From NCBI GenBank assembly GCA_944320495.1, contig CALUHR010000010.1, positions 1 to 46,430 of the forward strand: a DNA stretch of 46,430 nt, read 5' to 3'. Shown in pieces: positions 1 to 46,430 of this stretch (positions within the stretch are counted from its first letter, which is position 1; the number at the start of each line of letters is the position of its first letter). Under the pieces are notes generated by a model. That model was given only the letters and a program-made list of their open reading frames with translations, was not told the DNA's origin and ran no database searches. Both the position numbers and the translations under genes were made by a program. Origin of the DNA: Candidatus Methanomethylophilaceae archaeon. Lineage in GTDB: Archaea > Thermoplasmatota > Thermoplasmata > Methanomassiliicoccales > Methanomethylophilaceae.

Positions 1-148
1 CAGCTGTAAGCTGACTTTCCTTGACCTTTCCATTCTCAAGCAGGAACAACAACATGTTCATCACATGTCTCTCTGAAAGGACTGTTTGACCGCTACCGCT
101 CACATTCTATCAACCGTGTTTTATTCAGATATCAATTTTTATCCATTT

Positions 149-208
149 TTGTAGACTTATACAAAAATAAATATATTTATATCAGTACATATCTACATTA
201 TTGTAGAT
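149..208 (+). promoter_or_regulatory. Promoter with two operator-like inverted repeats
   Basis: Two short inverted repeats flank an AT-rich TATA-like tract (about 168-180) just before the AbrB-like gene: TTGTA (149-153) with TACAA (160-164), and ATCTACA (191-197) with TGTAGAT (202-208). The TGTAGA core recurs. Self-binding by the AbrB-type product is an inference from position. Confidence 0.4.
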
Positions 209-241
209 AAAATAGCGACTTTCGTAGACAGCAAGAGGATC

Positions 242-364
242 ATGAAAGCGAGCAGGGTTGCTCTTTCTGATGAGGTCAAGAACAGACTGGATGTCGATGA
301 GGGCGACACGGTGTTTTTCATCGAAGAAAACGGAAGGATCTATCTAAAGAAAGCAGAGGCTTGA
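242..364 (+). CDS. Small AbrB/MazE/SpoVT-type DNA-binding protein
   Basis: The 40-residue product has the second half of a swapped-hairpin AbrB fold: a basic start, SDEVKNRLDVDEGD (turn and acidic loop) and a closing beta strand ending IYLKKAEA. Such proteins bind DNA as dimers, often as antitoxins or autorepressors; no toxin gene is visible nearby. The start is doubtful. The frame is open upstream to 155 and codes for residues ATFVDSKRI, which match the family's first beta strand, but there is no ATG, GTG or TTG there. An ATA at 212, placed about 35 nt after a TATA-like tract, would give the full domain from a leaderless mRNA. With the ATG at 242 the first strand is lost and the gene may be a remnant. 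Stop is TGA. Confidence 0.5.
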   Translation: MKASRVALSDEVKNRLDVDEGDTVFFIEENGRIYLKKAEA

Positions 365-383
365 ACGCAGATTGAGAAAACAA

Positions 384-417
384 GGGTGCGGCTCACCGTG
401 GAAAGTACGCCGCACCC
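384..417 (+). terminator. Strong hairpin after the AbrB-like gene
   Basis: A perfect 9-bp stem (GGGTGCGGC at 384-392 with GCCGCACCC at 409-417) and a 16-nt loop lie 19 nt after the AbrB-like stop codon. No T-run follows directly, so it may be a 3'-end structure or part of a small RNA. Confidence 0.35.
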
Positions 418-531
418 ACTAACAAAAAGTTGATGCTGCATGGAAAAGGACGGATTCAAGAGGTTCGGAAGGAAGAACTGTGTTTCCTAATTCCCAGGTC
501 CTGTTCATCTATTACTTGATCGTTCAAAAAA

Positions 532-557
532 CTCGCGCATCCTTCGTGAGGTTTTTT
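532..557 (+). terminator. Hairpin plus T-run terminator
   Basis: CTCGCG (532-537) pairs with CGTGAG (545-550, one G-T pair), followed by six T at 552-557. It would end a plus-strand transcript from the AbrB-like region. No gene is recognised between 365 and 531. Confidence 0.45.
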
Positions 558-571
558 CTATTTGAATATAT

Positions 572-594
572 ATCAACCAGCAAAGCTGGTTGAT
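572..594. repeat. 10-bp perfect inverted repeat
   Basis: ATCAACCAGC (572-581) is mirrored by GCTGGTTGAT (585-594) around a 3-nt loop, in the AT-rich stretch before the integrase remnant. It could be an element-borne operator or recombination site; function unknown. Confidence 0.35.
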
Positions 595-634
595 TATAAT
601 TCAAAGAACCAGAAAGATGAGGAGTCCGCCCTGA

Positions 635-1012
635 TCGGGAAACGATGGGGAAACGCCTCGACCCGGCTGCGCCAACAGCCTGTCGAGGGGTCGGGGCGGA
701 CGGCCAAACAAGATGGCTGCCATGGGCAGGAACGCAGTACAGGGTAAAAGGGATTGGAATGTCGACAACAGATCCGAGGGCGCCTTCGAGGAGGCCCTCG
801 ACGAGATGCTGAAACCTCTCGGTGAACAGATTGGCGTGAAGTTCTCGAACCATACGCTGAGAAGGACTTTCGGACGCACGATGTACCGTTCCAGTGTGGA
901 GGTGGCCACAATCTCGAAGATGATGGGTCACGAATCCATTGATCAGACACTGAAGTACATCGGGGTTGACTTGGACGACATGTGCAGTGCGATGAAGGCA
1001 TTTGCACTGTGA
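635..1012 (+). pseudogene. C-terminal remnant of a tyrosine recombinase/integrase
   Basis: The frame ends in the C-terminal catalytic core of a phage-type integrase: HTLRRTFG (His and Arg of the box II motif), MMGHES (the second conserved His) and TLKYIGV (the nucleophilic Tyr), in about the last 60 residues. The N-terminal arm-binding domain and the first catalytic Arg are missing. The open frame begins after a TGA at 632-634 and contains a CGA at 659-661, so the part upstream is not convincingly coding; the first in-frame ATG is at 713. It points toward the 3' side of tRNA-Pro 105 bp away, the usual arrangement for an integrated element, so I read it as the scar of a lost element. Stop is TGA. 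Confidence 0.7.
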
Positions 1013-1116
1013 AAACATCAAATGCTTTGGCATACGAAATGAAGGAGTAAGGTTAAAATGGATGTACAAAAGTGTGAATTGAGGGGTCAGGCTGAGAAAT
1101 CTGGCTGTACCATGAG

Positions 1117-1189
1117 TGGGCCCGCCCGGATTTGAACCGGAGTCAATGGCTCCCGAAGCCACAAGGATACCAAGCTACCCCACGGGCCC
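1117..1189 (-). tRNA. tRNA-Pro (anticodon CGG)
   Basis: The minus strand folds as a complete 73-nt cloverleaf: acceptor GGGCCCG with CGGGCCC, discriminator A, a D-arm containing AGCTTGGTA, an anticodon stem GTGGC/GCCAT with loop TTCGGGA (anticodon CGG, decoding CCG), and a T-arm with GGTTCAAATCC. CCA is not encoded. Its 3' end faces the integrase remnant. Confidence 0.95.
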
Positions 1190-1214
1190 ACTGGAACGCC
1201 CCAACGAATCCCCC

Positions 1215-1222
1215 GATAAAAG
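1215..1222 (-). promoter_or_regulatory. TATA box of tRNA-Pro
   Basis: GATAAAAG on the plus strand (CTTTTATC on the transcribed strand) is centred about 29 nt before the tRNA 5' end, the archaeal TATA distance. Confidence 0.5.
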
Positions 1223-1279
1223 GGTTTGCCTGGACCTTCGATAAACCCATTGGAGACACGAAATCCTTTAATCATAGTT

Positions 1280-1300
1280 TAAGATACATAATGTATCTTA
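1280..1300. promoter_or_regulatory. Perfect palindromic operator before the flavoprotein gene
   Basis: TAAGATACAT (1280-1289) and ATGTATCTTA (1291-1300) form a perfect 10-bp inverted repeat around one base, ending 20 nt before the ATG at 1321. Its A/T-rich arms overlap the expected TATA position. It has the form of a dimeric repressor site; the regulator is not identified. Confidence 0.55.
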
Positions 1301-1320
1301 ATGAAGGGGGATACGGAACC

Positions 1321-1860
1321 ATGAGGATTGTCGTCATCGAAGGGAGCCCGCACAGAGACGGTTCGTCGAACATGCTTGCCCGCGAGTTCATCCGCGGAGC
1401 GGAGGGAGCAGGACATACCGTGAAGGTGTTCGACGCCGCCCATTCGAAGATAGGGCCGTGCAGGGGCTGCGATGTCTGCGGGATGAGCGGACCATGCGTC
1501 CAAAAGGATGACATGACCGCGATAAGGGAGGCCCTGTTGGATTCCGACATGGTCGTCTTCGTCACACCTCTCTACTACTTCGGCATGTCCGCCCAGATTA
1601 AGGCGGTAGTCGACCGCTTCTACGCCTTCAACGGACAGCTGATGTCAAAGCATCTCAGGGCTGCCCTAATATGTACGGCATGGAACAACGACGACTGGAC
1701 CATGAAGGACGTGTCCTCCCACTACGAGACGATCTGCAGATACCTCGGATTCGAAGATGTCGGGCAGGTTCTCGCAGTAGGATGCGGCACCCCGGGGATG
1801 ACCGAACGCTCCCCGTTCATGAGGGAGGCCTTCGAGCTAGGAAGCGGCCTGAGGGAGTGA
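1321..1860 (+). CDS. NADPH-dependent FMN reductase / iron-sulfur flavoprotein-like
   Basis: The 179-residue product is a flavodoxin-like reductase. It opens with VVIEGSPHRDGSSN, the FMN phosphate-binding loop, and has the PLYYFGMSAQIKAVVDR segment that contacts the flavin and the dimer partner. A compact cysteine cluster, CRGCDVCGMSGPC at about residues 44-56 (C-x2-C-x2-C-x5-C), matches the spacing of the methanoarchaeal iron-sulfur flavoprotein Isf, which binds a 4Fe-4S cluster and passes electrons to O2 or H2O2. A plain FMN reductase with redox cysteines is the alternative. The ATG at 1321 is chosen because the fold starts there; the frame is open further upstream but runs antisense through tRNA-Pro. 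A perfect palindrome lies just upstream. Stop is TGA. Confidence 0.85.
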   Translation: MRIVVIEGSPHRDGSSNMLAREFIRGAEGAGHTVKVFDAAHSKIGPCRGCDVCGMSGPCVQKDDMTAIREALLDSDMVVFVTPLYYFGMSAQIKAVVDRFYAFNGQLMSKHLRAALICTAWNNDDWTMKDVSSHYETICRYLGFEDVGQVLAVGCGTPGMTERSPFMREAFELGSGLRE

Positions 1861-1866
1861 GAACAC

Positions 1867-2757
1867 ATGTGCCAGACGACCTGCGCGGATGTCGATCGCA
1901 CCGTCGTGTCCGGCAGGACCTTGGACGACGAGCGCACCCTCTACGGGCTGTCGAACGCCGTGGTCGAGGGGTGCGCCTTCGCCGGTCCCGCCGACGGGGA
2001 GTCGGCCCTCAAGGAGTGCAGGGACATCGAGGTGCGCGATTGCCACTTCGACCTCCGCTACCCTCTCTGGCACGCCAATGGGTTCTCCATGAGCTGCTGC
2101 ACCATGTCCGCGACATGTCGTGCGGCGCTCTGGTACGACCACGACGGGACAGTACGCGACAGTAAGCTCGGAGGGCCCAAGGCCCTGCGGGAGTGCTCGG
2201 ATGTCGCCCTGGAGGGCTGCGGAATATCCTCTCCGGAGTTCGGCTGGAAATGCCACGGAGTCGTGATGAGGGACTGCAGACTCGAGTCGGAGTACCCGTT
2301 CCTGGACTGCGAGAACCTGACGATCGAAGGATTGAGGATGCGTGCGAAGTACTCGTTCCAGTATGTCCGCGGAGCTGTCGTCATGGACTCGGAGCTGGAC
2401 ACGAAGGACGCCTTCTGGCACAGCAAGGATGTGACCGTCGAGGACTGTGTCCTCAAGGGGGAGTACCTCGGCTGGTACTCGGAGAACCTCACCCTCGTGA
2501 GGTGCCGCGTATCCGGGACCCAGCCCCTGTGCTACTGCAGGAACCTCAGACTGATCGACTGCACGATGGATGGAGCCGACCTGGCGTTCGAGCGCTCCGA
2601 CGTCCAGGCCGATGTCCGCGGCCGCATCGATTCGGTGAAGAACCCGCTCTCCGGATGGATCCATGCGGACAGCATCGGCGAGATCGTCTATGACGGCACC
2701 GTGGACTGCGGATGCGAGATCCGCACCGGGAAGGAGACGAATCCATTGTTTGTCTGA
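1867..2757 (+). CDS. DUF3737 family right-handed beta-helix protein
   Basis: The 296-residue product has the repeating short-strand pattern of a right-handed parallel beta-helix (repeated units of the type 'v.DC.l..ey.f..c.nl.i.g'), and matches DUF3737 proteins over its full length, including the opening VSGRTLDDERTLYGLSNAVVEG-like segment and the IDSVKNPLSG segment near residue 260. Cysteines recur once per coil. There is no signal peptide, so it is likely cytoplasmic. The family is common in gut bacteria and archaea and has no assigned function. It starts 6 bp after the flavoprotein stop and is probably co-transcribed with it. Stop is TGA. Confidence 0.75.
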   Translation: MCQTTCADVDRTVVSGRTLDDERTLYGLSNAVVEGCAFAGPADGESALKECRDIEVRDCHFDLRYPLWHANGFSMSCCTMSATCRAALWYDHDGTVRDSKLGGPKALRECSDVALEGCGISSPEFGWKCHGVVMRDCRLESEYPFLDCENLTIEGLRMRAKYSFQYVRGAVVMDSELDTKDAFWHSKDVTVEDCVLKGEYLGWYSENLTLVRCRVSGTQPLCYCRNLRLIDCTMDGADLAFERSDVQADVRGRIDSVKNPLSGWIHADSIGEIVYDGTVDCGCEIRTGKETNPLFV

Positions 2758-2841
2758 TGGCAACCGTCATCCGATGACGGGAAATGCCGCCTCGGACCGC
2801 CCCTTTCCATAGCCAGACACTCGTGGTTTACATCAGCAACC

Positions 2842-2851
2842 CTCTTATACC
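2842..2851 (+). promoter_or_regulatory. TATA box for the 2872 gene
   Basis: CTCTTATACC is centred about 26 nt before the ATG at 2872, so the mRNA is probably leaderless. Confidence 0.4.
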
Positions 2852-2871
2852 AACAGCAGTTCTTTCATAGC

Positions 2872-3873
2872 ATGGATTTCGCACTGACGTCCTGCCCGTA
2901 TTGCGGGAGGGCGGTCGATTCCAGCGACCCGGCGAGATACGTGTGCCAGAGTTGCGGCAAGTACATCTACCGCGACCGCTCGGACACATTCTCGTTCATC
3001 CGTCCCAGCGAGATAGAGGACCGCTTCAGGGACATATTCTCAGCGGTCGCGGACGGGAACGACAGGAAGGCCATGGACATCGCCAACGACCTCGTGGAGA
3101 GCACAGAAGATGCCGACCACGACAGCTTCTTCGTCCGCGGCTACGTCAATGCGATCAAGGGAGAGGACGGTAAGGCCCTCGCCGATTGGAAGAAGGGCTG
3201 GGAGCTCCTCTCCAACGACAAGAACCTGGACGCCTACATCTGCCTGGTATCCAGAGCCATCGCATCCATGATCCTCTACAAGGAGCGCGAGTTCATCGAG
3301 TTCAGCGTGGTCGGCCACGTGGACAGACTCTGCGACGACATCGACGGCAGCACCGGCATGTCCTGCAAATCCTTCGTCTACTATTCGATCCTCGAGAACT
3401 GCCTGGACCTGGCAAAGGAGATGGATGAGGACGAGAGGAAGGTCCTCAGGGACGTCATACCCAACCTCTTCAGACGCGCCGTCGCCTATCAGCGCAACTA
3501 CTGGCGCCTCGCCGAGGTCATCGACTGGTACCTCCACTTCATCGATTTCCACGAGGAGACCTACGAGGACGACGACAACGAGGTCCCCCACATCTACTAT
3601 CTGGTGGGCAAGACCTTCGAGGAGCACATCTCGAGGATGACCGACGAGGATAGGATCAGGATCTTCGACCGCTGGGACGACAAGTCCCTGAGGGAGAACA
3701 TCGAGCCGCTCCTGGACGCCATGGTCGGACCCAAAAGGAACGGTATCCTCGCAATGATCCGCGGCAAGAAGGAGGGACAGGAGGGCTCCAACATCGATAC
3801 GATGATCCACACCTATGTGGACAAGTGCCTCCTCATCGACTCCCCGGCCGAGGAGCCCCGCACATCCGAGTGA
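2872..3873 (+). CDS. Zinc-ribbon plus helical-repeat protein, function unknown
   Basis: The 333-residue protein begins with a four-cysteine zinc ribbon (CPYCG at about 8-12 and CQSCGKYIYRD at about 25-35). The rest is helical, rich in acidic residues, and reads like tetratricopeptide-type solenoid repeats (for example FFVRGYVNAIKGEDGKALAD near 86-105). There is no membrane segment or signal. I do not recognise a characterised family. A scaffold or nucleic-acid-associated role would be a guess. The gene is preceded by its own TATA box and converges on mntP with 1 bp between the two stops. Stop is TGA. Confidence 0.7.
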   Translation: MDFALTSCPYCGRAVDSSDPARYVCQSCGKYIYRDRSDTFSFIRPSEIEDRFRDIFSAVADGNDRKAMDIANDLVESTEDADHDSFFVRGYVNAIKGEDGKALADWKKGWELLSNDKNLDAYICLVSRAIASMILYKEREFIEFSVVGHVDRLCDDIDGSTGMSCKSFVYYSILENCLDLAKEMDEDERKVLRDVIPNLFRRAVAYQRNYWRLAEVIDWYLHFIDFHEETYEDDDNEVPHIYYLVGKTFEEHISRMTDEDRIRIFDRWDDKSLRENIEPLLDAMVGPKRNGILAMIRGKKEGQEGSNIDTMIHTYVDKCLLIDSPAEEPRTSE

Positions 3874-3874
3874 T

Positions 3875-4435
3875 TCACAGGAATCCGGTGTGCTCCAGCA
3901 GGATCTTCAGTCCTATCAGCACCAGGATCACGCCGCCGAACACCTCGGCGATGGATCCGAACCTCTGGCCCACGTAGCTGCCGGCCTTCACGCCGACGGC
4001 GCTTATCGCGAAGGTCACAACACCAATGATCAGCGCTGGAACGGCTATGGAGCCCTCTGTCATGGCGAAGGTTATCCCGACCGCCAGCGCATCTATGCTA
4101 GTGGCGATCGCCAGAGGCAGCATCGCCCTGACACCGACATCCGCGTCCACGGACTCCTCCTCGCCGGAGAGGCCCTCGCGAACCATGTTGAGACCTATGA
4201 TCGCCAGAAGGATGAACGCGATCCAGTGGTCGTAGTCGGAGATGAGGTCGTACATCGCGGTGCCCAGGAAGAACCCGATGACCGGCATCAGCGCCTGGAA
4301 CGCCCCGAACCACAGACCGATGATGAGTATGTGACGGACGGACGGCTCCCTCAGCGAAAGGCCCTTGCACACGGACACCGCGAGGGCATCCATCGCCAGC
4401 CCGACCGCAATGAGGAACACCGACAGAACATCCAT
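3875..4435 (-). CDS. mntP: Manganese efflux pump MntP
   Basis: The 186-residue protein has six predicted membrane helices in two repeats, each with the family's charged motif: GLAMDALAVSVCKG near residue 12 and IATSIDALAVGITF near residue 111. Conserved aspartates in these helices bind Mn2+ in MntP, which exports manganese from the cytoplasm. Length is standard for the family. No mntP-type riboswitch is visible in the short upstream gap, where the neighbouring DUF1848 gene ends. Stop is TGA. Confidence 0.9.
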   Translation of the reverse strand: MDVLSVFLIAVGLAMDALAVSVCKGLSLREPSVRHILIIGLWFGAFQALMPVIGFFLGTAMYDLISDYDHWIAFILLAIIGLNMVREGLSGEEESVDADVGVRAMLPLAIATSIDALAVGITFAMTEGSIAVPALIIGVVTFAISAVGVKAGSYVGQRFGSIAEVFGGVILVLIGLKILLEHTGFL

Positions 4436-4469
4436 GCCGACCCGTACCGACAGCCCGTAGTTAATGGAA

Positions 4470-5387
4470 TCGGAAATCGTCCAGCCTGAACGATTCCCTC
4501 CCGCGGGAGTCGACTATCCTATCGCGGGGCATCACCGCGCCCCAGAGGAGCTCAGAGTCGTCGCAGTAGAGCCTCGTCCTGCGCTCCGCCGGGGTGGAAC
4601 GGTTGGCGTAGCAGTAGGCGCAGTCGTGGCCGCAGGTGTCGTACTCGCCGATGTCGATGGCACGGACGCATAGGCATCCGTCCCTCACGGGCGCATCCAG
4701 CGTCTCGTACGGCACGTCGAGGGAGCGCATCATGGCCGCGTCGATGCACCCGCGTCTCTGTATCCCGTATGATGACAGGTCCCTCCTCGGACAGCAGCAG
4801 CTCAGGGTCATCTCGTTCTCGCGGGCGGTCTCGGAGGCCATCCTCAGGAACGCGTCAGCCTCCGCGGCCGTCGGACCGCGGTACAGGTCCCCGGCCTTCG
4901 AGGCCCTACCATACATGTCCACGAAGCTGAACACGCACCTGTCCGTCCAGCGGGACGCCTCGCGGCACATCATGCGGAACTTCCGCTCGTGGTACGCCGC
5001 ATCCATGCCCTTCCCGTAGAGCACCGGGTCGTACCTCCAGACCATCCTGTCCCTGCCTATCCTCTCGGCTATGCGGGCGCAGCAGTCGCTGATGTCGGCC
5101 TTGAAGGGCACACCCGGCTCTATCGCCCTGCCGTACGGCGTCAGCGTGACCTGGAAGACGTACATGTGGCCCATCGAACCGATCTCCCTCAGGTACGGCT
5201 CCATCGGGCGGGGATCCTTCGTCATGAAGACGATGCAGTCCACGTTGCGCCTGCTGAGGTCGACCCTGAGGAGCGACGTCCTCGAGACGGGGTTCCGTAC
5301 CAGGCAGGAGCCCTCCCTGAGACGGGCCATCATCCACCGTGGATGGAAGGCAGGGATGTCGGTGCGGCGGCTGGCACAGATGATCAT
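4470..5387 (-). CDS. DUF1848 family protein with C-terminal cysteine cluster
   Basis: The 305-residue protein starts with MIICASRRTDIPAF, the diagnostic DUF1848 opening, which sets the start at 5387 although the frame is open upstream. MVWRYDPVLYGKGMD lies mid-protein and the C-terminus carries a radical-SAM-like cluster, CLCVRAIDIGEYDTCGHDC followed by AYCYAN. The reaction is unknown; the conserved cysteines suggest a 4Fe-4S centre. The first in-frame CGA is at 4470-4472, after RLDDF; two more codons lead to a TAA at 4461-4463. With CGA as stop the TAA is a back-up. The gene is divergent from ogt. Confidence 0.8.
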
Positions 5388-5463
5388 CGGTACTCGGAGT
5401 TGATCATCGGTGATAACCCTGGCGACGGCAGGGTTATACGGGCGTCCTGCTACTCTGGCCCCG

Positions 5464-5937
5464 ATGAGGGGCCCCTGCATTCACTCGTTCATCACGCTGA
5501 TCGGAAGCATGAGCGTCACCGAGGACGGTGAGGGACGCGTAACGGCGCTGTACCTGCCGAACCAGAACCTCCCGGCGATGGAGGAGTGCGAGACGGAGGT
5601 CCTCTCCGAGGCCGCCGGGCAGGTCAACGAGTACCTCTCCGGCAGGAGAAGGTCCTTCGACCTGCCACTCCTTATCGATGGGAGCGAGTTCAGGCGCTCG
5701 GTCCTCGGGGCACTTGTCGACATACCCTACGGGGAAGTCAGGACCTACGGGCAGATCGCCGAGACAGTGGGATCGCCGAGGGCTTACCGCGCCGTCGGGA
5801 CCGCCTGCGCGGAGAACATGATCCCGATAATCATCCCCTGTCACCGCGTCGTCCCCAGCTCCGGGGGTGTGGGCAACTACGCCGGCGGATCGGCGCTCAA
5901 GACCAGACTGATAGAGCTCGAGAGGGAGAACGCGTGA
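5464..5937 (+). CDS. ogt: Methylated-DNA--protein-cysteine methyltransferase
   Basis: The 157-residue protein is an O6-alkylguanine-DNA alkyltransferase. The suicide cysteine is Cys126 in IIPCHRVV, preceded by the helix-turn-helix segment IPYGEVRTYGQIAETVGSPRAYRAVG and followed by the GNYAGG turn. It moves alkyl groups from O6-alkylguanine to itself. The ATG at 5464 is preferred because the family's N-terminal domain begins about there; an in-frame ATG lies 54 bp upstream. Its TGA overlaps the GTG start of the AlkD-like gene, so the two repair genes form a translationally coupled pair. Confidence 0.92.
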   Translation: MRGPCIHSFITLIGSMSVTEDGEGRVTALYLPNQNLPAMEECETEVLSEAAGQVNEYLSGRRRSFDLPLLIDGSEFRRSVLGALVDIPYGEVRTYGQIAETVGSPRAYRAVGTACAENMIPIIIPCHRVVPSSGGVGNYAGGSALKTRLIELERENA

Positions 5938-6620
5938 CATCCTATGGCGAGGAGGTCCGCAGGCTCGCGGATCCCAAGCTGGCGGAGTTCAACTCCAAGC
6001 TGAACCCCGGGAAGGAGGGTGTGATCGGCGTCAGGATGCCCCAACTGAGAGCCCTGGCCAAGAGGATCGTCAAGGAGGACTGGAGAGGCTTTCTCGATGA
6101 GACCCCGGGATCCTTCGAGGAGGAGGTCCTGCGCGGCATCGTGATCGCCACGGCCCCCGTGGACACGGAGGAGAGGATCCGCCTCTCCGAGGATTTCCAG
6201 CACTACATCGACAACTGGGCGACCTGCGACTGCTTCTGCCAGTCGTGGAGATTCCCCGGGAGGGATTCAGACATGGTGTGGGACTACTTCGCGTCCAAGA
6301 TCGGAACCGGCGAGGAGTTCCCGATGCGCGTGTCCGTCGTGGCGAGGATGTCGCTCTTCAAGGACAGGGACAGGATGCTCCTGCTCGCCGAGGACATAGA
6401 GTCCCACGACCATCCCGGCTACTACTACAGGATGGGCGCCGCATGGGCGGCGTCCGTGATATACGTCAGATTCCCGGACATCGGCATGTCGATGCTCGAA
6501 TCCGGGAGGATGGAGACGTGGACCCACAACAAGACGATCCAGAAGATCTGCGAGTCCCTCCGGGTGACCGATGGGGACCGGTCCGAGGTGCGGGCCCTCA
6601 GGCGCCGCAGAGCTCCCTGA
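5934..6620 (+). CDS. DNA alkylation repair protein, AlkD-like
   Basis: The 228-residue product has the family's HEAT-repeat helices and opening motif GVRMPQLRALAKRI (about residues 30-43), WATCDCFCQSW near 88 and WTHNKTIQKICESLR near the C-terminus. AlkD glycosylases remove cationic 3- and 7-alkylpurines without base flipping. The GTG start at 5934 overlaps the ogt TGA (GTGA), so both are made from one mRNA. This joins direct O6 reversal and N-alkyl base excision in one unit. The 3' end overlaps the convergent unknown gene by 23 bp. Stop is TGA. Confidence 0.85.
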   Translation: MTSYGEEVRRLADPKLAEFNSKLNPGKEGVIGVRMPQLRALAKRIVKEDWRGFLDETPGSFEEEVLRGIVIATAPVDTEERIRLSEDFQHYIDNWATCDCFCQSWRFPGRDSDMVWDYFASKIGTGEEFPMRVSVVARMSLFKDRDRMLLLAEDIESHDHPGYYYRMGAAWAASVIYVRFPDIGMSMLESGRMETWTHNKTIQKICESLRVTDGDRSEVRALRRRRAP

Positions 6621-7173
6621 CCAGCCTCTCGATCTCGTCGGCGTTCTCGTTCCCGACGCGGGCGCCCTTGCGCTCGAGCCAGGTCCATCCCCTGCGCTCG
6701 CACTCATCCTTGAACTTCGGGGAGGTGACGGCAATGAGCTTCCCGTCTGCGATGTCCCCGCGGTCCAGGAACATCTGGAACATGTCGTTCGGGACGCACA
6801 AGATGACCTTGTCGAACGGCTTGGTCAGGAATGAGGTCTGCTCGATGAAGCCCTTGGCCTCCTCGGCCGCCTCGTAGCCTGCCTTGTCCGACATGACGTC
6901 GGGGTAGTCGACGATCTGGTAGTTGCCTGGGACGAACCCGTACTTCGTGGTGATGACCCCGAACGATACGTCCACGAGCTTCGCACCGCCGGGAAATGTG
7001 GCGGTGTCCAGCCTCTTCACCAGGTTCTTCACCTCGGTCACGCGGCCTCCGAATATGTCGAAGGCGGTGGCCAGACGGTTCTTCACCAGGAATACGGTCG
7101 AATCGTTTGTGACGATCAGGATCCTCTTGCCGATCCTCGCCTCCACGAAGAGCTTGGTCTCGGGACAGGACAT
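6598..7173 (-). CDS. Conserved unknown protein downstream of hypD
   Basis: The 191-residue soluble protein is not confidently assignable. It alternates beta strands and helices (RILIVTND near 17-24, VSFGVITTKYGFVPG near 69-83, KVILCVPNDMF near 122-132) like a Rossmann-type fold, and the KYGFVPG segment weakly recalls YaaA/DUF6884-type proteins. Its ATG at 7173 directly abuts the hypD TGA, so it is the last gene of the folC-nth-hypA-hypD run. A role in nickel or hydrogenase maturation would be inference from position only. Stop is TGA. Confidence 0.65.
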   Translation of the reverse strand: MSCPETKLFVEARIGKRILIVTNDSTVFLVKNRLATAFDIFGGRVTEVKNLVKRLDTATFPGGAKLVDVSFGVITTKYGFVPGNYQIVDYPDVMSDKAGYEAAEEAKGFIEQTSFLTKPFDKVILCVPNDMFQMFLDRGDIADGKLIAVTSPKFKDECERRGWTWLERKGARVGNENADEIERLVRELCGA

Positions 7174-8262
7174 TCAGTTCACCTTCGGTCCGAGACGGTA
7201 GGCGATCGAGCAGTTGCCCTCGGCGGAGACCATGCACGGCCCCATGGGGTTCATCGGCTTGCAGACCTTCCCGAAGAGGGGGCACTGCTCCGACCTTATG
7301 AGCCCGCGCAGGACGTCTCCGCACCTGCATCCCTTGGCCTCCTCCTCGACCTCCGGGGTCTTGGCGAGGATGTCCTCGTGCACCTTGGTGGCGTCGTGGG
7401 CCTCGAACTCAGGCCTGAGGGCCAGGGCGCTCTTGGGGATCACCGGGAACCCGCGCCAGGAGCGGTCGACGGGTACGAAGGTCTCGTCCATGAGCTTCAG
7501 CGCCTTCGGGTTGCCCTCCGGGCGGACCAGACGGGTGTACTCGTTCTCGACCTCGGTCCTGCCCTCCTTGATCTGCTTGCAGAGCATGTAGCAGGACATG
7601 AGGATGTCCAGCGGCTCGAAGCCTGCGATGACCTGAGGGACGTGGTGCTTCTCGGACACGGGCTCGAACATGTGCGTGCCGGTGATGACGGCCACATGGC
7701 CGGGCATGATGAACCCGTCGATCCTGCTCTCGCCGAGCTGGAAGAGGGTCTCGATGATCGGAGGGCAGATCCTGTGGCAGCTGTAGACGCTGAAGTTCTC
7801 GGGGCAGTCGTCCCTGTGCAGGGGCACGCAGGTGGACGGGGCGGTTGTCTCGAAACCGACGCCGACGAACACCAGTGGCTTGTCGGGTTGGTCCCTCGCC
7901 ATCTTGACCGCGTCGTCTATCGAGTATACTATGCGCACGTCGGCGCCGTCGGCTTTGGCGGAGAAGAGGGATCCCGCGGTGGTGGGCACGCGCATCATGT
8001 CGCCGAAGGCGGTGACGGTGACGCCGTTCCTCGCCAGGGTTATGGCGTCGGCGATCTCGTGGCTGGTGGTGACGCACACGGGGCATCCGGGGCCCTGGGC
8101 GATGGTGACTCCGACATCGTTCAGCATCTCCTCGAGGCCGAAGCGGACGATGGTGTCCTGGTGCGTTCCGCATATGTGCATCAGGCGGACGTCGACGTCC
8201 AGCCTCCCGATCCCCTCCAGGATCTTCTTCGCGGTCTCCTCGTCCCTGTACTTGAACTCCAT
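7174..8262 (-). CDS. hypD: Hydrogenase maturation factor HypD
   Basis: The 362-residue protein matches HypD along its length: CGTHQDT with Cys31, GPGCPVCVTTSHE with Cys60 and Cys63, GFETTAPST and PGHVAVITG, and a C-terminal 4Fe-4S segment with CRCGDVLRG and later CxxxC pairs. With HypC, HypD assembles the Fe(CN)2CO part of [NiFe]-hydrogenase. The ATG at 8262 is set by homology and shares one base with the CGA that ends hypA. No hypC is seen in the window. Stop is TGA. Confidence 0.95.
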   Translation of the reverse strand: MEFKYRDEETAKKILEGIGRLDVDVRLMHICGTHQDTIVRFGLEEMLNDVGVTIAQGPGCPVCVTTSHEIADAITLARNGVTVTAFGDMMRVPTTAGSLFSAKADGADVRIVYSIDDAVKMARDQPDKPLVFVGVGFETTAPSTCVPLHRDDCPENFSVYSCHRICPPIIETLFQLGESRIDGFIMPGHVAVITGTHMFEPVSEKHHVPQVIAGFEPLDILMSCYMLCKQIKEGRTEVENEYTRLVRPEGNPKALKLMDETFVPVDRSWRGFPVIPKSALALRPEFEAHDATKVHEDILAKTPEVEEEAKGCRCGDVLRGLIRSEQCPLFGKVCKPMNPMGPCMVSAEGNCSIAYRLGPKVN

Positions 8263-8642
8263 CGCTCGACCTCCTCGATGTCCATGCACTTGACGGTGCA
8301 CTCCATGCCCTTCACGACCTCGATCTGACCACCGCACTCCGGGCATGCCAGCACCGGGACGGAATGGGTCTCGTAGTCCGGGTCCGTCAGCATCCTCGCA
8401 GGTCCGTTGTACCCGCAGGACGGGCAGCGGACCTCCACGGGGATGTGCTCTATCACGAGCTCGGAACCCTCGAGGATCGTGCCGGTGGTGACTATGCCGT
8501 AGGCGAACGTCATCTGCTCCTCGCCGAGGTTGGTGAGGTCGCCGATGCAGACGGTGACAGAATTCACCTTCTCGATGTTGTACTTGGACAGCTCGTCTAT
8601 CACGGCGTCCACGATGCCTGTCACGACCGACACTTCGTGCAT
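8262..8642 (-). CDS. hypA: Hydrogenase/nickel maturation protein HypA
   Basis: HypA delivers nickel to hydrogenase. The start at 8642 gives the required N-terminal MHE (His2 is a nickel ligand). The zinc site is Cys73/Cys76 and Cys100/Cys103 (CPSC and CPEC). The protein should end near residue 126, KCMDIEEVE, and the next codon is CGA at 8262-8264. Under the standard code the frame would continue 27 residues with an arginine- and serine-rich tail (RWSSSTGTRRPRRRS) that is simply hypD read in another frame, ending at 8181. CGA shares its A with the hypD ATG (CGATG), just where TGATG is usual. Confidence 0.93.
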
Positions 8643-8705
8643 GGGGTCGGTATCCTGGGACGTGACTTTAACCTTCACACTTCGGGGACCGATGGTAACC
8701 GCCGT

Positions 8706-9374
8706 TCACTTGCGGCCGAGGACCTCGGAGCCGTGATCGCACCATTGGGAGACTGGGCATCTCTCGCAGTGCGGGTGGTTCGGCAGGCAGACGACCTGGC
8801 CGTGCCTCACCAGGTACCTGTTGATGTCCGACCACCTCTCCCTAGGGGTGATGTCCATCAGGGCGAACTCGGTCTCCTCGGGGGTCCTGGTATGCACCAG
8901 ACCCATCAGGTTGGCGATGCGGTGGACGTGGGTGTCCACGCACACGGATGGTATGTTCATCGCATACGAGCGGACGCAGGCGGCGGTCTTGCGGCCGACC
9001 ATCGGGAGACTGACCAGCTCCTCGGTGCTCTCCGGGACCCTTCCCCCGAACTCGTCCCTGAGCTTGATGCAGCACCTGACGATGGCGTCGGCCTTCTGCT
9101 TCGGGAATCCTGCGGGGCGGATCAGCTCCGCCACCTCAGCAGGGTCCGCGCCCGCGATGGCGTCTATGGAATCGTATCTGTGGAACAGGTTGTCGGACGC
9201 CTTGCGCGTGTTGTCGTCCCTCGTGCGCTGCGACAGTATCGTGGCGATGAGGACGTGGAAGGGGTCCGCGGGCCACTCCGGGTTCAGACCCTCCGAGTTG
9301 CGGCCAGGATACGCTCCGCCCAGGTACTCCCCCGAGAGCGTGTCGAGAATCGGGACGATCTGTCCGCCATCCAT
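8706..9374 (-). CDS. nth: Endonuclease III, DNA glycosylase/AP lyase
   Basis: The 222-residue protein has the helix-hairpin-helix LPMVGRKTAACV with catalytic Lys129, catalytic Asp147 in CVDTHVHR, and a C-terminal 4Fe-4S cluster Cys196-x6-Cys203-x2-Cys206-x5-Cys212. It excises oxidised pyrimidines and nicks AP sites. The ATG at 9374 lies inside the 3' end of folC (25-bp overlap), so the two are coupled. Stop is TGA. Confidence 0.95.
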   Translation of the reverse strand: MDGGQIVPILDTLSGEYLGGAYPGRNSEGLNPEWPADPFHVLIATILSQRTRDDNTRKASDNLFHRYDSIDAIAGADPAEVAELIRPAGFPKQKADAIVRCCIKLRDEFGGRVPESTEELVSLPMVGRKTAACVRSYAMNIPSVCVDTHVHRIANLMGLVHTRTPEETEFALMDITPRERWSDINRYLVRHGQVVCLPNHPHCERCPVSQWCDHGSEVLGRK

Positions 9375-10609
9375 CTCAGGACCCCCTCCGCCATGCGGAA
9401 AGAACCGGTCACCAGGACGTTGTCGTCCCCTCTGCCGTCCAGCGCGGCCTCCATGGCCTCGCCTATGGTCCGGAACACGCCGTCCACCCTGCCATGCCTG
9501 CGCACGGTCTCTGCCAGATCCCCGCAGGGGAGCGCCCTGGGCGAATCGGGCTGGGTGACGTATATCGCGGAGCACATGGGGGCCAGCTCGGACACGACGC
9601 CATCGGCGTCCTTGTCGTTCAGCATGCCGATCACGAGCACGACGCTGCCGTAGATCTCCTCTATGTCGGAGCGAAGGCAGCGGGCACCGTCCACCGTGTG
9701 CGTCACATCGACGATCACCGGATCGGCCAAGAGCTTCTGCATCCTGCAGGGCCATGCCACCGTGGCAAGGCCGTCGGCCACATGAGGCGCGATGCGCCCC
9801 TCGTAATCCGAGAGCAGCCTGACACCCTCCATCGCCAGCGCGGCGTTCCTCGCCTGGAACCTGCCCGGCAGACCGACCTCGAAGAGTTCGCCGTTGTACT
9901 CCATCATCACCGACGCGGGACCGTTGGAGACGATGTCCACATCATCGGCTGCGATGCGCCTAATCGGGCATCCGACCTCGGCGGCATGCCTCTCGAGAAC
10001 GGAGAAAACCTCGTCGCCGTTCATCGTGACGCAGGGCACTCCGGGCTTCATGATGCCTGCCTTCTCCGACGCTATCTCACCGATGGTGCTGCCCAGGAAG
10101 GCGATGTGCTCCATGCCGATGTTGTTGATGACAGTGACCTCGGGGGATATGACGTTGGTCGAGTCCAGACGCCCGCCCATGCCCACCTCCATCACAGCCA
10201 TCTCCGCGCCCACCGTGCGGAAGAAGACGAGGGCGGCGGCGGTGAGGACCTCGAAGCTTGTGCACTCGACGCCCTCGCCCCTCATGGCCTCAGCGGCCTC
10301 CCTCACGACGCCCATGACCTGCTCCAGGTCCCTCTCGTCGATGTCGGAGCCGCAGAACCTGATGCATTCAGTGATGCTGAGGATCTCCGGAGACGTGAAG
10401 GCGCCTACGGCGAATCCGGACTCCCTAAGGATGGATTCGATCATGGCGCTCACAGAGCCCTTTCCGTCGGTCCCGGCCACATGGACGAACCTGATGCCGT
10501 CCTGAGGTCTGCCGAGGCGCTCCAGCAGTTCCTCCTCGGTCTCGAGGCCGAGCCTGATCCCCCTCTTCGACAATCCGCCGTACCAAAGCATGTTCGGCCC
10601 TAGAGACAT
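9350..10609 (-). CDS. folC: FolC-type folylpolyglutamate/dihydrofolate synthase
   Basis: The 419-residue Mur-ligase-type protein has the ATP loop AGTDGKGSV (about 45-53), FTSPEILSITECIR near 76, the GMGGRLDSTNV segment near 147-157 and the C-terminal LVTGSFRMAEGVLRWM. FolC adds glutamate to folates; in methanogens without a full tetrahydromethanopterin methyl branch, folate enzymes are plausible. The first in-frame CGA, at 9350-9352, follows RWMADRSS, where FolC proteins normally end. The standard-code frame would add 21 more residues after the CGA, read from nth in another frame, to 9284. Divergent from the ATP-grasp pair. Confidence 0.88.
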
Positions 10610-10632
10610 GTTCCCTCCCGCGCCATTACGGC

Positions 10633-10640
10633 TTTACATA
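10633..10640 (+). promoter_or_regulatory. TATA box of the ATP-grasp operon
   Basis: TTTACATA lies about 27 nt (centre) before the ATG at 10664, which supports a leaderless mRNA starting at that ATG rather than at the GTG at 10646. Confidence 0.4.
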
Positions 10641-10663
10641 AATGCGTGACGCCATCAGGGGTC

Positions 10664-11530
10664 ATGCACGGGGTGTTCGTCTCCAGCGCGTACCTTCGCG
10701 GACGCAAGTTCGAGGAGCCCTGGGAGATGCTCAGGGACGCCTGCTCCAGGAGAGGCGTGGAACTGCGGAGGATGAGCAACTCCGAACTGGCGGTCCCCGT
10801 GGGGGATCCCGATCTGAAGAGGAGACTCGACGATCCAGATTTCGTGCTGTTCTGGGACAAGGACACCGTCTGCGCGGCGAACCTGGAGATGTGCGGGATG
10901 AGGGTGTTCAATCCCTCCGAGTGCATCCGCGTGTGCGACGACAAGGCCTTGACGCACCTGGCACTTGCTCGCAGGAGGATTCCGTCCATAGAGACTGTTG
11001 TGTGCCCCATGTCCTACGGTGAATGCGACGACCCCGACTTCGTATCGAGTGTGACTACGATCGTCGGATTCCCCATGGTCGCCAAAGACCGCTTCGGGTC
11101 CTTCGGCCAGCAGGTCCGGATGGTCTCGGATGAAAACGAATTGATGTGTCTGATATCCGGGCCGTACGTCCCCAGGATCCTGCAGCCGTACATCGAGTGC
11201 GGCGGCCACGACGTGAGGGTGGAGGTGGTCGGCGGGAGGCCGATAGCGGCCATGTCCAGGACCGCCCCTCCGGGAGACTTCAGATCCAACGCGTCCATCG
11301 GCGGGACCCTGGCCCGCCATGAGCCGGACAGCGAGGAATCCGAACTCGCCATCCGCGCCTGCGAGGCGGTGGGAGCGGATTTCGCCGGCGTGGACATAAT
11401 CCGCACTTCGAACGGGCCTGTGGTCTGTGAGGTGAACTCCAACGCCCACATCCGGAACCTTCTGGACTGCACCGGGATCAACGCGGCGGACGCCATCGTC
11501 GACCATGTTATATCGGAGGTGCGCGGACGA
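10664..11530 (+). CDS. RimK-like ATP-grasp ligase, first of a pair
   Basis: The 288-residue protein is an ATP-grasp enzyme: a pre-ATP-grasp N-terminal domain, then PMVAKDRFGSFGQQV (ATP-binding lysine), ILQPYIECGGHDVRV, the SNASIGG loop and the Mg-binding end FAGVDIIRTSNGPVVCEVNSN. RimK relatives join glutamate or other amino acids to peptides and cofactors (F420, tetrahydromethanopterin); the substrate here cannot be told. Every codon is a normal sense codon until CGA at 11528-11530, after VISEVRG, where the fold ends. The standard-code frame would run 49 more out-of-frame residues to 11680. CGA overlaps the ACG that begins the next gene. Confidence 0.87.
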
Positions 11531-12309
11531 GGACCTGCTGGATCGTCTACGACCGCCGGGACCTGGTTAAGAACACGTTCTTCGCCGAGAGGCTGGCCGG
11601 ACACGGGCGCGACCTCGGGATGGACGTCAGGGCCGTCACGACGGACGACGTGCCTCCGGGGGCCCCGGACTGCGCGGTGAACCGCAGCAGGGACTGGGAG
11701 TTGGCGGAGAGGCTGGAATCCATGGGAACGGTGGTCTTCAACAACTCCGGGACCTGCCGGATCTGCAACGACAAGCTCCTCACATACGAGCTCGCCGACG
11801 AACTCGGCATCCCGCACATGCCCGTATCCGTCCTCGGGAGGCCCCTGCCCCCAGGACCACCCTGGGTGGTCAAATCCCGCGGCGGACACGGCGGCACCGA
11901 GGTCATGCTCGCCCGCGACGAGGGGGAGGTCGCCGACATCGTCGGCAGGATCCCGTCGCCGATCATCCAGTCCATGGCCGAACCAGGCCGCGACATGCGC
12001 GCATACGCTCTCGGCGACCAGATAATAGGATGCGCCGTGCGCACAAGCAGGAACGATTTCCGCGCCAACCGCTCGCTCGGAGGGAACGCGGAGATGTGCG
12101 AGCCGCCAGATGGTGTGGGGGAGTTCGTGGAGAAGGTCTGCCGCCGCCTCGGTTCTGACCTCGTCGGCGTTGACTTTGTCTTCCAGGACGAAAGGCCGTT
12201 ATTGAATGAGATAGAGGACGCGGTGGGATGCAGGATGCTGTACTCGCTGACAGACCTGGATCCCGCCCGCCTCCTCATGGAAAGGGTTCACTCGAAGATG
12301 TCGCGGTAA
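11527..12309 (+). CDS. RimK-like ATP-grasp ligase, second of the pair (ACG start)
   Basis: The protein (about 260 residues) is a second ATP-grasp enzyme: TCWIVYDRRDLVKNTFFAERLAG at the start, WVVKSRGGHGGTEV as ATP-binding loop, MRAYALGDQIIG, the RSLGGNAE loop and VGVDFVFQDERPLLNEIED with the metal ligands. Homology begins upstream of the first ATG (11620). The only sensible start is ACG at 11527, 5 nt after GGAGGTG, a strong Shine-Dalgarno sequence. ACG and the CGA stop of the first gene overlap as ACGA, exactly like the common ATGA with one T-to-C change. The 3' end overlaps the convergent AsnB-like gene by 22 bp. Stop is TAA. Confidence 0.82.
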   Translation, partial: TRTCWIVYDRRDLVKNTFFAERLAGHGRDLGMDVRAVTTDDVPPGAPDCAVNRSRDWELAERLESMGTVVFNNSGTCRICNDKLLTYELADELGIPHMPVSVLGRPLPPGPPWVVKSRGGHGGTEVMLARDEGEVADIVGRIPSPIIQSMAEPGRDMRAYALGDQIIGCAVRTSRNDFRANRSLGGNAEMCEPPDGVGEFVEKVCRRLGSDLVGVDFVFQDERPLLNEIEDAVGCRMLYSLTDLDPARLLMERVHSKMSR

Positions 12310-13082
12310 ATCGAATCGACGAGCTCCGGATATGTCATGCCCTTGCTCTTGGCGACGGCCCTGACCAGGTCCATCGTGCCGGAACCGTACTGGGCGGCCT
12401 TCTTCCTCTTGTCGGCGATGAACGGATAGCCGAGGTCCCTGGCGATCTCCCTGAGGAGCATCTTCCTGGAGTCGGCGTCCTTCGGCTTGAGGTCCTCGAG
12501 GTCCATGGCGTTGACCTGCATGGTCACGAGGGAGTCCATGTACGGGTAGAAGATCTTCTTCCCGAAGTGGTCGGCGACCTTGGTCTCGTGCGGGATCGTG
12601 GAGGTTATGAGCTTGCCGAGGTCCGACTTCCTCATGCGGACCAGCTCGTCATCGGGGAGGCCGACGTACTTGTTGTACCCGTAGAACAGCTCGTCGGAGC
12701 CCTGTCCGCCGATGATGTACTTCTCGTGGACAGTCCTACAGACGAAAAACATGGGCAGCTCGAACGAGAGCGTGAGCGGGGACGAGGTGCCGGTGATAGT
12801 TATCATCTCCCTCAGCCTCGCCTCGATGTTGTCCTCGGTGATGGGTATGTGCAGCCAGGGCAGGCCGAGCTGCTCCGACATCTCCTGAGCCATGACGACG
12901 TCGTAGGACTGGTCCCTGCCGGACGTGTACAGGGTGACGGACCTGGCGTAGTCCTTGGAGATCGCGGCGACGAGACCCGAATCGAGTCCCCCCGAGAACG
13001 CTACGGCTATGTCCTGGTCCTCTACCTCGCTCCTGATGGCGGACACGATGGCCCTCTCCAGATTCTCGAACTCTTCAGACAT
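12288..13082 (-). CDS. Asparagine-synthase-like PP-loop ATPase without glutaminase domain
   Basis: The 264-residue protein matches only the synthetase half of AsnB: the PP-loop SGGLDSG (about 34-40), TSGRDQSYDV, GGQGSDELFYGY and a C-terminal KKAAQYGSG segment. The N-terminal amidotransferase Cys2 domain is absent, so it would use ammonia or act on another substrate through an AMP-activated intermediate. The ATG at 13082 is preceded by a TATA box at 13106-13113. It is divergent from nikR. Stop is TGA. Confidence 0.8.
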   Translation of the reverse strand: MSEEFENLERAIVSAIRSEVEDQDIAVAFSGGLDSGLVAAISKDYARSVTLYTSGRDQSYDVVMAQEMSEQLGLPWLHIPITEDNIEARLREMITITGTSSPLTLSFELPMFFVCRTVHEKYIIGGQGSDELFYGYNKYVGLPDDELVRMRKSDLGKLITSTIPHETKVADHFGKKIFYPYMDSLVTMQVNAMDLEDLKPKDADSRKMLLREIARDLGYPFIADKRKKAAQYGSGTMDLVRAVAKSKGMTYPELVDSIYRDIFE

Positions 13083-13229
13083 CGGAGGTTGGTATCGACC
13101 CCCCGCTTTTAAGCTGTATGGCCTGGTGTCCCGATGGGTGCATGCGGGCCTGCCTGGAAACGGGCGTGCGCGTTCAGCGCACACGAATCCGATGTAAAAT
13201 GTTAATACTCCGACCCCGATTGGCACGGC
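13083..13229. promoter_or_regulatory. Divergent promoter region of asnB-like gene and nikR
   Basis: CTTTTAAG at 13106-13113 serves the minus gene (about 27 nt to its ATG) and GTTAATACT at 13201-13209 serves nikR (about 25 nt). Between them lies an inverted repeat GTGCGC (13166-13171) and GCGCAC (13177-13182), possibly an autoregulatory site. It does not match the long-spaced E. coli NikR operator. Confidence 0.4.
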
Positions 13230-13670
13230 ATGGACGGAGTGACGCGCATCGGCGTCTCGTTGGAGCCGGAGCTGCTCAAACAGTTCGACGAATCGATCTC
13301 CAAGAAGGGCTATGTCAGCAGGTCGGAGGCGATCAGGGACCTGGTCCGCGACTCCCTGGCCGAGTCAGAGTGGAAGAACGACGACGAATGGATGGTAGGC
13401 ACCATCGTCATGGTCTACGACCACACCGTCACCTCCGTGGGCGACAAGCTCACCGACATCCAGCACGACCATCAGGGTATGGTCAACACCTCTGTCCATG
13501 TGCACCTGGACCACGACAAGTGCATGGAGATCCTCATCTGCGAGGGGAAGCTCAGAGACCTGAAGAGGTTCTCCGACGAGATAACCTCGATAAAGGGCGT
13601 CCTGCGCGGCAGGCTCACCATGGCCGCGCCCAGCACCGGCAACCTCCACCACGTCGGCCACAGGAACCGA
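13230..13670 (+). CDS. nikR: Nickel-responsive regulator NikR
   Basis: The 146-residue protein has an N-terminal ribbon-helix-helix (RIGVSLEPELLKQFD to about residue 45) and the ACT-like nickel domain with all four ligands in the canonical spacing: His79, His90, His92 and Cys98 (HVHLDHDKC). NikR represses nickel uptake when nickel is plentiful, which fits the nearby hypA/hypD. Family proteins end about where CGA occurs (13668-13670, after NLHHVGHRN). In the standard code the frame would add 83 residues that are antisense to the next gene, to 13922. Confidence 0.92.
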
Positions 13671-14210
13671 TCCGTCCTCCAGGCCGTCCACTCCCACGAC
13701 GGCGGCGCTTATCCTGCCGTCGTCCATGCCGAACAGCGATCCCAGGAATCCCGCCGACTCCGGCGACGGGTAGAATATCCAAGGATCCACGCCGGCCGGA
13801 ACGTCCATGTCCAGCCTGGTGGCCCTCATGACCATGCTGGCATCATGTGCGCCAACCCGGTCCGGGAACACCACGAAGTTGTCCGAGAGCCAGAACAGGC
13901 CCTCGATCGCCCTGTAACGTGATTGCAGCGCTAGCGGCACATCGTGACCGATCACGACGCCGCGGTCGTCCACCAACTCCATGCTTATCTCCGATGGTCT
14001 GGAGAACGTCCCGTCGCAGAACAGGACGAACGCGTCCCCCTTGGATGCGCACGTCGCAATCCCCGGGTTCTCGATGCGGATTCCGCAGGAACCGCGAACG
14101 ACCGACGCCTCTATGTCCATCACCCTCTCCAGCACATCACGGGGGATCGGCTCGGCGCGTATGGTCCCGCCCAGCCGCGTCAGCCTGTCGGCGAACTCGC
14201 TCGGAATCAT
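13587..14210 (-). CDS. Unknown protein convergent with nikR
   Basis: The 207-residue product is not recognised. It looks like a compact alpha/beta protein (MIPSEFADRLTRLGG at the start, WIFYPSPESAGFLGSLFGMDDG near 160-181) with no membrane segment. The first CGA is at 13587-13589; reading on under the standard code would give 73 more residues antisense to nikR, ending at 13365. Even with CGA as stop, the last about 28 codons overlap the nikR 3' end on the other strand, so the true end could be different. The gene is divergent from topA. Confidence 0.55.
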
Positions 14211-14304
14211 TGGATGGATGATACCTCCGTAGTATAAAATACGTCAGATTCCCCCGAACCACCGGGATCGGGACGATCTCCGGGGCGGCCGCGCAGACGG
14301 CAAT

Positions 14305-14313
14305 GCTTAAATC
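14305..14313 (+). promoter_or_regulatory. TATA box of topA
   Basis: GCTTAAATC is centred about 29 nt before the ATG at 14338, suggesting a leaderless or nearly leaderless mRNA. Confidence 0.4.
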
Positions 14314-14337
14314 GGCCTCATCAGTCATACAGCATCG

Positions 14338-16728
14338 ATGAAGAAGCTGATAATCACCGAGAAGGCGAATGCGGCCCGCAGGATCTCGACGATCCTCTCG
14401 GACGGCAAGTCCAGGTCCTCCACATCAGGAGGCGTCACGGTGATTTCCTTCGAGGCCGGAGGGGACGAGTACGACGTAGTCTCCCTGCGCGGCCACATCA
14501 TAGAATTGGATTATCCGGAGGAGTACAACGACTGGAGCGCCACCAACCCGGCGGACCTCGTCCACGCGCCCCAGGTCAAGACCGTGAAGGTCAAGTCCAT
14601 CCTCAACACGATCAGGGACCTCGCGTCCAAGGCCGACGAGATCGTCATCGCGACCGACTACGACCGCGAGGGAGAGCTCATCGGCATGGAGACCATCAAG
14701 GAGATCGGCACCGACCTCTCCAGGGTCAGGAGGGCCAAGTTCAGCGCCCTCACCAAGGGGGAGGTCGAAGCTGCCTTCGCGGACCTCACCGAACCGAACG
14801 AGAGACTTGCGGACGCCGCCGAGGCCAGGCAGATCATCGACCTGTCCTGGGGCGCTGTCCTCACCAGGCTCATATCGCTATCGTCCGGACAGGTCGGCAG
14901 GAACTTCATGTCCGTCGGCAGGGTCCAGAGCCCCACGCTCAAGCTGCTCGTCGACAGGCACGAGGAGATCGAGAGCTTCGTCCCGAAGCCCTACTGGGAC
15001 ATCATCGGGAAGTTCGGCATGCTCGCCTTCAAGGGGGAGCACTCCGGGAACCCGTTCTGGGACAGGGACGAGGCCGACGCCATACTCGCCGTCGTCGAGA
15101 ACGCCAAGTTCGGAACGGTAGCCACCTACGAGGTGGAGACCAAGGAGGAGTACAGGCCCGCCCCCTTCGACACCACGCAGATGCAGGTCGAGGCGAACAA
15201 GATCGGGATCCCCCCGACCACCGCGATGAAGCTCGCGGAGGACCTCTACACCGGCGGATACATCTCGTACCCCCGTACGGAGAACACCGAGTACCCCAAG
15301 AGCCTCTCGCTGCGCTCGGTCCTGGAGAAGCTGAAAGAGGGTTCGTTCAAATCCGAGGCAGAGGAGATCCTCGCCCAGGAGAAGATCGTCCCGTCCCGCG
15401 GGAAGAGGAGGACCACCGACCACCCGCCCATATACCCGACGGCCGGGGCGTCCCCGGAGAAGATGAAGGGCGACAAGTGGAAGCTCTACGAGCTCATCGT
15501 CAGGAGGTTCCTGGCGACCGTAGCCCCCAACGCGGAAGCGGAGGTCACCAAGTGCACCCTCGACGTCATGGGCGAGTCGTTCTCCGCCGAGGGATACGTA
15601 CTCAAGAAGAAGGGCTGGAAGAAGTACTACGGGAAGTACCTCAAGGCCAACGACGCCCGCCTGCCCCCGATGAAGGTCGGGGACGAGATCGAGATAAGGT
15701 CCATGACCCTCGTCGAGTCGGCAACCAAGCCCCCCTACAGATACAACCAGGGATCGCTCATCCAGGAGATGGACAGGCTCCAGCTCGGTACCAAGTCCAC
15801 CAGGCACGACATCATCGGCAAGCTGTACTCCAGGAACTACGTACAGGGCAACTACATGATCCCGACCCCCAGCGGCATAGCGCTCACCAAGGCGCTGGAG
15901 AACCACGGAGGGGGCATCACCGAGCCGGACATGACCGCGAAGCTCGAGGCGGACATGATCAGCATCAGCGAGGGCGACAGGACCCTCGACTCCGTCGTGA
16001 AGGAGTCACAGGACATGCTCTACAGCGTGGCCCTGAGGATCTCCGAGGACTCGGAGGAGATCGGCAACGAGATCAAGGCCGCCCTCCACTCCCAGCAGCA
16101 CATCGGCATATGCCCCACCTGCGGGAACAACCTCTCCATCAAGCGCTCCAAGAACGGGAACTTCATCGGATGCGACGGGTACCCGGAATGCAAGCGCGCA
16201 TACCCCATGCCCAGGGGCGCCCTCGTGCAGACCACCGACACCGTCTGCCCCGTGTGCGGACTGCCCCAGTTGAGGATCATCAGGAAGGGCATGCCCCCGT
16301 CGGTTCAGTGCATCGACCCGAAGTGCACCAGCAACACGGAGAAGAACGACCTCGGACCATGCCCCACCTGCGGGAACGGCAGGATCAGGGTCATGTACTC
16401 CAAGGCCGGCAAGCGCTTCGCAGGATGCTCCGAGTGGCCGGCGTGCACCCAGACCTACCCGCTCAGACCCAGAGGCAGCATCGCCTACTCCGGAAGGCAG
16501 TGCTCCATCTGCAAGGCGCCGATCGTGGTCCTCGGCAACTCCGAGGAGTGCATCAACCCCGACTGCCCCGGACGCAAGAAGTCCAAGGCTACATCCGAGG
16601 AAGGCGAGCAGGCAGAGGTCCCGTCGAAGGAGGCGAAGCCCGCGGCCAAGAGGAAGACGGCCACCGTCCGCAAGCCCACCAAGTCCAAGGCGGCGAAGAA
16701 GAAGACGGAGCCGTCCGAGACGGAGTGA
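14338..16728 (+). CDS. topA: DNA topoisomerase I (type IA)
   Basis: The 796-residue archaeal topoisomerase relaxes negative supercoils. The TOPRIM domain (about 1-140) has the metal-binding DYDREGE at 107-113; the catalytic tyrosine is Tyr311 in GGYISYPRTEN. After the core come several C-terminal zinc ribbons (CPTCGNNLSIKRSKNG..CDGYPEC, CPVCGLP, CPTCGNGRIRV, CSICKAP) from about 590 to 750, then a lysine/alanine-rich tail for DNA binding. Length is usual for archaea. I checked every arginine codon: none of them is CGA. Stop is TGA. Confidence 0.96.
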   Translation: MKKLIITEKANAARRISTILSDGKSRSSTSGGVTVISFEAGGDEYDVVSLRGHIIELDYPEEYNDWSATNPADLVHAPQVKTVKVKSILNTIRDLASKADEIVIATDYDREGELIGMETIKEIGTDLSRVRRAKFSALTKGEVEAAFADLTEPNERLADAAEARQIIDLSWGAVLTRLISLSSGQVGRNFMSVGRVQSPTLKLLVDRHEEIESFVPKPYWDIIGKFGMLAFKGEHSGNPFWDRDEADAILAVVENAKFGTVATYEVETKEEYRPAPFDTTQMQVEANKIGIPPTTAMKLAEDLYTGGYISYPRTENTEYPKSLSLRSVLEKLKEGSFKSEAEEILAQEKIVPSRGKRRTTDHPPIYPTAGASPEKMKGDKWKLYELIVRRFLATVAPNAEAEVTKCTLDVMGESFSAEGYVLKKKGWKKYYGKYLKANDARLPPMKVGDEIEIRSMTLVESATKPPYRYNQGSLIQEMDRLQLGTKSTRHDIIGKLYSRNYVQGNYMIPTPSGIALTKALENHGGGITEPDMTAKLEADMISISEGDRTLDSVVKESQDMLYSVALRISEDSEEIGNEIKAALHSQQHIGICPTCGNNLSIKRSKNGNFIGCDGYPECKRAYPMPRGALVQTTDTVCPVCGLPQLRIIRKGMPPSVQCIDPKCTSNTEKNDLGPCPTCGNGRIRVMYSKAGKRFAGCSEWPACTQTYPLRPRGSIAYSGRQCSICKAPIVVLGNSEECINPDCPGRKKSKATSEEGEQAEVPSKEAKPAAKRKTATVRKPTKSKAAKKKTEPSETE

Positions 16729-16819
16729 TCCGACCTTCCGAGAAGGGATCCCTCGAGGGGGAGAAGGGTGTTACGAATAGATTGATTCGTAATATTTCTG
16801 TGATGCTTCAAATAATGGA

Positions 16820-17002
16820 TCGGAGAAGGAGCCCATCGGGTTCCTCGATGCCGTTGAAGTGATCGTTCATGGCATCGATCTCGCGAGAGATCCTTGCATT
16901 CCGGCAAGTGGAACATTCGAGCTCTTTGCCGAGGCCGAGCCTGAGACGCATCTCCGCGCGGTCGAGGACGACGATCCTCCCGCACTCGCAGTAGACGCTC
17001 AT
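16820..17002 (-). CDS. Small four-cysteine zinc protein
   Basis: The 60-residue protein has CECG near its N-terminus and CSTC about 25 residues later, a zinc-ribbon pair around a helical basic stretch (RAEMRLRLGLGK), then an acidic helix. The ATG at 17002 (or 17005) is preferred to 17092 because the zinc motif begins right there. CGA occurs at 16820-16822 after EEPDGLLL, and a TGA follows three codons later at 16808-16810. Function unknown; DNA or RNA binding is possible. Confidence 0.55.
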
Positions 17003-17277
17003 CATCGATGACTCTGCGATCGTATCCAGCGGTCTCAGATAACCGCGGCGCGGAAGATAGCTACCGCTGTACGAATCTTCTGTTGCCTTCAATCCTCTCC
17101 CCCGAGATTAAGCTGTTCTACGGACGCATACCATCCATCCGTCGGCATCCGTAGTCGCATTCATCCTCTAACCAGAGTCCGCATATAAGCCTTCCGAGAC
17201 GGTCCGACACGTCAAGGATTAACGCCGTGAAAAATGTCGATTCCGCAGTGGAAACATAGGTTTCCCGAAGAACAATC

Positions 17278-17337
17278 TTTAAATATGTAAGATACACGCC
17301 GTCAGCTGCCCCCAGAACGGGGAATTGGACGTTTTTT
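17278..17337 (+). other. Possible short transcript: TATA box, hairpin and T-run
   Basis: This lies in the 380-bp gene-free stretch 17003-17382. TTTAAATAT (17278-17286) resembles a TATA box, CCCC/GGGG (17310-17313 and 17319-17322) forms a small hairpin, and six T follow at 17332-17337. It might encode a very short RNA or be chance; otherwise I see only upstream sequence of the zinc-protein gene. Confidence 0.2.
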
Positions 17338-17350
17338 GATATTGGATACA

Positions 17351-17374
17351 CCTCCCGGCGCACTGGCCGGGAGG
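17351..17374 (-). terminator. Hairpin after enolase
   Basis: CCTCCCGGC (17351-17359) pairs perfectly with GCCGGGAGG (17366-17374), 9 nt beyond the enolase stop. No T-run follows in the enolase direction; a 3'-end stabilising stem is likely. Confidence 0.45.
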
Positions 17375-17382
17375 CCGCCCCA

Positions 17383-18651
17383 TCAGAGGCGGAACTTGGA
17401 GATGCCGGGGAAGACGGCACGGGAGCCGAGGTCCTCCTCGATCCTCAGGAGCCTGTTGTACTTCGCCGTGCGCTCGCCGCGGGCGGGGGCCCCGGTCTTG
17501 ATCTCGCCGCTGCCCCATCCGACGGACAGGTCGGCGATGGTCGTGTCCTCGGACTCTCCGGACCTGTGGGAGACGACCACGTTGTAACCGTTGGCGAAGC
17601 TCATCGCCGCGGCCTCGCCGGCCTCGGTGACGGTCCCGATCTGGTTGACCTTCAGAAGGAGGGCGTTGGCCGCTCCTGCCTCGATTCCGCGGCTGAGGCG
17701 CTTGCTGTTGGTGACGAACAGGTCATCGCCGACGATCTGCACCTTGCTGCCGATCTTCCTGGTGAGCTCGGCGGTGGTCTCGAAGTCGTCCTCGAAGAAC
17801 GGGTCCTCGATGCTGATCAGAGGGTGGTCGTTGACGAGGGAGACGTAGTGGTCAGCGAGCTCCCCAGCGGAGAGGTCCATACCGTCCACGTTGTACACGC
17901 CGTCCTTGAAGAACTCGGAGGAGGCGGCGTCTATCGCCAGGAACACGTCCTTTCCGGGCGTGTAGCCGGCGTCGGACACGGCATCGGTGATGGTGGTGAG
18001 CGCCTCGTCCACGGTGTCCACCGGGGGCGCGAACCCGCCCTCGTCGCCGATGTTGATGGCGCCGACCCCGTACCTCTCCTTGAGGATGCCCTTGAGACTG
18101 GCATAGACCTCGGCGGACATGCGGAGGCAGTCGGAGAACGTCTTCGCTCCGGCAGGGATGATCATGCACTCCTGGACCCTCAGGTTGCCGCCGGCGTGCT
18201 TCCCGCCGTTGATGATGTTGAGCATTGGCACGGGGAGCGTGACGTGGTCCTTCCCGATGTGCTCGTAGATGGGCACGCCCTCGGCCATGGCCCCGGCCCT
18301 GACGGCCGCCAGGGAGACGGCCACCATGGCGTTTCCGCCGAGATTGGATTTGTTCTCTGTGCCGTCGAGCTCGATCATGACGCGGTCGATGGCCTCCTGG
18401 TCCGAGGGGTCCATGCCCTCGAGGGCCTTGGCGATGGGGCCGCGGACGTTCTCCACGGCCTTCATGACCCCTTTGCCCTTGTACCTGGACTTGTCGCCGT
18501 CCCTGAGCTCCAGGGCCTCCCAGGTGCCGGTGGACGCGCCGGACGGCGCGATGGCGGTGATCCTGTGTCCCTTGACGGTCAGCTCGGCCTCCACCGTGGG
18601 GTTGCCCCTGGAGTCGAGTACCTCCCTTGCCCAGACCTTCTCTATCTTCAT
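17383..18651 (-). CDS. eno: Enolase
   Basis: The 422-residue glycolytic/gluconeogenic enzyme interconverts 2-phosphoglycerate and phosphoenolpyruvate. Visible motifs: SGASTG near 38, GGKHAGG near 150, GDEGGFAPP near 203, SIEDPFFEDDF near 281, LLLKVNQIGT (catalytic Lys) near 333, and VVSHRSGESEDTTIAD near 362. The ATG at 18651 shares its A with the CGA that ends the response regulator, and overlaps the TGA directly after it (CGATGA), so enolase translation is coupled to it. A GGAGGAAC ribosome-binding site lies just upstream inside that gene. Stop is TGA. Confidence 0.97.
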   Translation of the reverse strand: MKIEKVWAREVLDSRGNPTVEAELTVKGHRITAIAPSGASTGTWEALELRDGDKSRYKGKGVMKAVENVRGPIAKALEGMDPSDQEAIDRVMIELDGTENKSNLGGNAMVAVSLAAVRAGAMAEGVPIYEHIGKDHVTLPVPMLNIINGGKHAGGNLRVQECMIIPAGAKTFSDCLRMSAEVYASLKGILKERYGVGAINIGDEGGFAPPVDTVDEALTTITDAVSDAGYTPGKDVFLAIDAASSEFFKDGVYNVDGMDLSAGELADHYVSLVNDHPLISIEDPFFEDDFETTAELTRKIGSKVQIVGDDLFVTNSKRLSRGIEAGAANALLLKVNQIGTVTEAGEAAAMSFANGYNVVVSHRSGESEDTTIADLSVGWGSGEIKTGAPARGERTAKYNRLLRIEEDLGSRAVFPGISKFRL

Positions 18652-19586
18652 CGTTGTTCCTCCTTGTATTCGATCATGCTGTGAAGGAAAATGTTGCGGT
18701 CCTTGTCGGTAAGCCCTCCGGCGTCAACCGAGACCCCGAAGGTGCACATCTTGGACCTGCCCGACATGAGCTGGTGGAGCATCAGCAGGGACTGGTTCAG
18801 CCCGTCCGCCTCCATCAGGTCCCCGAATGTGTCGAAGACGATGACGGGCCTGGCGTGCGAGTCTATGAACCCGCGTATGCTGGACATGAGCGTCCCGATC
18901 TCCTGGATGCCCAGGGATCCGCCCTTGCCGTTCCCGGAGAGGGAGAGCACCTCCATGTTGCTGTAGGTGAACCTCTCCTTGATGGCCTTCGCCCTGCCGG
19001 TCGTGACTATCATCACATCGTACCAGTCCGGGTCGAAGAGTCCCATGAACCTGTAGATGGCGTCCGGATACTCCTCGAATATGACGTAGGAGCTTCCGAA
19101 GGACACCCCGCGGCTGTCGGGCGAGTCCGAGGACGGCTGGATCCTCTCGCGCTTGTCGCGGCGGAAGAGACGACGCTTGCCGTCCTTCCTCTCCTTGCGC
19201 TTCTTTGTTCCGCGCTCCTCCGCGACCTCCAGGCTCTCGCCCTGGATGCGCTTCACCGCGTCCACCACATCGGACGACTTGAACGGCTTGTCGATGCTTA
19301 CGCGGATGAACGGGTTGTCCGTTGGGACTATGTCCCCGGATCCCTTGAGAAGGACGACGCGCATGGCCTGCGGGGTGATCGAAGGATCCATCTGCGCCAG
19401 GACATGGAGACCGTCCTCGCCACCGACCCTGGAGTCCAGGAAGAGGACCTCCGGGAGGAAGGCCGTCATCTTCTCGACCGCCTCGGAGACCGTGCTGGCG
19501 GTGCGGACCGTGTGGCCCTCCCCAGCCAGGATATCCCTTATGATCTCCCTGATGGCTGCGTTGTCGTCGACTATGAGGATCTTCAT
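18651..19586 (-). CDS. Response regulator with DUF835 output domain
   Basis: The N-terminal receiver domain (1-110) has the acidic pair in LIVDDN, phospho-acceptor Asp51 (LFLDSRVGGEDG) and Lys100 (SIDKPF). A very basic linker follows (about 125-150, KKRKERKDGKRR...), then a DUF835 domain (about 160-305; YVIFEEYPDAIYRF, LSLSGNGKG, VIVFDTFGDLMEADG), a combination typical of Thermoplasmatota. It probably senses a histidine-kinase signal; the output is unknown. The last codons are CAA, CGA (18651-18653), TGA, so CGA and TGA are tandem stops. Enolase starts inside this junction. Confidence 0.85.
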
Positions 19587-19680
19587 ATCGGGCCCCGATG
19601 CCCCATCGGCTTGGACGATATTAGAGTGTCGTCAGCCCCCCAGGGCGCACGGCCATAGCTTACGCTGGATTTCCATTGAC

Positions 19681-19696
19681 CGGCCCGTGAGGGCCG
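19681..19696. terminator. Small GC hairpin downstream of rpl40e
   Basis: CGGCCC (19681-19686) pairs with GGGCCG (19691-19696) around GTGA. It lies 31 nt past the L40e stop, and a T-run (minus strand) precedes it. A 3'-end role is plausible. Confidence 0.3.
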
Positions 19697-19727
19697 TAAG
19701 AAAAAACAGTCCGGCGCGAGCGCGGAA

Positions 19728-19877
19728 TCACTGCTTCCTGCTCTCTTTCGCCTTGGGCCTGAGATCGGCGCTTCCGCACTTCCTGCACCTGGCCGCCTTC
19801 TTGGAGTTGGTGGCGTAGCAGTTCATGCAGACGGTCTTGTCGAGGAGCCTGTGCTCTGCCTCTTTGAAGCGTGCCAT
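19728..19877 (-). CDS. rpl40e: Large-subunit ribosomal protein L40e
   Basis: The 49-residue protein starts [20 protein letters not shown] and carries the L40e zinc site CMNC-x14-CRKC followed by a basic tail ([11 protein letters not shown]). Size and motif are diagnostic of archaeal/eukaryotic L40e, a surface protein of the large subunit. It stands alone, 70 bp downstream of the TIM-barrel gene. Stop is TGA. Confidence 0.95.
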
Positions 19878-19947
19878 TCGAAATTCCTCTGGGCCGAGTA
19901 AAAGGACTTCCTATAAAAAGGATGGCTCTCCCCGAAGGGCCTGGCCG

Positions 19948-20883
19948 TCACGGGAAGTGGGCGCGCTGCTTCGCTGCGTCCGCCCACATGCCCGCCTCGG
20001 TGCCCGGGAGCTCGTGGATCACATAGGCTGGGTCCAGGGCCTCCACGATCTCGGCGCAGCGCGGGTCGGAGAAGGGGCTGTGGGTGTCGATGGCACAGAC
20101 GTGACGGTTGGCGTCCGCCAGGAACTCCGGGAAGGGGCAGTCGAGCTCCCTCTCCTCGAACGTCGAACGGTAGCCGTAGGATGCGCTCCAGTGGAGATGG
20201 ACGGCGGACACCCTGTCGGTCATGTCGCGGCTGTATCCGTGCACTATGTCGAGCACCGCGTCCACGGCCTCGGCCTCGGTGGTCACCGGAAGGCAGCTCA
20301 TCAGATGACCAGTATCGAGGCATATCCCCCAGTCCTCGAACTCCAGCTTCGACTCCACCCTCCTGTAGCCGGACTCGTCGTTGAGCCTCATGCCGGGCCA
20401 CCAGAGGTTCTCCAGAACCAGACGGAACGGCGGCTCCCCTCCGGGCATCTGCCCGACCACGGTGTTCAGGAGCTCGCACAGCGCGTCTATGACGTGGGAG
20501 TCGCTGCGGGAGTACCTGCGGTGGAATATCTCGGTCGTATCGGCGTTGCACGCGTGGAACACGCCATGAGCCGGCGACAGCGACGCAGCGACATCGATTG
20601 AGTGTGCGACGTTGGAGAGCAGCTCGGAGCGGTCGTTCCCGTAGGTGTGGTAGAGCGCGTAGCCCTCCGGCATGTCTGGTATGCGGTCCTCCCATGCGGA
20701 GAGCCAGTCCGGAGCGTACGGGAGGTGTACGGTCTCTGCGAGCCCCCTGTAGAACGGGTCCGGCTCGTCGTACGACGTCAGGAGCTCCAGCCCGTCCATC
20801 CCGACGGAGGCTAGCTTGGAGGACGGATCCGGCCCCAGACCGGCCACGTCCTGGTAGACCGAGTACGACAGAAGGTGCCTCAT
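19948..20883 (-). CDS. Xylose-isomerase-like TIM-barrel protein (AP endonuclease 2 family)
   Basis: The 311-residue protein has the pattern of sugar-phosphate isomerases/epimerases and endonuclease IV relatives: LVLENLWWPG (metal-binding Glu) near 155, WGICLDTGHLMS (Asp and His) near 183, and AVHLHWSASYG near 224. Metal ligands seem kept, but substrate is unknown. It starts 2 bp after the DUF4443 stop, so the two form an operon. Stop is TGA. Confidence 0.75.
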   Translation of the reverse strand: MRHLLSYSVYQDVAGLGPDPSSKLASVGMDGLELLTSYDEPDPFYRGLAETVHLPYAPDWLSAWEDRIPDMPEGYALYHTYGNDRSELLSNVAHSIDVAASLSPAHGVFHACNADTTEIFHRRYSRSDSHVIDALCELLNTVVGQMPGGEPPFRLVLENLWWPGMRLNDESGYRRVESKLEFEDWGICLDTGHLMSCLPVTTEAEAVDAVLDIVHGYSRDMTDRVSAVHLHWSASYGYRSTFEERELDCPFPEFLADANRHVCAIDTHSPFSDPRCAEIVEALDPAYVIHELPGTEAGMWADAAKQRAHFP

Positions 20884-20885
20884 GT

Positions 20886-21470
20886 TCAGAACAGCGCCAG
20901 CGCCGCGGACACGGCGGCCTCTATGGCGGAGACCTGGGTCTCGCCGCCGCCGATGATCAGAGCATCGTCCTGGGTAATGCCCGACTCCTTCCTGATCTTG
21001 TAGGCCATGTCCGGCATCCTCTCGTCCATGTTCCAGTCCGGAGGGACCATGAGTACCCCGTCACGAATCACGATGGTGGTGCATCCCTGTCCGCCGACCT
21101 TGATGCCCTCGTCGCGCTGCTCCATGCCGTTGACGACCTTGTCGGCGACTCCGGTCACTAGCACGGCCTGCTGGAACTTCCCGACGACGGATCCCTCCAC
21201 GGTGATGTCGAGGGGGACCATGGGCATCTGGGACAGGAACGACATCCCGGCCTTGGTGATGGTGATGCCAGTCTGCCTGATCTCGATGAAGCCCCACTCC
21301 TTCAGGGTCTCGATGATCCTGCGCATGCTCCCCTCGCCCACACCGACCTCGTCGGCGAGCCTCTTGCGCCCTATGCGCCTGCCGCTGGAGAGAACATGCA
21401 GGGTCCAATAGACGTTGGCGTCGTTGAACCTGAACATAGGACCGTACTGGGGTGCATCCATGATCTTCAT
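20886..21470 (-). CDS. Winged-helix DUF4443 regulator
   Basis: The protein has an N-terminal winged helix (RIGRKRLADEVGVGEGSMRRIIETLKEWGFIEI with the LTIT-like wing ITITKAGMSFL) and a C-terminal DUF4443-like domain rich in strands (IKVGGQGCTTIVIRDGVLMVPP; DDALIIGGGE). These archaeal proteins are presumed transcription regulators with a ligand domain. ATGs at 21491, 21470 and 21461 are possible; a TATA-like TTTAAGG at 21502-21508 fits 21470 best. It precedes the TIM-barrel gene and may control it. Stop is TGA. Confidence 0.7.
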   Translation of the reverse strand: MKIMDAPQYGPMFRFNDANVYWTLHVLSSGRRIGRKRLADEVGVGEGSMRRIIETLKEWGFIEIRQTGITITKAGMSFLSQMPMVPLDITVEGSVVGKFQQAVLVTGVADKVVNGMEQRDEGIKVGGQGCTTIVIRDGVLMVPPDWNMDERMPDMAYKIRKESGITQDDALIIGGGETQVSAIEAAVSAALALF

Positions 21471-21579
21471 CGTATCGATTGGATGAACCATCCTGTGGAC
21501 ATTTAAGGTTGATGGATGGGTCTTCGGGCACTTCGTACGACCTGGCGCCGGGCCCGCTGGAGAATGATGGGTGTGGTTC

Positions 21580-21601
21580 GCCCCCGGATCCCTCCGGGGG
21601 C
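21580..21601 (-). terminator. Strong GC hairpin after the MAT gene
   Basis: GCCCCCGGA (21580-21588) pairs perfectly with TCCGGGGGC (21593-21601) around a 4-nt loop, 12 nt past the MAT stop codon. It lacks a T-run but is the clear 3'-end structure. Confidence 0.5.
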
Positions 21602-21612
21602 ATGGTTTGCGA

Positions 21613-22836
21613 TCAGAAGGTGCGGACCTTGCCCTCGATGATCATGTCGCTGACCTTGTCGACGTTGTCGAGCCAGTCGGCGGTGATGGCCTCGGCCTCG
21701 GACTTCCACTTGGCGAGGTTTGGGTTGGTCTCGGCGTCCGGCAGGACGATCTGCACGGAGGCGTTGAGGGGCTCGGAGACGGGCTTGCCGATCTGGGACA
21801 GGAGCCTGACCCTGATCTCGGCCTCGTTGGTGACCTTGGCGGCGACGTCCTCGGCGATGAGCTTGGACATGACGTTGTAGATCTTCCCGATGTGGGTGAT
21901 CGGGTTCTTTCCGGAGGTGGCCTCCATGGACATGGGCCTGTAGGGGGTGATCAGTCCGTTGCACCTGTTGCCCCTGCCGACGGATCCGTCGTCTCCCATC
22001 TCCTGGGACATGCCGGTGCAGGTCAGGTAGTAGACGTTCCTGTCGTAGTCGTCGCCGGTGTTGATCTCGAGCTTGTAGTCGATCTTCTCGTCGCTGATGA
22101 TCTTCAGGGCGTTGTCGTAGACCAGGTCGTAGAGCTGCTCACAGGCGGACTTGTAGTGGGCGGCGTCATCGATGCGCTTGTCGATCATGGCGCAGGCGAT
22201 GGTGGTGGTGACGGTGTTGCCGACCCTGGAGGTCATGACCTTGACGTCCTGACCGGTCTCGGGCAGCTTCTCCTTCATCTTGCCGTTGATGTACTCCTCG
22301 GTCTCGAGGGTGAGCCTGTCGGCGATGGAGTAGGGGGCGTATCCGACACCGAAGGAGGTGTCGTTGGCCAGGTGGCCGGATGCCTTGTAGACGCCTGTGA
22401 GGTCGTCGGATCCCATTCCCAGCTTGGCATCGAGGATGACCTCGGAGTCGACGTCCAGGTTGGGGAAGGTCCTCTTCAGGTACTCCCTGGCGGCCTTGAG
22501 GGCGACGGGCTTGCAGGGCAGGGACTTCATGTCCTCTCCCTCTCCGACATGGGTGGTGGCGCGTCCGACCAGGAGGATGTAGGACGGGTCGATGATGTTG
22601 CCTCCGCCGAACCTCGGGGCGGCCTGACCGGCGGCGATCTGGGTCTCGTCGGTGTTGTGGTGGAGGACGTGTCCGAACTCCTTCTTGTACATCCTGCACA
22701 GGGCGCGGGAGACCTCCTCGGCCAGAGCGTCGGCCACGCTGTCCGGGTGTCCGATTCCTTTGCGCTCGACGATCTCGACGTCCTTCATGGGGACGGGGAC
22801 CTCGTTCAGTCCCTCTACGTAGATGTTCTTTCCCAT
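21613..22836 (-). CDS. mat: Archaeal S-adenosylmethionine synthetase
   Basis: The 407-residue enzyme makes SAM from methionine and ATP. It is the archaeal type: ERKGIGHPDSVADALAEEVS near 22-41, HHNTDETQIAAGQA near 58, DLTGVYKASG, GRGNRCNGLITPYRPMSMEATSGKNP near 289-314 and HIGKIYNV. SAM is in high demand in methanogens for cofactor methylation. The ATG at 22836 starts the conserved MGKNIYVEGLN. It is divergent from an HTH-CBS regulator with a shared promoter. Stop is TGA. Confidence 0.97.
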   Translation of the reverse strand: MGKNIYVEGLNEVPVPMKDVEIVERKGIGHPDSVADALAEEVSRALCRMYKKEFGHVLHHNTDETQIAAGQAAPRFGGGNIIDPSYILLVGRATTHVGEGEDMKSLPCKPVALKAAREYLKRTFPNLDVDSEVILDAKLGMGSDDLTGVYKASGHLANDTSFGVGYAPYSIADRLTLETEEYINGKMKEKLPETGQDVKVMTSRVGNTVTTTIACAMIDKRIDDAAHYKSACEQLYDLVYDNALKIISDEKIDYKLEINTGDDYDRNVYYLTCTGMSQEMGDDGSVGRGNRCNGLITPYRPMSMEATSGKNPITHIGKIYNVMSKLIAEDVAAKVTNEAEIRVRLLSQIGKPVSEPLNASVQIVLPDAETNPNLAKWKSEAEAITADWLDNVDKVSDMIIEGKVRTF

Positions 22837-22868
22837 CTCGTTAACCTCTGGGGCTCGGATTATTTCGC

Positions 22869-22910
22869 TATTAATAAATGAGATTGTCAATAATATTCAT
22901 AAACGAATAT
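22869..22910. promoter_or_regulatory. Shared mat / HTH-CBS promoter with inverted repeat
   Basis: TATTAATA (22869-22876) lies about 36 nt before the mat ATG. ATATTC (22893-22898) and GAATAT (22905-22910) form an inverted repeat with a 6-nt spacer that covers the expected TATA position of the HTH-CBS gene. Autorepression and control of mat is the natural inference. Confidence 0.45.
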
Positions 22911-22926
22911 CCGTTACACCTCTGGC

Positions 22927-23490
22927 ATGAAGTTCCCCCCGGCATCGGACATCAAGCGCATCAGGAAGTCCATCGACGTCACCCAGATGGAGCTGGCGTC
23001 CGCCTCGGGGATCAGCCAGAGCACCATCGCGAAGATCGAGAGGGGGACGATATCGGCCAGCTACGACACCGTCGTGAGACTGTTCGAGACGCTGGAGGGC
23101 ATGAAGGCAGAATCCCGCAAGGAGATGACCGCAGGGGACGTGGCGTCGGAGAACGTTGTGTCCATCCAGAGCTCCGAGAGGGTCCACCAGGCCTCGGACC
23201 TCATGAGGTCAACCGGGTACTCCCAACTGCCGGTGCTGAACGGGGACGTCTCCGTGGGCAGCATCTCCGAGAGAGGGATCCTGGAGCTGCTCAGGAAGGG
23301 GTCCACCATGGAGCAGCTGGGGATGATGGTCATCTCAGATGTCATGGGCGAGTCTTATCCCGTGGTGACCGACTCCACACCGATCTCCTCGGTCACGTCA
23401 CTCATGGGGAGCAGCGGCGCGGTGCTCGTGTCCAGAAAGGGGAAGATCGTCGGGATGATCACAAACGCGGACATCCTGAAGCTCATATGA
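22927..23490 (+). CDS. XRE-type HTH plus tandem CBS domain regulator
   Basis: The 187-residue protein has an N-terminal Cro/C1 helix-turn-helix (IRKSIDVTQMELASASGISQSTIAKIERGTISAS, about 12-45), then two CBS motifs (about 70-187; HQASDLMRSTGYSQLPVLNG and SVTSLMGSSGAVLVSRKGKIVGMITNADIL). CBS pairs bind adenosyl ligands such as AMP, ATP or SAM. Its position opposite the SAM synthetase gene suggests SAM or ATP sensing, which is inference. Homologues are widespread in methanogens. Stop is TGA. Confidence 0.85.
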   Translation: MKFPPASDIKRIRKSIDVTQMELASASGISQSTIAKIERGTISASYDTVVRLFETLEGMKAESRKEMTAGDVASENVVSIQSSERVHQASDLMRSTGYSQLPVLNGDVSVGSISERGILELLRKGSTMEQLGMMVISDVMGESYPVVTDSTPISSVTSLMGSSGAVLVSRKGKIVGMITNADILKLI

Positions 23491-23580
23491 CCGAAGCCCT
23501 GGAACACGTTCTGATTCTGTGTGGGGCGATGGACCGCGTGACATCTGGAGGGACCCGACCCCCGTTCGATCCTGGAAACC

Positions 23581-23745
23581 TAAAACTCTTGAAAACAATG
23601 GCTGGTTTCTTGCTAAAACTCTTGAAAATAACAGTTGATTTTAGTCTACAATCCTTGATTTTTCTGTCTCGAAAAGATATAAAACTCTTGAAAAACTTAT
23701 ACTGAAACTGCCTAAACATTTGGAAGGAAGGTAGCTGGATTGCGC
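23581..23745 (+). repeat. 33-bp periodic direct repeat array
   Basis: The 15-mer TAAAACTCTTGAAAA occurs exactly at 23581-23595, 23614-23628 and 23680-23694, i.e. 33 and 66 bp apart. The skipped position (23647-23661, TACAATCCTTGATTT) and the next one (23713-23727, TAAACATTTGGAAGG) are degenerate copies, each matching 9 of 15, so the array is five units of 33 bp. It fills the gap before the AAA/DUF4143 gene and reaches its TTG start. Spacing of three helical turns would put sites on one DNA face. No CRISPR features. Confidence 0.7.
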
Positions 23746-25134
23746 AGGAAGATAACCCGGAGGTTAGAGGAGTGGAAGACCTCAGGAGACAGGAAGAAAT
23801 GCCTGATGGTCCGTGGCGCGAGGCAGATCGGCAAGACGTACTCCGTCGAGGAGTTCGCGAAGGAGAACTACGGCCACTACCTCCGCATAGACCTGCATGA
23901 GGATGTGGGGGCCCGCACCATGTTCGACGGCGATCTCGATGCTGGCACAATCATGATGGCCATATCCGCCCGCTACCCCCGCTTCGAGTTCGTGCCCGGG
24001 GATACGCTGCTCTTCCTGGACGAGATCCAGGATTGCCCGAATGCCCGGACCGCACTGAAGTTCCTCTCCCGCAACGAGAACTTCGACATCGTGGCGTCCG
24101 GCTCCCTAATGGGCCTCAAGACGAAGGGCGTGGCCTCGATGCCCGTAGGTTCCGAGGAGAATGTCCAGATGTACCCGATGGACTTCGAGGAGTTCCTCTG
24201 GGCAATGGGCCTCTCGGAAGGCGTCGTGGAGCATGTCAGGGGATGCATCCGCAGGATGGAACCTCTGGAGGACTCCCTCCTGGACTCCATGTACCGCTAC
24301 ATGAGATGGTTCATGATGGTCGGCGGCATGCCAGAGGCCGTCCAGGAGTTCTCGGACACCAGGCTGTTCACCGGCGTCAGACGCATCCAGAAGGACCTGA
24401 TGGAGGGATACGGCGACGACATCGGCAGCTATGCCGAGGGCCGCTACAAGGACCGGGTGAGGAGATGCCTGGATTCCATATCCTCCCAGCTCGCCAGGGA
24501 CAACAAGACGTTCCTCTACTCGGACATGGAGGACAACCCGGACTATGCCGTCGGGAGCAAGTATTTCGAGTACGCCCTCAACTGGCTGAGCGGTGCTGAG
24601 CTCTCGCTCATCTGCGACCGCGTCACCCAACCGCGCCTGCCCCTGGAGGAGAACGCGATCAGACCCGCGTTCAAGCTCTACCTCCTGGATACGGGACTCC
24701 TGCTGTCGATGTACGACGACTCGATCCTTTACGACGTACTCAGCGGCGGCGTGGATGTCAACAAGGGCGCCCTGAGCGAGAACCTCGTCGCCTGCATGCT
24801 GCATTCGCAGGGCAGAAGGCTGTACTACTATCAGGTCTCCGAAAGGGGGAAGGAGAGGATGGAGCTGGATTTCGTGACGGTCATCGGTGGGAAGGTGACC
24901 GCCATAGAGGTGAAATCCGGGAAGAAGCGCGACACCAGGTCCCTGAACAAGGCGATGGAGAGATTCGGCATCGACGGGATCATGTTCGAGACCCGCAACA
25001 TCTTCGTTGACGACAAGGGAGTGAGACACTACCCGCTCTTCGCCGCCTCGTTCATGGATTGCATCGACGTGAGGCCCGAACTGCACGTGGACCTCCCGGA
25101 TGCGGATTCCATCAACGAGCGGTTCGGGAACCGA
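23740..25134 (+). CDS. AAA ATPase with C-terminal DUF4143
   Basis: The 464-residue protein has an unusual Walker A, MVRGARQIGKTYS (about 24-36), Walker B LLFLDEIQDCPNA near 92, a middle helical part and a DUF4143/nuclease-like C-terminal part with DFVTVIGGKVTAIEVKSGKK (about 375-395). Such ATPases are abundant in gut archaea and bacteria, often in accessory DNA; their role is unknown. Start is TTG at 23740 with a GGAAGGAAGG stretch upstream. The expected C-terminus coincides with CGA (25132-25134); two more CGA follow at 25144-25146 and 25150-25152. The standard frame would add 77 unrelated residues to 25365. Confidence 0.85.
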
Positions 25135-25427
25135 GACCCGGACCGAAATCGACGGCCTCGCACGGACTACCTCCCTCAGGGATCCGGACCGATGGGGATC
25201 GCACCTCCCGTCGTAACTCTGCGCGACCGCGTCCTTCCCATGAGCGCCCTCGGGATCCGGAATCTCCGGCCCGATGACGAACCTGAGGTCCGAGCGGATG
25301 CGGTGCCACTCTCGCTCGGACCTTGGGACGATCTCGACAGGGCCCCTCGGCCAGCATGTTTTTAACGTAAACCAGGATGGCCCGTCACCCATCGGGGAAA
25401 GAGAACCCCCGCATGTGAGGGAATGCG
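25135..25427 (+). promoter_or_regulatory. Upstream region of ileS
   Basis: If the ATPase gene ends at 25134 this 293-bp stretch is non-coding. It holds a TATA-like GTTTTTAAC (25356-25364) and a small hairpin CGGGG/CCCCG (25393-25397 and 25407-25411) in the leader. I see no T-box or other known riboswitch. Confidence 0.35.
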
Positions 25428-28379
25428 ATGATAAAGCAGATCCGCGCGAATTATGACGCCAAGGGCATCGAGAAGGATGTCCAGGCCTACTGGGACGAGA
25501 CCGACACCTACCACAAGACGAAGGAACACCGTGCAGACGGTGAGAGGTTCTACTTTGTCGACGGACCCCCGTACACCACCGGGAAGATCCACCTCGGGAC
25601 GGCGATGAACAAGACCGTCAAGGACATCTTCATCCGCTACTGGAGGATGCGCGGCTACAACGTCCGCGACCAGCCCGGGTTCGACATGCACGGCCTCCCC
25701 ATCGAGGTCAAGGTCGAGAAGAACATCGGCGTGCACTCGAAGAAGGACATCGAGGAGCTGGGCATAGACAAGTTCGTCTCCACCTGCAAGGAGTTCGCCC
25801 TGGGCCTCCACGCAGACATGACCAAGGAGTTCCAGCGCCTGGGCGTGTGGATGGACTGGGAGCACCCCTATCAGACCATCAGGCTCGATTACATCGAATC
25901 CGCCTGGTGGACCCTCCAGCGCGCCTACGACAAGGGTCTGCTGTACCCCGCCAGCAGGGTCGTCACCTGGTGCCCCAGGTGCGAGACCGCGCTCGCGGAA
26001 GCTGAGATTGAATATTGGGACGAGACCGACCCGTCCGTCATGGTCAGGTTCCCTCTCAGGGACGGGACCGGCTCGCTGCTGATCTGGACCACCACCCCCT
26101 GGACCCTCGCCGCGAACATGGCCGTGGCGGTCCACCCGGACTTCGACTACGCCCGCGTGAGGATGAACGGCCAGAAGGGCACCGAGGAGCTCATCATCCT
26201 CGAGTCCCAGGCCGAATACGTCATGCAGAAGGGCGGATACGAGTCCTACGAAATCATCGAGAGGATGAAGGGCAAGGACCTGGAGGGCATGGACTACGTC
26301 CCGCCCTTCCAGCTCGACGCCGCCCCCTCCAGCGAGTGGTCCTGGCGCGTGCTCCTTGCGGACTACGTCGAGAAGGACAACACCGGTCTGGTCCACACCG
26401 CCCCCGGACACGGACCCGATGATTACGAGACGGGAAAGAGATACGGCATCGAGCCCTTCTGTCCCGTCGCCGAGAACGGACGCTACACCGACGAGTTCCC
26501 GCTGATGGCCGGCAAGAAGGTCAAGACCGTCGCCGACGACGTCATCAAGTACCTCGACGAGAAGGGCCTGCTCTACAACTCCAGCAAGATCAAGCACCGC
26601 TACGGCCACTGCTGGAGATGCAAATCCCCCATCATCTACAGGAACACCCGCCAGTGGTTCGTGGCCGTCCCCAAGGTCAAAGACCAGATGCTGGCGGAGA
26701 TCGACAGGGTCCGCTGGGACCCGGACTGGGCCGGCGAAGCGAGGGAGAAGAACTGGGTCGAGGGCGCCCGCGAATGGTGCATCTCCAGGCAGAGGTACTG
26801 GGGAATCCCCATGCCCGTCTGGGAGTGCCAGTGCGGGCACCGCAGGGTCGTCGGCCAGTACGAGGAGCTCAAGGAGGGCGATGGTTACACCGACGGCATG
26901 GACACCCACCGCCCCTGGATCGACGGCGTCACCTTCAAGTGCCCCGAGTGCGGCGGCACCATGCACCGTGTCCCGGATGTGCTCGATGTCTGGTTCGATT
27001 CGGGTGTGGCAGCATGGGCGTCCCTCGGATACCCCCACAGGAAGGAGGAGTTCGACAAGTGGTGGCCATGCAGGTTCATCGTGGAGGCCCACGACCAGAC
27101 CCGCGGCTGGTTCTACTCCCAGCTCGGCGCAGGAGTCATCTCCTTCGACCGTGCGCCCTACGACGAGGTCATGATGCACGGATGGGTGCTGGACCCCAAG
27201 GGCCAGAAGATGTCCAAGTCCCTCGGGAACGTCATCGAGCCCCTGGAGCTGATCGACCAGGTCGGCGCCGACTCCCTCAGATACTATCTGATCAAGAGCA
27301 ACGCCCCGTGGGAGGACACCGCCTTCCAGAAGGACGGGCCCAAGAACGCCAGGAAGGTCCTCAACACCTACTGGAACGTGGTGAACTTCGCGTCCACCTA
27401 CATGCTCATCGACGGGTACGACCCGGACGCGCACTCCGTGAAGGACATGTACGCCAGCCTCAGGGATGAGGACCGCTGGATGATCTCCCGCACCGAGAGG
27501 ATGAAGGCCGACGCCACGACGTACCTCGAGTCCAGGGAGCTCCACAAGCTCGCCAGGATGCTGGAGGACTACATCATGGAGGACCTCTCCCGCTGGTACG
27601 TCTGCCTGGTAAGGGACCGCTCCTGGTCAGAGGACGCGGACATGGAGGCGGACAAGAACGCCTCGTACTTCACCCTGTACTATGCGATCATGAACACCGC
27701 GCTCGTGCTCGCCCCGATTGCCCCGTACATCGCCGAGGAGGTCTACCAGCACATGGGAGGGAAGCTCCAGAGCGTGCACATGGAGGACTGGCCGGTCTGC
27801 GACGAGTCCCTCCTCGATGACGGCGTCGAGCACAGCATGTCCCTCGTCAGGGGCATCGTGGACATCGTCGCCGCCGAGAGGGCCAAGATGGGCTCCAAGC
27901 TCAGGTGGCCCCTGCTGCAGGTCTTCGTCCGTGGCAACGACGCCGAAGTGAACAGGATGGTCAAGCGCTTCGAGTCCGTGCTCTGCGACCAGGCTAACAC
28001 CAAGCGCGTCGTGTTCCTCGGCAAGGACGAGATACCCTCTACCGAGACCGAGCTCCAGCCCGTGGAGTTCGACGAGGGCACCCTGTTCATCGACTTCAGC
28101 ATCACGCCGGAGATCGAGGCCGAGGGATACGCGAGGGAGCTCATCCGCAGGATCCAGCAGATGCGCAAGGACCTGAAGCTCAACGTCGAGCAGTTCATCG
28201 ACTGCCAGGTGGCGGCCGAGGACAGGCTCATGGGACTCTTCGACACCTGGAAGGACCACATCGCCAACGAGGTCCGCGCCAGGAACCTGGTGTTCACATC
28301 CGAACCGAAGGGCGCCGAGGTCAAGGCCTGGGACGTCACCGGCAAGGAGATCACCATCGCCGTCACCCCTCTGGAGTGA
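25428..28379 (+). CDS. ileS: Isoleucyl-tRNA synthetase
   Basis: The 983-residue class I synthetase charges tRNA-Ile. HIGH is represented by HLGT (55-58) in PPYTTGKIHLGTAMNK; KMSKS is at 594-598 (GQKMSKSLGN). The CP1 editing domain has TTTPWTLAANMAVAV near 225; zinc-binding cysteines occur in TWCPRCETA and in the CQCGHRR/CPECGGT segments. The anticodon-binding domain fills the C-terminal third. I found no CGA among its arginine codons. Stop is TGA, followed by a hairpin. Confidence 0.97.
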   Translation: MIKQIRANYDAKGIEKDVQAYWDETDTYHKTKEHRADGERFYFVDGPPYTTGKIHLGTAMNKTVKDIFIRYWRMRGYNVRDQPGFDMHGLPIEVKVEKNIGVHSKKDIEELGIDKFVSTCKEFALGLHADMTKEFQRLGVWMDWEHPYQTIRLDYIESAWWTLQRAYDKGLLYPASRVVTWCPRCETALAEAEIEYWDETDPSVMVRFPLRDGTGSLLIWTTTPWTLAANMAVAVHPDFDYARVRMNGQKGTEELIILESQAEYVMQKGGYESYEIIERMKGKDLEGMDYVPPFQLDAAPSSEWSWRVLLADYVEKDNTGLVHTAPGHGPDDYETGKRYGIEPFCPVAENGRYTDEFPLMAGKKVKTVADDVIKYLDEKGLLYNSSKIKHRYGHCWRCKSPIIYRNTRQWFVAVPKVKDQMLAEIDRVRWDPDWAGEAREKNWVEGAREWCISRQRYWGIPMPVWECQCGHRRVVGQYEELKEGDGYTDGMDTHRPWIDGVTFKCPECGGTMHRVPDVLDVWFDSGVAAWASLGYPHRKEEFDKWWPCRFIVEAHDQTRGWFYSQLGAGVISFDRAPYDEVMMHGWVLDPKGQKMSKSLGNVIEPLELIDQVGADSLRYYLIKSNAPWEDTAFQKDGPKNARKVLNTYWNVVNFASTYMLIDGYDPDAHSVKDMYASLRDEDRWMISRTERMKADATTYLESRELHKLARMLEDYIMEDLSRWYVCLVRDRSWSEDADMEADKNASYFTLYYAIMNTALVLAPIAPYIAEEVYQHMGGKLQSVHMEDWPVCDESLLDDGVEHSMSLVRGIVDIVAAERAKMGSKLRWPLLQVFVRGNDAEVNRMVKRFESVLCDQANTKRVVFLGKDEIPSTETELQPVEFDEGTLFIDFSITPEIEAEGYARELIRRIQQMRKDLKLNVEQFIDCQVAAEDRLMGLFDTWKDHIANEVRARNLVFTSEPKGAEVKAWDVTGKEITIAVTPLE

Positions 28380-28388
28380 GGACACAAA

Positions 28389-28408
28389 GGGGCCCCGGAA
28401 GGGGTCCC
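28389..28408 (+). terminator. ileS terminator hairpin
   Basis: GGGGCCCC (28389-28396) pairs with GGGGTCCC (28401-28408, one G-T pair) around a GGAA tetraloop, 9 nt past the ileS stop. A T-run follows later at 28442-28446. Confidence 0.55.
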
Positions 28409-28426
28409 ACCTTCAACCTTCGATTG

Positions 28427-28507
28427 TATCGTATTGATTGTTTTTTGGTACAATCACTACGTTTTTCTATACGATATCATCACGATATGTCTCATACATA
28501 TCGTATA
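28427..28507. promoter_or_regulatory. Cluster of ATCGTAT/ATACGAT sites
   Basis: TATCGTAT (28427-28434), TATACGATAT (28468-28477), ACGATAT (28482-28488) and ATATCGTATA (28498-28507) crowd one 80-bp AT-rich stretch. The second and fourth form a perfect 10-bp inverted repeat with a 20-nt spacer. This looks like a multi-site operator, but no clear gene follows. Confidence 0.4.
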
Positions 28508-28563
28508 ATGCATGCATAATCGGACTGCTTCATCACCTTTCGTTTGAGGATGCGATTTCGGAA

Positions 28564-28605
28564 CAATGGTCGCTAGACACACTGCAACGATGCTCGCGAC
28601 CATTG
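28564..28605. repeat. 10-bp perfect hairpin in the AT-rich island
   Basis: CAATGGTCGC (28564-28573) and GCGACCATTG (28596-28605) form a perfect stem with a 22-nt loop. It overlaps the start of a 54-codon open frame; a structured RNA is the alternative. Confidence 0.4.
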
Positions 28606-28730
28606 AGGTGACCCCCGAACCGAGTCACTTGATGGAGACAATAATGTCACAGAAAGCAAGAATCAGGGGCTGCACAAAGCTCCCACCAATCCTCCAAATA
28701 GTTCGGCCCATGGTAGAACCACTCAAGTGA
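28566..28730 (+). CDS. Possible 54-residue small protein or gene fragment
   Basis: An ATG-started frame of 54 codons ends in TGA at 28728-28730, with protein-like composition (PEPSHLMETIMSQKARIRG in the middle, LQIVRPMVEPLK at the end) and no CGA. I do not recognise it; a fragment of a transposase or other mobile gene is possible. It lies in the 640-bp AT-rich stretch between ileS and the next gene, where nothing else is supported. Confidence 0.25.
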   Translation: MVARHTATMLATIEVTPEPSHLMETIMSQKARIRGCTKLPPILQIVRPMVEPLK

Positions 28731-29019
28731 ACGCATAAGCACGCACTGAAACCACTTGTACCGTCGTAAGACATCAATTATTATAATGCAATCGTATTCA
28801 TTGATCTGGATGTATCTTCAATCATAACACGGATAAAAATCAATATCAATTTTGATATCAAATGCATTATAAGAATACCAAAATTTGATTTTCGAACATT
28901 ATTTCCCCGACCGTCGAAGAGTCTGGTGTACAAAATTGAATCTTAATCCCATGGATCCGCACATAGACTGGATTTCAGAACTGTGGGCATCCGCCCCCGT
29001 CCGATGAGGACCCGGAACC

Positions 29020-29448
29020 TCGCATCTCCACCCTGGTCCTCAGCCCCATTATCCCCACGGAGATGGACATCCTCGTCCCCTCCGCGAACTCGGCCTCCAG
29101 ACCGTCCGTGTAGATGCTGTGCCTCACGTCCACCCTGTGCTTCCCGGGAGACACCCTGACACGGTGTGTCCCGCCTGTCACCCTCAGAGATTCCTCTCCG
29201 TCGAACGAGACTGCGAACGGCTGGCCCTTGCCCGTTACGGTCACCAGCACAGAGACCATCCCGTCGTCATGCTCACAATCCGTCAGGCCCTCGCCCTCCA
29301 CCACGGGTTCCGAGACTCCGGGATCTGAGAGGTCGACATCATCCCTTCTCAGGACGAACCCGCAGTTGATGCAGTAGCACTGCATCCGATCGGTATTGAA
29401 GACCGTCCTCAGGGAGCAATTCGGACAAGTGAGCTCGACATAGGCCAT
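29020..29448 (-). CDS. Zinc-ribbon protein with beta-rich C-terminal domain
   Basis: The product (142 residues to CGA) starts MAYVELTCPNCSLRT with a second CYCINCG pair near 28, a zinc ribbon, then an acidic linker and a beta-strand domain (VLVTVTGKGQPFAVSFDGEE, HRVRVSPGKHRVDVRHSIY) of PEGA-like pattern. No membrane segment. CGA at 29020-29022 follows the strand RTRVEM; the next 14 codons are a Gly/Ser-rich tail ending CPQF before TGA at 28975-28977. This is the least certain CGA stop, since the tail could be real. The start at 29448 is set by the zinc motif. Confidence 0.6.
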
Positions 29449-29523
29449 GCCTGCTGCATAGGGATGCGAGCCTATAACCGTAACACCGAAAGGCATGCCG
29501 TTCCGTGCATCCATCTCCTTCCC

Positions 29524-29856
29524 ATGCGCAAGGTGAGAATCACCGTCCTGAGAACGATGCTGCTGGAAGATCTGGCGGCGGAGTACGGTCGCGAGGGACT
29601 CGGCAAATGCCCCTTCCTGAAGGAGGGACAGGTGTTCTACGCGGACTACGCCAAGCCGGAGGGCCTGTGCGACGAGGCGTGGAAGGCCATCTACCAGTAC
29701 GTGTTCGCCCTGGCCCACTTCGAGGGAGACGAGGTTTTCTACGGCGGGAGCTGGATTGACAAACCCGGAGTGGCAATATGCAGCTGCAACGACGGGTTGA
29801 GGCCGGTCATATTCAAGCTGGAGAGGACCGACGAGGAGGTCCCTCCAGACTCCTGA
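29524..29856 (+). CDS. TIGR04076 family protein
   Basis: The 110-residue protein fits TIGR04076: VRITVLRTMLLEDLAAEY at the start, GKCPFLKEGQVF, PEGLCDEAWKAIYQYVFAL and the C-terminal CNDGLRPVIFKLER. Conserved cysteines suggest metal or redox chemistry; the function is not known. The ATG at 29524 begins the conserved region; an in-frame ATG lies 60 bp upstream. It is divergent from the zinc-ribbon gene. Stop is TGA. Confidence 0.75.
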   Translation: MRKVRITVLRTMLLEDLAAEYGREGLGKCPFLKEGQVFYADYAKPEGLCDEAWKAIYQYVFALAHFEGDEVFYGGSWIDKPGVAICSCNDGLRPVIFKLERTDEEVPPDS

Positions 29857-30080
29857 ACGTAATCACCCGAGGGACCACCTGCCCCTCCACCCTCCGACCC
29901 TTCTCGATATGCCCGAACCTTCATCAGATTGGTCTCGCTGACTATACGGCTCTATGGACCTCAGTACCTCTGTCATGGGATCCATGGTCATCGCATCATC
30001 GTCGCGGATGGGATCGCATATCCGTCCGACATGGTCGGCTCTCTCGGACAGGACGGTATAGAGCGTAAAGTGACGGTCAC

Positions 30081-30281
30081 CTATTCCGGCTTGTCGTTCC
30101 CCTCTATGACAGGGGGATCCAGTCCGATATCGCGACAGATCGCGGACATGTTACGAACACCGGCCCCTGCCTGTTCGGCCTTGCCTATCATCCTGAGCAT
30201 CCTGGACTCGCTCTCGTTCCTCGAATCGCTGGTGTGTCCGATCCCGCCATGTCCACATGTGTGCAGAAGCGACCGGATCCC
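30081..30281 (-). pseudogene. Remnant of a COG2865-type (AlbA_2) ATP-binding regulator
   Basis: The minus frame reads SDSRNESESRMLRMIGKAEQ, AGAGVRNMSAICRDIGLDPP and VIEGNDKPE, which matches the C-terminal 'SRNP..a..l..iG..E..GtGi.......c...Gl..P.ie' of COG2865 proteins. It then meets TAG (30081-30083), after which VTVTLRS continues the family pattern ('F.Vtf'), and the frame runs to ATG-CGA-TGA. The 5' part is gone (TGA at 30282-30284). Probably a decayed gene; read-through of TAG as pyrrolysine is a remote alternative. The rest of 29857-30465 holds nothing else I can support. Confidence 0.45.
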
Positions 30282-30465
30282 TCACCGTGAAACGATCCGG
30301 ATTGAGACCCACGACGATGCCGCATCGAACGACTCCGTCTCTCGGTTGAGGCAGCGTCCTTTTTCGATGACCGACCTCCCCATGGTCTTAAAAAGAATCT
30401 AGAACCACATTCGAGATGTTTTGAAATGATTATAAAATGGTTTCAAAGGGTTTGGAGGGTGGTCT

Positions 30466-31242
30466 TCACTTCGAGAGCAGCCTCTGGACGACGCCGACGG
30501 TCCCGTCGACGGTGTCCCTGACGGCCATGTCCTCGGGAGCCACCCAATCGAACGCCTCGTTCTCCTCGTTCAGAACCGGCTCGACGGAGCCGACACGGTA
30601 CAGGAACGGATGGACCTTCCACAGGACATTTCCCTCCCTGACATACACGGGATCGAGACGCGCATCAGGCTCGGACACCGCGATTCCGGTCTCCTCCATG
30701 ATCTCGCGCGAGGCGGCATCCACGGGGTCCTCGTCCCCCTCGACCCTGCCGGCCACCAGGGACCAGCGTCCGGGGAATGAATGGCAGGATGCGGGACGCC
30801 TGAGCATCAGCACCCTCCCGTCGGAGACGACGGCGGATGACACGGACTCGTGCATCTCCACGCCCTCGATGTCCACCGCGCCTGATGCCGCATCCACTGT
30901 GACGACGTCCCCGTCCTCGAACATGGACACACTCGGCACGGAGTCGACCATCGGGATCGACGATATCACCGCGCCGGTGGCCACGATCGTCTCTGCGGAC
31001 TCGTTTATCACGGCGGCCGGAGCGCAACCGTGGACCATCAGGTCGTACATCACGAAGGAGCCTACGGTGCTGCCCTTGCCACGGGGGAACACCAGGACCT
31101 TCCCCTTAACGTTCCCTCCGTTCCCGACGCGGAGCTCTCCGGTGGAGCCGTCCACGCCTCCGAGGAAGCTCAGTGGCTCGTCCAGCCTCAGCACCTCACC
31201 GGTGGCCTTCCCTGGGGATATGGTGCGTCCCTCGAACCTCAC
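30466..31242 (-). CDS. Phosphomevalonate dehydratase small subunit fused to a Nudix hydrolase
   Basis: The 258-residue protein has two domains. Residues 1-130 are DUF126, the swivelling small subunit of aconitase-X enzymes, with VFPRGKGSTVGSFVMYDL and the conserved Ser. Residues about 133-258 are a Nudix domain with a perfect Nudix box (GRVEGDEDPVDAASREIM then EETGI). The large subunit is just upstream; the GTG start at 31242 overlaps its TGA (GTGA). In archaea this dehydratase makes trans-anhydromevalonate 5-phosphate in the modified mevalonate pathway. The Nudix part might hydrolyse or isomerise an isoprenoid phosphate, or clean up nucleotides; that is inference. Stop is TGA. Confidence 0.85.
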   Translation of the reverse strand: MRFEGRTISPGKATGEVLRLDEPLSFLGGVDGSTGELRVGNGGNVKGKVLVFPRGKGSTVGSFVMYDLMVHGCAPAAVINESAETIVATGAVISSIPMVDSVPSVSMFEDGDVVTVDAASGAVDIEGVEMHESVSSAVVSDGRVLMLRRPASCHSFPGRWSLVAGRVEGDEDPVDAASREIMEETGIAVSEPDARLDPVYVREGNVLWKVHPFLYRVGSVEPVLNEENEAFDWVAPEDMAVRDTVDGTVGVVQRLLSK

Positions 31243-32414
31243 ATGACCACCTCCAGCAGAGCCGATACGTCGCGGACCATGGCCTTCTGGGAGCACAGCG
31301 TGGGCAGATAGTTCCCCGCCTTGGCGGAGTTGGTGCCGGTGCGCTGGAAGGCACCCTCTATGGGGGCCACGACCATGCATGTGTCGGCAAGCACGGGTCC
31401 GAACTCCTCCATGATCCTCACATCCTCTGGACACCTGGCGCGGACCTCTTCGGAGGTGCAGAACCATATCTCCACGTCGTCCCTGACCTTCTTCTTGCCC
31501 TTGAGGAACGATGCGATCTGGTGCATCTCCTTCTCGGTGAGGTGCGGGCATCCCAGGGCGATTAGCTGCACGTCGTCGACGGTGTTCAGCTTGTCGTACG
31601 CCGCCTCGAGCTCCTTCTCCCCTATGGGGATGACCTCCAGGTCGGACACGTCGAAAGACCCTGCCTCCGGCGTCACGCCCTCGGCGTGCCAGAGCGCGAC
31701 CGACCCGGCGGCGGCCATCGCCGCGCTGAGGGTCTTGGCCTCCTCCAGCTCTGGGGAGATGCCCCTGAAGTAGGGTATCCCGGAGCCCATGGCCATTCCG
31801 ACGGCCTGTCCCAGCAGCGAGTACGAGAACACCGAGCCGTCGATGTCGGCCTCGATGACCTTGGTCGGTCTCCTCTTCTCGTCGAGATGGAGTCCGTAGT
31901 TCGCGGTCTTCCCGAGGATGGCGGCAGCCAGCGCACCGGGACCGCCCTCGCGGTTGGTCCTCGCGCCGATGTAGGAGTTCACGAACGAAAGGGCGGACGA
32001 CTCCGCCCACGCCACATGGTCCCCGAATGAGGGCACGTTCGCTCCGGTATACGGGGTGCAGGAACAGGTCTTCTGCACGCCCATCTGCCCGTAGAGATCG
32101 ATGATCCTGAGCTGCTTCTCGGCGAACTCCGGCGTGATGTGCATCTCGCGCCAGCGCTCCCTATCCATGCCCACGGGGTTGAGGGTGGACGGCACGCTCA
32201 CCCTGGCACCTCCGGCGGCCATGTCCTCGAGATACTTCAGGCCCCCGTCCCCGATAGTCTTGTACGACGCACCGGAGAGGTGCGCGGATGTGATGTCGAT
32301 GAGGTCCTCCGCCCCGTATATCTTGCCCAGGGCGGTGACGAGCTCCATGGCCTTCTGCATGCCCTCGCCGCTCTCGCCATTGAGGATTGCCTCCTCCTCC
32401 CTCGTTAGATCCAT
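31239..32414 (-). CDS. Aconitase X / phosphomevalonate dehydratase large subunit
   Basis: The 391-residue protein is a DUF521 (AcnX) catalytic subunit: DITSAHLSGASYKTIGDGG near 40-58, VQKTCSCTPYTGANVPSFGDHVAWAESSA near 113-141 with cysteine cluster ligands, SYIGARTNREGGPGALAAAI, and ALGCPHLTEKE near 291. In archaea, with the DUF126 subunit, it dehydrates mevalonate 5-phosphate for isoprenoid (membrane lipid) synthesis using a 4Fe-4S cluster. Located 45 bp after the fluoride channel gene. Stop is TGA. Confidence 0.9.
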   Translation of the reverse strand: MDLTREEEAILNGESGEGMQKAMELVTALGKIYGAEDLIDITSAHLSGASYKTIGDGGLKYLEDMAAGGARVSVPSTLNPVGMDRERWREMHITPEFAEKQLRIIDLYGQMGVQKTCSCTPYTGANVPSFGDHVAWAESSALSFVNSYIGARTNREGGPGALAAAILGKTANYGLHLDEKRRPTKVIEADIDGSVFSYSLLGQAVGMAMGSGIPYFRGISPELEEAKTLSAAMAAAGSVALWHAEGVTPEAGSFDVSDLEVIPIGEKELEAAYDKLNTVDDVQLIALGCPHLTEKEMHQIASFLKGKKKVRDDVEIWFCTSEEVRARCPEDVRIMEEFGPVLADTCMVVAPIEGAFQRTGTNSAKAGNYLPTLCSQKAMVRDVSALLEVVM

Positions 32415-32459
32415 GGCGGACGGATTGTGATGGACCTATTAAGGTTGCATCGGTTGTCC

Positions 32460-32828
32460 TCGCAGGAGTGCCAGATACCTTCCGCCGATGGCTCCCGCCA
32501 CACAGAGGACGGAGTTCATCAGTATGTTCGCCCCGGCCTTCCCCCACGCCTCGTCGCAGAGGAGATTGACGGTGTCTATCGAGAAGGTGGACATCGTCGT
32601 GAACGCGCCGAAGAACCCGGTGAACACCATCGTCTTCACCGGCCCGTCGGCGTATATCCCGTAGCGGAACATGAGGAACGACGCGAGGCAGCATCCGACG
32701 ATGTTGACGATGAACGTCGCCCAGGGGAACCCCGTCTCCACGGTGCGGTAGACGCAGAACCTTGACAGGGCGCCGAGCGCCCCTCCGAGCGCGACCGCCC
32801 CGAACGTCACCGCAGTGCCGGGATCCAT
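32460..32828 (-). CDS. crcB: Fluoride ion channel Fluc/CrcB
   Basis: The protein (122 residues) has four membrane helices and the Fluc motifs GGALGALSRF (about 15-24), NIVGCCLASF and FTGFFGAFTTMSTFS (the Phe-box and TTFS-like turn). It exports toxic fluoride as a dual-topology dimer. CGA at 32460-32462 comes after GGRYLALL, the normal CrcB end; six codons later TAA (32439-32441) is a back-up. No fluoride riboswitch consensus is visible upstream. It may be co-transcribed with the dehydratase genes. Confidence 0.9.
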
Positions 32829-32882
32829 GCATCACCGCATCCGGAACTTGGAGATAACGATACCGATTGCAATTCGCTCCCC

Positions 32883-32891
32883 ATTTAATTA
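32883..32891 (+). promoter_or_regulatory. TATA box of the ABC operon
   Basis: ATTTAATTA is centred about 26 nt before the ATG at 32913; the transcript is probably leaderless. Confidence 0.45.
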
Positions 32892-32912
32892 CCATAAGGA
32901 CAATACACCCCC

Positions 32913-33863
32913 ATGGACACCACACCCGCCATCGAGGCGGTCGGTCTGACCAAGATGTACGGCAGCTTCGCCGCCATCTCGGACGTCAACCTGACCGTGA
33001 GGCGCGGGGAGTTTATGGGTCTCCTCGGTCCCAACGGGGCCGGGAAGAGCACCACCCTGAAAGCGATTACCGGCCTTCTCAAACCCACATCTGGCAGTGT
33101 CAGGATATCCGGCATCGACATCAGGGAGCACAGCAAGGCCATGCAGCACGTCGGCTGCGTGATCGAGACCCCCGAACCCTACCCCGGCTTCACACCGGCA
33201 GAGATCATGCAATACGTGGCCCGCATGTACGGGCTGGATTCCCGCGAGACGGCCATCCGCGCGAGGGATGCGTTGGAGACCGTCAAGATGTGGGAATGGC
33301 GCGACAAGAAGGTCGGTGGCTTCTCCAAGGGCATGAGGCAGAGGGTCGTCCTCGCCCAGGCCCTTCTCCCCAACCCGGACACCATCATCCTGGACGAGCC
33401 GACATCCGGACTCGATCCCAGAGGGATGATCGAGATCAGGCAGTCACTCGCCGCCCTCAAGAACCGCGACAGGAGCCTCCTAATCAGCACCCACATCCTG
33501 TCCGAGGTCTCGGAGCTCTGCGGCTCCGTCGCCATGATCAGGGACGGGAGGGTCATCACCCAGGGCGACGTCTCCACGCTCATCCACGGTGTCGGAGGGC
33601 GCCAGATCAGCCTGGAAATCAGGACCGTCGCGCCGTTCACCTCGCAGATCGTGAAGAACATCGAGGGCTGCCAGGGCGTAAGCTCCACCGAGCACATGGG
33701 CGACTGCTCCCTCAGGGTCACATTCACCGGCACCCCCGAGCAGCAGGCCCACCTCACCGAGACGGTGTTCAGGAGCGGGCTCGGAGTGCTGGCGATGAAC
33801 GAGAAGGGGGCCAATCTCGAATCGCTCTACATGGAGCTCACCGAGGGGGATGAGGTGAAATGA
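32913..33863 (+). CDS. ABC transporter ATP-binding protein
   Basis: The 316-residue ATPase has Walker A GPNGAGKSTT (about 38-47), the Q-loop region, signature VGGFSKGMRQRV near 138, Walker B TIILDEPTSGLDP near 159 and switch His in ISTHILSE. It is of the ABC-2 (drug/antibiotic exporter, CcmA) class, with a C-terminal domain of about 90 residues. Its stop overlaps the permease ATG (ATGA at 33860-33863). It energises the permease encoded next. Stop is TGA. Confidence 0.93.
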   Translation: MDTTPAIEAVGLTKMYGSFAAISDVNLTVRRGEFMGLLGPNGAGKSTTLKAITGLLKPTSGSVRISGIDIREHSKAMQHVGCVIETPEPYPGFTPAEIMQYVARMYGLDSRETAIRARDALETVKMWEWRDKKVGGFSKGMRQRVVLAQALLPNPDTIILDEPTSGLDPRGMIEIRQSLAALKNRDRSLLISTHILSEVSELCGSVAMIRDGRVITQGDVSTLIHGVGGRQISLEIRTVAPFTSQIVKNIEGCQGVSSTEHMGDCSLRVTFTGTPEQQAHLTETVFRSGLGVLAMNEKGANLESLYMELTEGDEVK

Positions 33864-35020
33864 GCCTCGACAGAGTCGGCGGAAGGTACTCCGACCCCGC
33901 CCCGCAGGAGGAGGAGCCCAAGAAGAAGAGAAAGCAGGAAGAACAGGCCGAGAGGCCCAAACCCCGCACCGTCGAGCTCCCCCGGAGGGAGCCCGTGGCT
34001 GAGGCACCCATAAGTGTCTCCATCGACACGAGCCAGCCCCCGGAGAGGAGGATGGAGGGACAGCCTGAGCAATCAGTGGAGCCGAAGAAGGCGCGCAAGA
34101 TCTCCCTCTCGAAGAAGAGGGACGACGCCGTCGACGAGGGACGTCTCGGAACCTGGGCCGACACGGGATACCACGCATCCGACGCGGAGGCCCATAGAGA
34201 CGTCCGCTACAAGGGAGCATCCCCCGTCGGCAGGATAATCGGCGTATTCATGGCCCAGATGAAGCTGTTCGCCAAGAGCAAGTGGATGTTCGTGATGATG
34301 TTCGCTGCCGTGCTCATCCCGGTCGTGATGACGCTCCTGCCCTCGGACCTCCTGGACATGCTGATGTCCCAGTGCGGCATCTCGACGAAGTACGTCGGAA
34401 TGATCCTTTGCTTCATACCCCTGATGGTCTCGTTCTTTACCGCGGTCCTCTGCGGGACCCAGATGCCCAACGAGTTCAAGGACCGCACCGCGTACATGAG
34501 CATCCCGCTCCCGGTGAGCAGGATCGAGTTCTACATCGGGAAGTACCTGGCCGGGTTCGTCCTCTGCCTCGGAGTCTTCCTCATGGCCTTCGGATTCGCC
34601 GTTCTCATGGGCATGATGGAGTACGACGAGTTCTTCAGCGACATGATCAGTAGGGCGCTCGTCTACACAGTCGTGGCGATCTTCGCCTATTCCGCCACCG
34701 CCTACTGCATCGGCACCTTCATGAGACGCGGCTCCGCGCTGGTCCCGCTGATGCTCATGTTCGTCATACTCCCGGCGGTGTTCCTGTACCTCGGACTCAA
34801 GTTCGAGATCGACTGGGTCTTCAACATGCCCTGCTTCCTGCCAGACGCCATCCTCGCATCCCTCGGATCACCGATGACCGTCTCGCTCCTGGGGATGTTC
34901 TCCATGGTCGGAGGTGGATCGTACTTCGACGACATGGGCCTGATGGTCCTGATCGGCGTCGCCTGGGGCGTGCTGTTCCTCGTGATAGGGGCGCTCAAGA
35001 TGAACAGGAGGGAGATGTGA
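33860..35020 (+). CDS. ABC-2 permease with long charged N-terminal extension
   Basis: The 386-residue protein has an unusual cytoplasmic N-terminus of about 115 residues, low in hydrophobics and rich in Lys, Glu, Pro and Arg (EEEPKKKRKQEEQAERPKPR), then six predicted helices of an ABC-2 permease (about 125-380), including an LLPSDLLDMLMSQCG loop and the RTAYMSIPLPVSRIEFYIGKY segment typical of the family. The extension may contact the ATPase or the envelope. Overlaps both neighbours by a few bases, so the three genes are one operon. Stop is TGA. Confidence 0.88.
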   Translation: MSLDRVGGRYSDPAPQEEEPKKKRKQEEQAERPKPRTVELPRREPVAEAPISVSIDTSQPPERRMEGQPEQSVEPKKARKISLSKKRDDAVDEGRLGTWADTGYHASDAEAHRDVRYKGASPVGRIIGVFMAQMKLFAKSKWMFVMMFAAVLIPVVMTLLPSDLLDMLMSQCGISTKYVGMILCFIPLMVSFFTAVLCGTQMPNEFKDRTAYMSIPLPVSRIEFYIGKYLAGFVLCLGVFLMAFGFAVLMGMMEYDEFFSDMISRALVYTVVAIFAYSATAYCIGTFMRRGSALVPLMLMFVILPAVFLYLGLKFEIDWVFNMPCFLPDAILASLGSPMTVSLLGMFSMVGGGSYFDDMGLMVLIGVAWGVLFLVIGALKMNRREM

Positions 35021-35814
35021 TGAATGCGAAGATTGCAGCTATCGCCATGGCGCTCGTCGTAACCGTGTGCCTGGTGCCCGCGACGGCGGACGACTCCGAG
35101 GCCGACGGCACCGACACCTTCCGCATGGGAGCGTACCTGTTCGGAGGGGAGCTGACCATACCCGCGGACATCGGCAACTACCTCGAGCCGGAGTCGCTGT
35201 TCGACGAGGACCGCATCTACCTCCTCGAGGGGTCCGAGAACTACGAGAGGATGATGGAATACATCGACGACGTCACCGACGACGACCCGGCCAACGACAG
35301 GGACGTCTCCATAACATCCGATGACAGGGCCATCATCCCGTCCCACCCCGGCGAGACGATGCTCATCTGCTACACGGACACATACGAGTGGTACAACTGG
35401 GTCTACTTCATCGACCAGAGCACCCCGACGGAGTTGCTGGCCGAGCCCTACGGGGAGACCGCCTACACCGTGAAGCAGGGGGACACCCTCATCATAACGG
35501 TGGACAGGATCGAGGCGTCGTTCGGCGACACGAACCCGCACGTCGTGTACTGGCCCTCGGAGTACGGCAACTACTACGGCAAGCCCGTCTACGCCGGCCA
35601 GACAACGGAGATACAAGCTGTCTCCACGACCTCCTACGTCATCGGCCTGGATGACGACACCGCCCCGCTCTACCTCGATGTGACCGTCACGATCACCGGC
35701 GACAGCGAGCCCAACGGATCCGCCACGATGTTCGCGGCGATCTGCTTCGTCATAGCGGCGCTGACAATCGCGCTCCTGGCGTACGCCGCGATGAAGCCCA
35801 AGTGGGCCAAGTGA
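35020..35814 (+). CDS. Secreted, membrane-anchored partner of the ABC exporter
   Basis: The 264-residue protein begins with a signal peptide (IAAIAMALVVTVCLVPATA, about 5-23), has a strongly acidic extracellular part rich in strands, and ends with a single membrane helix (TMFAAICFVIAALTIALLAYAAM) and a short basic tail. No family recognised. ATG at 35020 shares its A with the permease TGA (TGATG), so its product probably works with the transporter, perhaps as an extracytoplasmic subunit. Stop is TGA. Confidence 0.75.
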   Translation: MNAKIAAIAMALVVTVCLVPATADDSEADGTDTFRMGAYLFGGELTIPADIGNYLEPESLFDEDRIYLLEGSENYERMMEYIDDVTDDDPANDRDVSITSDDRAIIPSHPGETMLICYTDTYEWYNWVYFIDQSTPTELLAEPYGETAYTVKQGDTLIITVDRIEASFGDTNPHVVYWPSEYGNYYGKPVYAGQTTEIQAVSTTSYVIGLDDDTAPLYLDVTVTITGDSEPNGSATMFAAICFVIAALTIALLAYAAMKPKWAK

Positions 35815-35823
35815 GAGCAAAAC

Positions 35824-35841
35824 GGACCCCTCCGGGGGTCC
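35824..35841. terminator. Bidirectional terminator
   Basis: GGACCCC (35824-35830) pairs with GGGGTCC (35835-35841) around TCCG; CTTTCCCTCTTC follows. It separates the convergent ABC and surface-protein operons and could serve both. Confidence 0.6.
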
Positions 35842-35850
35842 TTTCCCTCT

Positions 35851-38091
35851 TCAGCTGTTCATCCTGCGGGTCATCGCCACGACCACGAACGTGGCCGCGA
35901 TCGACACGCCGAGCATGACCATCAGATAGATCGGCGTCGAATCTATGGAGTCGGCCTTAATCCATCTGGCCTCGAGCACCATGCTCTCGGTCACCGGTTC
36001 GGAGAAGTCATACTCCCTCCCGTCGAGCTCCCAGCCTAGGAAGGAGTACCCGAACTTCGACGGGGTGAACGGGTCCACGGTCTGGTCCTGATTGGCCATG
36101 TTGATGTTCACGGTAACAGGGCTCTCGCCCAGGCCGATGTCGAACACCACCAGATGGTAGGTGGAGTATCTCGGGAACCCCTCGTCGACGTCGATGTACA
36201 TGTCGTCTATGATCGGCACGATGGTGATGTCGCCGTTGTAGAACCCCACCTCGGTGACCCCATCCTGCATGGACGGGTCCTTGGAGTAGAAAACGCTCCT
36301 CTTGTGGTCCCAAGTGATCACCAGCTGCCCGCCGGCAACCTGGAAGGACCTCTCCCCGGTGACGGACATGTCATAGTGCACCACGGGAACCCCGTCATTG
36401 CCGGAGACCCTCGAATCGAAGTCCGCAAGAATGACCCCGAGCCTCGCGCACCCGTCGAAGGGACTCGGTCCGAACGAGACCTCCTCGGCTCCCACGGACA
36501 GAATCTCCAACGACCAGCAGTAGGAGAACGCACGGCTGCCGAACTCCGCGCAGGAGATGAACGAGACCTCCTCCAGCGCAGTACAGTAGGAGAGGGCGCG
36601 GGCGCCCACCGACGTGACTCCGTCGGCGATTACCCTCTTGAGACCGGCGCAGTACTCGAACGCGCCGTCGGCGATGGTCATCGACCCGTCTATCGTGAGA
36701 TCCTCCAGCGCGCCGGTTCCAGAACCGGAGAAGTCCAGGCTCGACACGGTGCAGCGGAGACCGTGGAAATGCAGCGTCCCGCTCAGGGTCGCGGCCTTCT
36801 CCGTGCCGGAGTACCCGGTCACAGTGACTTCCAGCGGCTCTATATCGCCGACCACCTCGTCGTCCTTGCCGGTAGGCAGGGAGACTGGGATCGCATCCCA
36901 TACGCCGACGGACGTCATCGCACGAAGGTCGCCGTATGTGAGCGTCCCCACGCCCATGGGCAGGAACCTGGCGCTGACGCCGTCTCCCACCGTGAGCGTA
37001 AAGTACCCGTCCCCCGAGGTGTACTCCAGATTCGTGACGACCATGTCCTCCTGGACGATGTCCCATGAGCCGTAGAGTTCGTAGGTGAGCCTGATCCCGC
37101 CGGTCGGATTGGTAACAGCGGCGGACTCCATCCCCAGGGACGAATAGGTTATGGAGCTGGCCTTGGCATCCTCGAGGATGTTGAACGTCACCTCGGACCT
37201 GCCGAGCACATCCACCACGTAGACGACGTCGGCGTCGTTCAGATTCACCCTGGTCACGTCCTCGAGGTCCCCTTCCAGCTTGATGATGCCTGACGCATGG
37301 CCAGGGGGGCAGATGTGGACCGTCCCGCCGTCGTCGGAGAGGAGCAGCCCGTCGACCACACTGTAGAGGTCGCTGCCTGTGGCGGAGATCGTGGAGAGCT
37401 TGGTGCAACCTGTGAAGGCGGTAGCATCTACCGACGCCTTCCCGATGTCCACCGTCGAGAGATTGGTGCATCTGGAGAATGCCTCCGCGCCGATGGACGT
37501 TAGCGAACCTGAGTTGGAGAACGCCCGGAGGGATATGCAACCCGTGAACGCACCGTATCCTATCGTCTTGAGCGTGCCTGTGGTCACGGTCGTCAGGGTG
37601 ATGCATCCGGAGAAAGTGCCAGAGGCGAGATCCGTCGCCTCCCCACCGAAGGAGACCGTGGTCACCCTGAGGGAAGTGAACGCTCCGGAATCGGCCGTGA
37701 TGTTGCCGTTGATCACCAGGGACATCCCGCTGCCGAATATGTCGTCCGGCGTGTACTTGGATATGTCCTCGAGGGGATCCTCGCCGACAATCACCCTGGT
37801 GAGCTTCCAGTCGCCCCAGGATGCCACCGTTGAACCGCGGGTGATGCTCCCGATGGACCCTCCGCCTATGTTGAGGACCCCTCCGGAATAGCTCCAGGAT
37901 GCGGATCCGCTGCCGGTGTCGCAGGTCCCGTATGCCGTGTAGTCGTCGCCAAGGTCATCCGCCGGAGACTCCTCGGCATCAGTCTCGCCGTCCCCGGATG
38001 CGTTGCCGTCGGCGGCTGTGGAATCATAGGGGACCGTCGCCAACAGCAGGACGGCGACGAACGCCATGAGGGCCAGGATGCGTGCTTTCAC
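35851..38091 (-). CDS. BspA-type leucine-rich-repeat surface protein
   Basis: The 746-residue protein has a signal peptide (ILALMAFVAVLLLATVPYDSTAA), an acidic start, two blocks of BspA/LRR_5 repeats (GAFTSLRVTTVSFGG, GAFTGCISLRAFSNSG, EAFSRCTNLSTVDIG; later GAFEYCAGLKRVIADGVTSV and following), a Listeria/Bacteroides InlB-type repeat (FTPSKFGYSFLGWELDGREYD) near 675 and a C-terminal membrane helix with positive stop-transfer (MTRRMNS). This layout suits host- or surface-adhesion in gut archaea. GTG at 38091 is the start, directly beside the CGA of the upstream gene. Stop is TGA. Confidence 0.88.
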   Translation of the reverse strand: MKARILALMAFVAVLLLATVPYDSTAADGNASGDGETDAEESPADDLGDDYTAYGTCDTGSGSASWSYSGGVLNIGGGSIGSITRGSTVASWGDWKLTRVIVGEDPLEDISKYTPDDIFGSGMSLVINGNITADSGAFTSLRVTTVSFGGEATDLASGTFSGCITLTTVTTGTLKTIGYGAFTGCISLRAFSNSGSLTSIGAEAFSRCTNLSTVDIGKASVDATAFTGCTKLSTISATGSDLYSVVDGLLLSDDGGTVHICPPGHASGIIKLEGDLEDVTRVNLNDADVVYVVDVLGRSEVTFNILEDAKASSITYSSLGMESAAVTNPTGGIRLTYELYGSWDIVQEDMVVTNLEYTSGDGYFTLTVGDGVSARFLPMGVGTLTYGDLRAMTSVGVWDAIPVSLPTGKDDEVVGDIEPLEVTVTGYSGTEKAATLSGTLHFHGLRCTVSSLDFSGSGTGALEDLTIDGSMTIADGAFEYCAGLKRVIADGVTSVGARALSYCTALEEVSFISCAEFGSRAFSYCWSLEILSVGAEEVSFGPSPFDGCARLGVILADFDSRVSGNDGVPVVHYDMSVTGERSFQVAGGQLVITWDHKRSVFYSKDPSMQDGVTEVGFYNGDITIVPIIDDMYIDVDEGFPRYSTYHLVVFDIGLGESPVTVNINMANQDQTVDPFTPSKFGYSFLGWELDGREYDFSEPVTESMVLEARWIKADSIDSTPIYLMVMLGVSIAATFVVVAMTRRMNS

Positions 38092-38092
38092 A

Positions 38093-39271
38093 TCGCTCCC
38101 TCCATGGTCCGACGATGCGAGGTCCGGTGTCCTCGTCGTCATCGTCGTCGATGATCACGTCCCCACTCTCGTAATCATCGTAGTCGTCGAAATCCGGGGC
38201 CGGGCCTATCATGGCACGCTCCTCCTCCTGAGGAGCGTCGTTCCAATCGTCGTCGACGATCAGCTCCCCGTCGTCGTAGTCATCGTAATCATCGAAATCG
38301 GGCACCGGCGGGAGCATGGCGCGCTCCTCCTCTTCCTGCGGTGCCTCCTGCGCCTCGAACTCGCCGTCGATGTAGACGTCGTCGTCCAGGCAGCGGAGCC
38401 TGTGCTCCCTGTACCCGCGCATCTCCAGGATAGTGGCACCGAGCTCGCGGGTCATCGCCCAGTACTGGTCCTCGGCGGTGAGCGCGCGGTATCCGGTGGC
38501 GCGCCATCCGCCGTTGAACGATTTGATCGCGACACCGCTGCCCGATGAACCGAGGCTGATGCCGATCCAGTCCTTGGTGGTGTTGGACAGCATGTACAGC
38601 ACGGAGCCCATCACGAACACGATGGCCCCCAGGATACCGAGCGGTATGCAAACCGACGACGGGTCGCCGTGGACCATCAGGTCTGTCGGGACCGAGAACG
38701 CCGCATCCGCGGCTATGTCCGCCTCCGCTCTCGCCTCGCCCAGCGCCAGCCCTTCGTAGTAGGCTTCCCCGTACTCGCCGGAGTTAGGCGACTGCTGGGG
38801 GTAGAAGTCATAGCCATATGGTATCGTATGTGAGACCTCGCCGTTCTGCACGGCCTCGAGGTACGTGGTGAAGTATCCGAACTCGACACCGTCGTTGAAT
38901 CCCTGCTTGTAGTCGCCGTCGGTGTCGAACTCCCCCGACTCGTACAGCGCCACGTAGGGCGCAAACATCAGCAGGAAACCGATCACTACGAACGCTATCG
39001 GCAGCCTGAGGTCCCTGCCGAACTTGGACATCATCGACGAGACCGACGATATAGAGGAGAGCGACGTCTCCTGCCTGTGGACGGCGGCGCCCTCCGCCGC
39101 CTCGATCTCGAATATGACACGCCTGTTGGTAACGGTGAGGACTCCCTCGGACTCGACGCTGCCGGGGAGCGGTATGACCGTCCCTAGAATGAGAGCGACA
39201 CGGTCCACTGCGGTGCAAGGGTATCTGCGGACGACGCGCTCGCCCTCGGCCATGACCGTCCGGTCTGTCAT
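38093..39271 (-). CDS. Membrane protein with PH-like domain and acidic duplicated tail
   Basis: The 392-residue product starts with a small domain like bacterial PH/YdbS (VLTVTNRRVIFEIE near 45-58), two membrane helices (about 90-112 and 225-245) around a polar extracellular loop, then a cytoplasmic part. The tail has two copies of an acidic unit starting EERAM, with DFDDYDDYDDG and DFDDYDDYESG, then DDDDDED. The frame stays clean to CGA (38093-38095) after GPWRE; reading on gives 23 residues of out-of-frame LRR gene ending at 38024. CGATG is the junction. ATG overlaps the upstream TGA (ATGA). Confidence 0.75.
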
Positions 39272-39897
39272 TCGTCCTTCCAGTCGGGGATGCACGCGTC
39301 TCCGCGGGACTGCACGTCCAGCACGAGTGCGCCGATCTCCCTGGCCATCCTTTCGAACTCCTGGTCCGGGACCATGTAGAACGAGAGGGTCTCCTCCTCG
39401 TGGGGACTGAGGCCCGACACGTGGATGCCCCCGTCGGAGGACTGGGTGTTGACCTTCATCAGCATCAGAGGGCGGACCTTCATGATCGCGGGGATGAATA
39501 TCGCCACACCGAAGGCTATGAGCGCCACCCCGGGGACCGCGAACACTGTGTCCCCAGCCATGAGCGCCATGACGGTCACGACCACTCCGACTATCATCAG
39601 CAGGAGCGGGAACAGCGACCTGCGCTGGGTCTCGGCCTGCAGGAACTCCATGGACGCGATCCTGTCGATGAACGCCTCCTGGGAGTGCATCGACGGCATG
39701 TCTGTGCGCCTGGAGGGCTGCTTGGACTCCGCGAAGTAGATCACGCGCCTGTTGGTCACGGTGACCGTGCATTCCGTCTCCGGGCTGCGCTTGGCGATCC
39801 CGAACGCCTCCAAGGTGCTGTCGGAGGACGTGAAGTCCACCTTCGCGCACCTGTAGGTCCTGATGACCTTCTCGCCTTCCGCTAGGAATATCCCCAA
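39268..39897 (-). CDS. Membrane protein with PH-like domain (paralogue of its neighbour)
   Basis: The 209-residue protein has the same plan as the next gene without the acidic tail: GEKVIRTYRCAKVDFTS, CTVTVTNRRVIYFAESK (PH-like strand), two membrane helices (LLLMIVGVVVTVMALMA and FAVPGVALIAFGVAIFIPAI), and a C-terminal domain ending MAREIGALVLDVQSRGD, which recurs as RELGATILEMRGYREH in the neighbour. The role is unknown; the operon with a surface LRR protein suggests an envelope function. Stop is TGA, overlapping the next ATG. Confidence 0.72.
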   Translation of the reverse strand: MGIFLAEGEKVIRTYRCAKVDFTSSDSTLEAFGIAKRSPETECTVTVTNRRVIYFAESKQPSRRTDMPSMHSQEAFIDRIASMEFLQAETQRRSLFPLLLMIVGVVVTVMALMAGDTVFAVPGVALIAFGVAIFIPAIMKVRPLMLMKVNTQSSDGGIHVSGLSPHEEETLSFYMVPDQEFERMAREIGALVLDVQSRGDACIPDWKDE

Positions 39898-39947
39898 TGT
39901 CTCACCCCTGGCTCTGGACCCCGTACATCACCTTCGTATTAATGCGC

Positions 39948-41198
39948 TCGCGCGCGAACTATCGCGCCCGCGAGGGCATCGATCTCCACCTGGGTCTGCT
40001 CTCCGGTGGCCATGTTCCTCAGGGTCACGCAGCCCTCCTCGAGCTCCCTGGCGCCGACGATCACCGCGTACCTGGCGCGGGCCGAGGACGCGAACTTCAG
40101 CGCCTTGGCCATCTTCCTGTCCATGAAGTCGATGTCCGCGGACACGCCGGCCGTCCTCAGCGAGGCGGCGATTTCGGCGGCCTTCACGCGGACGTCGTCG
40201 GACACGCAGAGCACGTAGGCGTCGATGCCGTCGAAGTCGTAGGAGGAGCCCTCCTTCTCTAGTGCCAGCAGGGCCCTGTCGAAGCCGACGGCGAAGCCTG
40301 TGGAGAACACCTTCTCGCCACCGAAGAGTTCGGAGAGCGTGTAGGACCCTCCACCGCAGATCTGCTTCTCGGCTCCGAGCGCCGGGGCCTCCGCCTCGAA
40401 CACCATGCCGGTGTAGTAGTCGAGACCGCGAACGACGCCCAGATCGATCTCCAGGTCCCTGACGCCCATGGCGTCCAGGTAGGAGACGACCTGCCTGAGC
40501 CAGTCCCCGGCCTCTCCTGGAACCCTGTCCAGGACCTCGGTGCCGCCGACGGTCTCCGTGAGCTCGAACAGCGCCTCCATGTCCGCATCGGAGACGCCCA
40601 TGTCCGCCAGGATCGGCCTGGCCTCGTCGTACAGCTTCTTGTCCAGCTTCTGGAGGACCTCGGCGGTCCTCTCCTTGGGCACGCCGATGTCCGCGATCCT
40701 CTGCCTGAGGACGCCGATGTGGCCTATGCGAAGGCGGTAGTCCTTCAGACCCAGCGATTTCAGCATGGCGGACGCGGTGGCGATGGCCTCCGCATCGGTC
40801 TGCGGGGTGGCGCTGCCGATGATCTCCGCACCGAACTGGAAGAACTCTCTGTACCTGCCGCTCTGGGGGCGCTCGTACCTGAAGCACTGGCCGAAGTAGA
40901 ACACCTTGATCGGCTTCGGCTCGTTGCTCATGTTGTTGACGAACATCCTGATGACCGGCGCGGTCATCTCCGGGCGGAGGGCGATGGAGCGGTCGCCCTT
41001 GTCCTTGAACTCGTAGAGCTCCTTGAGGACGTTGGGGCCGGATCTGAGGATGAAAAGCTCCGAATCCTCGAAGATCGGGGTCTCGACCTCCCTGAACCCG
41101 AAGGTCCTGGCCGTCTCCCTGAGCTTTCCTTCGTAGAACCTGCGCCTCTCCATCTCATCGGGCAGGAAGTCCCTGGTCCCGCGCGGACACTGAATCAT
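39948..41198 (-). CDS. hisS: Histidyl-tRNA synthetase
   Basis: The 416-residue class II synthetase has motif 1 (RETARTFGFREVETPIFE), motif 2 (QCFRYERPQSGRYREFFQFG), the histidine motif LGVVRGLDYYTGMVFE and motif 3 (GFAVGFDRALLAL), then an anticodon-binding domain. The ATG at 41198 (MIQCPRGTRDFLPDEM) is set by homology and by a TATA box 26 nt upstream. CGA at 39948-39950 follows LAGAIVRA; two codons later TAA (39939-39941) is a back-up. Confidence 0.96.
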
Positions 41199-41211
41199 GT
41201 GGCTTTCGATA

Positions 41212-41240
41212 CCGAGGACCCATATAACAACTGTCCTCGG
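41212..41240. promoter_or_regulatory. hisS promoter enclosed in an inverted repeat
   Basis: CCGAGGAC (41212-41219) and GTCCTCGG (41233-41240) form a perfect 8-bp inverted repeat. Its 13-nt spacer holds the hisS TATA box (CCATATAAC, 41220-41228; minus strand), 26 nt from the hisS ATG. A second TATA box GGCATATAGC (41251-41260) serves the divergent transporter gene. The repeat looks like a repressor site on hisS. Confidence 0.5.
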
Positions 41241-41280
41241 CGGGCGATACGGCATATAGCCGCCACGCGATTACAGTGAC

Positions 41281-43155
41281 ATGGACGCCAGGACCGTGGC
41301 CGGGAAGTCCCTCTTCTTCATCCTCATATGCGCGTTCGTCACGGCGTTCTCCCGTGTGTTCGGCCCGGAGAACAACCTCGTCGGCGTCATCATCCTGGTC
41401 CTGGCGCTGACCATGCTGTCGCGGGACCTGTCTGTCCGGCCGGTGTGGAACCTCGGGGTGATGACGGCCTGCGTCCTGGCCATGGGACTGTTCTCCTTCG
41501 CATCGGTTTGGCTCGGGAATCCGCTGGTGGGCGCCGTGCTGAACTTCGCCTTCGTCTTCGGGGCCTGCTTCTACGCGATGCACGACCTGAACTCCCCGAT
41601 GCACTTCCCGTTCCTGCTAGGATACGCGTTCATGCTCTCGGTCCCGGTGGCCGCGGAGGACCTCCCGCTGAGGCTGCTGGCACTCATCGTTGGCGCGGTG
41701 TTCGTAGTCGGGCTGAACGTCCTATCCCATCACGTCTCCAAGGGCAGGAGGGAGCACGAGGGCATCGTGTCGATATGCGACGAGGTCTCCTCGATCTGCG
41801 TGTCCGCCAGGGCCGGTGCGTCCCCATCGACCGACAAGCTCGACGCGCTCTGCGCCAGGATGGACGGCTACCTCTACGAGAGGCTGAAGTCCAGGTTCCT
41901 TTCCAGACCGGGGGACCGCAGGATGCTGGACGTCATCGTCTCCCTTCAGGTGATCGGCTCCGCCGCCGCCCTCCGGGAGCGGGACCCGGAGACCCTCGAC
42001 TCGCTATCCGACATCATGGCGAGGATGTCCTCGTTCCAGAAGGGGGAGGACATGCAGCCCCTCCTCGACGCGATAGACTCCTTCCTCGTCGACTGTCCGG
42101 ACGCCGACCCCGAGGCGCGCTCCGCCCTCAGGCTCCTGAGGGACCAGCTGTGGAGGATGGCGTTCAGCACCTCCGAGGGGAGCTTCGACGAGGCCGACAT
42201 CCCCGCGTCCTTCAGGATCGGGACCGTCCTCAGGGAGAGCCTCCGCCTGGACTCGGCGAGGTTCACGTTCTCCTTCCGCATGGCGCTGGTGTTCTCGCTG
42301 TGCGCGTTCGTCTGGCAGGGCTGGGGCGACGAGAACGCCAAGGCGCTGGTGTTCACGACCATAGCCATGGTCCAGCCCTATCTCGAGGGGACCGCCAGGC
42401 GCACGGCCTTGCGCCTGGTCGGGACCGTCGCCGGGATAGCCGCGGCGATACTGTCGCTGGTGATCGCCGGAGGCGACCTGGCGGTGCTCACCGTCATCAT
42501 GCTGGTGGCTAACTACGTGTTCACGGTGATGTCCCCGCTCAGATACGACGTCATGATGGCCTTCGTCACCCTGTCGTCGCTCCTCACCGCGATGATGACC
42601 AACCCGCCGGAGACGATCCTCACCGAGAGGGTCGCCTTCGTGTTCGCCGGCGTGCTCATAGCCAGCGCCGCGAACCGTATCATCCTGCCCTACCGCCTGG
42701 CCGACGAGAACGTCGAGCTCTGCGGGAGGTATCTGGGCATCGTCAGGGACCTCATCGGGCGCCTCGGCGAGTCCCTGGACGGACGCCAGGACCGCCTGGC
42801 GGAGACCGCCCTCGTGCTCAGGGCCTCCACAGTGTCGTCCAAGATCAGGACCAATGTCACCGGAAACCCGGACCTCCCGACCAAGGTCCTCCTCTCCCGC
42901 CTCGACAGGCTGACCGTCGGCATCCGGCTGCTGTCCGGCTCGCTGACCACCGCCGGCTCGGAGTGCAGGGGGATCGTCGGAGGCATGGTGTCCTCATTCG
43001 ACCCGGATTCCCGCGACGGGGTGGAGGCTCCGGACACCTCAGGCCTCGAACCGAAGGAGGCCGACATGGTCCGCGAGACCGCCGGGATCCTGGACGGATA
43101 CCTCCGCGGCTCCGCCCTTTACGATACGATGTCATCCGGCGCCCGTCAGCTATAA
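41281..43155 (+). CDS. FUSC family transporter (aromatic acid exporter-like)
   Basis: The 624-residue protein has two bundles of membrane helices (about 8-150 and 330-470), each followed by a cytoplasmic helical domain, the layout of FUSC/YccS/AaeB proteins; the second block carries PYLEGTARRTALRLVGTVAGI, the family signature. These proteins export aromatic acids or similar compounds; substrate here is unknown. The ATG is 25 nt after a TATA box. Stop is TAA; no internal CGA. Confidence 0.82.
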   Translation: MDARTVAGKSLFFILICAFVTAFSRVFGPENNLVGVIILVLALTMLSRDLSVRPVWNLGVMTACVLAMGLFSFASVWLGNPLVGAVLNFAFVFGACFYAMHDLNSPMHFPFLLGYAFMLSVPVAAEDLPLRLLALIVGAVFVVGLNVLSHHVSKGRREHEGIVSICDEVSSICVSARAGASPSTDKLDALCARMDGYLYERLKSRFLSRPGDRRMLDVIVSLQVIGSAAALRERDPETLDSLSDIMARMSSFQKGEDMQPLLDAIDSFLVDCPDADPEARSALRLLRDQLWRMAFSTSEGSFDEADIPASFRIGTVLRESLRLDSARFTFSFRMALVFSLCAFVWQGWGDENAKALVFTTIAMVQPYLEGTARRTALRLVGTVAGIAAAILSLVIAGGDLAVLTVIMLVANYVFTVMSPLRYDVMMAFVTLSSLLTAMMTNPPETILTERVAFVFAGVLIASAANRIILPYRLADENVELCGRYLGIVRDLIGRLGESLDGRQDRLAETALVLRASTVSSKIRTNVTGNPDLPTKVLLSRLDRLTVGIRLLSGSLTTAGSECRGIVGGMVSSFDPDSRDGVEAPDTSGLEPKEADMVRETAGILDGYLRGSALYDTMSSGARQL

Positions 43156-43181
43156 CGCCACGGACGCCGATTCCGACCCTC

Positions 43182-44687
43182 ATGAGCACATTGTTCCTCG
43201 GCGGAGACATCATAACCATGACCGACAGGACGGCGGAGGCCGTCGTCGCCGAGGACGGCAGGATCGTCGCCGTCGGGAAGGCGGACGAGCTGAGAGCCAG
43301 ATACCCGGGTGCGGAGGTCCGCGATCTCGGCGGGAGGACCCTCATGCCCGGGTTCGTCGACGCCCACGGGCACTTCGCGGCATACGCCATGTCCCTGTTG
43401 CAACTCTCCCTTAGGGACGCACGCGACATGCGCACGCTCCTGGATTCCATATCGGAGAGACGCGCCTCCACACCCGAGGGCGGATGGGTGGATGCCCGCG
43501 ACTACGACCCCTCGAAGCTGTCGGAACACCGTGATCCCACACTCGAGGAGCTGGACTCCGCCTGCCCCGACCGGCCGCTGTGCCTGCATCACGTCTCCGG
43601 GCATCTGGGTCTGTTCAACTCCGTTGCCATGAGAACGCTCGGTCTTGACTCCTGCCGCCTCGAGGAGGGACCGTTCATCTCGGCCATCCAGGGCATACCG
43701 ATGGGGTCCCCCGAGGAGGTCCACCGCGCGTTCCTGGAGGCCCAGGAGCGCTTCGCCTCCTACGGCATCACCACCGCCCAGGAGGCGCTGATCAAGAGGG
43801 AGATGGTCCCCCTCGTCAGTCCTCTGATGGACTCCCCCGAGTTCTGGATCGACATCCTGGGCTTCGCCGACGCGGCGCACCGCGTCGAGGTCATGGACAT
43901 GCTCGGCATACCCGCCGGGGAGTGGCACGGTCATCTGAAGGTCAAGGGCGTCAAGGTCCTACTGGACGGTTCCCCCCAGGGAGGGACCGCATGGATGGCC
44001 GAGCCCTACCTGGACGGACACAACGGCTCCGCCACCACCGATCCGATCGATCTGCGCAGGTACCTGAGGGATGCTGCGGTGCTGGGGCTCGAGGTAGCCG
44101 TCCACTGCAACGGCGACGCCGCATGCAGGGAGCTTGTGGATGCCGTCGAGGAGGTCAGTCGCGACACCGGCCTGGAGCAGCACGTGGTGATGATACACGC
44201 CCAGTTCCTGACCTCGGACCTCATGGATCGCATGAAGGCCGTCGACATGGAGCCCTCCTTCTTCGTATCCCACTCGTGGTACTGGGGCGACCTCTATGTA
44301 GAGCTCTTCGGACGCGACCGCGCCGACCGCCTCAGCCCCTGCGGCACCGCCCTGTCCAAGGGTATGAGGATCACGATCCATCAGGACGAGCCGGTCCTGG
44401 AGCCGTGGCCGATGGACGCCGTCTTCTGCGCCGTGAACAGGAGGACCGAGGGAGGGGACGTCCGCGGCGAGGACGAGCGGATCGGCATAATGGACGCCCT
44501 GAGGGCTGTCACAGTCGACTCGGCTGGACAGAACCGCGAGGGAGGCATCGGGACCATCGAGGAAGGGGGCTGGGCCGACCTCGTAATCCTGGACAGGAAC
44601 CCACTCAGATGCGCCCCGTCAGAGCTCAGGGAGGTGACCGTCCTGGAGACGATCAAGCGCGGAAAGACCGTGTACATAAGGGACCGA
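43182..44687 (+). CDS. YtcJ-like metal-dependent amidohydrolase
   Basis: The 501-residue protein is an amidohydrolase_3 enzyme: LFLGGDIITMTD start, MPGFVDAHGHF metal site (about 62-72), VKGVKVLLDGSPQGGTAWM near 256, VAVHCNGDAACRELV near 306 and a C-terminal EEGGWADLVILDRNPL strand. Such enzymes hydrolyse cyclic amides or similar bonds. The family normally ends in a strand like VLETIKRGKTVYIRD, exactly where CGA (44685-44687) occurs; a second CGA is at 44700-44702. The standard frame adds 33 residues after the first CGA, to 44789. It starts 26 bp after the FUSC gene. Confidence 0.85.
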
Positions 44688-44766
44688 TTACGGATCGAAC
44701 GAAGAGCTCGGTTGAACTCAATCAACCGCTCCATCGGCCAAAGCAGGGCATTGGAGGACGCGATTG

Positions 44767-44895
44767 TCGTCTCACCAGGGCATCGTTGACCGAGACCCTG
44801 CCGTACTCCATGTCCTCGATTGCCGAAACTGGCACCTCGGAGCGCTCCGTCAGCTGACCTGTGCTTAATCCCTCGGCTTGCGGACCTGCCTGTTT
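44767..44895 (-). pseudogene. Fragment of an XRE-family helix-turn-helix gene
   Basis: An open minus frame of 42 codons between an upstream TAA (44896-44898) and CGA (44767-44769) reads GLSTGQLTERSEVPVSAIED then MEYGRVSVNDALVR, a clear Cro/C1 helix-turn-helix with its 'sxIExGR' end. There is no start codon before the motif, so it looks decayed. The remaining stretch 44896-45176 shows no gene I can support. Confidence 0.4.
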
Positions 44896-45176
44896 TTAAT
44901 CGGAATCGCGAGCCGGCACACGATGCTGAGACCGTTCAGTCCGAGGATTTGGGACCGCCTGTATCGAAAATGTCCGTTCATATACCCGCTGCGATACTGG
45001 TTGGAGGACCATTCATTGTCCGTATCCGGTGATTCGGCTCGGCATAGTCCCGAATCGAAGTCGTTGTGCCGGTTGTCGTATCCTAGGAGCGACCCTCGAG
45101 CCTGTACTGGGACCGTGATAGAGCGCGAGGATGCGCATACGGACAACCTGCAACTCAGCAAAAATGGGAAAATGAG

Positions 45177-45249
45177 TGCGGACGCCGGGATTCGAACCCG
45201 AGTTCTAACCTTGGCAAGGTTAAGTGATAACCAGCTACACTACGTCCAC
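45177..45249 (-). tRNA. tRNA-Gly (anticodon GCC)
   Basis: The minus strand folds as a 73-nt tRNA: acceptor GTGGACG with CGTCCGC (one T-G pair), discriminator A, D-arm AGCTGGTTA, anticodon arm TAACC-TTGCCAA-GGTTA with anticodon GCC, and T-arm with GGTTCGAATCC. CCA is not encoded. Confidence 0.95.
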
Positions 45250-45276
45250 ACGGGCAGACTGTGGATTCTCTCATCC

Positions 45277-45284
45277 GATATAAA
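45277..45284 (-). promoter_or_regulatory. TATA box of tRNA-Gly
   Basis: GATATAAA on the plus strand (TTTATATC on the transcribed strand) is centred about 31 nt before the tRNA 5' end. Confidence 0.5.
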
Positions 45285-45332
45285 GGTTGCTACGAGACGA
45301 ATGGGGAGCCGCGCCACGCTCCCTCTTCAATC

Positions 45333-45353
45333 TTTTTTATATCCTTATATAAG
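45333..45353 (+). promoter_or_regulatory. TATA-rich promoter of the DEAD-box gene
   Basis: The stretch has two TATA-like cores (TTTATATC and TTATATAAG) about 75-95 nt before the ATG at 45427, so this gene has a leader of some 50 nt, unlike the many leaderless genes here. Cold-shock helicase genes often have regulated leaders. Confidence 0.4.
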
Positions 45354-45426
45354 AGCACCTGGTACGGTCCAGCGAAGAAGGTTGTCTGAGTCGGTCTCAG
45401 GCAGGTTTCGGATCGAGTGATATCCG

Positions 45427-46430
45427 ATGATTTCCAAATTCACAGACATAGGCATCCCCGAGGATGTCGCCAAGGCCATGGACGACATGGGATGGGTCGA
45501 GCCCACCCCGATCCAGGTCAACTCCGTCCCCCTCGGACTCCAGGGGATCGACATGTTCGCGCAGGCGCAGACCGGTACCGGCAAGACCGGGGCCTACGGT
45601 TCCATCGTACTCGGCACGATCGAGGCCGGACGCAAGGTGCCGTCCGCCATCGTCCTCGTCCCCACCAGGGAGCTGGCCAACCAGGTCTCCGAGGAGCTCT
45701 CCAAGCTCGCCAAGTACTCCGGGCACGTGTGCCTCCCCATCTACGGCGGAGCGAGCATCGAGGGTCAGATTAAGAAGCTCGAGAAGGGCTGCGACATCGT
45801 CGCCGGAACCCCCGGGAGGGTCAGGGACATGATTACCAGGAAGGTCCTCAACCTCTCCGAGATCACCACTCTGGTCCTCGATGAGGCGGACAGGATGCTC
45901 GACATGGGCTTCATCGATGACATCGAGTTCATCCTCAAAGCCATGCCGTCGAACCACCACACCATGCTGTTCTCCGCCACCATGCAGGAGAACGTCAAGC
46001 AGCTGGCGTTCGACTATATGAGGAACCCCAAGGAGGTCTCCGTCTCCCAGGACGAGGTCGTCCTGGACCTGACCAAGCAGTACTACATCTCCGTCGGCAG
46101 GAGGAACAAGTCCTGGGCCCTGTGCAGGATCCTGGACCTGGACAAGCCGAAGGCAATCATCTTCTGCCAGACCAAGAAGATGGTCGACGTCCTCGAGGAG
46201 AGGCTCACCAGCCTGGACTACAAGGTCGAGGCCATCCACGGCGACATGCCCCAGAGCAAGAGGGAGAAGGTCATGTCCGACTTCAGGGAGGACAAGACCG
46301 ACGTCCTCATCGCCACCGACGTCGCCGCCAGGGGACTGGACATCGACGACATCACGTACGTCATCAACTACGACATGCCCGACGACATCGACACCTACAT
46401 CCACCGCATCGGAAGGACCGGCAGGGCCGG
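45427..46430 (+). CDS. DEAD-box RNA helicase (3' end outside the window)
   Basis: The first 334 residues show a DEAD-box helicase: Q-motif (WVEPTPIQVNSVPLGLQG), motif I AQTGTGKTGAY (about 50-60), PTRELANQ, GGA, GTPGRV, DEAD variant LDEADRMLDMGF near 153, SAT near 181, then helicase C-terminal motifs (IFCQTKKMVD, ATDVAARGLDI, HRIGRTGRAG) at the window edge. These unwind RNA in ribosome assembly or cold adaptation. The reading frame is intact to the end with no CGA. Confidence 0.95.
   Translation, partial: MISKFTDIGIPEDVAKAMDDMGWVEPTPIQVNSVPLGLQGIDMFAQAQTGTGKTGAYGSIVLGTIEAGRKVPSAIVLVPTRELANQVSEELSKLAKYSGHVCLPIYGGASIEGQIKKLEKGCDIVAGTPGRVRDMITRKVLNLSEITTLVLDEADRMLDMGFIDDIEFILKAMPSNHHTMLFSATMQENVKQLAFDYMRNPKEVSVSQDEVVLDLTKQYYISVGRRNKSWALCRILDLDKPKAIIFCQTKKMVDVLEERLTSLDYKVEAIHGDMPQSKREKVMSDFREDKTDVLIATDVAARGLDIDDITYVINYDMPDDIDTYIHRIGRTGRA

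Follow-up and report, generated by a model that had tools for sequence, protein, structure and literature searches.

The stretch of DNA examined here, from a Methanomethylophilaceae archaeon, raises the question of whether CGA, an arginine codon, serves as a stop codon in a cellular genome. An earlier note on the window (the whole stretch analyzed, 46,430 nucleotides) had placed CGA at the ends of 14 genes, and all 14 codons were confirmed in position and frame (Table 1), with the next standard stop 1 to 84 codons beyond. Nine of the 14 ORFs contain no in-frame CGA upstream of the terminal one; the DUF1848, hypA, and response regulator ORFs contain one each, the PH-like ORF 9, and the amidohydrolase ORF 13, which most likely precede the start codons. 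No other CGN trinucleotide is as frequent in the window as CGA, which occurs 1318 times on the plus strand, so its scarcity in frame is not compositional. The CGA end of the PH-like gene is unsupported by ortholog comparison, the two ends lying 95 codons apart at 45% identity. The minus-strand ORF at 13365-14243 is convergent with nikR and is less sure to be a gene.

Table 1. CGA codons at gene ends in the window
Gene	Position	Strand	Base at +4	Next standard stop	Remarks
DUF1848 gene end	4470..4472	-	T	TAA, 3 codons later	
hypA-like gene end	8262..8264	-	T	TGA, 27 codons later	Coding signal falls past CGA
folC end	9350..9352	-	T	TGA, 22 codons later	TGA of relatives within 2-3 codons
ATP-grasp gene 1 end	11528..11530	+	G	TGA, 50 codons later	
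nikR end	13668..13670	+	T	TGA, 84 codons later	
End of ORF 13365-14243	13587..13589	-	G	TGA, 74 codons later	
Zinc protein gene end	16820..16822	-	T	TGA, 4 codons later	
Response regulator gene	18651..18653	-	T	TGA, immediately after	
AAA ATPase gene end	25132..25134	+	G	TAA, 77 codons later	
z-ribbon gene end	29020..29022	-	G	TGA, 15 codons later	TGA of G014 ortholog 1 codon off
crcB end	32460..32462	-	G	TAA, 7 codons later	
PH-like gene end	38093..38095	-	T	TGA, 23 codons later	
hisS end	39948..39950	-	G	TAA, 3 codons later	Coincides with TGA of G014 ortholog
Amidohydrolase gene end	44685..44687	+	T	TGA, 34 codons later	TGA of G014 ortholog 4 codons off

From the source genome (G000; 1,769 kb), 438 kb was sampled, consisting of the window and 20 other stretches; about 25% of G000, 21% of G014, and smaller parts of other genomes were examined with a home-made gene caller. 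Sampled coding segments of G000 (115,268 codons) contain 37 CGA codons, against 2,592 CGC and 4,076 AGG; in a near-identical run, 19 of the 37 lay within 10 codons of a segment's end, 11 within its first 40 codons, and 7 in between. By a codon-usage caller, 398 sampled genes end in TGA (277), CGA (99), TAA (16), and TAG (6). Counting CGA in greedily chosen longest ORFs proved unreliable, since the high-G+C DNA gives rise to shadow ORFs, and homology counts and the codon-usage caller were used instead.

CGA was terminal with a noncoding tail 53 times in G000 and internal 3 times, only one of these being real (in the release factor gene, aRF1). The internal and terminal counts were 1 (aRF1) and 5 in G014, 6 and 40 in G028, and 0 and 0 in G007; in G033, from an outgroup genus, they were 21 and 0, as for an ordinary sense codon. 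Each of ten control codons was internal more often than terminal in all five genomes (in G000, CGG 130:16, TTA 6:1, and CAA 38:5), the least lopsided being TTA in G028 (9:4). The nine internal entries of G000 and G028, when read, comprised the aRF1 codon, four gene ends, two pairs of neighboring genes that readthrough of CGA would fuse (pheT with a peroxiredoxin-like gene, and a cytidylate-kinase-like gene with one resembling truB/cbf5), and two entries from a single ORF (L286:18643-19998), where one gene appears to end and another to follow, a reading that is unproven. Across 20 named loci of the genus, with 3,494 arginine codons, no genuine CGA was found outside aRF1; all 11 raw matches were inspected. 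CGA is rare throughout the family, and use of the codon for conserved arginines across many genes was seen in G033 (the 21 internal codons) and not in the sampled G000, G014, and G028. The earlier claim that conserved gene bodies lack in-frame CGA thus holds as a near-absence in the G000 sample and in the sampled parts generally, with aRF1, which carries one at a conserved arginine, as the clear exception.

CGA accounts for about 40% of gene ends in G028, 25% in G000, and 4% in G014, against a noise level of 1-3%. In the window the following base is T (8) or G (6), as had been noted; the further statement that it is never A or C fails beyond the window, where C follows 8/53 and A 1/53 terminal CGA codons. 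T at +4 is enriched after CGA relative to TGA (31/53 versus 73/282; p = 7e-6) and A is depleted (1/53 versus 66/282). The base preceding terminal CGA is C or G in 44/53 and 39/40 cases.

Ortholog ends were compared after dropping rows with identity below 40% or alignments shorter than 60 residues. With CGA taken as a stop, ends agreed within 5 codons in 13/16 (G000/G014), 16/18 (G028/G014), and 22/24 (G028/G000) pairs, leaving 3, 2, and 2 disagreeing CGA ends, respectively; with standard stops only, agreement fell to 4/16, 4/18, and 5/24. Where the standard stop lay more than 10 codons beyond the stop of the ortholog, 33/40 comparisons had a CGA no more than 3 codons from the ortholog's stop (9/12, 11/13, and 13/15; the three sets have genes in common); this count also excluded orthologs whose stop was over 25 codons away from the end of homology. 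In some cases hundreds of codons separate CGA from the next standard stop. Interior CGA codons were read in eight of the ortholog pairs, aRF1 not being among them, and in these eight all lie in shadow frames or upstream of the likely start.

The folC gene ends in CGA in 5 of the 20 genus members read; G008, G004, and G021 have it at the position seen in G000, and G013 has it 2 codons away. The folC gene of G043 and G046, which are outgroups at the level of the order, has CGA 5 codons before TGA. The folC tail beyond CGA is similar in G000, G004, and G021. This likeness was dropped as a sign of translation because the next gene overlaps the tail in another frame, which by our reading is the start of an endonuclease-III-like protein. 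Ortholog ends and per-codon controls together lend strong support to CGA as a stop codon, and on these sequence comparisons CGA is likely a stop in the source archaeon and in some close relatives within the same methanogen family.

CGA is not purely a stop, since one sense CGA persists in aRF1. Codon 78, a conserved arginine, is CGA in 27/28 genus rows, G028 being the sole exception, and the preceding codon ends in T in all 26 CGA rows that cover it and is GCC in G028. In a sister genus, aRF1 carries CGA at codon 25 in 12/17 rows. Six other 4- or 6-fold degenerate aRF1 columns, including Arg50, Arg186, and Arg189, use a single codon in all rows, so codon 78 is not alone in being invariant; when synonymous variation was tested in windows along aRF1, codons 77-80 did not stand out, lower values being found elsewhere. 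The case for codon 78 hence rests on CGA itself and on the T-ending codon before it. Of 81 aRF1 rows, 8 were assigned to no group and left out of the counts: L072, L143, and L157, which have no neighbor counts, and L100, L115, L124, L136, and L138, whose neighboring arginine codons are CGA in 0/43, 2/93, 8/116, 0/190, and 4/85 cases. L136 lacks CGA in aRF1 as well, and so CGA may be lost without any such codon in the release factor gene.

NIKS, YxCxxxF, GTE, and GGQ are decoding motifs of aRF1. A change in NIKS or YxCxxxF had been envisaged; on inspection, no clade-specific change was found in any of the four, which look ordinary in the rows compared, and no factor change therefore accounts for the reading of C at the first codon position. 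The GTx loop has a serine in G000 that is not present in G028.

Loss of tRNA-Arg(UCG), also put forward in the earlier note, is wrong for G000 and was dropped there as a driver, because the gene is present (G000:C13:413317) in normal cloverleaf form, though with a broken anticodon-stem pair. A first RNA search model (R1) lacked a cloverleaf fold and was replaced by R2. The tRNA was detected in 27/31 genus genomes, and the pair is broken in 26 of these 27 against 1/12 elsewhere; tRNA-Arg(GCG) likewise has a broken pair. It was not found in G028, G013, G016, and G017, all less than 90% complete. Completeness of G028 is 87%, and the absence there may reflect incompleteness. G013 and G016 keep the aRF1 CGA though the tRNA was not found, and G022, whose tRNA has a paired anticodon stem, still has it; G028 has neither the codon-78 CGA nor a detected tRNA. 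The stems of tRNA-Arg(UCG) covary, and its D-loop has A20, an arginine-type feature, so that CGA is presumably readable as arginine. The broken pair need not weaken the tRNA, since a tRNA-Trp with a 4-bp stem increases UGA readthrough in Escherichia coli (PMC13092985).

Taken as a whole, these observations are best explained, quite probably in our judgment, by aRF1 reading CGA as a stop in competition with a weakened tRNA-Arg(UCG), the CGA in its own gene probably being autoregulatory. CGA would first have disappeared as a sense codon, after which G+C pressure would have converted TGA stops to CGA by one transition, a change tolerated because aRF1 can presumably release the chain at CGA if its tRNA competitor is weak. 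This single release factor would then end translation at CGA against tRNA-Arg(UCG). When abundant, aRF1 would terminate at its own codon 78; when aRF1 is scarce, arginine would be inserted there by the tRNA, yielding the full-length factor, a switch that may explain why the tRNA is kept. G028, with no CGA inside aRF1, no detectable tRNA, and about 40% CGA ends, would represent completed reassignment. A bolder version, which we favor only slightly, holds that CGA is a fourth stop, that the aRF1 codon acts as a self-tuning switch, which alone accounts for the survival of tRNA-Arg(UCG), and that G028 has completed the change by dropping both, so that all steps from sense to stop can be seen within the genus.

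Should CGA instead be unassigned, the weak tRNA would cause stalling, and aPelota with recycling, rather than aRF1, would free the chain. The broken stem pair, the unchanged aRF1 motifs, and a second match that reads as Pelota-like fit this account, which is nevertheless unlikely: CGA makes up some 25-40% of ends in two species, including some housekeeping genes, the preference for T at +4 resembles a termination context, and the sole conserved interior CGA sits in the release factor gene and so points to aRF1. Editing of mRNA from CGA to UGA, an alternative basis raised in the earlier note, would leave the code unchanged and termination at UGA ordinary. TGA and CGA are indeed one transition apart, and the bases around terminal CGA (T at +4 and C or G at -1) could be the context that an editing enzyme needs. 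Yet gene bodies have almost no CGA in frame although the trinucleotide abounds in the window, so editing would have to act globally and almost to completion; the frame dependence follows directly from decoding by ribosomes, and the conserved aRF1 CGA and retained tRNA suggest competition on the ribosome. Editing thus explains less than aRF1 decoding, and we give it little credence.

That CGA is an ordinary rare arginine codon, with the ends reflecting tolerated C-terminal extensions or gene-calling error, is scarcely tenable. Its rarity in the family and the retained tRNA agree with that view, as would the similar folC tails but for their overlap with the start of the next gene. Similarly rare TTA and CAA are not concentrated at gene ends, however, and in most comparable pairs the ortholog ends at the CGA or close to it; extensions would run for up to hundreds of codons, and neighboring genes would fuse in G028.

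To our knowledge, sense-to-stop changes are known only from organelles, and we know of no earlier C-initial stop codon and no sense codon turned stop outside organelles. Among the papers listed by literature searches there was no report of a prokaryotic sense-to-stop change or of CGA as a stop. Among known systems, green-algal mitochondria use UCA and UCG as stops, and UUR in Pycnococcus (PMC6821328). There, as with CGA, a former sense codon replaces standard stops, and that paper names codon disappearance as the main drive; that system is organellar, with U-initial codons and a visibly changed mtRF1a, whereas here the genome is that of an archaeal cell, the codon begins with C, and the release factor is unrelated, has ordinary motifs, and retains one sense CGA in its gene. 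Bacterial reassignments of CGA/CGG to Trp or Gln and of AGG to Met (PMC8629427) share the trait that arginine codons are unstable in the code, and for CGA/CGG rarity is held to precede the change; those of CGA/CGG lead to an amino acid in low-G+C bacteria, while here the change is to a stop, mostly in high-G+C archaea. The screen described there picks among amino acids, so that a sense-to-stop change would land among uninferred codons, of which archaea had 218 of 140,849.

The early, conserved, in-frame CGA of aRF1 also recalls autoregulation of prfB (RF2), in which a release factor gene likewise has a conserved early codon where termination by the factor itself would provide negative feedback (PMC12421855). 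prfB relies on a standard stop together with a programmed frameshift, whereas aRF1 has CGA; no programmed +1 frameshift was found there, as the aRF1 frame runs unchanged through the codon, and readthrough would be supplied by the cognate arginine tRNA. In the same order, Methanomassiliicoccales, pyrrolysine UAG shows that a stop codon with two meanings is tolerated, although there a stop gains sense and here sense gains a stop (PMC4153887); the main text of that paper has no occurrence of CGA.

If CGA is a stop, gene models of a methanogen group would be wrong at many C termini, and code screens that choose among amino acids would miss the sense-to-stop class. Close relatives with no CGA ends seen, 4%, 25%, and 40% would show a codon in the course of changing meaning, and the conserved CGA in aRF1 would offer a direct test of a release factor policing its own codon.

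The window spans all of contig C10 in the G000 assembly, which comprises 1.77 Mb in 14 contigs and is 90.6% complete. All 14 CGA codons that the earlier note had read as gene ends were found in the frames claimed for them, followed by T (8) or G (6). A gene caller based on codon usage, trained on G000 itself with CGA unscored, was run on the window and 20 stretches (438 kb). In this sample, CGA was terminal, with coding signal before it and a noncoding tail after it, 53 times and internal, with coding signal on both sides, 3 times (in the gene for aRF1, the single archaeal release factor, and at the ends of nikR and a transporter-like gene). Ten control codons all displayed the opposite pattern, including the rare TTA (6 internal, 1 terminal) and CAA (38 and 5). 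When the first TAA, TAG, TGA, or CGA closing each sampled coding segment was counted, CGA accounted for 99 of 398 ends in G000 and, in its congeners, 81 of 204 in G028 and 15 of 338 in G014. Counts in G007 of the same genus (2/71) and G033 of another genus (1/74) represent noise, so the G014 share barely exceeds that level; five G014 CGA ends have a clear tail. The G+C contents are 61.8% (G000), 61.1% (G028), 59.8% (G014), and 53.7% (G007), and CGA ends are more frequent in high-G+C members, a trend across four genomes only.

Ortholog ends were compared for G000/G014, G028/G014, and G028/G000, three comparisons that have genes in common and are not independent: with CGA counted as a stop, ends agree within 5 codons in 13/16, 16/18, and 22/24 pairs, respectively, versus 4/16, 4/18, and 5/24 with standard stops alone; pairs without CGA in either genome agree in 29/32, 11/15, and 26/27 cases; and in discordant pairs, where a standard stop falls over 10 codons beyond that of the ortholog, the ortholog stop has a CGA at most 3 codons away in 9/12, 11/13, and 13/15. 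The folC gene was read in 20 genus members: it ends in CGA in G000, G008, G004, G021, and G013, and the remaining 15 use TGA (14) or TAA (1). Its tail is similar among G000, G004, and G021, but there an alternative frame appears to encode the conserved beginning of the endonuclease-III-like gene that follows. Sequencing error is unlikely to have produced the CGA ends, given that CGA recurs at one site in separate assemblies. Reading CGA as arginine in G028 would fuse neighboring genes (named from translations), namely, pheT with a peroxiredoxin-like gene and a cytidylate-kinase-like gene with a truB/cbf5-like gene. The base after terminal CGA is T in 31/53 cases in G000, versus 73/282 after TGA (p = 7e-6), and in 20/40 versus 24/116 in G028 (p = 9e-4); U at this position is associated with reduced readthrough in Escherichia coli and yeast, according to PMC5289835.

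Outside aRF1, 20 named genus loci surrounding that gene gave 11 raw CGA matches among 3,494 arginine codons; each was inspected and rejected as a sense codon, ten coming from one shadow query open reading frame and one from a noncoding alignment. Within aRF1, exactly one CGA is present in 19 of the 20 loci, the remaining locus being a fragment that begins past codon 78. Codon 78 is CGA in 27 of 28 genus rows (one row is probably a duplicate), preceded by GCT or TCT in 26/26 rows holding that codon and followed by CTN, and the position is arginine in 15 aligned rows, outgroups among them. By its aRF1, G000 belongs to Methanomethylophilaceae (order Methanomassiliicoccales); the closest named record, CASFYI010000033.1, has an identical aRF1. 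Six other four- or six-fold aRF1 columns also use a single codon, so the invariance of codon 78 alone is not telling; the absence of the codon from other genes is. The genus exception, G028, has CGC at codon 78, preceded by GCC; its aRF1 gene itself ends in CGA, and it shows the most frequent use of CGA as a stop, with no tRNA-Arg(UCG) detected.

Raw, uninspected matches indicate that CGA is nearly gone from 17 sister-genus loci (8/3,148 arginine codons) and commoner in 13 Methanoplasma-like loci (55/2,714) and 23 outgroup loci (146/3,179). Sister-genus aRF1 contains exactly one CGA in 16 of 17 loci, at codon 25 in 12. Outside the genus, the aRF1 CGA is often at codon 25 or 123, not 78; codon 123 (e.g., L098, L100, L105, and L134) falls in the YRCD motif. 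The CGA-poor locus L136 has an aRF1 gene without CGA. In L118 (UBA593, DAEQ01000002.1), CGG dominates the arginine codons (171/302), while related loci use mostly AGG.

Loss of tRNA-Arg(UCG), as proposed in the earlier note, does not hold for G000, which carries the gene, and a covariance model detected it in 27 of the 31 genus genomes. The model did not find it in G013 (87% complete), G016 (88%), G017 (66%), or G028 (87%), where anticodons were read for 10/21, 10/22, one, and 10/22 tRNA matches, respectively. The 12 unread G028 matches score at most 53.9 bits, below all UCG tRNAs read (lowest, 71.3 bits). The stems of tRNA-Arg(UCG) covary, and the anticodon stem lacks one pair, 31-39 or 27-43, in 26/27 genus genes versus 1/12 outside the genus, the latter in G034, likewise CGA-poor. 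Among 43 distinct intron-free G000 tRNAs read, broken stem pairing is confined to Arg-UCG and Arg-GCG; in Arg-UCG, it may weaken CGA reading. A 27-43 mismatch is also visible by eye in tRNA-Arg(GCG) of other genus members.

Features located in G000
Feature	Contig and position	Locus	Observation
tRNA-Arg(UCG)	C13:413317		
tRNA-Arg(GCG)	C13:401823-401899	L033:1823-1899	T-T mismatch at pair 27-43
tRNA match, 104 bases	C2:64728-64831	L016	Intron-bearing tRNA-Met by eye; ARAGORN gives no call without intron, Ser in intron mode
aRF1	C2:85936-87165		
Arginyl-tRNA synthetase N-terminal family match	C2:85665-85895	L200	
Pyrrolysyl-tRNA synthetase	C9:67854-68522	L328	
Low-G+C stretch	C14:20001-40000	L051	G+C 54% (60-64% in other sampled stretches); possibly a foreign element

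TAG closes just 6 of the 398 sampled G000 gene ends; given this rarity and a pyrrolysyl-tRNA synthetase gene, G000 likely also reads UAG as pyrrolysine. Full-text searches of open-licence papers turned up neither CGA as a stop nor any prokaryotic sense-to-stop change, an absence that is weak evidence.

The earlier note had also pointed to aRF1 for a change in decoding; its NIKS, YxCxxxF, and GGQ motifs are ordinary, so no change is visible in aRF1. The simplest account is competition between aRF1 with some affinity for CGA and a scarce or weak arginine tRNA; we infer each element of it, from termination at CGA and inefficient decoding to the feedback. CGA would have disappeared first, with TGA stops then drifting to CGA, and the richness of high-G+C members in CGA ends fits such drift following CGA loss. 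The arginyl-tRNA synthetase match immediately follows aRF1 in the same orientation, and both competitors for CGA may thus be cotranscribed. The CGA within the aRF1 gene would report aRF1's own level, a logic like that of bacterial prfB (PMC12421855), but with no frameshift in aRF1.
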